From the NCBI GenBank assembly GCA_030280995.1, contig JASXTE010000017.1, positions 8,513,998-8,577,997 on the forward strand: a stretch of 64,000 bases of DNA, read 5' to 3'. Position numbers and translations under genes: made by a program. Shown piece after piece: positions 1 to 64,000 of this stretch. Each line of letters opens with the position of its first letter. The first letter of the stretch is position 1. Below the pieces are notes generated by a model. The model was not told the origin of the DNA. It worked only from the letters and a program-made list of their open reading frames with translations, and ran no database searches. The DNA comes from Hemileia vastatrix. Lineage: Eukaryota > Basidiomycota > Pucciniomycetes > Pucciniales > Zaghouaniaceae.

Positions 1-2
1 GA

Positions 3-1190
3 GCAGCTGCTACTAAGGCGAAGAGTAGCATTCAGAGCCAATTGAGGGCTAATCCTGGCAAGGCCAATAACAAAGTGAACCCTTACTCTAAGGACAAGAA
101 TTCTAGTGCTCAAACTGCCGTCAACAAATTGAACCCTTACTCTAAGGACAAATTATATAAAATGCAGAAGGGGATTGCTGATATGGGGCCCCCTAGTTAT
201 GGCAAGTTTGATTTAAATGGTGAGCCTATGCCAGAGGATGATTCGGATTCTGAGGAGGACGTACCGTTGGCGTCTCTACCCAGACCAAGTTTTAGCAGTC
301 CCATCCTAATGGAGGGTGTAAGAAGGACTAGCGATGGATCAGGATTAGTGCAAGAAGCTGGTGACGGAGTTAGGGTTATAGAAAGTGAAGATGTTATAAT
401 GGGGGGTGAAGATGGCTCGGTTGGACCTCAAGAGGTACCCAGGGCCAAGGTTGTTAAATCAAAGGTCCAGTATTAGCGGCCAGTAGTTTCTGGTCAAGCT
501 AATGCGATGGACGCAGTTTTGAATAGGGTTAATCATCTGCAGATTCCCTTAGCTTTGGGGGAGTTATTTACGATTAGTCCGGCGCATGCTGAAAAGCAAA
601 AAAAGCATTTGACGTAGCATCGGGTTTCCACTGGAGAGGTGGAATATATTTGTGAAAATGCTGAAAAGTTTGGGGAAGATGTTGATACACATTTTTCCGC
701 TCCCCTGGGTTACCTGGTGGTAACTCTTAACCGTAAAGAAGTTAAGGCCTTGGTCGATTCAGGGTCTCAAATTAATTTAATTTCATTGGAGCAAGCGACA
801 AGTATAGGCTTGCCAATTAAAAGCGGAACTGGGGGAAACCTCAGAGGTATTGGAGGGCATGCAACAGAGCTGATGGGTACAGCTGAGCATGTCAGGTTAG
901 GCATTGGTGGATCTGTTGGTAAGGTTCACTTTTATGTGGCCAGAGGAGCAGTCAAAACTGTTCTTGGGGGTCCTTTTTTGATGGATTTTGAGGCCAGGAT
1001 AGGGTATCAAGCTGGCATGGGGATTAGTTTGGAGATCACTGGTGAAGATATGCGGAGGTTACATATGCGGTTAGCGCCTCCTGGAGATGAAGGTTGGGAA
1101 ACACGGCCAGGGATTACTACTCTGTGCCAGTGTTGTGTTTGCACCAAGAAGCGGCATATAAAACGGACAGCTTCTGGTGAATTATTTTAG
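3..1190 (+). pseudogene. Gypsy Gag C-terminus and aspartic protease (GyA-1)
   Basis: One reading frame runs from the window edge to 1190, broken by TAG codons near 474 and 615. The first third is a basic then acidic linker (NGEPMP, DSDSEEDVPLASLPRP) that is repeated almost word for word in GyB-1 at about 38,535. The second part, from about 639, is a retropepsin-like protease: VDSGSQINLIS carries the catalytic Asp and VLGGPFLM matches the flap-distal ILG-type motif. The protease would mature the polyprotein in virus-like particles. GyB-1 has sense codons at both stop positions, so the stops look like decay in this copy rather than recoding signals. Confidence 0.8.
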
Positions 1191-1204
1191 TTTGAAAAGG
1201 ATGA

Positions 1205-2198
1205 ATGCCCTCATTTGTTGGGGTAGCAGGGGCTGATCACTCTAATTTTGTAATCTCTCCTCAGGATGAGATCCCGGATTGCAATAGGTCAGCTCACTTG
1301 GAGATAATTCAAGTGGATTCTCAATTATTTTCTGTTAATATTACTTTGGAGTGCAAATACGTTATGGACTTTTCTATATGTTTATTGGATTTACCCTGTT
1401 TTTCTATAAAATTTAAAAATGGTGAAAAAGGCAAAATGGGCCAAATTAGGTTGGATAAAGGTTGGAAGGGTATGTTTTATGGCCTCCAGCAAGAGGTTAA
1501 ACTGCAAGTATCTCCTTCTATTACGGACCTCCAGCAAGAGAGTAAACTGCGAAAAACTTATCAAAACCAAATTAAAAATCTCAGTATAAGTAAAACACAA
1601 AAAAATAACTTATGTGAAAATGTTATTCCCGACCTCCAGCAAGAGGTTAAACTGCAATTATCTCCTTCTATTTTGGACCTCCAGCAAGAGGGTAAACTGC
1701 GAAACTCTTATCAAAACCCGATTAAAAATCTCAGTATAAGTAAAACACAAAAAAATAATTTTTGTGAAAAGGTTATTCCGGACCTCCAGCAAGAGGTTAA
1801 ACTGCAATTATCTCCTTCTATTATGGACCTCCAGAAAGAGGGAAAACTGCAAAAATCTTAGTATAATTAAAACACAAAAAAATAATTTTTGTGAAAATTT
1901 TATTCCGGACCTCCAGCAAGAGGTTAAACTGCAAGTATCTCCTTCTATTATGGACCTCCAGCAAGAGGGTAAACTGCAAATATCACATCAAAATCCGATT
2001 AAAAACCTCAGTAAAATTAAAACACAAAAAAATAATTTTTGTGAAAATTCAATTCCGGTTCTCCAGCAAGAGTTTAAACTGCCAACTTTCTTTACGGGCG
2101 ATTTACTGTTGGATAAGGGAAGCAAAGGTGTTGGAAAATCTGATTATAAACTAGACGAGGGAAAAGAGAAAAGGGTAAAATTTAATAATGAAATATAA
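1205..2198 (+). pseudogene. Linker between protease and RT with 50-residue repeats (GyA-1)
   Basis: Reading frames here (1205-1861, then 1764-2198 in another frame) encode a hydrophilic linker built of repeats rich in DLQQEVKL and KNNFCEK. No enzyme domain is visible. The switch of frame coincides with a 23-nt shortening of one repeat unit, which suggests a frameshift in what was one ORF leading into RT. GyB-1 has only two short related segments at the same place (39,967-40,054), so the array expanded in the GyA lineage. Confidence 0.6.
1483..2081 (+). repeat. 150-bp in-frame tandem repeat carrying paired dyad motifs
   Basis: Units start at 1483, 1633, 1783, 1910 and 2060. Spacing is 150 bp (50 codons) except for one 127-bp unit. 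Each full unit has two copies of the dyad CCTC-CAGCAA-GAGG followed by TAAACTG, 45 bp apart (1483/1528, 1633/1678, 1783/1828, 1910/1955). The dyads are translated as LQQE(V/G)KL. Both arms of the small stem are kept in most copies; 1528-1549 and 2060-2081 keep only three pairs. Confidence 0.85.
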
Positions 2199-2942
2199 TA
2201 TTTTTCTAATTTTTCTTATTCCGATTCTGGCAATGAAGAAGATTCATTTGATGAAATATGTAATGGCGATACAAAAGTAAATGATTTACCTCAAGCTTAT
2301 TTAGATGTTGACGCAGCCAAATATAAGAAGGTAGCAAATAAATTTCGACCTATTAATGAACCGCTGCCTGCCGAATTAAATCCACCCTTGAGAAGACCAA
2401 GGTTATCAAGAGATCCTTATGAAAGTCCCTTGGTAAAGAATCCGCCTGAATTTTCTGAGACTTCAAGAATCACTTTTGAGAGACTGGGTGTTGTTAATTT
2501 TGGACCTGATGGTTGGTTGTCTGGAGAAGAGAAGAAGTTGTTGTTGGATGTGATGGTCAAGCGAGAGAAGGCCATTGCTTTTGTAGAAGAGGAGAGGGGT
2601 GTGTTGAAGCATTCCTATGGGGAACCTTACAAGATTCCTGTGGTATGTCATGAACCGTGGCAGCAGAAACCTATTCCTATTCCGGCTGCATTAAAAGAAG
2701 CCTATATTGAAGTTGTCAGAGAACGGATACGCACTAGACTGTATGAGCAATCAACTTCAAGTTATTCTAGTCCAGTATTTTGTATCAAGAAACCGAATGG
2801 AAAGCTTAGAATTGTTCATGATCTTAGGGAATTAAATAGGGTTACAATAAAGGATGCTGGGATACCGCCTAGTTCTGAGGAGTTTGTTGAAGCGTTTGCA
2901 GGGAGATTGTGTTATGGTTTGGGAGATATTATGGGTGGATAT

Positions 2943-3829
2943 CACCACCCAATATAGGGGGAGGACTTGCTAGCAAGTCCGCAACTTGAAGTCAGATGGA
3001 AATCAGATGGAACTCAGACTGAAGTAATACTGAACTTTCACTTGAAGTATCACACAAATAACAATGGATCTATATTGAAAACATAGTGAAAGTGTGAGGA
3101 TAACTGAATGGAAGCCAGAAAAAATCATTCCATGAGTCTACTCAATGCAAAGTATTTTTTGAAACAGCTTATTAAAATAATACTTTATTAAATTAATTTG
3201 ATCAATAAAAATTGATTGACAATATTGCAATTCTTAAATACAATAATTTTATTAAAAAATTTCAGATTACATATAAAAAAAATCAGTGACTTTTTCTATT
3301 ACTTACAACTGTTTTTACAGAATTGAAAACTATGTTTCAGCTAATATTTTATGGAAGTGAACTCTGTTCTTCGCCCGAAGAACAGAGTTCATCCTCCTAT
3401 TTTCACACTCTGTTTGCACCAATCTCCATCCCTTTCAATTCTATCAACACATGCTTGTCTTCCCTTCCCATGCCTTTCGCTATCCTCCCAGCCCCATTGT
3501 ATGCCATCCTCTTTTGATCCCCATTTCACCCCTCTCAACCTCTCCCAGACACTTTTCTTCATTTAAAATGCCTCAGAACCCTTAATCTTCCCTTCCAACT
3601 CTTTCCCAACCTTTTCGCTACCCCATACACCCTTCCTCACCCCTCTCTCCAGCCTTTCCAGCCCTTGTAGCCCCATTTGTGTTCACATGAGCTTCAAGGT
3701 GTGTTCAAAGTAAATTCAATACTTCTTCATGATGGTTTCAACACTTCCTCAATGTGTGCTCAAAAAGATATGAATTAGGGTTCAAGGTTGCGGACTTGCT
3801 AGCAAGTCCGCCCCCCATATTGCGTGGTG
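2943..3829. mobile_element. MITE with palindromic TIRs and 3-bp duplication, in RT
   Basis: An 887-bp non-coding element flanked by TAT (2940-2942 and 3830-3832). Its ends are inverted: CACCACCCAATATAGGGGG at the left and the complement of CACCACGCAATATGGGGGG at the right. Just inside each TIR is the perfect 18-bp palindrome GGACTTGCTAGCAAGTCC. The continuous RT frame across the empty site proves the borders. Three-bp duplications are typical of PIF/Harbinger-like elements, so that family is the likely source of transposase. Relatives lie at 27,431-27,680 and from 57,966. Confidence 0.88.
3358..3391. repeat. Perfect 16-bp hairpin inside the MITE
   Basis: TGAACTCTGTTCTTCG and its exact complement are separated by only two bases (CC). 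It is a second palindrome inside the MITE, apart from the TIRs. A degraded equivalent (near 58,845-58,885) is in the larger relative. Confidence 0.85.
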
Positions 3830-4453
3830 TATGATGAGAGAGAGTTACATCCGGACTCAAGGCCTCTCACTACATTCGATACACCACTTGGACGTTTACA
3901 GTTAACAAGATTACCTCAAGGAGCAACAAATTTGGTTGCAGTTTATCAAGCTCAGATGGCTTGGATCCTTCAAGACGAAATTCCACAATATGCTGGAATC
4001 TTTATAGATGATGGAGGAATTAAGGGAACAACAACCGACTATGATAACCAGGTGTTGGAAGAGAATCCCAGGATACGCAAATTCATTTGGGATTTTGCAA
4101 TTACATTAGAAAGAATCTTGTTTCGAATTGAAGAGGCTGGGTTAACTATTTCAGGCTCAAAATTTTCCTGTTGTGTGCCAGGCTTAGAAATATTAGGCCA
4201 TGTGGTATGTAGAGAGGGTAGGATTATGTCCAAGATGAAAGTTAACAAAATTCAGTCCTGGCCAAGACCCAAGAATACGACCAAAGTTAGAGGGTTTTTA
4301 GACGTTTGCGTATATGTTAGAATGTTTATCAAGGACTTTTCTTCATTGGCAGCTCCATTGAGACGGTTAACGAGAAAGGATGCAGACTGGGAGTGGGATG
4401 AAGAGTGTGAGAAGGTGTTTGTGAAGTTGAAGGAGGTTGTAGGGAAGGATTAA

Positions 4454-5521
4454 GTCCTGCACAAGTTGGATTATGGAAAAGATGCTGTTAGAATTTATTT
4501 AGCAGTTGATTCAAGTCAGGTTGCAGCTGGGGCGGTTTTGTCTCAGATGGATAAAGCTGGTTACATCAGGCCAGTTAGGTATGAATCTGTAGTATTTACT
4601 GAGGTCGAATCAAGATATTCTCAACCAAAATTGGAATTATGTGGTGTAGTGAAAATACTGAAGAAACTTCAGCATATTTTGTGGGGGCAACATTTTGAGT
4701 TGCAAGTGGATGCAAAATCGTTAATCCAGATGATTAATTCCCCAATTTTACCAAATGCACCCATGACGAGATGGGTAGCTTTTATTCAACATTTTTCTTT
4801 TGATTTAGTTCATAAGCCTGGCAAGACTTTTACTATGCCAGATGGTTTATCAAGGAGACCACCCACTGAAGAAGATTCAGACTCAGAAGAGTTCGATGAA
4901 GATATACCTATTATCAAAGCCAGCACTAAAGGAGCTAAAGGATTTCCATACCTCCCCCATGAGGTTAAACTGGCAGGACTATTGTGTTTAGATTATGATG
5001 ATGATGACCTCCACCAAGAGGATAAACTGGAAAATAGTTTTTATGTTAATAAAGGTGTTGGAAAAAGTGTAGATAACTTTGGCAGAGAGGAGGTAGAAGA
5101 TGATGTAGTGTATGTAGAGGAAGATGGATTGGTAGTGTGGGATAGTAGTAAATTAAGGAATGGTGTATATGTTGGAGAATTAGAGAATTTAAATAAAAGG
5201 GTGGATAAAGAGAAAGAGGTATTTTCGAATACGGTTTACGAAGGATCCAAAGGTTCAGAAGAAAAACGTCGGCATAGCTCGATTAAAGATTTATTTAGGG
5301 GTCAACGATTATTGGCTCATTCATGTGCAGGTGATATTGGTGATAGAGAAGTCCCTATTGATGTTATATTAATCGATTTTAAAGATGAAGTCTGGGGTCA
5401 GACTGGTTTTTATTTTTTGTTAGTCAAATATTTGTTGACTTTAGAGAGGCCAGAAGGTTGTGAAGACGATGAATGGGTGGCTATCAAAAGGAAGTCATCT
5501 ACATTTTACCTATCTGGTTGA
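4454..5521 (+). pseudogene. Gypsy RNase H and post-RNase H linker (GyA-1)
   Basis: The frame is the same as RT, after the TAA at 4451-4453, and ends at a TGA at 5519-5521. The start matches the Gypsy RNase H fold (IYLAVDSSQVAAGAVLSQ, then SRYSQPKLELCGV with the catalytic Glu, and LQVDAKSL with an Asp). Residues from about 130 form an acidic linker holding two dyad motifs (LPHEVKL, LHQEDKL). In GyB-1 the TGA position is a CGA Arg codon, so it probably arose by a C-to-T change in this copy. Confidence 0.8.
4951..5029 (+). repeat. Two dyad motifs in the RNase H-integrase linker
   Basis: CCTC-CCCCAT-GAGG-TTAAACTGG (4951) and CCTC-CACCAA-GAGG-ATAAACTGG (5008). Both keep four complementary arm pairs and the TAAACTGG tail while staying in frame. 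GyB-1 has three at the homologous site (41,981-42,075). Confidence 0.85.
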
Positions 5522-6688
5522 CGTTTAATGAGGAGAAGGTATCCAAATCCTCAAGTAGTTATAACTCAACAGAAGGGGCAAGAATTAGTTTTGAAATCAC
5601 CGCATAAAGATCTTGGGCATAGAGGCGTTGGAGAAACGTTTAGAAGAATTTCTGATCGATTTTGGTGGCCTGGCATGAAGATGGCTGTTAAACAGTGGGT
5701 TCAGTCATGCGAAGAATGTCAAAGACAAAGTTATTTAAGGCCAAAAGAACCTGGACGCGCAACTGGTGAATATACGCTCTTTGGAAGAGTTAGTTTAGAT
5801 GCCGTTCATATAAAAGAGGGACGGTATAAATATTTAATTGTGGCCAGAGATGATTTATCTGGTTGGGTAGAGGCAGCGCCTCTTATTAATTTAACTGCCA
5901 AAAATGTGGCAGAATTTTTTTTGAATAATTGGGTATATAGGTATGGGGTGATGAAGTTGGTAACGGTAGATGGAGGTCCTGAATTTGGGACAGAGTTTAA
6001 AGAGGCCGTATTGAAAGTTGGATCAAAGGTTAGGGTAGCAACCACATATTATCCTGAAGCTGAAGGCATGGTTGAAAGAGGGCATCAAGTTATTAAGGAT
6101 GCTTTAGTTAAAATGTGCGGGACAAGTGCCAAAAAGTGGAGGCACTATTTACCTTTAGTTTTATTTGCTGATCAAATCACTGCCAAAAGGACGACCGGAT
6201 TTTCACCTTATGAACTTGTTTTTGGACAGAAAGCAGTTTTACCGGTTGATTTTGAAGCTGAATCATATCTTGGAGTTGACTGGGAAACGGTCAAAACTAC
6301 TGAAGAATTATTGTGTGCAAGAATGATGCAGCTAGAAAAGAAAGAAGAATATTTAGAAAAGGCATATTCGTGGATGATGAAGATCAGAAATCAATCAGTT
6401 AGATATTGGGATGAGCGGTTGGCACATCGATTAAGGAAACCTTTGAATCCAGGAGATATGGTCCTGGTGTATAATAGAAGTCTAGAGAGTCAATGGGGAA
6501 AGATGTTTGCAGATAGGTGGAATGGACCATATAAAATCAAGGAGCAAGTTTCCGGTGGTTCATATGTGTTAGAAGAGTTGGATGGAGTAGTATTTAAGAA
6601 GAGGGTAGTGGCCGATCAAGTGAAACGGTTCTATCCTAGAGGCACCAGGAGTGCTGAAGTCTTCCTCCGCAATGAGGATAAACTATGA
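5522..6688 (+). CDS. Gypsy integrase (GyA-1)
   Basis: An intact 386-codon stretch in frame with RNase H. It has an N-terminal HHCC zinc module (HKDLGHRGVG ... SCEECQRQS) and a DDE core: D in SLDAVHI, D in TVDGGPEFG and E in EAEGMVERGH. A basic C-terminal domain follows (YNRSLESQWGKMFADRWNGPY). It would insert the cDNA into chromosomes. The last residues LRNEDKL are encoded by a dyad motif that runs into the stop codon. No chromodomain is evident. Length and order are normal for Ty3/Gypsy. Confidence 0.88.
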   Translation, partial: RLMRRRYPNPQVVITQQKGQELVLKSPHKDLGHRGVGETFRRISDRFWWPGMKMAVKQWVQSCEECQRQSYLRPKEPGRATGEYTLFGRVSLDAVHIKEGRYKYLIVARDDLSGWVEAAPLINLTAKNVAEFFLNNWVYRYGVMKLVTVDGGPEFGTEFKEAVLKVGSKVRVATTYYPEAEGMVERGHQVIKDALVKMCGTSAKKWRHYLPLVLFADQITAKRTTGFSPYELVFGQKAVLPVDFEAESYLGVDWETVKTTEELLCARMMQLEKKEEYLEKAYSWMMKIRNQSVRYWDERLAHRLRKPLNPGDMVLVYNRSLESQWGKMFADRWNGPYKIKEQVSGGSYVLEELDGVVFKKRVVADQVKRFYPRGTRSAEVFLRNEDKL

Positions 6689-6778
6689 TATCGACGAAAT
6701 TTTATGGATTCCTCCGCAATGAGGATAAACTATGATGTTTATAAAAATCTTATCGACCTCCGCAACGAGGATAAACTA
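6664..6778 (+). repeat. Three dyad motifs around the integrase stop codon
   Basis: Copies at 6664, 6711 and 6757, each CCTC-CGCAA(T/C)-GAGG-ATAAACTAT. The first encodes the last integrase residues and includes the TGA; the other two are downstream and non-coding, so arm pairing there is not a by-product of codon constraint. GyB-1 has one copy at the same place (43,610). Confidence 0.85.
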
Positions 6779-7839
6779 TCTTCTTTTTTATCAAATAATT
6801 TACTATCGTTACACTGCATATGGGCAACGAAACTGAGATGAAGCTTTACGAAATTCAAGAAGACCTTCTTTGAAATTTTTGAAAACTTAAAATTCTTAAA
6901 ATATGGGTGAAGATAGTGTTTGAAAATTTTTAAATTTATTGGAAGAAGTGTTCACAGGGGAACCTTCTTAATTTAATATTGGCAAGTGTGGGGGTAATTG
7001 ATGGGCTGGCTGCTCTATACACAATTACCCCATAATGTTCGTTTCCAAAATTTTCCCTGTTTCTAGTTGAATCCTGGCTTTGTCTTTTAATTATAGGAAG
7101 TCCACTAAGACTATAAACTGGAACAAATCAAGAGACACCGCTCTCAACGCCGGATTCAAGATTCTTTTTATTTTATTTTGTTTTTGATTTTTTATGTAGA
7201 TTGTGATTTCTTTTCTTTAATTTATATTATGAATTATTGTAAAGGTGATGCTCACTGGTGGTCTCTAATCATTTTTATAAATTGGAGGGAGCCCACCCAG
7301 TGATCATCATTATAAAAATTATCTTTTAAAAACTTTCATTTATTTTCTTTTCTTTGCAATTTCTTAAAATTGTGTAACCACATCAAGTTGCACTTGGATG
7401 TGGGTATGATGTCGAGGGTACGGCTCATCAAATGGCCGGGGGGCATCTTTTAAAATTTTTATTTTAAAAATTTTTATAACTTTTTTTTAAACTTTCTTTT
7501 CACATTTGTTTATCTTTCTTTAAAAATTAAATTTTAACTTTTATTTCAAAACTATCTTTTTTAAAAAAATCTTTTATTTTAAAAATAATAAAAAAAAATA
7601 AATAAATAATAAAATAACTAAAAATAAAAAAAAATAAATAAAAAAAAATATATATATATAATATAAAAAAAAAAAAAAGAAAAAAAAATATAAAATAAAA
7701 TAAAATAAAATAAAATAAAAAAAATAAAATAAATAAACAAATAAAAAAAAAGAAGGTATTTTAGTTTTAGGTAGTTTAGATGTTTATATTTTATTTTTCA
7801 AACATTATTCAAGAAAGCTACATACCAGGAAGAACACCA
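6689..7839 (+). other. Structured 3' non-coding region of GyA-1
   Basis: No gene. It contains a large hairpin at 6,991-7,031, a dyad motif at 7,099-7,121 (AGTC-CACTAA-GACT-ATAAACTGG), an imperfect GATCACTG-type hairpin at 7,250-7,305, a CCACATC hairpin at 7,378-7,403 and an A-rich AAAAT-type tract at about 7,560-7,750. The same modules occur in the same order in GyB-1 (43,610-44,790) and in GyB-2 (minus strand). Confidence 0.75.
6991..7031 (+). other. Conserved hairpin GGGGTAATTG / CAATTACCCC
   Basis: A perfect 10-bp stem with a loop that starts ATGGGCTGGCTGCTC. GyB copies have GGGTAACTG / CAGTTACCC, a compensatory pair change. Nested inside is a GAGC/GCTC type mini-stem in the GyB versions. 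Confidence 0.85.
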
Positions 7840-8854
7840 TCAAGGGTTGTTATCTTTTGAAGAATCGAAATTAGAAAATTTAGAAGGACCTTGATTGATT
7901 TCCTGGGATTCAAATCTTATTTCACGGTCACGATAGTGTTGAAGCCAGTTGGCTATTTTGAAAAGGTCTCTTAACAGTTGCTCTCTCATCCAAGATTCTG
8001 ATCTATCAGAGGGCGGGTATTGTTGGAAATAAGAGATAAGGTTATTAAAATTTGCAAAAAGCTTTTCAGACACTAGGTGAATTGGAACTCTAGGGAATCT
8101 TGGATTAGGTTCTGGTAGTTCATAAGCTGAATATGAAATTGGAGAACCGGTGGATGCTTATCAAATTAAAAATATCAGCAAATTAAAACCTGAAGATTAA
8201 GAAAATAAAAAGAGACAACTAACCTGTGTCAACACTATCATGATCATAGATAAATGGCTTACTTGGTAATGGAGTGGGATTTTTTATGTTTAGAAAAGGA
8301 TTTTTTATTTTTGATAGATGAGGAGGACTGGTGTTGGATTTGGTGTTTAAAGTAGATGTTCTGGGCCTTTTGGATGAAACAAGAGAAGATGAAGATTGCT
8401 GGCTATTATAGGACCTTTTGTGCTTCAAGATGTTGGAAGTAGGAGAAGAATTGTTAGAAGGTTGAAGCATGGCCCTGGGAGAAGCAAGAGTTCTTGGGGG
8501 AGAAGCAGCAATTCTAGATTGGAGAGAAGGACCCAGAGGATTAGGTGATGGAGAAATATTTAAATAGGCTGATGGAGAAAAAGGGATGGGATCTTTAGAG
8601 TTTGATGGAATAGGGGGTGGAGTAGAAGGTGAAGAAGTAGGAGGAGGATTGCAGAAGGCGGCGAAGCTAGTAGCAGTAATGGGGAAAGAACCACAGTTCA
8701 AGCCAGAACATTTTCTTTTCTTCTCATAGCAGGATAAACAGGCCCTGTTATAAGTGTGCTTTTGCCAGTTGAAAGTGAAGATACATTCCCTATGGGTGAA
8801 AGCACAATATTTGCAAGATTGATCAGCTGAAGCAATGAAGTCAGAAGGTTTCAT
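7840..8854 (-). CDS. Antisense gene Y: cysteine-cluster protein (GyA-1)
   Basis: A minus-strand gene lying between integrase and 3' LTR. Exon 1 is 8854-8224; a 67-bp intron (8223-8157, GT...AG) joins in phase to exon 2 (8156-7840). I chose the Met at 8854 because it precedes the conserved cluster; an upstream Met at 8983 is also in frame. Near the start is C-X2-C-X6-C-X14-C-X2-C-X6-C (SCKYC ... ACLSCYEKKRKC), close to fungal Zn2Cys6. A long Ser/Pro-rich middle follows. The C-terminus is an amphipathic segment (WMREQLLRDLFKIANWL) that aligns with the C-terminal exon of GyB gene Y. Function unknown; DNA or RNA binding is the natural guess. Stop-free in both exons. Confidence 0.65.
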
Positions 8855-8949
8855 CTTGTTAGGAGATATTTTTTTTGAAGAAGAAAACTTGAAACTAGGA
8901 TGAAGAAAGCTGGTGGCAAAATCTGGGTTCAAGGATAGAGAAGTTGTTA

Positions 8950-9421
8950 GGTCCACCAAGACCTTAAACTGGACTGTTATCAAGCTGTTGGGTCCACCAT
9001 GACCTTAAACTGGATTTCTTATCGATTAAATGTTTGGTCCACCATGACTTTAAACTGGTAGTTCATTCATTGTTTAGTCCACTATGACTTTAAACTGGAA
9101 AATTAATATCTGCAGGATAATTCAACATTCATTGGTCCACTATGGCCTTATACTGGATTACTTGTTGATCAAATGTTTGGTCCACTATGACATTAAACTG
9201 GATTATCAAATTTATTCAATCTTTGGTCAAGCCTAGGCCTTACTTAGGAATTTATCAAGTTATTTATGCACCTAAACGATCTTTGGTCCACCAAGACCAT
9301 AAATTGAAAATCGATTATATGTTTGGTCTACCAAGACTATAAATTGGAATGTCAATCTTGTTTGGATAACTCAATTCAATCTTTTAATTTATCACTGTCC
9401 ACTAAGACTCTAAACTGGTTA
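8950..9421 (+). repeat. Array of nine dyad motifs upstream of antisense gene Y
   Basis: Copies start at 8950, 8991, 9036, 9076, 9134, 9179, 9285, 9325 and 9396. Most are GGTC-CAC(C/T)A(T/A)-GACC or GACT followed by TTAAACTGG; the 9076 copy is AGTC/GACT and the 9134 copy has a G-U-compatible GGTC/GGCC. Spacing is often 40-45 bp. The array lies between gene Y (start 8854) and the end of gene X (10,006), the same place as the arrays in GyB-1 and GyB-2. Confidence 0.88.
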
Positions 9422-10005
9422 TTCAATTATTTCTGGAATTGGGTGCTGATAAACTTTAGGAGGTTAAAATTTTAGGTGGTGATGATGCTAATGAAAGCAT
9501 AATGGTTAATTAGGTGAAATTTGTGGCGCTTTAACATGGTCTAAAGTTAAAATTATTATTGGAAGCCTGGCAAAAGTATTTTATGGGTTTGCTGTATAGC
9601 AAAGTTTGAAAATTGTGATGAAGGAATCAGAAGTTAGGATGGTAGTTGGATTTTAGGGAATGATTTTTTTTTAGTGCCTCAGTATTAGGCCATTTTTGGT
9701 GTGAAGCTTGGAGGACCTTATGGCGAGATTGGAATCATAGAATTCGGCTCAGTGGGGGGCCCTATGAGGTTGGAATCAGGAGTATTTGGCTCATAGGAAG
9801 ATCCACTCTCTCAATGCTGTGACAAGAAGGAAGACTGGTATATGGGAGTCTGAAGGGATTCAAACCTTGCTCTTAGTAGTGGAATCATCACAAGATTTAT
9901 ATTATTATATTTTATGTTATATCAAGCCAGAGAAGAAAGAAAACATCATTTATGTTGAAAGTTTAAGAAGACCAAGCAAAAACAAAATTTTATCAAGTTA
10001 TACGG
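9422..10005. other. Spacer between antisense genes X and Y (GyA-1)
   Basis: No gene. The part near 9,700-9,900 is repeated, inverted, in GyA-2 (62,580-62,636 and 63,441-63,620) and shows where the solo LTR entered that copy. Nothing else was recognised. Confidence 0.6.
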
Positions 10006-10698
10006 TTAGAAAAGATAATTTCTTTGAAATTGTTCAACATCATTATCAAAGCTTTGCATTAAAATTCTTCTTTTCATGAGGTCTTCATGGTTATGAGCTG
10101 GAGTTTCTTGAAAATAGGCCAGCATTTTTTGTTTCAGCTCATTGATAAAGTCAAGAAAAAGATAGCGATGAAAATTTGGATAATGATTTATATAGTCCGT
10201 CTTCACTCTACCAACATCATCAGTGTTGGTTATTTAGACAGCTAGAAGTTCAAATATGTTATTAAGTCATAGGTTTAGTCAATTTTGATTAAAAAGTTTT
10301 TTTTAGTAAGATAATAGGGTCTTACATTTAGGGCCAGGAAACATAGTCTCAGCAAAGTTGGTTGGGGGCACTGGCGTTATAGGATTAGGATCTTGTGAAG
10401 GCAAAATAAGGCCGGGATCCGCTGATGAAGATTGAACTTTTGAAGCTGCTTTTGATCTTATTCGTTTTAAGAAGACAGGAATTTTTGATCTCTTTTTAGA
10501 AGTTGAGGGATCAGGGAGAGCTGCTGGTCCTAAATATACGCTTGTTTTAGAGGGAACTAATGGCCGGTTACATTTGACTTTTTTCACACGGCATAAGTCG
10601 CAAGCTGTCCTGCCAGGAAGATTAGGGTTGGAAATTAAACAAGGTACCTGATATCGAGCGCAGAGTTCACATGGAGCGACAAGTTCTTTGGAAGACAT
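10006..10698 (-). pseudogene. Antisense gene X: Zn2Cys6-like protein (GyA-1)
   Basis: Exon 1 (10,698-10,326) starts MSSKELVAPCELC and holds C-X2-C-X6-C-X12-C-X2-C-X6-C (CELC ... CDLCRVKKVKC), which fits the canonical fungal binuclear zinc-cluster spacing. A basic, Ser/Pro-rich stretch follows. An 84-bp intron (10,325-10,242) leads to exon 2 (10,241-10,006) with a conserved domain ending YFQETPAHNHEDLMKRR. GyB gene X has YFQSTPARNPQDLE at the same point. With this splice there is a TAA early in exon 2, absent from GyA-2, so this copy may be damaged or use another acceptor. The ATG is about 124 bp from the 3' LTR, so transcription could start in the LTR in antisense. Confidence 0.65.
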
Positions 10699-10807
10699 AT
10701 TGATGAAGATGAATTTTATAGTTGATTAAAGAAGATGGTGGTTGAAGGTTAAAGATGAATATTGTGTTCGACCACTTATGCACAGTTTTAAGAATGGGGA
10801 CATTCTC

Positions 10808-10821
10808 GATTGGAGGGAGGA
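10808..10821 (+). promoter_or_regulatory. Polypurine tract (GyA-1)
   Basis: TTGGAGGGAGGA directly precedes the LTR at TGTGG. It would prime plus-strand cDNA synthesis. The same tract precedes the GyB-1 3' LTR (47,830-47,841) and, inverted, the GyA-2 LTR (61,647-61,660). Confidence 0.75.
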
Positions 10822-11913
10822 TGTGGTAGCCTAAAGTTTAGTATGGCACCTAAGTACGTAAATGGAGTTATTACGGCGTGCAAGATTGGTGTTATTATTG
10901 TTATATAAAAGGGTTTTATTTAATTTATTTGAGTTTTAAATATGAAGAAATTGGTCACGAGCGAATGCCTACACAAAAACAATTTATTTTACGGAGAAAA
11001 CTTATTTTTACGGTCTGAAAAATTTATAAGTATCAAGTAAAGTTACTCAAGAACCTTGGGAAATTTTCCCAGAATTTTTACTATTTTTCTTATATTTTTA
11101 AATGAATTTTAAAGTTTTATAGAAATATTTACGTTTTCAGAAATTACTTAACTTCAATAAATTTTCACGGGGTAATTACAGCTGCGCAGACTACGAAAAT
11201 TAGTTTGGAATATAAAGGGGGAGTAGCTCTATTATGTGTAATTTTTCTAGATTTTTTATTATAGTTTTTGAGGTTCTAATTGAGTCCGGAAGTCCCGACG
11301 GACTCCGTACGGGCTCCAGATTGACTCTGGAAGAGCTCTGGAGGGGAAAACTTAGGCACGTGACTAGGAATACTTAAGCACTTCTCAAAATCGAAATTGA
11401 GAGGGGAGGGATACATCATACAGCTTAATCATTAACCACCACGGTCTCATTTTTTATTACTCAACAAATTAAATAAATTTATAATACCCTTATAACATTT
11501 ATTATTTTTTACATAACATTTTAGAAATACAATTCAACAATTTAAATCACACTTCATATAGGGTATCTTTAGAAAGGTCTTCATCACTGGGACTTGATTA
11601 TTGCTGTCTCATAAAAATTCAAATTATTATAAAAACATAAAAGTCAATCTTTTCAGATCTTTCACTGGTACACCTTAATTGTTGTTATCAGTATTTCTTT
11701 TCTCAACAGCCACTTTTATTTAAATCTCAATAAGCATTAAATATTTTAGAGTTTCATTATTTTATCAATCAGATCCAAGTAGACTGGTTAGCTTAGTGAT
11801 TTAGAATTCCCATTTTGTTATTTTTATTCGAAGGACGGGGTTTTCAGCTAAATCCACACATCTCCTCCGGATTCTGCTTACAGCAAGGCAACTGTAAGAG
11901 TTTACCTTACTAT
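10822..11913 (+). mobile_element. 3' LTR of GyA-1
   Basis: Starts TGTGGTAGCC and ends near CCTTACTAT, about 1,092 bp. Two other copies lie at 31,051-32,201 (solo) and 60,564-61,646 (inverted). A TATA-like TATATAAAAGGG is at about 10,903. Near the end is a 7-bp hairpin CTTACAG/CTGTAAG at about 11,876-11,897. Downstream it cuts gene Z. Confidence 0.88.
10902..10913 (+). promoter_or_regulatory. TATA-like box in LTR A
   Basis: TATATAAAAGGG in the first tenth of the LTR, kept as TATAAAAGGG in the solo LTR near 31,129. Likely core promoter for the sense transcript. Confidence 0.45.
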
Positions 11914-12622
11914 AGCGTTTCCTCAGGTTCTTGAACACCACCCGTGACCGGGGGGTTTGCCTCAGTTGGCAAAAGGGACACAGGTTCCCCAATTGGGTCT
12001 TCAATGGTATTCGATGTCTAAACAAAAAACTCATCAGTAACCTCATCCCTAAAAAACAACAACTAAAACTTACTTTGAAGATGGGGTCAGGTTCTAAGAA
12101 CAACCTTGGAGCCACCTCTACCTCTGCTTCTCTTTCCTCCTCGTCATCTTCAATGACCACCCGTCGTTTCTTGGGTGTACGCCCTGGAACAGGGACTTCA
12201 TCCTCATCTTCCTCCACCAATTTGTCGACCTCTTCTTTGACACCCCATTTCGAACTTGTGGCCTGGGTTACCCAGGTTGTGATCTCGTTGTTAAGCTCCT
12301 TATCATTCTCCCCCACCGAATGATTGTCTCCAACCAAGACATCCCAAATGTCTTCGACCACCTCTTTTGTTTTAGGGATCACCCAAAACTCGGTCTTGGT
12401 GAATCATTGTTCAATCTCTGCGTTCTTCATCAACACATCGCACGCCACTTGTCGCCAACGGCAAAACTTGCATTTCTGGCGAGGGCCTGGAGTCGCTGTA
12501 CTTTCGACACAGAAGTATTCCATAGCTTCACAAGCCGTGCAAGCCTGGTAAAACTGCCGCCTAACCATTCCCTCATCCACTTTAGGGTTTGGAGGCGTAG
12601 GTGTTGGAGTAGGACAATTCAT
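11914..12622 (-). pseudogene. Gene Z: third Zn2Cys6-like gene, cut by GyA-1 LTR
   Basis: The frame starts at 12,622 (MNCPTPTPTPPNP) and holds C-X2-C-X6-C-X12-C-X2-C-X6-C (CTAC ... CKFCRWRQVAC), the same spacing as gene X. A TGA at about 12,403 interrupts it, then the frame continues with an acidic/basic region (VEEDEDEVPVPGRTPKKRR). A 56-bp intron (12,073-12,018) can be spliced in phase to an exon ending at the LTR border 11,913, where a TAG follows. A TATATATA lies about 30 bp upstream of the ATG. A downstream LTR (12,735-13,505) suggests that it is also the antisense gene of a retroelement; a host gene is possible. It is less AT-rich than its surroundings. Confidence 0.55.
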
Positions 12623-12734
12623 TATAATTGGGAAATTAATAAATAAGAAAAAATATATATAGAGAGGAAAGGGAAACTAGTGTGAGAAGATGGCTCAAGC
12701 TCAACGGAGCTCGCGATTCTTATACCTGGGCATC

Positions 12735-13505
12735 TGTCACACGCCACGTGACACTCGAGGCAAAAGCAGCTAATTAAATCAATAATATCAAGTTCTAAAT
12801 CTATACTCGAAGCGCAGAAAGCAATTCTCCATAGCAACTGAGATTCCCCTTTGTGTACTTACTATTCAACTGCGCTAGCCTAAACTCTAAATCTAAATTA
12901 GTCAATCTCTCAAGAGTGTGTCTTAGTCTTAATTTCAATAAGCGACACACAGCGCTAGGATCAACGTAATAGTACAGTAGTAGTTTTCATTGAAAGTTTG
13001 TTAATTAATTAAAAAGTGGTAAATTGAGCATGGACGGATATTAGCGAAGAGGGACTAAGTGTATGTTAGTAATGGTCAATGGTATGGGAAGGGTGCAATG
13101 AGAGGGAGGTCAATGCAAGGAGGAATAAAGGATATAAAAGGGTTGGGTATTTGGTTTGATATTCCTTAGAATTAAATTATAAAATGTATTTATATTTAAT
13201 AGTGGTAAAATCTTTAAGTTAAATCATTGTTATTGTATCTCTCTTTTATTTTCTCAATAATCATTTCTAAATCCTAAATCTTTGATAATTGAGTTTTCAA
13301 CCCTTCGTGAGATCTTAAGAATTTCTATTACCTTTGAAACTATCTTGTAATTCTTCTCGAACATACCTCGAACCTGTAGCTCTTACTTCGAATGAACTTC
13401 GAATCACTTCCTCGAATCATTCCTCTGTGCTTCGAAGAAGTTTCTAAATCCCTCATCTCACTTTCAGGAACATCCTCGACCTTGTGCGTAGGTCGTCCGG
13501 TGACA
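12735..13505 (+). mobile_element. LTR of a further family (GyC)
   Basis: Begins TGTCAC and ends GTGACA, a 6-bp terminal inversion typical of LTRs; about 771 bp. A TATA-like GATATAAAAGGG is at about 13,131. It sits upstream of antisense gene Z and abuts the truncated Copia integrase. No clear flanking duplication, so I read it as the 3' LTR of a truncated element rather than a solo LTR. Confidence 0.5.
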
Positions 13506-13880
13506 GCTTTTTATTTCCTTATTACTCTCTTTTTCAACTAAATCTTGATAATTTTTAAAACAATTTAGTGCTTCTGATTTATTTTTAAGAAGATAAATTG
13601 CTCTGAATGAGATGAGTCCATCTGTAAACTTAATATAATATTTGTAGCCACTTCTTGTTTTTGGTGATATGTGACCACTTAAGTCAGTATGGACCACATC
13701 AAGTTCTTCATTTGGGGGTCTTATTTTCCCTTTGAATGGGAGTTTCAAAGATTTTGAGAGTGCACATGCTTCACAGAAGAAATCATCATCAACTTTAATG
13801 TCGTCAATCACTGTTTTTACATATTGGGTGCTGGCATGGCCTAATCAATTGTGCCATAGCTGGTGCTCTGATATACATGC
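13506..13880 (-). pseudogene. Copia pre-integrase and truncated integrase core
   Basis: LWHN-stop-LGHAS and CEACALSK form the H/C zinc module of Copia integrase; a TGA falls inside it. VVHTDLSGHI gives the first catalytic Asp. The frame is cut off before the second Asp and the Glu. Confidence 0.75.
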
Positions 13881-13951
13881 AGATGACTGTGATAGCTTAG
13901 AGTTTGTTGGGGGTTTAAAGGTTCCATTCAATCTTGGAATGCCGTTCTTGA

Positions 13952-14251
13952 TTATAGCTTTGAATTTTCATCTCCTTTTGAGATAGTGACATAACTCTCT
14001 GATGAGTTATGGTGAGTGATTTGGTATCCTTTTTTCCAAAGATTGTTTGCAGTCAATAAGTCATATGGTAAATTTGGGATGTGCATTGCTTTAACTGAGA
14101 CTGAATAATTATTGTCTGTATATTCAACTACACCAATACCAGTACTTAAAATATTTCTATCACCAGTAACAATAGTTTCTTTATTACTGCAATAAGAGTG
14201 AAATAATGATTTGTCTCTAATCAGCGTCATTGAAGCACCTGAGTCGAGCAC
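13952..14251 (-). pseudogene. Copia aspartic protease
   Basis: LDSGAS carries the catalytic Asp, followed by the usual Copia pattern (TGDRNILSTGIGVVEY, LPYDLLTANNLWKKGY). It leads into the pre-integrase segment. Confidence 0.8.
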
Positions 14252-14428
14252 AATTTTGTCATTAGATTGATATTTTTCACTGTTTGAAATTAGGACATAC
14301 TTTTATATTGCCATGACTGAAGCTTCCTTAATGGTCTTGTCCTTCCTTGACTGCTCTTTTAGCTTCATCCATTCTGGTTTGAGGTCTGGAAATTTGAACC
14401 AGCACTTGCTTGAATCATGAGGCTTTTT

Positions 14429-15138
14429 TCAGTGTTTACATTTGAGTTTTGGCTTGTTTGAGCTCCAGGCTGTGAGTGCTGTAGTTTTCTCTTGGTTTTG
14501 GCCTCTGAGTTGTGCCATCGACTTAGTGTTTTTGAGTTGTTCAAGAATATATTTGGTTGTCAGGTTCTTGTGAGTAATAAGAGTGTGGAATGTCGCATCA
14601 AATTTTTCTGTAGTCACACAAGAATTTTAATTGCCAGAAGATTGTCAGTGTATTTGGCTCCTAGAAGCTTTATCATACAGATAAAATCATAGGCTTCAGT
14701 GAGAAAAATTTTCATGTCAGATGTGAAGGTTAGATCCTTTAATACTCTTGAAGCTCTGGCTTTTTTTATTTCTGTATTTCCTTCATGATGATCTTTGAGT
14801 AATTGCCATGTTTTCCAGGCATTTGATTCAACTTCAGGATGATCAAATATTAGTTTCATGTTTGGTTGGTCAAGCTGTTGTATTACAAGATTATAAGCTT
14901 TTCTTTCTGAGTTATTTCTTTTCTTTATTTTATTGTCCAATTGATTATAGGTAACATTTCCAGCTTCATCAACAGTTTTGGTAAGGTTAAATGGCTCTGT
15001 AACTGTTTCAAGAAAATCTGCACCATCAAGAAGTGAACACATGTACATAGACCAGACAACATAATTTTTGTTTTTGAGTCTTGTAGCCTCTCATTTTACT
15101 GCTTTCTTTAGTACTTCTTGAACTTCTGTGATGTTCAT
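14429..15138 (-). pseudogene. Copia Gag
   Basis: Starts at the ATG at 15,138 (MNITEVQEVLKKA), with a TGA shortly after, then a long frame (15,048-14,614) with the UBN2-type Gag fold pattern (AWKTWQLLKDHHEGNTEIKKARA). It continues in 14,617-14,429. Just downstream is a CCHC-like knuckle (CKH ... KKPHDSSKCW) in which the second Cys codon is a TGA. It would form the particle and bind RNA. Confidence 0.7.
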
Positions 15139-15204
15139 GAGATTATTGAGACTGATAATGACTAAGATTTTAATTTTTTCTATACTGTAGAATTGTTTTA
15201 CATT

Positions 15205-15330
15205 TTTATACCTTTATAGGAGTTCAACAAGTTAAGTAAGATATCTTAACTATTATAACTGTTGACTACTGAACCTATAAAGAAAAACAAAATATGAGAA
15301 AACAAACAATCAGAAAAAGACTTTGAGCAC
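15205..15330. repeat. Extra left-end copy of the foldback TIR
   Basis: ACCTTTATAGGAG and about 110 further bases match the start of the foldback element at 15,371. Its inverted partner is 22,636-22,693, beyond the LINE. It looks like an outer, broken copy of the same family. Confidence 0.7.
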
Positions 15331-15370
15331 AAGATAATTAATATTCATTTCATAAAACATAATATACCAA

Positions 15371-16893
15371 CCTTTATAGGAGCTCAACCAGGTAAGTAAG
15401 ATATCTTAACTATTATAACTGTTGAATAATAACCTATAAATAGAAACAAAATATGAGAAAACAAACAAGCAGAAAAAGACTTTGAGCACAAGATGAGAAA
15501 ACTTAACAGTATTTTTTACATGTATATATAGTGCTATCCTAATTTACTGCAAGAAGTTATTCTCATGTACATGCTTTGATAGAATATACTAATTATAATT
15601 AATAGAAAATATTTTAATATATAAAATGAAACAGATGAATGAAACAAGTTTTAGTATTATGAAAAATATAACCACACTAATTCTTACAACTAAAACTTGT
15701 TTTTCTCATCTGTTTCATCTTATCTATTGAAACACTTTTGTATTAATTATAATTAATATCCCTTTCATTTTATCTGTTGAAATACTTTTGTATTAATTAT
15801 TATTAATATATTCTATCAAAGCATGCACATGAGAATAACTTCTCGCTGTAAAGTAGGAAAGCACTATATATACAGTGGCTGGACAGAAAATTTCACCTGG
15901 TGCATGCATAATCCAGGTTATGGGCCTTTTTTTTCTTCTTCCTAACACCACCACCATTGCTACTCATGCCTCAAGATCTTACTAATTTTATGATTTACCT
16001 TCCACATTTTGGTAATTTGTCCTTTCTTTCTCTTTTCTTTCCAAACTGACTCATTAATCTCTTATCCAATATTTACCTTTTTTTCCACTTTTTACTCAAA
16101 CTACAACAGGGTCCTCAGCTCGCAAACAACATTTCATCCATAAAATGAAGATCACAATAGCTAAACCATCTACATACTATTCCAATTAATACACAATCTG
16201 TACTCCTGGCACAATCCAATCACATTATTCAAGCCTTGTTGCAAACCCATGAAAACACCTCAAAAATATAGTTTTGTAATTTTTTCACCCAATGACAGTT
16301 CCTGCTAAGTTTAATGCCTTTAAATAGGCTTGGAATGGATTTTCCGACCATATTTTGGAAACTTGATTTCATCTTTTCTTTAAAAGGTGAAATTTGCCAG
16401 GGAAGAAAACAGTAAAGCTACATCTTGGTGATGCTTTTTTTTGCTAAATTTTGTCCACTTTTCACCAATCTTTTTTACTCAATGCTCATACCAACACCAT
16501 CCATTTCATTAAGGAAAAGGATAGACTTTTCAACTTTCTTGTTTTCGATTTCAAGAATGATGTTTTTTCAAAATATGTAATCTTTCTATGAATTGGTATC
16601 TGGCTGAGTTTATTTTGTGACAGTCCTATTCTACATGGTTGTATGAGTTAGAAATGTACAAGCTCATGTCTTTAGAGTGAATATTAAGGGATTTATGAGG
16701 AAAAAAAACCAGGTGAAAATTATTGTCTGGAGACTGTACATGTAAACAATACTATTTAGTTTTCTCATCTTGTGCTCAAAGTCTTTTCTGCTTGTTTGTT
16801 TTCTCATATTTATTTTTTTTCTCTTTATAGGGTAGTAGTCAACAGTTATAATAGTTAAGATATCTTACTTGCCTGGTTGAACTCCTATAAAGG
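15371..16893. mobile_element. Foldback element with long inverted arms
   Basis: Left arm 15,371-about 15,600 starts CCTTTATAGGAG. The right arm (about 15,800-15,872 and 16,737-16,893) is its inverted copy, ending CTCCTATAAAGG. The right arm is split by the MITE at 15,873; bridging the MITE makes both arms match across TACATG-TATATAGTGC. No ORF. The family is unknown. Confidence 0.75.
15873..16736. mobile_element. Tc1/mariner-like MITE with TA duplication
   Basis: 864 bp between TA dinucleotides. Left end CAGTGGCTGGACAGAAAATT, right end the inverse of CAGTCTCCAGACAATAATTT, and both TIRs include TTTCACCTGG. The CAGTG start and TA target are as in Tc1/mariner. No transposase frame was seen. Its removal repairs the foldback arm. 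Confidence 0.75.
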
Positions 16894-17065
16894 TTAGTAG
16901 TCAATAGTTTTATTTATTTATTTCTTACAATCTCACTCAACAAGGAGCATTAAGGCATATAAAAAAAACTAGGATTATGTACATATAAGGCAGGATAAGG
17001 TGAGGGAAAATTAGTGCACTGAATAATGATGCAAAGGTTAAGTAGGAGAGGGTAGGTGTAGGTTG

Positions 17066-18040
17066 TTAGGAAATATATGAGTAGAGATGAGAAATTTGGC
17101 AATGTCTTTGGTGATGGGAGAAGGAGAAAGCAGGGAAAGATGTATTGAAAGAAATTTTATGGCATTTGGAAGCTTCACGAAGGAGCTTGCATGCTTCTAA
17201 GTGGGCAGTACAAATGAAAAGAACATGTTTAGGGGTCTCATGGGAGTTTGGCATGCAGAGGCAGAACACTGGAGACTCAGAGGCCTTAAAGCAATACAAG
17301 TAATGTCTTAGGGGGGAGTGGCCCAAGTGACATTGATCAAAGGTAGTGGAATGAGATTGTGGGAGCTCTGTGAGGAGTTTGAAGATCAGGAAAGGGTCAA
17401 AACAGCCCCTCAACTTCCTGAACGTACTTTGAGAGGGGGGTGAGAGGAGGAAGGTTTTTGAGAAAAGTTTGATATGTGATTTAAATGAGGACAAGGAGGA
17501 AGGAGGAGGAGGAAAGGAAAGTAAGGACTCAGCTGTCAGGGTCATGGGGTGAGATGAGTTTTCCAGCTTATCCACCAATTTGTTTCCCGGGATGCCTGAG
17601 TGGCCAGGACACCAATGGATAATAAGTGATTGGAATGGGTTGTCTTTCAAGATTTGATTAGCCATGCACAAAATTGCATAGATCATGGAAGCATTGGAAG
17701 TGTGTGAGACTGGGCTTGATAAAACCTTGATGACCAACTGGTTATCAGTGAGGAGGGTGAGTGAGGGGTATAGAGAGTGGAAAGGGTTTTTGAGAAAAAG
17801 CCTAAGACCTGGGAGGATTCCACACAGCTCTGTTTCAAAAACCAAGTAGTGTTTAGGGTCCCCTATTCTGGCCACAAATGGTAGGTTTTGGACCAGGTTA
17901 AAAGCAGCAGCATAGGAGCCTTCTTGTGATTTAGATCCATCAGTGTATATGAGGTAATAGTGTAGTGAGGGGGAATAAACAAGAGAAGAAATATTCTTGC
18001 ACACTTCCTCCTTGGATTTCCCTATGAAGGTTGAGAACAT
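17066..18040 (-). pseudogene. LINE RNase H domain and C-terminus
   Basis: A 324-codon frame. YLIYTDGSKSQEG has the first catalytic Asp, VFETELCGI the Glu, LLTDNQLVIK the second Asp, and HWCPGHSGIPGNKLVD the H-D end. The C-terminal part has a Cys/His cluster (CLCMPNSHETPKHVLFIC) common in Tad/I-type ORF2. It would remove RNA from the hybrid during target-primed reverse transcription. Confidence 0.85.
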
Positions 18041-19620
18041 AGGGGAGGGCCCAGGGAGGAAGTAGTGGAGGATGTAAACTATCTAGTGCATTGAGGGGAA
18101 GGGTTGAGACTTAGATAAATCAAGTAGTTGATGAAGATGTGTTTTTGGGGTGGGGAGGGAGATGAGGGATCTGGATAGGCATGCCATAGGGTTGGTTAGA
18201 GGAATGGTCAGCAATCTGGCCCAGGCCTTGTTGACAGCAAGTTCCAGGCGTGATTTGCAAGTGAATGAATGTGAATCATGAAGAAGGAGAGTTACTATGG
18301 TGGAGAGGAAACATCCTAGAGCTCTTTTGTAGGCTTTATTTCCAGCTACTTGAAGAAGTCTTGTGGTGTGGGATGCTTTCATGGGGTTGTGCCAAAAAAT
18401 GGCAGCGTAGTCTGTTCTACAGTGGATGAGGGAAGAGGTGAGTAATTTATATTTCCTGAGTTGGATACCCCAAACAGAAGATGCAAGTCTATGGATAGAG
18501 GCAGCAGCTTGAGGGCCTGTAGCAATGAGTTTGTTCCCATTAGGAAAAAATTAGAGAGATGGGTTTATAAGAACTCCCAGACAATTTAACAAGGGGACAG
18601 GTTGCAAGTGATGACCATTAAAGGGGAGGGATGGGGGATGTAAAAAATGTTGTTTTTTCTTAGTGAGTAGCCACTTGGTCATTGAGAAGTCAAAAACTGC
18701 AGCATGTCTGGAGCCCCATGCCACAGCTTCTGATCCAATTGAGGATAATGATTGCACCACCTCTTCTGGATCCTTGTTAGCAGAAAGATATACTACATCA
18801 TCAATATATCCTAGTGCTAAAGAGGAACTAGAGAGAGATGGGAGGGAAAGTAGGTTAGCATTGTACTGGATATATAGGATTGGAAAGAGTGGAGATCCCT
18901 GTGGGAGGTCCTATGGGAAGAAGCACTCAGGAGACTCATAAGAGGAGAAGGAAATACTAGTTTGCATTCTAACTAGAGAGTTTATGATCAGTGAGGTTAA
19001 GTTTCAAGGAATAGGGAGAGAATGAAGGGAAGATTCTAGTCTAGTGACATTAACTGAAGGGAAAGCACCCTTCACATCCAGGGAAAGAGCACCAACTATG
19101 TTTCCTCTTCTCCATTGGTCTTTGGTCCATGTGGAGAATTGGAGAAGATCATCAGAGGTATATATAAAAAGACAGCCCCCATAGTGCTTGTCAGGGAGGA
19201 GATTATTGTTTTCAAGGTAAAAGGTAGACATTGTGTAAGTAGAGCTTCAAGAAGCTTGCCCATGGTGTTCAGAGGTGCAATTGGACAGTATGCTCCAGGG
19301 ACTGAGTATTCTGGGTGTCCGGGTTTTGGAATAATGACAGTCCTGGCACATTTCCAGGGAGCAGGGTAATGAACAGTGTTTAGACATTTCTGAAAGATTG
19401 GGAGAAGGATGGCCGAGACTGCCTCCGGGCTGCAATTGAGAAGAGAGATAGGGATATTTTTAGGGCCTGGGGCTGTGACTTTTTTGGTCTTCAGGAGAGT
19501 GGCCTTAATCTCCAGTATGGAGAAGGGGGAACAAGGGAAGGAGGGGGGAGGGGGACATCAGATAGGTAAAAGGTAATAGGTGCAACTGAGGTGCCATCAA
19601 ACAGAATTTGGGCCTTCAGT
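18041..19620 (-). pseudogene. LINE reverse transcriptase
   Basis: Spread over several frames: fingers LPDKHYGG, motif A LSLDVKGAFPSV (about 19,060), LPQGSPLFPILY (about 18,900) and GYIDDVVYLSA with the catalytic DD (about 18,790), then the thumb (ELAVNKAWARLL). At least three frame changes or stops separate the parts, so the copy is inactive. Confidence 0.8.
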
Positions 19621-19934
19621 AGCTTGTCAGTTTTGGGTTATCCATGGCAATTAGAAAGAGAGGGGTTAGCACATGAGTTGGATACATGAGAGGGAGACTT
19701 AGCTGGTTTATGAATAGATTGTGGGGTGAGGGAGGAGAGGTAGTGATGCCAATGAATCTTTTTGAGATATTTAATTTTGGCACAGAAAATTTTTCTTGCA
19801 GCGAAAAATTCAGCCTCAAGTTGTGGTGCTGGGGAACACCTGAACATCCTTTGAGCTTGGTAGCATGTCTTCTTGAAGGTATCCAAGATACTTGAGTTCC
19901 ACCAGGCATGGAATTTTGATCTGGGCTGCTTCAG

Positions 19935-21024
19935 CTAAAAAAAATTTTCCATTAGTTCATTAAATTTGGAAGTGACTTGTTCGGCAGCCAAGTCAATTGA
20001 GGAGTGGGAGGGAAGGGGGACAATAGGGGTAAGAGGGGCAAAAGCAGAATTAAGAGATGAATCATCAAAAGTATTCCAATTTCTGTAGTGTTTGTTTGGT
20101 GGGAGAGGAGGTGAGGAAAGGTGGAGGAGGGTGGATATAGCTTTGTAGTCTGAGAGGGGAGAGTTACCACCCTCTTGGTCTGTGATGAAGCTTAGAATCA
20201 TGTCAGCTGCCTTACCATTAGCAAAAGCCAGGTTTATCACTGAGGTGAAATTCCTAGAATTAAAAAAGGTAGGGATACATGGTTGGGAGCCCAGGGTCAT
20301 ACAAGTTCCGAAAGGGGGTTGAGAAAATTAATGCTTCAGGGTGATTAGAGTTATGTTTGGAGGGATCTTCCCACAGGCTGTGATGGATATTGGAGTCGGC
20401 AAAAAGAATGATGGAAATATTGCGGTAAGGGAGAAGGGAGGGAAGGATAAATTTGAAGGTAGAAAAGGAAGATGGGGGGTTATTAAGATTAAAATAGAGA
20501 AGGTGAAAAGTAGGGAGGTTGAGGAGGAGGAGAATAAAGTCAAGGGAAGGACTGGGTAAAGAGGGTAAAAGATGAATCGGTAGTCTCTTATTGAGGTAGA
20601 AGCAGCATTGGGTAGGAGAAGGGGGGGAGGGAGGGGAGTGAAGAAGAATGACAAGATGCCATCCTTTGGCAGGTGCTGGAAAAAAGTGATTGGGGGAGAG
20701 GAAGGGTCCTTGGAAGGCTAAGATGTCAAAGGAGTTAGTATAAAGGTCATTAAAAATAGAGTGAAAAACATTGAAGGAGCAATAGCATTTGAGCTTAAAA
20801 TGGAAAAGGGGAGGGAGGGGGACACTGGTAGATCTGAGTTGGATGTCATCAGGATCTATTGAGTGGGAAGGCCGGCAGATGAGATATGTGAAAAATAGGA
20901 GGGGGAGGTGATAACACAAGGAGGGAAGACAGGGAAGTTCCCAAGTTTTTAGGGGATGGTCATGAGGAAGGGCATCAATGCAACGGAAGCAAACTGGGAC
21001 TGAAAGCTTATGGGCTTTGCACAA
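19935..21024 (-). pseudogene. LINE AP-type endonuclease
   Basis: The 254-codon frame has ILAFQGP (motif near the catalytic Glu, here Gln), FADSNIHHSLW (catalytic Asp/His region) and, in the overlapping frame at 19,935-20,300, LSDYKAI in place of the usual SDH. The Glu-to-Gln and His-to-Tyr differences suggest loss of activity. It would nick the target DNA. Confidence 0.7.
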
Positions 21025-22622
21025 CTTGGTGTTGTGATGGCCAGAGAAGTTTGAACAACAAGGGGGGAGATAGCAGTGAATAGAAAAATGTCCCTTACTC
21101 CACCATTAGAAACAGGTACTCTTTTTGCAGTTGATAGCCTCAGATGCGTCTGACTTGGCCTTCTACAAATAGAGTGTGAGAGGGAGAGGAAACAAGTAAA
21201 TCAGCATTGGTTATATTGTGTAGATGTAAGAGCACAGAGGAGTAATTTTTCCCTCTCTAGATTCTGGCCTTTTAAGCCAGGTGACTTTGTAAAGTGATTT
21301 GAGAGTATAGGGATTGTCCTCAATGAGGGTTCCCATGCATGAGAGATTGTTGAGGTCAAAATATGTGGGGATCCTATGGGCCACCACTGGGAACGAGGAA
21401 GGCTTGAAGATCATCCCCTGGTGGGTCCACTCTTGCCACAAATTGGTGAGGAGAAGGGGTTCAGCTTTGGATGAGGCAATCATTTTTAGGTCATTAGACT
21501 TGTATCTAATGAAGCCTTTGACTTGGATAATAGTTTGTGTGGCTGGGTTCATTATTTTCATGGAAGCAATAAAATTATTAATGAAAGCCAAAAGTTTTGA
21601 GTTAGGGTGATCCTTGAGTACTGGGGCTGCAGGGTCAGTCTTCTTGATTGTGAATGAGGGGAAGCTTGGGCACATTTTCAGTGTAGGGGAAGGAGTATCT
21701 TTGTGGAGGCCTGAGGCAGCAACTTGGGCACATTAAGAGCACATGTTTTGAGGGTGGGGAGGTTTGTGTTGGTTTGTTGGGTTGCTTTTGGGAGGGAGTC
21801 TGGCAAGGATTTCATTAACTTTGGTTTTGATGGAAGACATTTGGGGTTGCAGTTGGGGGGAGCTATGAGTGTCTGGTGAAAGGTTTTTTGGGTGATGAGA
21901 GGGCCTATAGTGGCAGCCAGAGCAAATATGTCTGACATAGTAGCAGTGTGGGAGGTTGTGTGAGAGCCTTTCCTTGGGGGTTCCCTGATGGTACCTAAGA
22001 GGTTGTTTAGGCACAAGGAGAGGGAAGCAGGGTCATTTGCATTTTTTAGTCTACAAGACGGATAATGCGGGCAGCTGGGGAGTTGGGATCCACAGATGAG
22101 GGGAGAGGAGCTTGAGGGGCTGAGTTAAGGCTGTGACTAGCAAAAAGATTGTTAGGATTATGAATGGAGCTCTCTAGAGAGGTAGAGGTCTTTCTTAGAG
22201 GGTACAGGATAAGATAGATTATGGGGGAAGGAGTGGATGTGGAGCTGCCTTCTGACATATGAGAAATGGGTTCATCTTGGGTGAGGAATAGTTTTGGGTG
22301 AGCCTTCCTTGCTTCTATGGTGGAGAAGGAGCATTACTGAAAAGAAGGTGAAGAGTATCAGCATTTTTTGAGGGAAGGTTATTTGGGGGGCAAGCAATTT
22401 TGGAGATGTAGGGTGTTCATGGCCAAGATGGGAGAAAAGAGGAGGGAGAGGTTTGAGGGGAGATAAGGGAGGTGATAAGGGAGGATCAAGCATAGGAGGA
22501 GATTCCAGTACCAGAGGGGGAGGAGGAGTAGGATTGGGTGGAGCAGGGAGTGGCACATCATACAAATCAGTCACATCAGGCATGTCAATCAAAATGTTGT
22601 GGTGGTTCCAGTCAGAATCCAT
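21025..22622 (-). pseudogene. LINE ORF1 Gag-like protein
   Basis: Begins at 22,622 (MDSDWNHHNIL) with a Pro-rich N-terminus, then frames at 22,258, 22,016 and 21,675. The last has the Tad-type RNA-binding domain. Near 21,030-21,130 are Cys/His knuckles (SKGHFSIHC, SGHHNTKLC). Interrupted by several shifts. Confidence 0.7.
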
Positions 22623-22635
22623 GAAGTAGTCACAG

Positions 22636-22693
22636 TGGTCAACAGTTGTAATAGTTAAGATATCTTACTTACCTGGTTGAACTCCTATAAAGA
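22636..22693. repeat. Outer right end of the foldback family
   Basis: CAACAGTTGTAATAGTTAAG to CTCCTATAAAG, inverted relative to 15,205 and parallel to the inner end at 16,831-16,893. The LINE separates the two. Confidence 0.7.
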
Positions 22694-22882
22694 TCAATTA
22701 AATCTTGGTATATCTCAGAATGATTCCAAAAGCATTTTAGTTCATCAGCTTTCACCTAGCTTTGATGGAGTTAGTTGTGATATAAAATTGTAGTATGGTT
22801 ACATGTTTATAGAAGTGTTTCATTACAATGTGAATAGTGTTACAAGTAAGAAATGGAAATAGTATAAATGCACCATTTTTTT

Positions 22883-23340
22883 AATTTCTTACAATCTCAC
22901 CCAGGTAGGGGCATGAAGGCATTGTAAGCTAATAGGCTAGGTACATATCAGGATTCATGAACGTAGTGGGTAAATTATCTGGGTAATTAACAGGATAACA
23001 AGGGGAGGTAGGTGCCTTTGAGGACACAGATGGGGTTGCCATAGGGGGAAGGGTGGAGTTTAATCCTCAAGGGGTTAGGTTTGATGGGAAGGGTTTTCAA
23101 GAAATTAAGGGGAGTGGAATTACACAGCAGACCCAAGATGAATGACCAGGCACAATTTTCCAGATTATGGGGGGATGACAAAGTGGGTGGGGGGGTTCTC
23201 CAGCCTTCACACTGTGGTACAAATCTTGCAGTAATGCAGCAATGTTTCAGCTCACAGAAAGAACAACAAAGCGGTTTTTAAGTAGGATGGCTACATGAGT
23301 GCAACAAAGGGATGTGATAGCGCAGAAAAGGTAGACTCTC
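22883..23340 (-). mobile_element. 5'-truncated LINE 3' end
   Basis: TTTCTTACAATCTCAC and the following 60 bp match the 3' end of the LINE at 16,920. Only the tail region and a short frame (23,181-22,987) remain. The 5' border is uncertain. Confidence 0.55.
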
Positions 23341-23795
23341 CTTTCACAGTTTTTTTTGTGTATTATGGAATTATAAGCCATGGCAAGAAAAAGGTTAGGG
23401 TAAGTACATGATGGGATAAAGGACAAGGAAATATGGTATGTACTTGCAAGAAGTCATGGGCAGGGCTAGATGTATGATATGGACTTATGAGGCGGCTATA
23501 GAGGGGGCATGAAAATTTACGCTTAAATTAGCAGCAATTTTCTTGGGAGAAGCTGTGCCCGCCCATGAAGATGGAAAAAATGTTAGAAAAATTAGTAGAA
23601 GTGCTAGAAAGACAAAAGGCTTTACAATTAGCATTCAAAAAAAGAATAAGAAAGATAGGACTTGAGATAGGAAAGCCATTCACTGAAGCGCAAAAGGTTT
23701 CACAATTAGTGGATACTTGTGTCACCAGCATGTGTCATTGCAATAGGTATGAAAGGTGGTGCTGTACCTAGTATTTAGTGAGGTATCTTAAGAAG
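23341..23795. other. Unassigned stretch
   Basis: Only a short charged ORF (23,565-23,771, Lys/Glu-rich, coiled-coil-like) is visible. No homology was recognised. Confidence 0.3.
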
Positions 23796-24421
23796 TGTAG
23801 GTTTTAGGTGCTATTGGAGCCAAAACCAATGCTGATAAATGTACTTAGATCTTTGAGATATTTAGATACTGTTTGATATACTTGTATTAGCACTGAACTT
23901 GTGCAGAAAAGCCTGTAGGGCAAGGAAACATAGGAAAGTGGTTATGAACATACAAATGTATATAATTACTCACTTGTAAATAGTAGAGGTGTGTGTGTGT
24001 GTGTGCAAGTAAGTAATCAATAGATAAAAAGATCTATTTTATTTTTTATACATATTGGGAGTGCATACTAGAAGTAGTGCTGTAGAGTTATTTTATTGCT
24101 ACAGTAAGGATAGTATTAGATAGAGCGCTTCAAGAGGGAGTGACTGAGAATACTAGTGCTTACTGAGAATAGATCTAGCCCACAGTTTTATTTCTTATAT
24201 TAAAATATATTTATCTTTTATCCCTTTTATTATTAAGAACTGTTGTTCTACTTCCATCTCCACACCCAGAATAAATAAGCAGACTTACAATATGTGCTTT
24301 CAATGTCTTTAAATATTAGAGTGGCAGGCACTTTATTTTATAGTTATATTTAAGAAGGAGAACAATCCCATCTTGTAATTGTGTATATAGCTTTGTATTA
24401 TAGAACTCTTTCTTGTCTACA
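23796..24421 (+). mobile_element. 5' LTR of Gypsy element GyD
   Basis: Starts TGTAG and ends CTACA; about 626 bp. A GT-dinucleotide run (about 23,990-24,004) lies inside. It is followed two bases later by a primer-binding site and then gag. The left border is inferred from the terminal inversion. Confidence 0.5.
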
Positions 24422-24423
24422 AT

Positions 24424-24440
24424 TGGTGTCCCAACAGTGG
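24424..24440 (+). promoter_or_regulatory. Primer-binding site of GyD
   Basis: TGGTGTCCCAACAGTGG follows the LTR end. TGG pairs with a tRNA CCA end; the identity of the tRNA cannot be settled by eye. Confidence 0.5.
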
Positions 24441-24671
24441 AAGCCAGATTGTAAGTACGGTTATTATTTTCTTGTTGTTTTTAAAGGGGTTTGTCAAAAA
24501 GGGCATAATCAAGCCGGTGCTTCAGTGGAAGAGTCATAGGGTCTACAACAAGTGGACCAAGAGCTTTTATCAGAGGATACCGTAGTCCTGTATTAAAAAA
24601 GGAATATAGTCGATATAAGCTTTTAGTGCTTATTTGTTTTTGTTTATAATTATAGTAGTTAAAAAGGTAGA

Positions 24672-25165
24672 ATGGATCCTACAGCTACTAAAATTAAGGT
24701 AACTCAGGAGAGGGTCCAATTTCCCAATCCAAGAGTGCCGTTACCACCAAGGGTAACTGTAATTATTAGATGTAAAGATGAAAGCTTGCGTTTTGCAGGC
24801 ATTAATACAAGGAAGTTCTTACAAAGGTTTGAACAAGCAACAGAAGTTAATGGTGCTCCAAGTATTTTTCTTTGTATCAAATGAGTGCAAGGATAATTTG
24901 GAGGAACTAAAACGTCACAAAGTGTGTGATTGTTCAGCACTAAAGGAACATATGCCTAAGAGATGGCCAAAGATTACTGAGGAAACTAGGTACAAGATTA
25001 AGGATCTAGATGTTTTGTTAAACAAAGTTAAAGCTAGAGAGGGTGTTTGAGACCCTAAGGAATTTAAAAGCTTCAAGGAAACTTTTGATTGGGTGGTCGA
25101 GTATTTGGTTAGTAACAAAGACTTGAGTGATAATAATGCATCTTAACCTTGGTTTTGTGAAACAT
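24672..25165 (+). pseudogene. GyD Gag, part 1
   Basis: Starts MDPTATKIKVTQERV. A frameshift near 24,850 leads to a second frame (VSNECKDNLEELKRHKVCDC ... LKEHMPKRWPKI) that aligns in pattern with the GyB Gags (IEDRAVEKEVVAMPGYKKRDW ... MVDRWG). A TGA lies near 25,048. The reading ends where the GyB-2 LTR begins; the second part resumes at 49,998. Confidence 0.6.
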
Positions 25166-26221
25166 TGTAGACAATCCTATACTACATACTATAGGCCTTG
25201 ACCAAGGGAGTTGGAGTAAAACTGGTGAGAAAAACCCCTTTCCTTTGAGAATACTAGGTAAGATTTATTTGCTACAGCAATTAGAGACTGTTACTATACC
25301 CCTTCCAACACACTTCTTGACTTCTTTACAAGTCAAGGCAGTAGCCAATATCAGACCACTGAGATGCAAAGAGCCAGAAGCATGAAATTCAGAAAGATAA
25401 ACACCAGAAAACAAAACACTGTGCACTCGTTGCACAAAAAACAGCAATAATACTTGATGCAGGTTGCAAAGCCACACCAGAGAAACCAGTTTCCAAAGTT
25501 GAGTTAAATGAAGAACTAACCTTGCAAAAAAAAAGCCAATTGTGGCCAAAAAATAGTGAAAACTGAGTGAGAAACAATGATATAATTAGCAGATGGTTTT
25601 GTGATAATTAAGGCTTCCCAAAACTGTCTTCTTCAGTATGTACACACAGACCACCACCTAATAAATCCATGCAAAACAACTAATTTGGTGCTTTTGACAG
25701 CCAAATTTAATAAAGGCCCTCTAGAAACACTCCCCAGCCTTCTATAACCAAGGTGGCTGGATCTCCCTGAAGCCAGAAAACCACTAAAGACCTCCAATAA
25801 AGCCCAAAATACTTAGAAAAATCCACCATGACTACTAAAACCCTTAAAACAAAAAATTAAGCTATGTCAACATTGTGACATAAAATATAGAGCCAAATTA
25901 GTTCTACTTAATGGTAATAAGCACTTAAGACTAAGACTTAAGGTTAGCCCGTAAAACACAAAAAAAATTAAACAGCTATCTTTTGGAAATGAAAAGTGAG
26001 TAAATGACCCCTTAAAACTTGGAATATGAAAAAAATCAACCAGAAATAAAATATAGAGAAAAACCAGGGCTATCAAATGGTAGTACCTGCATACCCATAG
26101 TCCCAATATTCACTGATTAAAAACTAAAATACACCTATTTCTTTAACCAATGTCAATTAAGACATACAAAAACTGTGCCAAACAGACCAACAAAGGCCTC
26201 TGCCAATGTTGGAAGGCCACA
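25166..26221 (-). mobile_element. 3' LTR of GyB-2
   Basis: Read on the minus strand it runs from TGTGGCC to GATTGTCTACA and matches the LTRs at 36,016, 47,842 and (same orientation) 48,948. About 1,056 bp. Confidence 0.85.
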
Positions 26222-26269
26222 TTTTACCTCTAACTGAGAATTTTCACATTCTCCTTCATCACATCCACT

Positions 26270-26911
26270 ATGTTCAGCTTTCTTTCAAAATCTGCCTCTG
26301 ACATAGGCCCTTGCCAATACCGCATTGACAACAATCTAATCTGCACCATCACACCACCAGCTCATCCATACTGAACCTCCTGTGATTTCTGCCAATTGAG
26401 AACAAAGACCTGTTTAAGACATGTTCCATTATCATCTTCAGCAGCTTCACCTCCTCCTCAACCTGGTCTATCTTCCACCAGTATCAAAATATCCAGGCAA
26501 TCCATCCTGATACCCAGATTGGTCAACAAACTACACCCTTCAAAGAAGAGTGCCAACACCACCACAGCAACCACTTTCACCATGCTTGGTCCTTCTGATG
26601 GTAAAAAAAAAACTTTTATTCCTTCCTTCTACTTTCAAAACTGATGACTTCTCAGTTCCTTCATCTTCTGACAGTAATGATGACAATGTAGGATCCATTG
26701 AATCACCAACACCTAACCACTTGCCCACCATTAAGGTTAAGTTCCAACAATACTCCTCTGATCAAAAAAACCTTCTACAAAGCTACTTCCAGTCCACTCC
26801 TGCTAGAAATCCACAGGACCTTGAGAAAAGAAACACCTCATCCACCAGTTCAAGACTAATGCTGAACAATTTTTTTCATCTCTTGATTCTCTTCTGACAC
26901 TTTACTGTTGA
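26270..26911 (+). pseudogene. Antisense gene X (GyB-2)
   Basis: Antisense to the element. Exon 1 (26,270-26,600) starts MFSFLSKSASDIGPC; the cluster is C-X2-R-X6-C-X12-C-X2-C-X6-C (second Cys is Arg) and has a TGA inside. A donor GTAAAA at 26,601 and acceptor near 26,674 define an intron as in GyB-1. Exon 2 carries YFQSTPARNPQDLE, the conserved C-terminal segment; a frameshift near 26,840 damages it. Starts 49 bp from the LTR. Confidence 0.6.
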
Positions 26912-26989
26912 TTGAACTTTTTGACTTAGAAATGAAATTCCTAAACACTCTCAAGACTTCCTGAATGTAGCCAATCAGAAAAATTTCCT

Positions 26990-27386
26990 CAGTTTACAGT
27001 CTTGGGTGACTCATACATAGTTTTAAGTCTTGGGGTACTAACAGCCCTCATTTTATAGTCTTGGGGGACTCAAAACCTAAATCATAAATACAGAACCAGA
27101 GATCAAACCATTAAAGACTAAAGAAATAAACTAAAATTCTGGGGCAACTGTTCTACAGAGTCGCCAGCTCATCAGTTACCCCCACACTTGCCTTAAATAA
27201 ATTCAGAGACTCCCCCTTTTGATGCCCTCTTCCAGAATCACACCAACATCACATTATCAGTTTTAAGTCCTGAAGGACTCAACCGTCAAAATATCCTCAG
27301 TTTATAATCTTGGGGGACTATACCATTTTTCAGTTTAAATTCTTGATGGACTGGCCACAGTGTTCAGTTTAAAGTCTTGATAGACT
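26990..27386 (-). repeat. Dyad arrays between antisense genes X and Y (GyB-2)
   Basis: On the element sense strand (minus): three copies at 26,990-27,071 (AGTC-ACCCAA-GACT and similar) and four at 27,259, 27,298, 27,331 and 27,365, spaced 33-39 bp. Between them is the GGGGTAACTG hairpin (27,141-27,182). Same order as in GyB-1. Confidence 0.85.
27141..27182 (-). other. GGGGTAACTG hairpin, copy 1 in GyB-2
   Basis: On the sense (minus) strand the arms are GGGGTAACTG and CAGTTGCCCC, that is one G-U pair. The loop has GAGC ... CTC. Confidence 0.75.
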
Positions 27387-27430
27387 TTCCACACTTTGAA
27401 TAAAAATACAGAGCCAATTCTATGCACAAT

Positions 27431-27680
27431 CACCATACAATATGGGGAGAGGACTTGCTAGCAAGTCCACAACCTTGGACCCAAACTTGCCACAGATTGG
27501 ACACACATTGAGCTATTGATAAAGGAACCATACAATCAGGGATGAAAACAACTCAGCAAAACAGTTTTATGTGGGTGTTCAAGTAGAATCCAGTATGGGT
27601 TGAGTATGAATTCAGTCTGAGTTCTATCTGAGTTCAGGTTGAGGACTTGCAAGCAAGTCCACCCCCTATATTGCGTGGTG
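27431..27680. mobile_element. 250-bp MITE with AAT duplication
   Basis: Flanked by AAT on both sides (27,428-27,430 and 27,681-27,683). Ends CACCATACAATATGGGG and inverse of CACCACGCAATATAGGGGG; the left subterminal palindrome GGACTTGCTAGCAAGTCC is perfect, the right has one change. A short sister of the 887-bp MITE at 2,943. It lies between antisense genes X and Y of GyB-2. Confidence 0.85.
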
Positions 27681-27791
27681 AATACTCCGCAAACACCCTA
27701 CTTAACTTCCACTTTCTCTTATTCATCTACCCATAACTGATAAAAATTTTCTTTTATCTCTTTTCTCTTCATAGTTGTCCCATCACAGATC

Positions 27792-29343
27792 ATGGCAGGA
27801 TTCACAGATTTTGACCCATCAGACCTTCCTTGTTTCACTGCTCCCAAGGACTATGCTAGCAAACAGTGTATCCACATGTGCAGACCTTGCAATTTCACTC
27901 TTCCAACTCCTGAGGCCAAACTCTACAACAGGGCCTGTGATTCTTGCAACTCCAAAAAATAAAAAATGTGACAGAGACCCCAATTATCCTATACAACCAC
28001 CTTCAACTTAACACAAATGCATCTCTAGATCTCCTACAAGATCCCCAGAAATTGGTCCTGCTTCTTCTTCTTTATCTTCAGCTCCATCCAGAAGATCCCG
28101 CCACTAAGTCCCCAGAACACTCTCCAAATGACCTGCTTAATCATCTCATGAAACCGCCTTTATCTCAGCAAATTCAGCTAAAACAGCTACAAAATCAGAT
28201 CCCAGGCTGCTATACCACATCCAGAGGGCCTGCCCGCCTCACTAAGAAGCAAAAATTAGGCTCAAAACCTAAAAATTCAGCCAGAAAACAGCCACATTCT
28301 ATCAGTAAACACCAAAAGCTCCACACAACAACCTCCTAGTGCTCCCAGAGCAATGCGCTCAGATATTTCTTCATCCAAAAATGCCACAAATCCCAAAACT
28401 TCTAGAAGACATGCCAGAGTACCTCAAGAAGACACCAGAGCACCAAAAACTGTTCCAAGACAAAAATCTCCCTCTCAAACAAGAAAAATTAACTACACCT
28501 CTCCTCTGCCATCCAATTACTCATCTGAAAGTTCCATTTCTTCCAGATCTTCATCTAGAAGATCCCAATCAGCTTCCAGGTCACCTTCTCCTGGTCCATC
28601 CTCACACCAACCTGGTACTCCACCACCAGTATCCAACCAAACTGAGCCAAGCAACAATATCAACAACAACCACAAAAGTTCTGCTACTCTAACCAAGCCA
28701 CAGGAACTTCCTTCTTCTAGTTCATATTCTAAACACCATTTAGAGGATGACCATGAAATTTCCTACCTCCATCTGGTTGATCCTCCTGCTACATACATTC
28801 AACATCATTCAACAGTCTAGATTCTGGCCGCTTACAAATTTGATGAGCTTCCAATCTGTAAGTAGAAAATTAATTCATCCTATTTCTTCCACAGAAAAAA
28901 ATTTCTGATCCAATTATTTTTATTTAGTTGGCACCCCTCCTCCTGAAACTACTATTGAGATTGGCCAACCCCTAGAAACCACATTAACACTGGATTACAC
29001 CAATATAAAGCAACACCTAAGTAAGATGTGTTTAAACATTCTTAAAGTCTTTGCTCTTCATGGGCCATTGAATGACTCTGAAAAGAACCTGAGGAAACAA
29101 CTTCTTGATGACCACTGGAAGATGTCTAGAATAATTAAGCACAACTTCCAATACTCTATCCCAGCCTCTTCTACTTCAACCCAGAAATTACAATCCAATC
29201 TGGTTCCTGACCATTACAATCCATACACTCTCTCCAGCTGCCTACACCACAAGGAAAACAGTTCTTCCTCCAATCAAAACAAAAAACATAAACCTCAACA
29301 TAATCCGGACCAACCTCCAGAGGCTTCATCTTCCCAACATTAA
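27792..29343 (+). pseudogene. Antisense gene Y (GyB-2)
   Basis: Starts MAGFTDFDPSDLPCFTAPKD. The cluster is C-X6-C ... C-X2-C (QCIHMCRPC ... ACDSCNSKK) followed by a stop and a shift. A Ser/Pro-rich middle spans 28,000-28,820 in shifting frames. Exon 1 ends at 28,857; the 70-bp intron (28,858-28,927, GTAAGT...TTTAG) leads to exon 2 (28,928-29,343) with LRKQLLDDHWKMSRIIK, kept in GyB-1 and recognisable in GyA-1. Function unknown; nucleic-acid binding is likely. Confidence 0.6.
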
Positions 29344-29403
29344 TTATAGAAACAAAAAGAAATTATTAAATTACTAAATAGAGAAAACAATAACAATTAG
29401 CAA

Positions 29404-29895
29404 TTATAAAAAAATTTATTTTATTTTATTTTATTTTTATTTTTATTTTTATTTTTATTTTTATTTTTATTTTTATTTTTATTTTTATTTTTATTTTTAT
29501 TTTTATTTTTATTTTTATTTTTATTTTTATTTTTATTTTTATTTTTATTTTTATTTTTATTTTTATTTTTATTTTTATTTTTATTTTTATTTTTATTTTT
29601 ATTTTTATTTTTATTTTTATTTTTATTTTTATTTTTATTTTTATTTTTATTTTTATTTTTATTTTTATTTTTATTTTTATTTTTATTTTTATTTTTGTTT
29701 TATTTTTATTTTTATTTTTATTTTTATTTTTATTTTTATTTTTATTTTTATTTTTATTTTTATTTTTATTTTTATTTTTATTTTTATTTTTATTTTTATT
29801 TTTATTTTTTTTTTATTTTTATTTTTATTTTTATTTTTATTTTTTTTTATTTTTTTTTATTTTTTTTTATTTTTTTATTTTTTTATTTTTACCAA
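29404..29895. repeat. ATTTTT hexanucleotide tract
   Basis: Nearly pure (ATTTTT)n for about 480 bp, with a few TTTT expansions near 29,800-29,880. It follows the stop of gene Y. GyA-1 (7,560-7,750) and GyB-1 (about 44,735-44,770) have A-rich tracts of related type at the same place, on the element sense strand. Confidence 0.95.
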
Positions 29896-31050
29896 TTATT
29901 ACTTAAACTACTAACATACTAAAAAAAAACTTGAAAATAATTAAACAAAATTGCCCAACATACTATGAGAGCTGAGAAATTTAAATGAAATGAATAATAA
30001 TAAGATGAAATAAATAATAATTTCAAATGGTATCCCTCAGCAAATTGATGAGCTGATCCCCTGATACCTTACCCACATTTAAGTGCACCTTGATGGGGAT
30101 AGACCATTAAATAATTTTTAAATGAATTGAGATAAAAATAAATTAAGGAAAATAATATCAATAAAGATAAGATGAAATGAATAGAAATTAAAGTAAATAA
30201 TAAAAAAATGATATTAGGATTAAAAAGAAAATAGCATTTCCCAGCCAATTGATAAGTCTTTCCCCACCAATATTTGCCCACATCCAGGTGACCCTTATGT
30301 GGTGGCACCATATAATATAATATTGTAATTTTCCCCCTCTTTACATCTTAATACCCCCATAAAAATTAAAAGAAAAAAAGAGAAAAAAGAAAATAATCTA
30401 AAACTTCTCTCTAACACAACGATAGACACAAAAATCAAATAAAGAAATAGAAAAATTCTGGATCCATAGAAAGTCCAGACCAAGGAAATGATCACTGAGT
30501 GGGCTCCCTCCAATAAGTAAGAATGATGGGAGACCATCAGTGATCCACCACCAACCCAAATGAACCAAAGAAAAAGAAGCCAGTCCCAAGCCAGTTTAAA
30601 GTCATAGTGGACTTGAAACCTGAATAACAAAAAACAGAACTAGGATTTAACTAGGACAAACTAAATACTTGAAACAGACATCATGGGGTAACTGTTCTAC
30701 AGAGCAGCCAGCTCATCAGTTACCTCCTCACTTGCCACAATAAAATCTAGAAGCCACCCCCCCCCTGGGTACCTTCAAACATAAACTCAACATTCAACAC
30801 AATCTACCAAAACCAATAAGACTTGAAGACCAAAATAGTTTCCAGTTTTAAGTCATAGAGGACTTAAAACCTGTGAAAAGAAACCAATACTAGGGTTCAA
30901 CAAAATTAAGAGAAAGGGTTTCAAACAGACAATCTTGGGTAGCTGTTCTACAGAGCAGCCAGCTCATCAGTTACCCCTACACTTTCCAAGATCAAATCTA
31001 GAAGCCCTACCCCTGTGTACCCTCTAAAAAATAAGTTTCCAATAAAACGG
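29896..31050 (-). other. 3' non-coding region of GyB-2
   Basis: No gene. On the minus strand it carries CCACATC-type hairpins (30,071-30,099 and 30,276-30,302), a GATCACTG hairpin (30,490-30,545), dyad motifs (30,591-30,613 and 30,842-30,864) and GGGGTAACTG hairpins (30,685-30,727 and 30,936-30,977). Confidence 0.75.
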
Positions 31051-32201
31051 TGTGGTAGCCTAAATTTTAGTATGGCACCTAAGTACGTAAATGGAGTTAT
31101 TACGGCGTGAAAGATTGGGGTTATTTTTTTTATAAAAGGGTTTTATTTAATTTATTTGAGTTTTAAATATGAAGAAATTGGTTTAAAGCAAATACCTACG
31201 TGAAAACAAATTAATTTACAAAGAAAAATTATTTTTACGGTCTGAAAGGTTTATAAGTATCAAGTCGAGTCACTCAAGAACCTTGGGAAATTTTTCCAGA
31301 ATTTTTACTATTTTTCTTATATTTTTAAATGAATTTTAAAGATTTATAGAAATATTTACGTTTTTAGAAAATACTTAACTTTGATGAATTTTCATGGGGC
31401 AATTAGAGCTGCGCAGGCTACGAAAATTAGTTGGAAATTTAAAAGGGAAGTGGCTCTATCATGTGTAATTTTTCTAGATTTCTTATTATAGTTTTAAAGG
31501 TTCTAATTGAGTCTGGAGGTCCGGACAGACTCCGCTTGGACTCCAGACGGACTTCGTACGGACTCCGTACAAGCTCCATACGGGCTCAGTACGGGCTCCG
31601 GATTGACTCTGGGTGAGCTCTGGAGGGGAAATTTAGGCATGTGACTAGGTATACTTAAGAGCCTCTCAGACTCGAAATTGGGCATCATCTTACAATTATC
31701 AGACAACATACAGCTTAATCTTTAACCACCACGGTCTCATTTTTTATTACTCAACAAATTAAATAAAATTATAATACCCTTATAACTTTATATTTTATAT
31801 ATAAAATTTTAGAAATAATACTCAAAAATTTAAATCACACTTCATACAGGGTATCTTTAGAAAGGTCTTCATCACTGGGACTTGATTATTGCTGTCTCAT
31901 AAAAATTCAAATTATTATAAAAACATAAAAGTCAATCTTTTCAGATCTTTCACTGGTACACCTTAATTCTTGTAATCAGTATTTCTTTCTCAACAGCCAA
32001 TTTTATTTAAATCTCAATAAGCGTTAAATATTTCAGAGTTTCAACATTTTTACCAATCAGATCCAAGTAGACTGGTTAGCTTAGTAATTTAGAATTCCCA
32101 TTTTGTTATTTTTATTGGAAGGACAGGGTTTTCAGCTAAATCCACATATCTCCTCCGGATTCTGCTTACAGCAAGGCGACTGTAAGAGTTTACCTTACCA
32201 T
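31051..32201 (+). mobile_element. Solo LTR of family GyA in GyB-2
   Basis: About 1,150 bp matching 10,822-11,913 from TGTGGTAGCC to CCTTACCAT. Flanked on both sides by AACGG (31,046-31,050 and 32,202-32,206). The joined flanks read, inverted, like GyB-1 at about 43,650-43,690, which confirms the insertion site. Confidence 0.88.
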
Positions 32202-32268
32202 AACGGATGCACAGAATCACAAAAATCCAAAATTAAAGAATGGTAAATAGTTTATCCTTATTAAAAAT

Positions 32269-33513
32269 TCAATCTCCCTCACTTCTAGTGCCTCTTGGGT
32301 AAAATCTCTTCATCTGGTCAGCAGCCACTATCTTCTTTAAGACTACACCACCTAGCTCATCCCAAACATAGGAACTTCCAGACACCTGAGATCTGACTCT
32401 GTAAGGTCCATTCCATCTGTCAGCAAACATTTTTCCCCACTGACTCTCCAAACTTGTATTATACACCAAAACCAAGCCACCAGGTTTCAAGGGATTCCTG
32501 AGTCTATGAGCCAACTTCTTGTCCCAGAATCTTACTGATTGATTCTTTATCTTCATCATTCTAGAGTATTCCTTCTCTTGACATTCCTCTCTACATTCCA
32601 ACTGTTGTATCCTGGCACAGAGCAAATCTTTTGTTAAGCACACATCATTCCAATCCATTACAAGATAAGAGACAGCTTCCAAATCCACTGGTAGAACAGC
32701 TTTCTGACCAAAAATTGATCCATAAGGGGAATATCCAGTTTTCCTTTTCACAGTGACTCTATCAACAAATAACACCTATGGTAAACAATACCTCAACTTT
32801 TCAGCACTATCTCTGCACATCTTTACCAAGCATTCTTGATAAAATGATGGCCTCTTTCAACCTTGCCTTCAACTTCAGGATAATAAGTTGTAGCCACTCT
32901 GACTTTAGAACCAATACTTGCCACAGCTTCTTTGAATTCAGCTCAAAACTTTGGCCCACCATCAACAGTCACCAACTTCATAAAACCATATCTAAACACC
33001 CATTCCTTCTTCAAAAACTCCGCCACATTTTTGGAAGTCAAATTAACCAGTGGCACTGCCTCAACCTCAGCAGTCAAATCATACCTGGCAACAATCAAGT
33101 ATTTATACCTACCCTCTTTAACATGGACAGCATCCATACTGACTCTTCCAAAAACAGTAGAGTCACCAGTAGCACAGCCAACCTCTTTATGTTTCCAGTG
33201 ACTTCTTCTTTGACGTTCTTCACAAGAATGAACCCAACCCTGCACAGCCAACTTCATAACAGGCCACCAAAATCTGTCTTCTACTCTTCTATAAGTCTCC
33301 CCAAAGCCTCTATGACCAAGGTCTTCATGCAAAGACTTCATCGCAACTTCTTGAACCTTCTTTCTGAGTCACCACTACTTGAGGATTTGGATGTCTCCCC
33401 CTCATCAACCTCCTTCCTGACACATAGAAGCCAGGACTTTTCTTCTTAATTGCCACCCAAGTATCATCATCACAAATATATTCCCTCTCCAAGGTTAACA
33501 TATATTCAACCAT
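32269..33513 (-). pseudogene. Gypsy integrase (GyB-2)
   Basis: Minus-strand frames 33,513-33,325, 33,341-32,943 and 32,775-32,269. It has the zinc module (HEDLGHRGFG ... SCEERQRRS, one Cys changed to Arg) and Asp in SMDAVHV and TVDGGPKF (usual Glu changed to Lys next to it). The part with the catalytic Glu falls at a break around 32,780-32,940. The C-terminal domain is well kept (YNTSLESQWGKMF). Confidence 0.75.
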
Positions 33514-33950
33514 AGTAAAATAAAACCCAGTCTGACCCAGGTCTCATCTTCAAAATACAACAAAAGAAAATCCAAGGGTACAACCCTGTCATCAAAATTG
33601 CCGGTGTACACACGAGCCATTTGACCAGCTCAACCAGGATACCAATACCTAAATTTTGGTACATCCTTTTCCTTCCACTGAATCTTAAGAGAATCCAGTT
33701 CACTAACAAAAACACCATTTTCTAATTTTGAGCCATCCTAAAAAACAGCCCCATTTTCATCAACAAAGACATCCTGATCACCAGAATCAAGATCAGATCC
33801 AGCCAGTTTAACCTCTTGTGGGAGGAGGGAGCAATATTTCATTTTAGCCCCATGGGGGAAGAGAGAAAAATCTTCCAGTTTAGCCTCATGGGGGAGGAGA
33901 AAAAACCTTCCAGTTTAGCCTCATGGGGGAGGAGAAAAAACCTAGCTGAT
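33506..33950 (-). pseudogene. Remnant of the RNase H-integrase linker (GyB-2)
   Basis: Corresponds to 41,990-42,400 of GyB-1. It has dyad copies at 33,803, 33,876 and 33,911 (minus), plus a degenerate one near 33,843. RT and RNase H, expected to the right, are absent. Confidence 0.65.
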
Positions 33951-34220
33951 CTTCACAAAAAAAATTCTTATCTTATTTCTTCATTATGTTCATATTTTTT
34001 TATTTATTTATTATCATTTTTTTTGATTATCTTGAGTTATCTTGAAATTTTTCTTTTCTTTTCCTGAGTTTTCTTCTGACCTACAAAAATAACCACACCA
34101 AAGGTTGTGAAAAATGGATCCTGAAGAGCCACCCACACAAAGAAAAAGACCAATTAAATAGTTTATCCTCATTTCGAAGGAATTATATTCTTGAAATCCC
34201 CAGGTTGAAACAAATAATTT

Positions 34221-34996
34221 TCACCTAAGGCTATAAATAGCTAAGCCCCTCTTCCAATTCTGATATCCCATAATCAGACCTCCAAACAAAATCCCCATCC
34301 TTCTCCATACACTGAATTCACCATCAATTTCATTCCCAGTGTCCATCCACCCTATATCCTTTGAAACAGAGCAAAATACAACATCAATAATTTTATCCTC
34401 CTTTCTAAAAAAACCTTCTGTAGTTGAGGAAAGAAGCTGAAAGTTTACTAACTCTAACTCCAAATCATCAATCACAAAATTATTCTGAAATTTAAAAAAA
34501 TCCCCCAAAACAGGACTTAGAACACTGAAAGAATCATCTTTCCCAACAAACCATCCTCTGATCTTGAGGGAACTAGCTTGTAATCATATTCCTCCAACAA
34601 ACATACATCCAGAACATAATCATTCTTAAGATCAAAACTTTCAATAGAGAGATTGTCACCATTTCTTCCATCCTCTAAGCTTGAAAGAAGAAAATAAGAA
34701 TCTTTTTCATGATGCTTTAAATAATTAAGCTCAAAATTACTCTGAGAATCCAAAAGATCCTCCAGAATAGAGCTCATAACATCAAAATTAACATCCTCTT
34801 CCATCCATTCATCTTCTGAACTTAAAAGAGCACCCAGAAAATAATCTTCCTCAAAGAGAAATAGATCTAACACAGAATCTTGCTGACCATCAACAGATCT
34901 TAAATAAACATCTTCATCCAAAAATCCATTATCTAAACATGAAGAAACCTTATCATCATGAACATCCAATTTTTCCTTCCCACAGAGCTCATCCAC
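34221..34996 (-). pseudogene. Acidic linker region (GyB-2)
   Basis: Two frames (34,996-34,517 and 34,508-34,221) of very acidic sequence with repeats of the type LLSSEDEW / LLSSLEDG. No domain recognised. It lies between gag and the linker where GyB-1 has protease and RT. A degenerate dyad (CCTT-CGAAAT-GAGG-ATAAACT, minus) is at 34,158-34,180. Confidence 0.5.
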
Positions 34997-35026
34997 CTTT
35001 GAAAAGATACACTGATCATCCAGTGT

Positions 35027-35883
35027 CTACATATCCAAAACATCAAATGAAGAACATACTTGAGATCCATTAACATCATCTGTTAAAGAAAAAAAAATTT
35101 CTGAAACATCACAAACATCATCATCTCCCAAAGAGGGTGATTCTAAAATTTCCACTGTAGCTGAATTTTCTGCCACTTCTTCCGGAACCTTTCCATCCAT
35201 TAAATTTTTATTTTTAGGTTCCACCTCTTTAGAAACAAGGGTTTCAAGATGCCCCAGAATAGCCTTCTTCAAAACACCTATAGCAGGAATCTGACTTTCT
35301 CTATTTAGAAGTGTCTTCATCAGCCCAGCCTTTAACAGAGATCCCTGAACCTCCTTTTTTACCTCCAGACCCATGGAATTCCATAATAAACTCTCTTCCT
35401 CCATTTCATGAGAGAACATACCATTATAGTCAAGATAATCCATAACCTCTTCAAATTCCTCCATAAATAGACCATACTGAACCAGAGAAGTTACACCACC
35501 ATCCATTTCCCATTTCCTAGGAATGCCATAAAGATCTTCCATTGAAAACACAGTGGGCCACCTCCTGATCATTCCCATCTTTAACTTTCCCCAATCCTGA
35601 AACCTATATCCCTTCATCCTAAGAACATCCTTCACCACCTCTCTGTCATAAATGAAAAAGATCACCTGCTTCACCCAATCCAAATAAGAAGCCCCATCCA
35701 CATCAGGAGAAGCTTCAAAGAACTCCAAAAATAAACTTGCCTCCTCTCCAAAGAAAATTTGCCCTTTCCTTGAATTGATCCGGACCATCCTAAATATTTC
35801 CAATTACACCTCCCCAACTTTCCACCACAAATATCCAAAGTCCCCCCAATAGCCTTCAGAGACCTAGGAGGGACCAAATCCAA
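35027..35883 (-). pseudogene. Gypsy Gag (GyB-2)
   Basis: The 258-codon frame (VRINSRKGQIFFGEEASLF ... DGASYLDWVKQVIFFI ... RRWPTVFSMEDL) matches the GyB-1 Gag in order and key words (GASYLDMVKQIILFI, DRWGVMFTMVDM). The upstream frame up to 35,883 is shifted. No zinc knuckle remains. Confidence 0.7.
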
Positions 35884-36015
35884 CTAGAAAGAAGACCCCC
35901 TAGACTAACCACAGAGAGATACAGCACCAAAAATCCAAAATTCACAAATAGTCTTCAAAAGAAGAGAGTCCAAAAGTAACTGAGATTCCAAAAGCAAGAA
36001 AATCCTACCTCACCT

Positions 36016-37089
36016 TGTGGTCTTGCAATATTGGTGGGGCCCTTTGTTGGTTTATTTGGTGTTGTTTTGGTATGCCTTAAATTTCATTGTTTAAATAAAA
36101 TAGGAATTTTTTAGAAATTACGCAGCAAATGTTGGGACTTCAGGGATCTGGATATTACCATTGGATAGCCCTGATTTTTCTCTATATTTTATGTTGTGAG
36201 GACATTTTTCATAGCTTAAGTATTTGGATAATAATTTCTCACTTTTCATTTTAAAAGATTGCTGTTAAATTTTGTTTTTCATTTTTTACGGGCTAACCTT
36301 AAGTCTTAGGGTTAAGTGCTTAGTTCCGTTGGAAAGAGCGGAACTTTCTCTACATTTCATGTCACAATGTTGTTATAGCATAATTATGTGTTTTAAGGGT
36401 TTTAGTAGTTGTAGGTGAATTTTCTAAGTAGTTTGGTTGTTTTTGGTGGTTTTCTGGCTTCAGGGTGGTCAGGCCACTTCAGGAAGGCTTCCCGGTGTTG
36501 GGTGGACTGCCTGCCTCAGTACTAGAGGGCTGTGAAGCGCCTCTAGGGAGTTTTTATGCAATTTGGTGGTCAGGAACGCCAGATTTTCAGGTGTGTATGG
36601 GCTCTTAATTAGTAGTCTGTGTGTATATAGTGAATAAGATAGTTTGGGGCAACTCTAATTATCATTCAACCATCCAGAGGTGATATCCTTGTTTCTCACT
36701 CAGTTTTCACTGTTTTCTGGCCACATTTTGTCTGTGTTTGTTGCAAGTGAGTTCTTCATTTAACTTAACTTAGCAACTGGTTTCCTCTGTTATAGTCATA
36801 CAAGCTATAGCAAGTATTATTGCTGTCCCTGGTGTGGATTTGCAACCTACATCAAGTATCATTGCTTTCTCTGGTGTGGAATCTGGTCTACATTTCAGTT
36901 CTTTGGTTTGGTAGTCTCTCTGGAGACTACTTTCTTGACTGATAAAGCAGTCAAGTGAATTTGGAAAAGGGGATTTTGGTAAATAGGAACCAATTTACTG
37001 TAGCAGGTAAATCTCACTTGTTTTTCTTTCTGGTTTTACTACAACTCCCTTGGTAAAGGCCTATAGCTAGCACTATAGGATTGTCTACA
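36016..37089 (+). mobile_element. 5' LTR of GyB-1
   Basis: Starts TGTGGTC, ends GTCTACA. A TATA-like TATATAG lies near 36,624. Matches 47,842-48,930 with scattered differences, so insertion is not recent. Confidence 0.9.
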
Positions 37090-37093
37090 TTTC

Positions 37094-37110
37094 TGGCGCC
37101 CAACGTGGGG
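37094..37110 (+). promoter_or_regulatory. Primer-binding site of GyB-1
   Basis: TGGCGCCCAACGTGGGG four bases after the LTR. GyB-2 has TGGTGCCCAACGT (minus, 48,931-48,943). TGGCGCCC resembles tRNA-Lys-type sites, but the tRNA is not proven. Confidence 0.75.
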
Positions 37111-37130
37111 TTTACGGATCTGTTAGTTCT

Positions 37131-38487
37131 TTGGAATCTCTGTTGGCTGTGATTTGGACTGGAAGAATGGCTTCTGGTTCTTCTATTCCTGTGGTGACTG
37201 TCAGTGGGGGGGAAAGTCCACCTGCTGTGATGGTTAGGGAATTTGTGAGGATTAAAACTTGGGATGGTACCAAGTTTAATGGTGAAGATTTTATGTGGTT
37301 TCTAGAGAAGAATGAAAATGCTGCTGGTGTAGAGGGTGCTTCCTACCTAGACATGGTGAAGCAAATTATCTTATTCATTGAAGATAGAGCAGTGGAGAAG
37401 GAGGTTGTGGCCATGCCTGGCTACAAGAAGAGGGATTGGAAGCTACTGTGTAGAGAAATGGTAGATAGATGGGGTGTCATGTTCACTATGGTGGATATGA
37501 ATAAGGTTGTCAGTGAATGGAAGTCTTTTGGTGGTGTTGGCAACTTGCATAGTTACAGGAAGTTTCTACTACAGTTTGATCCTGTGCTGGAATACTTGGT
37601 GGAAGTGGAGGAGCTGGCACATGAAAATACTGCCAAAGATGTTTTTTAGTCTACCCTGGATAGAGATGTCAGGATGGATGTGTTGAAGGATTTATCAAGG
37701 AAAGACTTGATGAAGACTCTTTCTAATGGGGACCAGAAGTTGCCTGCCTTGGACAAGGTGAAGGAGGCGGTGGAGGCCCATTTGAAGTTAGTGAGGCTTT
37801 GGCTGAAGAAGAGAGCAGGGTAGAGAAGGAGGAAAAGATCATGTTGAAGGTTCCAAAGCAGGAGAGGGACCCAATGGTGGAGCAGTTAGCTTACCTGACA
37901 AAACAGCTTCATATTTTTGTGCAGGAGGCAAAGAAGGCCAATAAGGCGCCTCTGCAGCCCATATTATTTTACAGACAGGCTGGTAGGAGTGATCCTTGGG
38001 TTTGCTCTTATTGCGGTAGAAGAGGACATAAGTCCAATGATTTTTGGGCTCTGAACAGAGATGTGTCAGAGGAAAAGTGGAGTTTGATTGCAGGGTGTTT
38101 AAGTTCCCTGATGGTCAATTTTTGAAGCCCAGTGAGGGGCAGGTTCCTGTTGATATGGTCAGGAGAAGGGCTGGTCTCAATCAGAGGAGACCAAGGTTTG
38201 AGGAGATTCCTGATCAGGGGAAGTCTTCTGTTAAGCAAGATGATTACATCAAGGGGAAAGGGATGGAGTTGAATAAAGTCTCTTTTTCTACTTCCTTTGG
38301 TGAGTTAGAATTATATTCTTGTGGAGGACAGTCAAGTGGTGAATTCTTGGCTGGTGTCTATGATGTAGAGGCAGGTAAGGTGGGAAGGCCAAAGAGCAGC
38401 TCTCAGGCCCAAACAAAGCCTAAGGCTTCTAAGGCAGATCCTAAGCTGGGTGCAGCTAGGAGGAAGTACAGCAAGGAAGAGCTGTAA
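37131..38487 (+). pseudogene. Gypsy Gag with CCHC knuckle (GyB-1)
   Basis: Frames at 37,131-37,649, 37,799-38,125 and 38,044-38,487, joined by a TAG and two shifts. It has the capsid-like part (DGTKFNGEDFMWFLEKNE ... DRWGVMFT) and a knuckle CSYCGRRGHKSNDF, in which the last Cys is Phe. It would form particles and bind genomic RNA. Confidence 0.78.
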
Positions 38488-38534
38488 AAGATGCAGAACA
38501 GGATTGCTAATATGGCCCCCCTAGCTTTGGTGTA

Positions 38535-39257
38535 TTGGACATGAATGGTGAGCCAATGCCTATGGATGTGGATTCTGACTCTGAGGAGGAAGTCCCTTTG
38601 GCTTCATTGCCAAGGCCCGCTGTAGTTAGAGGCTCTGGTGAGGGATCTGGTTTGATTCCTGTAGATAGAAAATCTGTTATTGGTTCTGGTCCTGAGGAAA
38701 ATTCTAGGGCCAAGGTAGTGAAGCCAAGGGCTCACTTTGAGAGGCCATTAGTTTCTTGCCAATCTAATTTTATGGACTCTGTTCTGGAGAGGATGAACCA
38801 GGGTCAGGTTTTCCTAACTTATGGGGAATTATATGCTATGAGTCCTGGATTGGCTGATAGACAAAAGAAGTTGTTGACCAGAAGAAGAGTGTCTTCTGGG
38901 GAAGTATAATACATATGTGATTCTGCTGAGAAATTTGGAGAGGGGTTGGAAACTCATTTTTCTGCTCCTCTGGGATATGTCAACGTCACCCTGAGTGGCA
39001 GGGAGGCTAGGGCATTGGTGGATTCAGGTTCTCAGATTAACGTGATTTCCTTTTTTGAGGAGACTCATTTGGGCCTCCCCATCAAAACTGGTATTGGTAC
39101 AAATTTGAGAGGCATAGGTGGTCATGTAACAAAGTTGATGGGTACCTACAAATTTGTGAAGTTGGACGTTTGTGGAGCCTCTGGAAAGGCTCATTTTTAC
39201 ATTGCTAAAGGCAATGTTACATCTGTTTTGGGTGGGCCATTCTTGATGTATTTTTAA
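38535..39257 (+). pseudogene. Gag-Pol linker and aspartic protease (GyB-1)
   Basis: The linker (NGEPMPMDVDSDSEEEVPLASLPRP) is nearly the same as in GyA-1. A TAA at about 38,907 precedes the protease frame (38,946-39,257): VDSGSQINVIS with the catalytic Asp and VLGGPFLM. The frame ends just after the flap-distal motif where GyA-1 continues. Confidence 0.78.
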
Positions 39258-39704
39258 GCAAGAATTGGTTACCAATTTGACATGGGGATTAGTTTGGTGT
39301 TAACTGGTGAAGATGATAGGAGGCTTCACAAGAGGTTGTCATCTCCTGAAGATGATGGTTAAGAAACCAGGCCTGGTTTGTCGTTCATGTGTCAATGCAT
39401 GGATTGTTGCAGGAGGAGAAAAGAAGTGGGTGCCGCTTCTGGATTTTTGGAGTGTGGCTCAGGCTCTAGTGAAAGTCTGCCTTTTTTAGAATGATGAAGG
39501 CTGATCACCCAAGTGCTAAAACCTCTCCCCAAGAATAGGAAATCCCAGGTTTTAGTAGGTCAGCTCTTCTCTTCTCCGCAACTATTCTTCATTTTTTTTA
39601 ACATATCTTTGTTCTTTTTCAAGATTTTCTATTAATTTTAATTCAAGTTCAAAAGGGAAGTAAGGTTATATATCTTTATTGAAAGATATGTGGAAAATCA
39701 TTGG

Positions 39705-40277
39705 AGTGGTGAGATTGGGATATAAAAGAAAGTCCTCCCAATTGTGCACTACTAGTGTTTCTTCTACCCCTTTCAAAAACATTACCTTTGCCACGTCTGT
39801 GAGCATTGGGGAGACCCCTGGATATTTTTGTAGGCAAGAAGAAAACACAAGAAAAGAGAATAAAAATTTCAAGATAATTCAAGAAAATAAAGAAAAAAAA
39901 TCTGAAGATAATGAAGAAAGAAAATGCAAAATATTTTTGTGAAAATCAGAAAGATCTAGTTTTGGGCCTCCAGCAAGAGGTTAAGCTGCACAAATTTTTG
40001 AAGAATGAAGATCAGAAAGATCTAGTTTTGGGCCTCCCGCATGAGGATAAACTGCACAGTTTTAGAAGATTGGATTCAGAAAATGAATCAAGATTTGAAG
40101 ATTTGGTAGATGGAAGTGAAGATGAAGATGTGAATTGCAGAAAAGCTTTGCAGTGGTGAGATTGGGGAGTAAAAGTAATTCATCCCAATTGTGCACTGCT
40201 AGGGTTTTTCTACACCTTTCAAAAAAATTTACCTTGCCCACACATGTGAGCAATGGGGAAACCCTTGGTTTTTGTTC
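39705..40277 (+). repeat. Pair of 120-bp direct repeats with dyads between
   Basis: 39,705-39,831 and 40,152-40,277 match over most of their length (GTGGTGAGATTGGG ... CCAATTGTGCACT ... ACCTTTCAAAAA). Between them are two dyad motifs (39,967 CCTC-CAGCAA-GAGG; 40,033 CCTC-CCGCAT-GAGG). GyA-1 does not have this unit at the same place. Confidence 0.65.
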
Positions 40278-41478
40278 CAGGTCTGGTGGAGAAGACGTCC
40301 TGAAGATCCCTCAAGTTGACGGTAGAGCCGCAAAGTACAAGAAGGTGGTTCAGAAGATTAGGCCTCTCAATGAGCCTATGCCTGTAGGTTTGAATCCTCA
40401 GTTGAAGAGACCTCCGTTGTCAAGAGATCCATACTGTACTCCTCTGGTGAAGAGTCCTCCTGATTTTGAGGAAACTGCTAGAGTGACAATGGAAAGGTTA
40501 AAGGTTGTTTATTTTTGTCCTGATGGTTGGTTATCTGAGGAGGAAAAGAAGTTGTTGTTTCACATTATTGTGCTAAGGGAGATGGCAGTGGCATTTGTTG
40601 AAGAGGAAAGGGGTGTGTTGAAACACTCTTATGTGGAACCTTACTTGATTCCTGTGGTTTTTCATGAACCTTGGAAAATCAAACCTATTTTAATTCCTGT
40701 TTCTATCCAGGATGATTTTGTGGAGATTGTTAGGGAAAGAGTCAGGACTGGATTTTATGAACAATCAACTTCTAGTTACTCAAGTCCAGTTTTCTGTGTT
40801 AAAAAGCAGAATGGAGAGTTCAGAGTGGTACATGATCTTATAGCCCTGAATAGAGTTACTATCAAGTATTTTGGGATGCTGCCAAGTGCAGAAGACTTCA
40901 CAACATTTGAGACTCCTCTGGGGAGATTTCAGCTCACTAGGTTGCCTCAAGGAGCAACTAATCCAGTAGCAGTTTATCAAGTAAAAATGGCTTGGATTTT
41001 ACAGGATGAGGTGTCTATTCATGCTGGTATTTTTATTGATGATGGTGGAAATAAAGGACCCTCCACTGATTATGGAAGTGAAGTACTGAAAGAAAACCCA
41101 GGTATAAGGAAGTTTGTTTGGGAATATGCAATTACTAAAGAGAGAGTATTGTTTAGAATTGAAGAGGCTGGCTTGACCATTTCCGGGTCAAAGTTTTGTT
41201 GTTGTGTTCCGGCTCTGGAAATTCTTGGGCATGTGGTATGTAAAGAAGGGAGAATTATGGCAAAGAAGAAGTTTAATAAAATTCAGTCACGGCCAACGCC
41301 TAAAAATACTACTGAAGTCAAAGGATTTTTGGGAGTTTGTGTGTATGTCACAATTTTCATTAAAGATTATTTTTTGTTGGCTTCACCTTTAAGGAGTTTA
41401 ACCAGGAAAGATGCAGAGTGTGAATTGACTGAAGAGTGTAAAGAGGCTTTTCAGAAGTTGAAGAAGGTGTTAGATTAA
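40135..41478 (+). pseudogene. Gypsy reverse transcriptase lacking motif A (GyB-1)
   Basis: A 447-codon open frame with the usual fingers (SSYSSPVFCVKKQNGEFR), LPQGATNPVAVYQ and GIFIDDGG. Compared with GyA-1, 31 codons are missing in frame between AEDF and TTFETP. The missing part includes LGDIMGGY, the first catalytic Asp. The RT cannot be active although the frame is intact. It ends at a TAA at 41,476-41,478, as does GyA-1. Confidence 0.85.
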
Positions 41479-42470
41479 GATATTATTCTTCACAAGTTAG
41501 ATTATGGTAGAGAGGCTAAAAAAATCTATCTGGCGGCGGACTCAAGTTATATTGCTGCTGGTGCTGTTTTGTCACAGGAAGATAAATCTGGGATAGTCAG
41601 GCCAGTAACGTATGAGTCTGTGGTTTTTAATGAGGTGGAATCTAGGTACTCTCAGCCAAATATGGAATTGTGCAGAATAGCAAAAATCTTAAAAAAGCTA
41701 CAAACTGTTTTGTGGGGCAGCATTTTGAGCAGCAGGTGGATGCTAAATCTCTGGTTCAAATGATCAACACACCTAGTCTTCTAAATGCTCCAATGACTAG
41801 GTGGGCGGCATTTATTCAACATTTTTCTTTTGACCTGGTGCACAAGCCAGGTAAAACTTTTACAATGCCAGATGGATTGTCAAGAAGACTGCCTACAGAT
41901 GAAGATTCTGATCCTGAAGAGTTTGACAAAGATGTCCCAGTTGTTAGAGACAGCACAAAGGGTGCTGAAGATTTTTCTCTCCTCCCCCATGAGGCTAAAC
42001 TGGATGGTTGTTGTCACCTCCCCCATGAGGCTAAACTGGATGATTGTTCTCTCCTCCGCCAAGAGGATATACTGGATGGTTCTGATCTTGATTCTGGTGA
42101 TCAGGATGTTTTTGTTGATGAAGATGAAGCTGTTTTTTGGGATGGCTCAAATATGGAAAACTGTGTTTTTGATATTAAACTGGATTCTCATAAGATTCAG
42201 TGGAAGGGAAGGGATTTACCAAAGTTTAGGGATTGGTGTCCTGGATGGGCTGGTTGTGTTGCTCATGTGTACACTGGCAATTTTGATGATAGGGTTGTAC
42301 CCTTGGATGTTGTTTTGTTGGATTTTGAAGATGAGGCCTGGGGCAAGACTGGGTTTTATTTTTTTTTTGTTAAATATTTGTTGACCTTGAAGAGGCCCAA
42401 TATTTGTGATGATAATACTTGCCTGGAAATCAAGAAGAAAAGTGCTGGATTCTATGTGTCAGGAAGAAGG
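41479..42470 (+). pseudogene. RNase H and linker (GyB-1)
   Basis: From IYLAADSSYIAAGAVLSQ through SRYSQPNMELC and, after a frameshift near 41,710, QVDAKSLVQMI. The linker has three dyads (41,981, 42,017, 42,053; LPHEAKL repeats). Confidence 0.75.
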
Positions 42471-43609
42471 TTGATGAGGAGAAGACATCTAAATCCTCAA
42501 GTTGTTGTGACTCAGAAGAAGGGTCAAGTGTTGGTGTTAAAGTCTTTGAATGAAGACCTTGGTCATAGAGGCTTTGGGGAGACTTATAGAAGAGTAGAAG
42601 ACAGATTTTGGTGGCCAGGTATGAAGTTGTCTGTGCAGTGTTGGGTTCAGTCTTGTGAAGAATGTCTAAGAAGAAGTCAATTGAAACCTAAAGAGGTTGG
42701 CCATGCTACTGGTGAATCAACTGTGTTTGGAAGAGTCAGTTTGGATGCTGTCCATATTAAAGAGGGCAGGTATAAATACTTTATTGTTTCCAGGGATGAT
42801 TTGTCTGGCTGGGTAGAGGCAGAGCCTCTGGTTAATTTGACTGCCATGAATTTGGCAGAGTTTTTGAAGAAAGAATGGGTATTTAGATATGGGTTGATGA
42901 AGTTGGTGACTGTTGACGGAGTGCCAGAGTTTGGAGCAGAATTCAAAGAAGCTGTGGCAAGTATTGGTTCTAAAGTCAGGGTGGCTACATCTTATTATCA
43001 TTAAGCTTAAGGCATGGTTGAAAGAGGCCATCAGGTTATCAAGAATGCTTGGTAAAGATGTGCAGAGATAGTGATGATAAGTGGAGGTATTGTTTACCAT
43101 AGGTGTTATTTGTTGATAGGGTCACTGTGAAAAGGAAAACTGGATATTCCCCTTATGAATCAATTTTTGGTCAGAAAGCTGTTCTACCAGCGGATTTGGA
43201 AGCTGTCTCTTATCTTGTAATGGATTGGAATGATGTGTGCTCAACAAAAGATTTGATCTGTGCCAGGATACAGCAGTTGGAATGTAGAGAGGAATGTCAA
43301 GAGAAGGCATACTCTAGAATGATTAAGATAAGAAATCAATCAGTCAGATACTGGGACAAGAAGTTGGCTTATAGACTCAGGAATCCCTTGAAACCTGGTT
43401 GCTTGGTTTTGGTGTATAATATAAGTTTGGAGAGTCAGTGGGGAAAAATGTTTGCTGAAAGTTGGAATGGACCTTACAGAGTCAGATCTCAGGTGTATGG
43501 AGGTTCTTATGTTTTGGAAGAGTTGTATGGTGCAGTCTTAAAGAAGAGGGTGGCTTCTGATCAGGTGAAGAGATTTTACCCTAGAGGCACAAGAAGTGAA
43601 AAAGATTGA
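42471..43609 (+). pseudogene. Gypsy integrase (GyB-1)
   Basis: Zinc module (NEDLGHRGFG ... SCEECLRRS), Asp in SLDAVHI and TVDGVPEFG. A TAA and frame changes at about 43,003-43,100 break the region with the Glu (GMVERGH). The C-terminal half (43,103-43,609) is open and ends FYPRGTRSEKD. Confidence 0.8.
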
Positions 43610-43747
43610 CTCCGCAATGAGGATAAACTATGGACCATTCTTTATAGTTGGATTTTTTTGTGGTGATGCTGTGCATCTGTTTTGTTGGAAACTTTTGTTA
43701 GAAGGTTTTAATGGGTGGAGCTTCTATATTTTATTTTGGCAAGTGTG

Positions 43748-43788
43748 AGGGTAACTGATGGGCTGGATGCTCTATCAACAGTTACCCC
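43748..43788 (+). other. GGGTAACTG hairpin, copy 1 in GyB-1
   Basis: GGGTAACTG pairs with CAGTTACCC; loop ATGGGCTGGATGCTCTATCAA. Confidence 0.8.
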
Positions 43789-44005
43789 AGATTGTCTGTT
43801 TCCAACCCCTTCACTTAATATTTTTTAATTCTAGTATTTGCTTTTCTTCACAGGTTTTAGTCCTCTATGACTTTAAACTGGAAAATTATTTTGGTCTTCA
43901 AGTGCCGGACTCTTCAATCTTATTGGTTTTGATTTTGTGTTGGATGTTGTGTTTTTGTTAGAAGGTACCCAGGGGGGGCTTATTGATTTTATTTTGGCAA
44001 GTGTG

Positions 44006-44047
44006 GGAGTAACTGATGAGCTGGCTGCTCTGTAGAACAGTTACCCC
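44006..44047 (+). other. GGGTAACTG hairpin, copy 2 in GyB-1
   Basis: GGAGTAACTG and CAGTTACCCC; loop with nested GAGC/GCTC stem. Confidence 0.8.
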
Positions 44048-44842
44048 ATAATGTCTGTTTCAAGTATTTTGTTTGTCATAGTTGAATCCTAGCTCTGGTT
44101 TTTGTTATTCAGTTTTAGTCCACTAAAACATTAAACTGGATTTTGACTGGCTTCTTTGTTTCCTTGGAGTGGTGGCAGATCACTGGTTGTCTCCCATAAT
44201 TTTAACTTATCGGAGAGAGCCTACCCAGTGATCATTTCATTGGATTGGATTTCTTTTTCTTTTTCTTTTGTTCTGATTTTTGTGTTATAAGTTGTGTTAG
44301 ATAGTAGTTTTAGATTATTTTCTTTTTTCTCTTTTTTCTTTTAATTTTTTATGGGGATTGTTAGGATGTAAAAAGGAAAAAATTAAAAAATTATGGTGTT
44401 ACCACTTTAGGGCCAACTGGATGTGGGAAAGAATTGGTGGGGAAAGGCTCATCAATCGGCCAGGCAACGCTATTTTCTTTTTTCTTTTTTATTTATTTCT
44501 GTGTTTCTCTTTTTATTACTTTCTTTAATTTCTAATTTTTTTTATCATAAATCATTTAAAATATTTAATTGTGTATCCACATCAAGGTGCACTTGGATGT
44601 GGGTAAGGTATCAGGGGATCAGCTGATCAATTGGGTGGGGGATACTATTTGTAATTATAATTTAGTTCATATTAGTTTATTCATTTCATTTTAATTTAAT
44701 TTTCAAATTCTTTTATGTTCGTAGTTTATTAGTTGAAAAATAAAAATAATAATAAAAATAAAAATAAAACATTTAGATATATATATATCTGTTAGCTGTT
44801 TTTATTTTTTTCTCTATTTAGTAATTTTTAACATTCTTTTAT

Positions 44843-46405
44843 TTAATGATGGGATGAAGAAGGCTCTGGCCGCTGGTCTGGATGGTGTTGGTGTTTTTGT
44901 TTCTTGTTTGGATTAGAAGAAGAACTGTGTTCTTTGTATTGCAGGCTGCTGGAGATAATATACGGGTTATAGTGGTCTGGAACTGGGTCAGAAGGTAAAC
45001 TTTGGAATGAAGAAGAAGAAGCAGGAATGGAGTGTTGGAATGTGTTCTTGATAATATGAGACATCTTCCTGTGGTCATCAAGGAGTTGTTTTCTCAGATT
45101 CTTCTCAAAATTATTTAACAGACCATGGAGAGAAAAGGCTTTAAGTATGTTGGAAGACATCATGCTAAGGTGTTGTTTGATATCAGCGTTATCCAGCGTC
45201 AAAGTAGCTTCTTGGGGTTGGCCAGTTCCAAATGCAGTTGCAGGAGGCAGGGTTCCTACTAAAATCAGAAGAATTGGTTCAATAATTATTCTCTGTTAAA
45301 GAAATTGAATTTTGTTATTTTATTTTGGTACTTACAGATTGGGATATCCTCAAATTTGTATGCAGCTGGAATCTGGACGGCTCTTGAGTGTTGGATAGGT
45401 ATTGTAGGAGGGTCCACCAGATAGGCGGTATTGATTTTTGTGGTAATCCTCTGAATGGTGTTGAGAATATGAAGGAGAAGAAGGAGGTTCATGTGACCTG
45501 GTTGCAGCAGCAGGGCTGTTGTTGTTGTTATTGTTTATATTATTTCTTGGTGCATGTTTGGTAGATGCTGGTGAAGGAGTGACAGGTTGATTGAGGGAAG
45601 GACCAGGAGATGGTGATCTGCTGGATGAAGATCCAGAAGAAAAAAAGTATCAGAGGAATAATTGGCAGGCAGAGGAGAGGTGAATTTGTTTTCTCCTGAA
45701 GTAACAGGAGTTTTGCATTTAGATATAGTGTTGGCTGTTCTGGTGTTTGTAGTGGGTCTTTTAGGAAGATTTATAGAGATGTTGGAGTTTCTGGTGTTGA
45801 TAGAAGAAGAAATGGTGGCGGTACCCATTTCTCTGGGAGCATTAGGAGGTTGTGGTGTGGATTTATTGGTGTTGGATGGAAGATTTTGGTTGTTTTCTGG
45901 CTGAATTTGGAGGTTCTGAGCTTGATTTTTGTTTTCTGACGAGGCAGGTGTGCCACCTGGAGTCGGGAGAGCCACCTGGATGCGGTTTAGCAGCCTAGGA
46001 GTTGATTTTGGTGTCATTTTTCTGAAGTTGCTGAGAGGAAAGCAGATTATTTGGAAGATAAAGCTGGTCTTTTAGGCATGGTCTTGGGAGTAGAACGGTG
46101 TGATCTTCTGGAAGGAGCAGAAGACAAAGAGGAAGAAGCAGGTCCAAGCTCTGGTGACCTGGTAGGAGATCTAGATATATATTTGTGTGAAGGTGAAGGT
46201 GGAGGTACTGGGTAGTTAGGATCTCTGTCACACCTTTTCTTTTTGGAACTTCCAGAATCACAGGCACTGTTATAAAGTTTGGCCTGGAAGTAGGAAGAGT
46301 GAATGTGCAAGGTCTGCACATTTTTATGCACTGTTTGAAAGCATAGACCTTAGGAGCAGTGAAGCAGGGAAGGTCCAATGGGTCAAAAATGGGTGATACA
46401 GACAT
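44843..46405 (-). pseudogene. Antisense gene Y (GyB-1)
   Basis: Minus-strand gene starting at 46,405 (MSVSPIFDPLDLPCFTAPK). The cluster (QCIKMCRPC ... ACDSGSSKKKRC) is split by a one-base shift, and one Cys is Gly. A long Ser/Thr/Pro-rich part follows in several frames. Exon 1 ends at 45,336; the intron is 45,335-45,259 (77 bp, GTAAGT...TTTTAG); exon 2 (45,258-44,843) has LRKQLLDDHRKMSHIIK and ends in HH-stop. Splice sites match GyB-2 exactly. Confidence 0.65.
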
Positions 46406-46550
46406 AACCTGTGAAGGAGTAATAGTGGAAAGAAAAGAGATGAATAAACAGATTTATCAGTGATGTGTAGATGGTGAAGAAAGGTGGAAGTTTAGAAAGT
46501 TGGCTGCGGAGCGTTGTGCATGGAGGCGGTGCTGCCTTTGCTAAGCATCA

Positions 46551-46780
46551 GTCCGTCAAGACTTTAAACTGAAAATTGGGAAAAGTCTGTCAAGAATTTA
46601 AACTGAAAATTTCAAGTAGTCTGTCAAGACTTTAAACTGAAATTTGGAAGGTAGTCTGTCAAGACTTTAAACTGGAAACTGGGAAGTCTGTCAAGACTTT
46701 AAACTGAACACTGGTACAGTCCCTTAAGACTATAAACTGAGGAGGGTTTAATGGTTGAGTCCTTCAGCACTATAAACTGA
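46551..46780 (+). repeat. Dyad array, seven copies, 33-bp period (GyB-1)
   Basis: Copies begin at about 46,551, 46,584, 46,618, 46,653, 46,685, 46,718 and 46,758. Most read AGTC-TGTCAA-GACT-TTAAACTGA. One (46,718) has the spacer CCTTAA. The period is 32-35 bp, then 40. It lies about 146 bp upstream of gene Y. Confidence 0.9.
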
Positions 46781-46850
46781 TATGAGGATGGTGTAATTCT
46801 GGCAGAGGTCATCCAAGGGGGAGTCTCTGAATTTTGTTAGGGAAAGTGTG

Positions 46851-46891
46851 GGGGAACTGATGAGCTGGCTGCTCTGTAGAACAGTTACCCC
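46851..46891 (+). other. GGGG-AACTG hairpin, copy 3 in GyB-1
   Basis: GGGGGAACTG and CAGTTACCCC with one imperfect pair; nested GAGC/GCTC. Between the two dyad arrays. Confidence 0.75.
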
Positions 46892-46962
46892 AGAATGTTA
46901 GTTTGTTTCTTTGGGTCTTAAATGTTTTGATCTTTGGTTCTGTCTTTTTTATTTAGGTTTTT

Positions 46963-47075
46963 AGTCCCCCAAGACTATAAACTGAGGCTTCTGTGTCCCC
47001 CAAAACTATAAAATGAGGGCTGTTAGTTCCACAAGACTTAAAACTGAGGATTAGTCCCCCAAGACTTTAAACTGA
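46963..47075 (+). repeat. Second dyad array, four copies (GyB-1)
   Basis: Starts 46,963, 46,994, 47,025 and 47,053 (AGTC-CCCCAA-GACT-(A/T)TAAACTGA and decayed forms), period 28-31 bp. Just beyond the end of gene X. Confidence 0.85.
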
Positions 47076-47157
47076 GGAAATTTTTTATGATGATTGGCTA
47101 CATTCAGGAAGTCTGGAGAAGTCAAGATTTTGTTTTATTTTTAAGTCAAGAGATTAA

Positions 47158-47794
47158 TCAAGAGTCAGGAGGCAGAAGAGAATCAAGAGATGTAACAAAA
47201 TGTTCAGAATTGGCTTTGAATTGGTGTATGAGGTTTTTCCTTCTCTCAAGATCCTGTGGGTTCCTAGCAGGAGTGGATTGGAAGTAGTTTAATAAGAGAT
47301 GCTTCTGTTGAGAAAAATGTTGTTGAAATTTGTCCTTAATGGTGGGAAATGGGTTAGGTGGGGGTGTTTCAATGATTCCAACATTGTAATCATTGCTGTC
47401 AGGAGAAAAAGAAGCTAGAAAATTGTCAGATTGGAATTCAGTATGAAGAAGTTTTGTGCTTACCATCAGATGGACCAGGGATGGTAGAGCTAGTGGTAGT
47501 AGTGGTGTGGATACTCATTTTTGAAGGGTGTAATTTGTGGACCAGTCTGGGGATCAGGATAGAAGGCCTGGATCTTTTAGTACTAGTGGAAGGTAGATCA
47601 GGTTGTGGAGAAGGGGAAGAAGTTTCAGAGGACAATGGACCAGGTCTGAAGCAAGTTTTTTTTCTAGAGTGGCAGGCATCACAGGAGGTTATGTAGGGAT
47701 GAGCCGGTCATGAGATTGAGCAGATGAGACTATTGTCAATGCAGTATTGGCAGGGACCCATGTCAGTAGCAGATTTGGAGAGAAAGCTGAACAT
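47158..47794 (-). pseudogene. Antisense gene X: Zn2Cys6-like (GyB-1)
   Basis: Starts at 47,794 (MFSFLSKSATDMGPC). C-X2-C-X6-C-X12-C-X2-C-X6-C is complete (CQYC ... CDACHSRKKTC) but a TGA falls in the X12 part. Exon 1 ends at 47,464; the 68-bp intron is 47,463-47,396; exon 2 (47,395-47,158) has YFQSTPARNPQDLERR. Start only 48 bp from the 3' LTR. Confidence 0.65.
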
Positions 47795-47841
47795 GGTGGT
47801 TGTGGTAAGGAGAATGTGAACCTTCTATATTGGAGGGAGGA

Positions 47842-48930
47842 TGTGGTCTTTCAACATTGGTGGAGCCCTTTGTTGGTTTATTTGGTGTTGTTTTGGTATG
47901 CCTTAAATGGCATTGTTTAAATAAATAGGTATTTTTTGGGAATTACGCAGCAAATATTGGTACTTCAGGGATCTGGATGCTACCATTGGATAGTTCTGTT
48001 TTTTCTCTATATTTTATGTCTTGTGGACATTTTTCATAGCTTAAGTATTTGGGGGATGATTTCTCACTTTTCATTTTAAAAGATTTCTGTTGAATTTTGT
48101 TTTTCATGTTTTACGGGCTAACCTTAAGTCTTAGGGTTAAGTGCTTAGTACCATTTAAAAGAGCAGAACTTTCTCTACATTTCATGTCACAATGTTGTTA
48201 TAGCCTAATTATGTGTTTTAAGGGTTTTAGTAGTTGTAGATGAATTTTCTAAGTAGTTTGGGTGTTTTTGGTGGTTTTTTGGCTTCAGGGTGGTCAGGCC
48301 ACTTCAGGCAGGCTTCCTGGTGTTGGGCGGACCACCTGCCTCAGTGCTAGAGGGCTGGGAAGCGCTTCTAGGGAGGTTTTATGCAATTTGGTGGTCAGGA
48401 ACGCCAGATTTGCAGGTGTGCATGGGCTCTTAATTAGTAGTCTGTGTGTATATAGTGAATAAAATAGTTTGGGGCAACTCTATCATTCAACCATCTGGAG
48501 GTGATATCTTTGTTCCTCACTCAGTTTTCACTGTTTTCTGGCCACAATTTGGCTGTGTTTGTTGCAAGTGAGTTCTTCATTTAACTTAAGTTATCAACAG
48601 TTTTTCTCTGTTATAGTCTTACAAGCTATAGCAAGTATTATTTATGTCTCTGGTGTGGATTTAAAACCTACATCAAGTATCATTGCTTTCTCTGGTGTGG
48701 ACTCTGGTCTACATTTCAGTTCTTTGGTTTGGTAGTCTGTCTGGAGACTAATTTCTTGACTGATCAAGCAGTCAAGTGCATTTGGAAAAGGGGCTTTTGG
48801 TAAACAGGAACCAATTTTCTGTAGCAGGTAAATCTCACTTGTTTTTCCAAAGGGACAGAAGTTTTTCTTTCTGGTTTTACTCCAACTCCCTTGGTCAAAG
48901 CCTATAGCTAGCACTATAGGATTGTCTACA
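47842..48930 (+). mobile_element. 3' LTR of GyB-1
   Basis: TGTGGTC to GTCTACA after the polypurine tract 47,830-47,841. It faces the inverted GyB-2 5' LTR across 17 bp. Confidence 0.9.
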
Positions 48931-48947
48931 ACGTTGGGCACCAGAAA

Positions 48948-49997
48948 AGTAGACAATCCTATAGTACTTTCTATAGGCCTTGACCAAGGGAGTTGGAGTA
49001 AAACTGGAGAGAAAAACCCCTGTCTTTGAGAGATACAAGTTGAGATTTATTTGCTACAGCAAATTAGATACTGTTACTATACCCCTTCCAACACACTTCT
49101 TGACTTCTATACAAGTCTAGACAGTAGCCAATAGTAGACCACTGAGAACTAAAGAACCAGAATCCTTAAATGAAGAAAGATCCACACTAGAAAAACAAAA
49201 CACTGTGCACTTTTTGCACAGAAAACAGCAATAATACTTGATACAGGTTGAAAAGCCACATCAGAGAAACCAGTTGCCAACGTTGGTTTAAATGAAGAAC
49301 TAACCTTGCAACACAAACAGACAATTGTGGCCAAAAAACAGTGAAAACAGAGTGAGAAACAATGATATAATTACCAGATGGTTGTATGATAATTAAGGTT
49401 TCCCCAAACGGTCTTTTTCAGTATGTACACACAGACCACCACCTAAAAAATCCATGCACAGCAACAAATTTGGAGCTTTTGACAGCCAAATTGAATAAAA
49501 ACCCTCTAGAAATGCTCCCCAGCCTTCTATAACCAAGGCAGCCGGACCTCCCTGAAGCCAGAAAACCTCTAAAAACCTCCAATAAAGCCCAAAATCCACC
49601 ATGACTACTAAAACCCTTAATACACAAAATTAAGCTATGAAAACATTGAGACATAAAATATAGAGCCAAATTAGCTCTAATTAATGGGACTAAGAACTTA
49701 ACCCTAAGACTTAAGGTTAGCCTGTAAAACACAAAAAACAAAATTAAAAAGCTATCTTTTAGAAATGAAAAGTGAGTAAATGACCCCTTAAAACTTGGAA
49801 TATGAAAAATATCAACGGGACATAAAAGATAGAGAAAAACTGGGGCTATCCAATGGTAGTACCTAAATACCCATAGTCCCAATATTCAATGAATAAAAAC
49901 TAAAATACACCCAATTCTTCAACCAATTTCAATTAAGACATAGAAAAACTGCTCCAAACAGACCAACAAAGGCCTCTGCCAATATTAGAAGACCATA
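48948..49997 (-). mobile_element. 5' LTR of GyB-2
   Basis: Inverse of the GyB LTR. The primer-binding site of GyB-2 (inverse of TGGTGCCCAACGT) lies at 48,931-48,943, next to the GyB-1 LTR. Confidence 0.88.
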
Positions 49998-50232
49998 GCG
50001 TTAGCGCTAGAATTTGAAGACTGGGTGAAGAGGGGCTTGGATAATGAAGGGAAGTTAGTCAAGAAGAGGGATGGTAATTATAAGTACCCTGGACTAGAAG
50101 AAGTAGAGACAGAAGTTGAAGCAGAAAAGAAGTTGCAATGAATAGAGCGCCATGTAGCTAGAGTATTTTTGGATAGCAAGGAAGTGGTAGAGGTTGTGTC
50201 TGGTGTAGGATTGCCTCCTCAGGTTCCAACTC
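49998..50232 (+). pseudogene. GyD Gag, part 2
   Basis: Frame with ALEFEDWVKRGLDNEGKLVKKR and VFLDSKEVVEVVSGVGLPP, of Gag type, with a TGA near 50,140. It continues the part cut at 25,165. No exact flanking duplication is visible (AACAT at left, GCGTT at right). Confidence 0.5.
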
Positions 50233-50244
50233 CCTTGGATTCTG

Positions 50245-50266
50245 CTTACAGCAAGGCAACTGTAAG
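50245..50266 (+). repeat. LTR A-type U5 hairpin fragment
   Basis: CTTACAG-CAAGGCAA-CTGTAAG, the same hairpin found near the end of the three LTR A copies, here alone between Gag and the DUF4218-type gene. Confidence 0.6.
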
Positions 50267-50489
50267 ATTCTTTCTACGGCATTTAAAAACTGATATTTAT
50301 TTCCTCAGATCCCAATCCCAGTCATACTCTTCAAGCATATTTTTTGATAACTTGAATTGTATCTGTGTTAGCTCAAGTTACAATTTGCAGAGTCAAAAAA
50401 AAGGTGAATCATCAAAAATAGCTAGTGAACACTTTTCTGAGGGGTTGAAAAAGACAGATAAGGGAAATGAAAATGCTTTGAGTAAAGAA

Positions 50490-51723
50490 GTAGAAGATTC
50501 TGAAGGCTTTTTAGACACTAGATTGACAGGAGATGAATTGCTAGTGGTAAGGAAATTTATTCAGCAGACAATAACTCCTTCTTGGTTAAATTGGGTACCA
50601 AAAAAATTGGGATCAAAAACTGGAGGCTCAGTCAAGACAGCTGAGTGGCATGCAATGTATACTGTCTACTATTCACTTATATTGATACCACTTTGGACAT
50701 CATCACAAGGATGCTCAATGGGCTGAGAATTTCGGACCAGAAAATAAATACTACTAAAGTCATTTACAAATTTTATTTCAATTGCAAACTTTCTAACCCT
50801 GAAGATAATACCAAAAGATGAGGTGAAAGATTTAGAGAAACTTCTATTTGAATACCGTCAATGTCTTCAGAGTGGATCAAAACATAAGAGGATTAATCCC
50901 AACCTCCACCCAACTCAGCATTTTCACAATGTGATAAAAAAAATTGGATCACCTACTTACACTCCTGCATGGGCAGCTGAAAGAATAAATGGTAAAATTT
51001 CAAGTAATCCAAATAATCATCATTCTGGTATGTCAAAAAAAAATTTCATTGAATATTTTTATCAATTATTAATATCCTATTTGTATTTTAGATGAGATAC
51101 CAAAAACAATTCTCATGTATTGGCATTTCAAGACATTTCTAATGCAGTATGAAAAAGAAGAAAACAAGGAGCTTAACAAAGATGAAAAAATGCTGAAATA
51201 TTTTGATAGTGTGAATGGGTTTATTACATTGGATGAGGGAATTTTTCAAAAATAAGTTAAATCATAAATTAGAAAATATATTTTGAGACAGAGGTTGTCA
51301 TTGTCAGAGATAAAAGTTGAAAGAGTGGTACAAGTACTCAGAAGCTTTGTGTTAAAAGTAAAAAAATTTATGACAAAATCTCAGCATGAAAGAAACTCAA
51401 CTATTGAATTCAAGTATTTTGATGATCAGAGTTTTGGTCAGATTGATATTTTATTCACATCAAAAGAGGAAAAGGGAGAAGTTTTGGAAACTGTTAGTGC
51501 TTTCAAAGAAATCCTGCCTAGCAAAACCCACAAAGACCATTATGAGAGTCATACTCTTCTGAATAAAAGAGTACTCAGGGACTCTAAGGAAGCTTCAATT
51601 TTTGTAAGTAAAAAGTTAATAATAGGACATGCAGCTATCCTGAAACATCGGCAAGGAACTTTTGGTATGAAAGAGAAGATTATTATGGCTGTTGGGTTGA
51701 GGTCTCTTGTATGTCAAAACTAA
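50490..51723 (+). pseudogene. DUF4218/TNP2-type transposase C-terminal remnant
   Basis: Pieces in order: PSWLNWVPKKLGSKTGGSVKTAEWHAM (as in CACTA-like proteins before DUF4218), LFEYRQCLQSG and PNLHPTQHF ... WAAERINGKI (DUF4218 pattern EYR..L ... NLH..QH ... W.ERLNG), and 51,283-51,723 with SFGQIDILF and IGHAAILKHRQGTFGMKEK ... AVGLRSLV, the usual downstream part. Frameshifts and stops separate them. The N-terminal DDE domain is missing. Family assignment is by pattern recall; Plavaka-type CACTA elements are an alternative. Confidence 0.55.
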
Positions 51724-52378
51724 GTATTCTGAATTAATTTTGATCCTTTGGAATTAAAAAGGAGTGGTTATGCAAGAAAAGTGATTAATGGCATAATTTT
51801 TTGTGGAGAATGGGAGAATAAAATTTTTTTTGATTGAGCAATGCCTTACAACATTATATAAAAAAATAGTTGCATAATGCCATTTATCACTCAGAATTAT
51901 GAGTTATGAAAAATAAAGTTTATAGGAATACAACAATAATGAAAAAAATAAAAAATTAATAAGTAAGGTTGGAAGTATAAATAATAATCATTTCAGTTTA
52001 GGCACTCAATTTTCAGCCTAATTCCAAACCTCTTTATAAATTTTTTCACTTGATTATTTGGTGACACTATAAAACAAATTCTCGTAAAGGATTAAAATAT
52101 GGACCAAGATTTTAACATGAGTAAGACAATATTATCTACCAAATCATTCTGCCACCTTAATCATTCAATATTTCAAATTGAACTTCAATTTCACAAAAAA
52201 TAGGTCAATTTTAAAATTCTCTTACTGATAATAAAACAATGGATATGGATGTGGATTACAAAAATCCAATCCCAGAGGCTTAGGATTGTAATAGTAACCC
52301 ACATTCTGGTCCTTCTACATGTAAATATAATGAGCAAAGGAAGAAAAATAATATGCATGAAAATAGAGACAAGCAGAA
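51724..52378. other. AT-rich, nothing recognised
   Basis: No sizeable ORF, repeat or motif was identified. Confidence 0.4.
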
Positions 52379-53640
52379 AAATCAAAATGGGGCTTTTAAG
52401 AATGCTGACATTGTTGCAGGGTTACTGAATGATCTCCTTCCCAAGACTACTGAAGAAAATACAAATCAACCCAAATCTTCAAGATGAGTGCTTAACATTA
52501 TTTTGATGAATGCAAATGTACTTTTAATGACTGATTAAATTTGTTTTTCTTTTTTGCAGAAACTTTTGATCCAAAGCTCTAAAATAATATCAAGGAGCCC
52601 AAAAGGAAAGTAGCTGAGAGAAGAAAAGCAGAGGGTCCTCAAGAAAAAATCATAAAATCCATCTCAAAAGCAAGAAATGCACCCAAAATATCTGAAACTA
52701 TTAGTCAAAATATTCACCACTTCTTAAAAGTGTTCCTGGGTGGCCCAACACAGATGAATCATTATCCAGAAAGCCCAACTGAAGAGAAGCTTAAAAATTG
52801 GCTTAATTGGACTCAGAACAAGAAAAATATCTTTCAACAGACAATTGAAAATGTTTTTCAATTCATCAGCCAAAAAATGCTGCTGATAAAGATTATTTAG
52901 CTAGAACTGCAGCTTCTCACATTGGAGAAAAGTTTTGTTTACCTGATTTTAAGCCTTTGAGTAATTTATTGAGAATTCCAGGTGGTAAACCAATTCCAAC
53001 GTCATTGAAGAAAAATTTTGAGCAGACTTTACAAGAAAAAATATTTCTGAGGCTTACTTTTGAATGGTCATGCAAATAATTTTCAGGATCAGCCTGGAAT
53101 CAGGTAGTATCTGAAATTTTGGCATAATTTGCATTTACTTGGCTAAAGACAGTGAATAGGGTGGACACAGAGAAATTCAAATTTGTTTTGATTGTCATTG
53201 AACAGTGGTTTTTAAATAAAGGTAAAGGATTGAGGAAGTATAAAGGAAGAAATGGTACTTCTCTAGCTGATATAAAGAAGATAAAAAATTCAAAGACACA
53301 AGTGCAAAGACACCAAAAAAAAGTGATAATTTTCATAAAAATCTTTTAAAATGAAAACTACTTACAAGAAATTATTTTATTTAGAGTTCTAGATAGCTGA
53401 AATACATTGGACTAAATTGGGAAAATTCTGCCATGGTAATGAAGATTTTATTGCCCTCTTTTTGACAACAGAGTTCACATCAGATAATGAGGAAGAAGAA
53501 TATCCTAAGAAACCTCCCATACGTGTTATACCATCATGGAGAAGCCAAAAACTCACCAAATGTATCCATTTGCTTGATAAAGTAGCCTCCTAATCAGCAA
53601 AAAATCAAAGGGCTCTACTGCAGTATAAAAAGACATATGA
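52379..53640 (+). pseudogene. Unidentified degenerate coding-like region
   Basis: Short charged frames, broken by stops and possible introns (for example an acceptor TTTTGCAG at about 52,559). Readable parts are NADIVAGLLNDLLPKTTEEN, GPQEKIIKSISKARNAPK, NWLNWTQNKKN, and 53,152-53,349 (RVDTEKFKFVLIVIEQWFLNKGKG ... QVQRHQKK). It resembles TE-associated hypothetical proteins of basidiomycetes in style only. Confidence 0.3.
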
Positions 53641-55074
53641 TTGCTCTTCTGAAAAAAAATCTTTGAAAAATTGTGTAATTGGTGTCCCTAAAAATTTACC
53701 AAAAAAATTTTATTCAAGTGATTTTTTAAAAAGTCTAAATTAGATTGAAAGTAATATTCTTGCTGCTAAAAAAGAAGTTGATCTAGAAAATATTTATTCA
53801 AGCTTGACTAACCTATGTAAATAGTTATATTTTTAAAAATATTTTTTGTATATCATATAATAAATATATTGTTTATTGTAGATATTACTTAGCTGTTATT
53901 AAAGGGGATTAATGCAAAAATTATCATTATTAATCAGGTAAATTTTTGTGTGATGTAAGTATAAAAAGTAAGAAAAACAGTGTTTTATTAAAAAATATAT
54001 CATTTAATGTACATGAGCCAAAAGTAAAGTGAAATTTATTTATTTTTAATTATTGGATTCTAACAATAGAACAATTAAGTGATTGTGCCGTGTAGGTACA
54101 TATGGAACTATGAATTTTGGAAAAAATGCTTTAGAAAATCATAGTTATTAAATAGATGGGACAAAGGAATAAAAAAATTATTATGCTAATTATACATTAA
54201 ATTCCATGAATCCTAGACAAGCAAAGGTTGTTAAACCTGTATTGAGTAGCAAAAGTGTGAATGTGTATTCTTACACCAAAATCTTAGAACATTTTCAATA
54301 TCCATCAATATGTTCAAAAAATATTTGATAAAATTTTGAGTTACTATTTTGATTTGGATCAAATCTTCATACTAGCCATTTTATAATTGTTAAGTTAATT
54401 ATGATGTTACATAATATTTTTCATAACAAAATTTTGAAATATATCTCTAAAAATATGTTTATGTCCCTTCTTAACTCATGCTGAACTCAGGTTGAACACA
54501 TGTGGGAGATTATTGTGGGAAAAAGTTGAGAACAAGTTCAAACTTTATCAGGTGAATTTTTGATAATTTTACCAAAAAGTTTTCAATAGTTCAAGGTTTT
54601 AGTGCATATGCCAGAAGCCTTTGTGTCAATCTTTAATTAATTTTAATTGTTGTGTATGAGGTATGTAAGAAAGTTTAATGTATGGAAAATTCCTTTTCTT
54701 TGAAGATTTCTCATCTGCCTCAAGTATAATTATCAAATGATTTAATGCTTAGCTATATATTTATCTAAAATGCAATGTTTAGTTTGGAATTAATTTTGAA
54801 GGTCTATTCTTAAAAAGGTAATCCTTAGCAGCTAAGACATGGAAATTGCAGATCCAATAACAAATTTTAAATTGCATAATAGCTTTCTCAGGGAAAAAAA
54901 TTACCATTTTTTAAGAATGATGGCTTCAAAAATTAAATAAGAGTGTCAGATGTCAAATATTTATCAAATCATCACACATTTCTCTAAATAAATCAAAATT
55001 TTATTGGTCTCAAATATTTTCTCAATTTGAAAAATTATTAAATTTATATAATTCATCTATTAATAAATATTATT
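53641..55074. other. AT-rich, nothing recognised
   Basis: No coding signal. A phrase near 54,475-54,495 (CTGAACTCAGGTTGAACAC) recalls the MITE interior, too short to assign. Confidence 0.35.
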
Positions 55075-55446
55075 GTGCTCTTCAATCAAATTTTTTATAA
55101 TCTTATAATATTTCAGACACATGCTCCCAGAAATCATCCACCTCATTTTCAGGATCTAAGAAAAATCCAACACCATCACCAGGTTAGTAATAAGTCAGTG
55201 ATTAAGAGATACTTTTGCAAAATCTTATATTTCATTATGTTTGTAGATGCTCAAGAAATAAAAGAAAATTTCAAAAAGAATGCCACTTTTGAAAAATTTT
55301 CTCTCCAATCAAGCCGTCCATTACAATCAACATTAAGGGAGCCAGCACTTCAGTTGGAAATCATTGAGATTACAGCGAAAGATTACTATGCCAAACTCAA
55401 TTTGATGGAGGAAAGAGAAGCATATTTTGTTTGGGATTTGGAATAA
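55075..55446 (+). CDS. Hypothetical ORF
   Basis: 123 codons; the C-terminal half is charged (LREPALQLEIIEITAKDYYAK). No family recognised. It may be an exon of the same decayed gene as 52,379-53,640. Confidence 0.25.
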   Translation: MLFNQIFYNLIIFQTHAPRNHPPHFQDLRKIQHHHQVSNKSVIKRYFCKILYFIMFVDAQEIKENFKKNATFEKFSLQSSRPLQSTLREPALQLEIIEITAKDYYAKLNLMEEREAYFVWDLE

Positions 55447-56938
55447 ATGAGTTCAAAAGGCATATCTGGAGTTGACATCATCATTTCTTACATTTGTTAA
55501 ATGGCAGAAAAAATGTGAGCCATATCATACTTTAATTGTTATTTTATTCAAAACTTTATTCTTTATGATTATTAACATATCTGGATAGTAAGAAAGATTC
55601 TGAAGATTCTCATATTAAGGTTAAGGAAACACAAGAGTTGTAATTGGGTAGCTCTTCAAGAAAGTCAACAAGAGGGTGGAGCATACTCATTGGAAAAAAA
55701 GAGCACATACCTTGTTAAGCTCCTCTATAGTTCCAGCGTATTCTTCTTCACATACTCATGATGAAAAAGAAGGTTCTGAAAGACAAGATGACAAGATGTT
55801 ATTAAGTTATTCGTAAGTATAAATTTAATCATATGAACTTTCATGAGATATACTAATATCCCTTCTTATAAACTATTATATTTCCAATTAACTTTAGGGA
55901 AATTAATAAAGTTGAATCTGCAGCAGGTAAAAGATAAACATCATAGCTAATAATTTAATATGGATTTTGTAAAACTGACATATTTCTTTTCATAATATTT
56001 ACACAGACATAGATGCATAAAATTCACAAAAGAAAAAAGATACACCAATTGCTGCCAGTTCAGATCCATGCAGAGAGAAATTATCTGCAGCCAAAGAAAC
56101 AACTGAAAGGGGTGATGAGATACCACATTCTCAAAAGGAACCATTAAGTATGTGTATTTACTATTTTTTTTTCAAAGAAAAATTTGGACTAAATGTTTAG
56201 AATTTTGTTAGTATCTTCTGCATTAAAAGAGCCATCCTTGTTCAAAGATATTGATTTAAATCAGATATAAAAGAATTATGTTATTTTTTTAAAGGAATAA
56301 TCAGCTGGAAAAAGGTGAACGAGGCATGAGATGAAATCAAATTCTTTCTGAATTGTTGAGGAATGGAGAAAATTTTAACACCATCATTTAATGCATTATC
56401 ATTTCATTTCACCCAACGATCTCATGCAGAATGGGTAAAAGTCATCAATGAATTTGGTAATTTCATCACTATTGAAAATATAAGTTTTATATTTAATAAC
56501 TTTATGACTCTTATTGTTGGACCTCAATTTTTGGATTTAAATCAATCTATACAAACAAGGTACTTGACCAAACAAATTTATTTTTCAAAACTTGCAGAGA
56601 TAAATGCAATATAATTGAAACAAGTGTAAATTCGACACTCATCTATTTCCGTCTTTTGGTAAAGGGTCAAATCAGTAATTTTTTCAGCAAATCGTAAATC
56701 TTTCCACAAATGATTGAATCATTAGTGGAACTCATTTTCTGCCCCGCCATTTTTTCAGTAATTCATATCACTTGGTAAACTTTGCAACACCTCACTACCT
56801 CCAATTCATTAAATCTTCACTCTTACAAAACACTTAATTACTCTCTATTTTCTTATCAAACATAACTTTTCTCACTTCTCATCATCACATCTCACCAAAA
56901 TTATTGCTTTTTTTATATTATAGTACTTTCTAAAATAT
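55447..56938. other. AT-rich, nothing firm
   Basis: Contains a short ORF (56,363-56,614, MEKILTPSFNALSFHF) of unknown nature. The left end of the Harbinger element should lie here, but no TIR was found. Confidence 0.35.
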
Positions 56939-57927
56939 GTCTACACCTCAAAGCTCCAGCAAATTTGAAAATAAGAGAAAACAGTCACTGAATTGATCTC
57001 AACATGAGGAGGAACAACTTGCTATATCTTGGATTTTTATTAGAGAGAAACAGGAATTTTCTACATACCAATCTGGGGAGATGTTTTATAGGAAAATCGA
57101 AAGCCATTTTAATGAGTATAGCAAGACACAATATAGAGATCATGAACAAATTAGAATCTGGTAAGTTTTATTTAATTTGTAGACCTACATTTTTATTAAA
57201 ACTTGTTTATTATTTTTCAATAATCAAGCTTCAATAGCAAGCCCTTAACACGTCCACCTTGAAGTTCAGCGCTATCTATAACTCAATTGAAAGAAACCCA
57301 CCTAGTGGAAGCTAACCCAGAGACTGGATGAGGCTTGCACTATCTCTTTATAAAGAACAAACTAAATCATCTTTTAAAAGCTTGACTGCATGGGACAAAC
57401 TTAGACATGTTCCTAAATAGAGACTCGATACAAGTAAGGATCTTCAATCTAGTAACACATACTCAAGTGATATCAATAGAGTAGAAGAGGGAAGAAGAAA
57501 AATTGAAGTGGAAACACATAGTGGCACCCCACAATCAGCCTTTTCTCCACGTCCTTTGGGTCTAAAATCTTCAAAAAGACTTTGTATTATTGAAGCAAGC
57601 AATCTCTAGGAACAAACTAACCTTTTTTTGCAAATGGGTAAAATTGCAGAAAATCAATTATCAGCAATGAAGTTAACCAAAAAACAAAATGAGCTTACTG
57701 AACAGAAAATTCTACTTAAAAAAGAGAAACTTTCAATTCAAAAAGAGCGCCTCCAACTGGACAAAGAGAAAAATCTAAGTGAAATGAGAGGTAATGATAT
57801 GAAACAACTTCTACTACTTAAAGAAAATAATTGTTGTACTGATGAAGACTTGGAGCTTTTACAAAAAATGAATGAGAACATGAAAAGGAGGTGGATTGAA
57901 AGTGTAACTCTTGATTTAGTTTGTTAA
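56939..57927 (+). pseudogene. Harbinger Myb/SANT-like accessory protein
   Basis: MSTPQSSSKFENKRKQ, then EEEQLAISWIFIREKQEFSTYQSGEMFYRKIESHFNE over a TGA: the Myb/SANT-like pattern of PIF/Harbinger ORF1. A 76-bp intron (57,162-57,237) joins to KFSAIYNSIERNPPSGSNPE, then RPLGLKSSKRL and a coiled coil (57,628-57,927). In active Harbingers this protein brings the transposase to the nucleus and TIRs. Several stops. Confidence 0.75.
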
Positions 57928-57965
57928 TTATTGTTTTATTTGTGAATTTTAAATTATATATAATA

Positions 57966-59060
57966 CACCATGCAGTATTTGGGGGTGACTTGATAGCAAG
58001 TCCTCAACTTGAAGTCAGATGGAACTCAGACTGGACTCAGACTGATCTCAGACTTGACTCAGGCTGAACTTTACTTTGAACTCATCTTGAGCTCTTAACC
58101 AAAAATGGATGAGTCTGTGCTGGAATAATAGTGAAAGTTTAATGAATAATTTATAGAAATAATAACAAGGGAAGATTAATAATCTGATCCATTCACAGAT
58201 TTTTTTCATATAACTTATTTTCATTTTCATTTTGAACTTCACTTGATCATAAAAAATACTGAAAATTATACTATTTATTTCAAAAACATCACTTTCAATC
58301 TCTCTAATGATTTTATTCTATTTTTTTTTGAAAAAATATAAAATAAGATCAGTGGTTCTTTTTAATGATAGCTCCTCTTTACCACAAGTTTGAAGCTTTT
58401 ATTTTTTAAATTTAAAGCATATTACCTGATTTTTTTTTGTATTTTTATTATTACTGATTGTGAAATATAACCAACATATTTTACTATTACATTTAAAAAT
58501 AAATACAATAAACTCAGAAAATACATAAGTTCAATAGTTTAAAATTTCTTTGAATTTTTTGTTCTAGTTTTCAACTATTTGCTACAATTTTCCTAATATA
58601 TTATTTATTTATATCATGTATAGTTATCAGAAGCATTCTGTGAATTCTTTTGTAAAAAATCAAAATAGTGTTTCATTACCAATTATTATACTATATTACT
58701 TTCATAGTCTTAAAGTGCATTGTAAATCAAAAATATAAAAAAAAGACATATAAAATATAGGTTAAAGTTCAAAAATATCAATAAAAAATAATTATCAATC
58801 ATTCTCCATATTGGTAGAATATTGCTGTAGATTGAGGGGGTGGACTCTTATGTTTGCCCAAAGAACAAAGTTTACTCTCCATTTTTCATTACCTCAATGG
58901 ACAACCTCTCAATCTCTCCACACAACTTTTTCTGCCTTGTCATTTCTGTTAATTCTATTACCACTCCCCACCATTTTATTTCCCTCCTGATACATTTGCT
59001 ACAACCTTTAATGTTCATAATCTAAGTTTAAGCCCTCCTCACTACTCCCCTCCACCTTAT
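57966..59060. mobile_element. Larger relative of the 887-bp MITE (right end unclear)
   Basis: Starts CACCATGCAGTATTTGGGGG and has a decayed palindrome (GACTTGATAGCAAGTCC), then the AACTTGAAGTCAGATGGAA phrase also at 2,986 in the smaller MITE. Near 58,830-58,990 it again matches that MITE (3,345-3,480). The right TIR is not visible. It sits between the two Harbinger genes. Confidence 0.6.
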
Positions 59061-59145
59061 TAATATATGTTGCTTACGGGCGGCCTGATACTATCGCTAG
59101 GTTAGTTGCACTGCCCAATAGTTATAAACATTTAGTAATCATAAA

Positions 59146-60461
59146 TTATTCCCTTTGTATATATTCAAATCTTCCTCTATTTTTCCAAATATGTTTCTTC
59201 AGATTCTCTCGCAATTTAAAATGTGTGTTGGAATTGTGAAGCTCCTGGCTATTCTGAATAAAATTCACTAAGCTGTTTGTCAAAGAAGGATCTCAGTGGT
59301 TTGTCGAAAGTTGACATTGAATGGATTGTTCATTTAGGTAAGGATCTGACTCTGATTTTGCTTCCACTATCATGTTGTGTAAGATTATACAACAGTTCAT
59401 TGTCTCCTTCACTTCTTCTATATGCCATAGATGACATGGCTGGGTTAGAATGCCCCACCTACTTTGCAACACCCCAAAAGCATGTTCAATGTCCTTTCTA
59501 GAACTTTCTTGTAATTTATAGTAATATCGGCTTTCCTCATCTTGTGGATGAGAAATTTTTTTGACCAGTGTTGACTATGGTGAATAAATACCATCAGCAA
59601 GGTAGTAACCAATTTTTATAAATTATATTATTTAATTTATATGTTACACCATCTTGACTACCAGCCAAAAGTTTATCAAACAAGTTGCTGAGATGAAGAA
59701 AATTGATGTTGTTTAAAGCTCCATGTGATCCAAAGAAAGCGTGCGAAATTCATAAGTTTTTGCTGGCTACAGCCTCCAATATCATTGTTGGAGTTTTTTC
59801 CTTCCCCTGGAACTGACCATCCCAGGCTGTGGGGCAATTTTTCCACTCCCAGTGGATCCCATCAATACTTCCAAGACATCCTGGAAACCCCCTGTCTTCA
59901 TACTCCCTCAAAATCTTGGTTTTCTCCACAGCGTTTGGTTCTCATAAATACTCACTTTTGTATAAAGATATGATGTTTTTAAGAAAAGTTTTCAATGCCT
60001 TTAGTGAAGTGGTATCAGCTATGCAAACATACTTGTCAGTTGAGTTGGCTGAAATCCCATAGGCAAGCTCGCGAAGTACACTGGTTAGCTTTTGGTGAGG
60101 TGTCAATCCAAGTTTCCCGCAGCAATCCTGTAGTAATGTAGTTAGTAAAAAATTGAGAAAAAGTGTGATGGATATTATTAAATAAATACTATACTTACAG
60201 ATTTTAAAACCCAATATTTATTGCACATCTGAAGATCCTCAACAATTTTTGTAAATAGTTCTTTGCTTATTCTAAATTGGCCCTCAAAAATAATATTGTT
60301 GTAAACAGGGGTTTCCCAAAGTAGTCTTTCATTAAGCGTGAATTACCAGTGTAACAATCTTGTTTTATCATTTTTTTCTTTGGTCTTGGTGTAGTTGAAT
60401 TAGATGATTAATTGTTACAATAGGTATTTAACAAATATGTAAGGAGATCTTCATCTTCCAT
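59146..60461 (-). pseudogene. PIF/Harbinger DDE transposase
   Basis: MEDEDLLTYLL, RLMKDYFG, IIFEGQFRISKELF (other frame), GLTPHQKLTSVLRELAYGISA, then GFPGCLGSIDGIHWEWKNCP (first Asp), HAFFGSHGALNNINFL, GYYLADGIY (second Asp), ESSRKDIEHAFGVLQSRWGIL (Glu) and IILHNMIVE. The C-terminus ends FEYIQRE-stop. All blocks of the family are present in order; at least three stops or shifts disrupt them. Convergent with the Myb-like gene, as in plant Harbingers. Confidence 0.85.
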
Positions 60462-60563
60462 GTATAATAAATAATCAAGGAAATTTAAAGGCATGGGAAA
60501 TGTAACAGTTGAGTGAAGAAAAATGAGTATGGTAAAAGGAGGGATAGAAGAAATTAGTGCCAT

Positions 60564-61646
60564 TGTAGGTAGACTCTTACAGTCGCCTTGCTGTAAGCAG
60601 AATCGGAAGGAGTTGGATAATCAGAGAAAACCCTGTCCCTCTAAATGAATTTGTGAGTTTTTTAGATCAATAAGCTTAAAAGTCTACTTGATAATAATAA
60701 AGAATGAAACCCTGTTTAATTAACACTTGTTAGGATGATTGAGCGGTTCTTCTGTGCAAAACAACTGAAATGAAACAATAAAGTTACACCAGAAACAATA
60801 TTTCAAAAGAAAGAAGTTTTAATGTTTTTATATTTTAATAATTTTTGAAAACAGATACTATAAATAATTCCCTGGAGTTGAGACCTTTCTAAAGATACCC
60901 TATATGTTAATGTTTAAGAGTTCTTGAGTATAATATTTAAAGTGTTATGTAAAATTTTTATTTTATAAGGGTATTACAAATAATTAATTATTTTGTTGAC
61001 AAACAAAAAATATGAATAATGGTTGTTATAATCATGTATCTGTTGGTATGTGAACTATGTGATCTATGAGATCTATGATATTCTCAATTTTGAGTCTGAG
61101 GTGTCCTTAAGAATACTTAGTCATGTGCCTCATTTTCCCTTCCAGAGCACAGCCAGAACTCATTCAGAGCTCCTATGGACCTCCAGACTCAATTAGAACC
61201 TTAAAACTATAATAAAAAATCTAGAAACATTACACATGATAGAGCTACTTCTCCTTAATATTCTTAGCTACTTTGTGTAGTCTGTGCATCTCTATTGTCC
61301 CCGTGGAAAATCACCAAATTTACGTTATTTTTGAAAAATGTAAATAATTTAATAAATCTTTAAAAATCAATTAAAAATATAAGAAAAATAGTAAAAATAC
61401 AAGGAAAATTCCCAAAGGTTCTTGAGCTTCTTGACTTTCATTAAGTTTAAATTTGTGGCCGTAAAAAATCATATGAGCCGTGAAATTAATAAATCTGACC
61501 AAACATTCATATCTTGACTTTTTCAACTTCATTTTTTGTTAATAATAAAATATTTTAAACTAATACGGCTTCTCCAATAACCGTCCTATTCCCAATAAAT
61601 ATTCTAAATAGACTTTTAGGGTTGTACTAATATTTGCAATGCCACA
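60564..61646 (-). mobile_element. 3' LTR of GyA-2
   Basis: Inverse of LTR A, TGTGGCATTG to CTACCTACA, 1,083 bp, clearly more diverged from the other two copies. The U5 hairpin is at about 60,577-60,598. Confidence 0.85.
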
Positions 61647-61810
61647 TTATCCCTCCAATGAAGAATGTCCTCATTCTTTGAATTTTGTATTTTCAATCAA
61701 TATATAATCCTACTTTTATCTTCTCCATATTCATCTCTTCATCATTTCTTCAACATTCCAATCCAACTACATAAACTTATTTCTACTTTTAGAAGTACCA
61801 TCATCAGTAT

Positions 61811-62469
61811 GAAAGATATTGCCGTACCATGCAACCTCTGCAAGAAATATGAAGTCTCTTGCTTGATGTCCTTTCCAAATCCTCCTGGAAGAACCGCTTG
61901 AGATCTCTGTCGCTCCAAAAAGGTTGAATGTGTCTGGAAAACTTCTAAACCATCTTTCAATCCTATTGCTGGGCCATCTACTTCTCCAGCCTCTAACTTA
62001 TCCAAGAAAAGATTAGCAAAGATACCTGTATTCTGGAATAGGATCAAGGCTAAAACTAAACCACCATCTCCAACTTCATCTCTAATCCCTCCTTCTCAAG
62101 ATCCTTCACCCATACTTCCAGTTTCTCCTTTCTCTTTTGCCCAGAATTTATTTCCTTGGTCCCAAAGTAAGCCTTTTAATAATTATTTATCTATTCCATT
62201 CTAATCTCAACAATACCTTTTCCATCTTTTAGCTATTAACATCACCAACTCTGATGATGTAGGTCAAGTCCAAATGGACTATATAAATCATTATCCTAAA
62301 TTTCGTAGATATCTTTTTCTTCACTTTACGGAAGATATAAAGAGAAATATTTTATTCTAATTCCAAGACACTCCCACCAATAATCATGAAGATCTAATGA
62401 AGAGAAGATTGTTGAAGCAGAGTTTTGATGATGATGTAGAATTACTTCAGCAAAATTATTTGTTTTAAT
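61811..62469 (+). pseudogene. Antisense gene X (GyA-2)
   Basis: MKDIAVPCNLCKKYEVSC starts the cluster C-X2-C-X6-C-X12-x-X2-C-X6-C; the fourth Cys is a TGA. Exon 1 ends near 62,166 (GTAAGC); exon 2 starts after TTTTAG at about 62,232 and reads INITNSDDVGQVQMDYIN ... QDTPTNNHEDLMKRR, with one TAA. It ends at 62,469. Introns and domains are the same as GyA-1 gene X. Confidence 0.68.
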
Positions 62470-62636
62470 CTTATAGTTTAGTGCTTTAGTAAACATGAAT
62501 CCTGATATTTTCTTCATATTAAATCATTTTAAATCGATTTATTCATAAATTTTCATTTTGAAAAAAAATCTATTTGTCTCATGATGTTTCCAACTACTGA
62601 GAGCAAGGATTGAATCCCTTCAGACTCCCCTATACC

Positions 62637-63440
62637 TGTCAAGGGGTCTTTTGGTCTAGAAGATTTATTTGAGGTTTGTATGAGGAGTTTTAGTGGTTAA
62701 ATAGATTTTCAAAATGCAGGTACATATTTCTTAATATCTTTGATTATTTTACTCAAGATATAAGAGGTAAAGTCAAATATTAATATAAATCATAGATTAG
62801 AATTACGGTGATGTAAGTACTAATGTTATAAGATATAGAAATAAAGGATTTAATTTAATGTATTGTAAGATTTGTAAGTAGTAAGGAATGAATCAAAAGT
62901 ACAAAAAGAAGGGCCTTTTATAGGCAAAATGTGAGACAATAAAACCACGTAATTAACATCTCCTAGTACAAGGGTGTGAGAGGAAAAAAACTAAACAAAG
63001 AGAGTATATGAAATAATAAGACTTATACTAAATGGTATGTCAAGAGAGATATCACTTTTATTTGAAATAAAACTTGAGTTCCCTTGGTTTGTCACATTTA
63101 ATACAAAGCAATTGATTTAAAATGTAGATTAAACGGAAATTTAAATTACTTAATAAAGGAATTTGAATTTTTTAGAATTTTATTATATTTTACTACTATT
63201 TTTATTCCCTCTCATCTGTATTATTGAGCACAGTGTTAGGGAGTAAAATATGTATGGGACAAGTACTTATTATTTTTATTAATTATCTACCTTACTTAGT
63301 GTACTTAGCTAGTTACTTGTAAGTAATATATAAGTAGTTTAATAATTAATTAATTTATTAATAAGGATTTAAAAGGCCTGGCTTCACCTCAGTAAGATAA
63401 TCAATTATTTTACTGAGTAAGTCTAGTAGCCTGGCTGACA
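62637..63440. mobile_element. Solo LTR in GyA-2 spacer
   Basis: 804 bp, TGTCAAGG to GGCTGACA, flanked by ATACC (62,632-62,636 and 63,441-63,445). The joined flanks match the inverted spacer of GyA-1 near 9,835-9,860, which proves the borders. Family not seen elsewhere here. Confidence 0.85.
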
Positions 63441-63899
63441 ATACCAGTATCTTCTCATATGCATTAAGAGAGTATGCTCTACACCTACTGAGCTGAATAC
63501 TTGATTCCATTCTCATCAAATGAGCCTAATAATCCTGATTCCATTTTCTTTGATTGAGCCAAATACTTGATCCAATTCTTGCCATAAGGTCCTTCAAGTT
63601 TCATAACATTTAGCTTATTCAAGGCACACTACTTTTCCAACTACCATATCCTCCTTCAAAAATTTCATCATCACAACATTCAAATAGACCACTTTTTTAA
63701 TAACTCATCTTTTAAATAATAATAATCACCATATTTTCACCATGTTTAGAACCATAATTATCATTCTTCATCAATAATTTCATCATCCATCACCTCCACA
63801 ATATTAACCACTACATTTTCCAAATCAAACATGTGCCACTTTTCAAAATTTGAGTACCAGTGATAAATTAAATAATTTGTTGATTGTTAATTGAATAGC

Positions 63900-64000
63900 C
63901 TTCATAGAAAAATTTTTGCTTTACCAGGTTAGACGTCTTGATGGACAGTGATAAATTAAAATGAGTGCATAGAGTTGCATAGAATATTCCAGTTTAAGGT
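63900..64000 (-). repeat. Start of the GyA-2 dyad array
   Basis: On the minus strand, a decayed copy (GTC-CATCAA-GAC near 63,935) and the tail ACCTTAAACTGG at the window edge. The same place as the array in GyA-1. Confidence 0.55.

What the first reader, a model, noticed from the sequence alone, without database searches (positions are those of the whole stretch)
1483..47075. A small dyad motif with co-varying arms, over 50 copies across Gypsy families
Seen directly: arm(4)-N6-complementary arm(4)-WTAAACTG(G/A). Arms are CCTC/GAGG in coding parts, GGTC/GACC in the GyA-1 array, AGTC/GACT in GyB arrays, with wobble-compatible cases (GGTC/GGCC, GGTC/GACT, CCTT/GAGG). The spacer keeps length 6 and usually reads CNNYAW. 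Both arms change together while the tail is constant, which is the mark of selection on pairing (RNA hairpin) or on a two-fold binding site. All copies have the same direction relative to the element sense strand. I know of no described motif like this in Gypsy elements.
Basis: seen in the sequence. Interest (0 to 1): 0.92.

Follow-up and report, generated by a model that had tools for sequence, protein, structure and literature searches.

The report
Repeated 22-base motif in rust retrotransposons
One family group of jumping genes in a rust fungus carries many copies of the same short, partly mirror-symmetric DNA word, over 100,000 in the genome, which looks like a docking site for an unknown protein rather than a proven RNA hairpin.

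Summary
Its form is NNTCCNNYAWGANN-N-TAAACTG. The window holds 54 copies with up to 2 core mismatches (none in the reversed control). The 748-Mb genome holds 106,683 exact copies against 10 for the reversed pattern. It is a rust fungus genome, possibly Hemileia vastatrix (inferred). In the DNA sampled, copies go with one Ty3/Gypsy clade, outside the GyB LTRs and on one strand per element. They lie in frame in pol linkers and in the 3' noncoding region.

Arms come in three complementary classes, but covariation rests mainly on one split, CC type upstream against RG type downstream. In the CC class 1 of 89 first-arm changes is compensated, some site types stay mismatched, and folding does not beat shuffles. 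For RNA speak an A/G-with-T/C association in the RG class (p = 0.0025) and recurrent G·U but no recurrent A·C form seen.

Best reading: arrays of recognition sites for a sequence-specific protein, like gypsy/ZAM arrays or VANC targets. DNA or RNA level is undecided.

The parts
1483..2081 (+). GyA: nine CC-class copies (CCTC/GAGG and near variants) between protease and RT
   Evidence: the six inside ORF 1205-1861 share one codon phase
4951..5029 (+). GyA: two CC-class copies in the RNaseH-integrase linker
   Evidence: linker longer than in the relatives aligned
6664..6778 (+). GyA: three CC-class copies with tail TAAACTA; the first codes the last residues of the integrase frame, two follow its stop
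   Evidence: the third has more than 2 core mismatches
7099..7120 (+). GyA: first RG-class copy (AGTC/GACT), noncoding
8950..9417 (+). GyA 3' noncoding array: nine RG-class copies (GGTC/GACC, GGTC/GACT, AGTC/GACT, GGTC/GGCC, GGTC/GACA, TGTC/GACT)
26990..27386 (-). Inverted GyB-like element: six RG-class copies near its 3' end
30592..30864 (-). Inverted GyB-like element: two RG-class copies
33804..33932 (-). Inverted GyB-like element: four CC-class copies (one with CTTC/GGGG) before the integrase
34159..34180 (-). Minus-strand copy with CCTT/GAGG (U·G) and tail TAAACTA
36016..37089 (+). GyB 5' LTR (no motif copy inside)
   Evidence: self-BLAST, 91% to 47842-48930; site list
39967..40054 (+). 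GyB: two CC-class copies between protease and RT
41981..42074 (+). GyB: three CC-class copies, 36-bp spacing, in the RNaseH-integrase linker
43609..43630 (+). GyB: ACTC/GAGG copy that starts on the last base of the stop ending frame 43103-43609
43859..44138 (+). GyB: two RG-class copies, noncoding
46550..46779 (+). GyB 3' array: seven RG-class copies at 32-40-bp spacing
46963..47074 (+). GyB 3' array: four RG-class copies (one, 46994, with TGTC first arm)
47842..48930 (+). GyB 3' LTR (no motif copy inside)
   Evidence: site list
3824..6688 (+). GyA pol: RT, RNase H, integrase reading frames
   Evidence: Pfam RVT_1, RT_RNaseH, Integrase_H2C2, rve (RVT_1 and rve below their gathering scores)
40882..43585 (+). 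GyB pol: RT, RNase H, integrase
   Evidence: tblastn with GyA pieces, 68-79% identical

Best explanation
The motif is a recognition site for a sequence-specific protein, carried in several arrays by each element of one rust Ty3/Gypsy clade and kept by selection in the lineages that go on transposing. The protein, from host or element and unknown, would read the two-fold TC-N6-GA core, whose half-sites lie ten bases (about one helical turn) apart, plus the one-sided TAAACTG tail. Clustered binding would mark the element's internal DNA and change its chromatin or expression (anti-silencing or insulation), as the tandem sites of gypsy, ZAM and VANDAL elements do. Shown: the motif, its number, its company with this clade in the DNA sampled, one direction per element, position in pol linkers and 3' noncoding DNA, and excess conservation in one element pair. 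Inferred: the protein, binding at the DNA rather than the RNA level, and the benefit.
For: 106,683 copies against 10 in the control. Motif substitutions 19 of 198 against 745 of 3670 outside, 10 of 14 GyB sites wholly or partly aligned. Specific bases, not just pairing: of 90 TAAACTG tails in 264 kb taken without any rule on the arms, 58 have TC-N6-GA at the fixed distance, and all 44 with four Watson-Crick pairs fall into just three arm classes (20, 18, 6). The peptide is not the reason: 31 of 54 window copies are RG class and noncoding, and L..[ED].KL occurs in 2 of 120 integrase homologues, one of them 97% identical to the query (most homologues cover only part of the linkers). The RNaseH-integrase linker that holds copies is much longer than in 8 relatives aligned, which are unnamed, and in one named rust, Austropuccinia P0046. 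Random 10-kb loci: exact motif in 3 of 20; the 7 loci with distant Gypsy pol (22-28% identical) show no exact copy with that pol. Tandem short sites inside LTR elements or other transposons that proteins bind are known: gypsy/ZAM (PMC8872304, passages) and VANC targets (PMC5735166, passages).
Against: No binding protein is known and no binding was tested. The known arrays sit in noncoding DNA; here 23 of 54 window copies are CC class, mostly in coding linkers. One direction per element is not needed for a DNA site, although spread by template switching during reverse transcription would also keep it (inference). In the RG class, A1 goes with T14 and G1 with C14 or T14, never A1 with C14 in the sample (row Fisher p = 0.0025), and genome-wide G·U intermediates are 20 times commoner than A·C ones, as RNA pairing predicts. 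Helical phasing at 10.5 bp is absent with the 26 distinct spacings (p = 0.93) but nominal with all 61, which repeat the same sites (p = 0.009).
Confidence: 0.4

Rival explanations
1. RNA-level signal: a 4-bp hairpin with a six-base loop and a single-stranded UAAACUG tail, repeated through the element's transcript, bound by Gag/nucleocapsid or a host RNA-binding protein for packaging, export or stability.
For: One direction per element, none in the GyB LTRs. All three major arm classes complementary. RG-class association of A1/G1 with T14/C14, Fisher p = 0.0025 by rows and 3e-9 by sites. GGTC/GACT (G·U) 5287 copies, 93 of 100 printed with two recurrent loops, against AGTC/GACC (A·C) 257 scattered copies. 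G·U cells outnumber A·C cells 16 to 4 in 138 sites. One compensated copy CTTC/GAAG.
Against: Seven stretches fold no better than shuffles, z -0.46 to +2.07. Recurrent site types with T·T or G·A at pair 1. 1 of 89 compensated in the CC class. Without the two recurrent loops, 7 of 100 printed GGTC/GACT places remain, so private G·U and A·C changes look similar in number (my extrapolation). By my count of row types 9 G·U against 4 A·C, p = 0.27. No Rfam family at gathering score.
Confidence: 0.32
2. Passive micro-repeat: the unit spreads within the element by slippage or template switching during reverse transcription and is tolerated in linkers and noncoding DNA without function.
For: Tandem units of 28-150 bp; copy number differs between elements; long pol linkers are tolerated; one direction per element follows from the mechanism (inference).
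Against: Unit length and flanks change while the 22 bases stay; motif more conserved than flanks in the one pair tested; same tail and core in the CC and RG classes.
Confidence: 0.15
3. Protein-level repeat: the peptide L-x-[QHN]-E-x-K-L is what is selected.
For: All 12 copies wholly inside the ORFs that I checked share one codon phase.
Against: 31 of 54 window copies are RG class, in DNA without a sense pol frame; distinct RG spacings show no multiple-of-three bias (p = 0.61; with all spacings, which repeat the same sites, there is one); some read TAA in that phase, such as loop CACTAA; peptide in 2 of 120 homologues.
Confidence: 0.03

Closest known systems
gypsy and ZAM 5'-UTR tandem arrays of Drosophila LTR retrotransposons (insulators; TERM motif bound by RpL22)
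   Same: LTR elements carrying tandem short sites read by host proteins (PMC8872304, passages read)
   Different: Those arrays are in the 5'-UTR; here they are in pol linkers and the 3' noncoding region, with a partly two-fold 22-base site and over 100,000 copies. Binding is untested here.
VANC target motifs of Arabidopsis VANDAL transposons
   Same: Short motif in tandem repeats inside one transposon group, motif type differing between subfamilies (PMC5735166, PMC10398659, passages read)
   Different: VANDALs are DNA transposons (recalled) with a known element-coded binding protein and motifs in noncoding regions; here LTR elements, coding copies, no such protein found.
Dispersed RNA packaging stem-loops of single-stranded RNA viruses (recalled)
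   Same: Many short similar hairpin-like signals through a transcript, compatible with coding
   Different: No folding excess and little compensation here.

Membership tests
Ty3/Gypsy LTR retrotransposon (the carrier) | protease, RT, RNase H, integrase in this order between LTRs | tested here: met
   (LTR pair shown for GyB; GyA is cut by the window start)
Covarying RNA structure | many independent compensatory exchanges | tested here: not met
   Signal mainly from one class split; within-class shuffle p 0.07-1.0; 1 of 89 compensated. Against this: RG-class Fisher p = 0.0025
Covarying RNA structure | folding stability above shuffled sequence | tested here: not met
   seven stretches; z-scores between -0.46 and +2.07
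gypsy/ZAM-type protein-site array | tandem short motif in the internal region of an LTR element | tested here: met
gypsy/ZAM-type protein-site array | located in the 5'-UTR | tested here: not met
   No copy between the GyB 5' LTR and position 39967; only GyB could be checked
gypsy/ZAM-type protein-site array | host protein binds the motif | not testable with these tools
   no binding data
VANC-type anti-silencing | element-coded motif-binding protein | tested here: inconclusive
   20 of 24 listed ORFs scanned: no clear DNA-binding domain outside pol; weak SNF2_assoc and Rox3 matches on the repeat-rich ORF 1205-1861, taken as spurious; no CCHC/C2H2 pattern in GyA or GyB sense frames; GyA is cut by the window start
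VANC-type anti-silencing | loss of silent chromatin marks at motif copies | not testable with these tools
   no methylation data

The most novel reading that the evidence does not exclude
The clade evolved a dispersed RNA (or RNA-and-DNA) address, many copies of one hairpin-plus-tail built in frame into its own pol linkers and its 3' region, that lets a dedicated protein recognise its transcripts or copies against all others, and this helped it fill a 748-Mb rust genome.
Probability: 0.22. Interest if true: 0.85.

Novelty: new variant of a known kind. Interest (0 to 1): 0.62.

Why it matters
Rust genomes are among the largest of fungi, largely because of transposons with Gypsy elements prominent (PMC12210899, abstract start and passages), and why certain lineages win is open. 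A 22-base word present in over 100,000 copies, even inside coding linkers, is a concrete handle on how one lineage may be recognised by a host or element protein. It predicts a binding protein that could be sought, and whether motif-bearing copies differ in silencing from motif-free relatives can be tested with existing kinds of data.

Tried and rejected
Protein-level selection as sole cause: rejected. A codon-invariance count (in 51 copies with CTC..GAG arms, AAA in 49, CTG or CTA in 51) is not used as evidence, because the sites were chosen with at most two core mismatches. Pairing of the tail with CAGTTTA in cis: one homologous place per element (3939 and 40970, in RT), about what chance gives. 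Helical phasing: absent with distinct spacings, nominal with all. Rfam: 0 matches. Other collections: one exact hit in viral contigs, in what looks like a levivirus by its gene order (my reading), and four single hits in bacterial contigs; taken as chance. Homologues of ORF 1205-1861: none at E 0.001. Two equal-length antisense ORFs are unrelated. Literature searches that showed no description of the motif (listings).

Rows dropped or capped: the two chance-like sites (first arms TTGC, ATTA) were removed and 138 sites reduced to 55 cluster-by-arm rows. One search used the 100 places printed of 1883; 89 had G at position 13 (CC class); 100 printed of 5287; 100 of 257; 100 of 3871, not counted by type. 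One search listed 120 of 151. One search printed matches of 250 bp or more. The CC-class counterpart CCTC/GAGA did not complete.
Full report
What is there. The motif reads NNTC-CNNYAW-GANN-N-TAAACTG. In the window 43 exact TAAACTG tails were scored for the preceding dyad; 38 of 43 have at least three Watson-Crick arm pairs. Allowing two core mismatches gives 54 sites in the window and none in the reversed sequence of 264 kb. In the whole genome (747.6 Mb, 791 contigs) the exact pattern occurs 106,683 times and the reversed pattern 10 times. Taking tails alone in the window plus 20 random loci, 58 of 90 have TC-N6-GA at the fixed distance, and the 44 with four Watson-Crick pairs are AGTC/GACT (20), CCTC/GAGG (18) and GGTC/GACC (6).

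Where it is. Among the 120 listed relatives (of 151) of integrase frame 5528-6688, the named ones are mostly rust fungi (Austropuccinia, Puccinia, Cronartium, Phakopsora); exceptions are Smittium, a Streptomyces label, and a 97% match under a Xanthomonas label that I take for contamination. Genome size and 32.9% G+C of the 264 kb fit Hemileia vastatrix (733.5-796.8 Mb, 33.6% G+C; PMC6472787, passages), but the species is inferred. In the window the copies sit in three elements of one Gypsy clade: GyA (cut by the window start), GyB with LTRs 36016-37089 and 47842-48930, 91% identical, and an inverted GyB-like element. None lies in the GyB LTRs. In 20 random 10-kb loci of one contig, exact motifs occur in 3: two beside pol of this clade (64-97% identical) and one, L038, at a locus edge where no pol of the clade is seen. 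Seven loci hold distant Gypsy pol (22-28% identical): L039-L041 and L044-L046 have no exact copy (L039 has one chance-like two-mismatch site), and in L047 the distant piece lies about 3 kb beyond the clade element's last copy. L038 also holds an integrase 54% and 46% identical to GyA without copies near it. In a tree of 181 integrase columns it falls with GyA, GyB and the inverted element (split support 0.965), its place among them unresolved (0.303); its long branch and split match suggest decay.

Anatomy. In each of the 6 site groups that hold both classes, CC-class copies come first and RG-class copies after them in the sense direction; all 16 groups are single-stranded. CC copies lie between protease and RT, in the RNaseH-integrase linker, and at or just past the integrase end. 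The RNaseH-integrase linker is much longer than in 8 unnamed relatives and in the named Austropuccinia protein P0046. All 12 copies wholly inside the ORFs checked share one codon phase; a 13th starts on the last base of a stop. RG copies are noncoding, 28-111 bp apart. The peptide is rare in relatives (2 of 120), with the limit that most relatives cover the integrase only.

Conservation. Between GyB and the inverted element, motif columns differ in 19 of 198 and other columns in 745 of 3670 aligned bases, p = 1e-4 (gaps left out, one element pair). Between GyA and the GyB-like elements, the printed BLAST matches of 250 bp or more include one stretch of 3' noncoding DNA (7368-7751, 71%, partly simple repeat) and none over the GyA array 8950-9417, yet arrays exist in both.

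Covariation. Over 55 cluster-by-arm rows the two outer pairs exceed shuffles (95 of 110 paired, 55 expected, 0 of 5000 shuffles as high). Most of this comes from the CC/RG split, shared by the elements and so probably one old event. Within RG, pair 1 gives p = 0.07 by shuffles; A/G against T/C alone gives Fisher p = 0.0025 by rows (A-T 25, A-C 0, G-T 2, G-C 3) and 3e-9 by sites. Within CC, pair 1 p = 1.0, pair 2 p = 0.095. Of 100 printed DCTC places, 89 are CC class: 69 TCTC/GAGG (U·G), 19 mismatched, 1 Watson-Crick. TGTC/GACT recurs as a T·T form. Between AGTC/GACT and GGTC/GACC, the G·U intermediate has 5287 copies and the A·C one 257. Of printed G·U places 93 of 100 have two recurrent loops and 7 have others, so the excess is mostly two site types. 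This favours RNA pairing but rests on few events.

RNA stability. Seven arrays or pairs of copies fold with z from -0.46 to +2.07. Rfam finds nothing at gathering score.

Reading. A site with fixed bases, part two-fold and part one-sided, in arrays, kept in a clade of transposons, is what a recognition site for a specific protein looks like. Known parallels are the tandem 5'-UTR arrays of gypsy and ZAM (PMC8872304, passages) and the VANC targets of VANDAL elements, where motif types differ between subfamilies and tandem repeat formation spreads them (PMC5735166, PMC10398659, passages). A 2025 study of rust transposon bursts has 0 occurrences of 'motif' and 'tandem' in its main text (PMC12210899, term search). 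I hold the DNA reading at 0.40, RNA at 0.32, passive repeat at 0.15. Unexplained: why upstream, mostly coding copies are CC class and downstream noncoding copies RG class.

Limits. Many genome searches did not complete. No other rust DNA could be searched, so whether other rusts carry the noncoding arrays is unknown.

Noticed in passing
L048:2186-9990: The word AAGTGTCC occurs at ten places, several about 605-615 bp apart; at eight it begins a long, near-perfect palindrome (AAAAGTGTCCAGCACAAGTT..AACTTGTGCTGGACACTTTT).
   Followed up: partly
31520-31600: Tandem repeat of TCCGTACGGAC (holding the palindrome CCGTACGG), about seven copies, inside a plus-strand repeat lying within the inverted element.
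   Followed up: no
29415-29891: 477-bp (TTTATT)n array inside the inverted element; an A-rich array lies in GyA at 7581-7751.
   Followed up: no
P0001 (97% identical to part of window 5528-6688): A record labelled Xanthomonas sp. A2111 holds a nearly identical integrase including the motif peptide, probably rust DNA in a bacterial assembly.
   Followed up: partly
L031:4011-4032: One exact match to the CC-class motif just after the last gene of what looks like a levivirus contig; taken as chance.
   Followed up: partly
8219-8983: 254-aa antisense ORF in the GyA 3' region without Pfam match; a second antisense ORF of the same length at 20260-21024 is unrelated.
   Followed up: yes
L035:8184-8340: Tandem repeat with 22-bp spacing around GTCACTTC in a random locus.
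   Followed up: no
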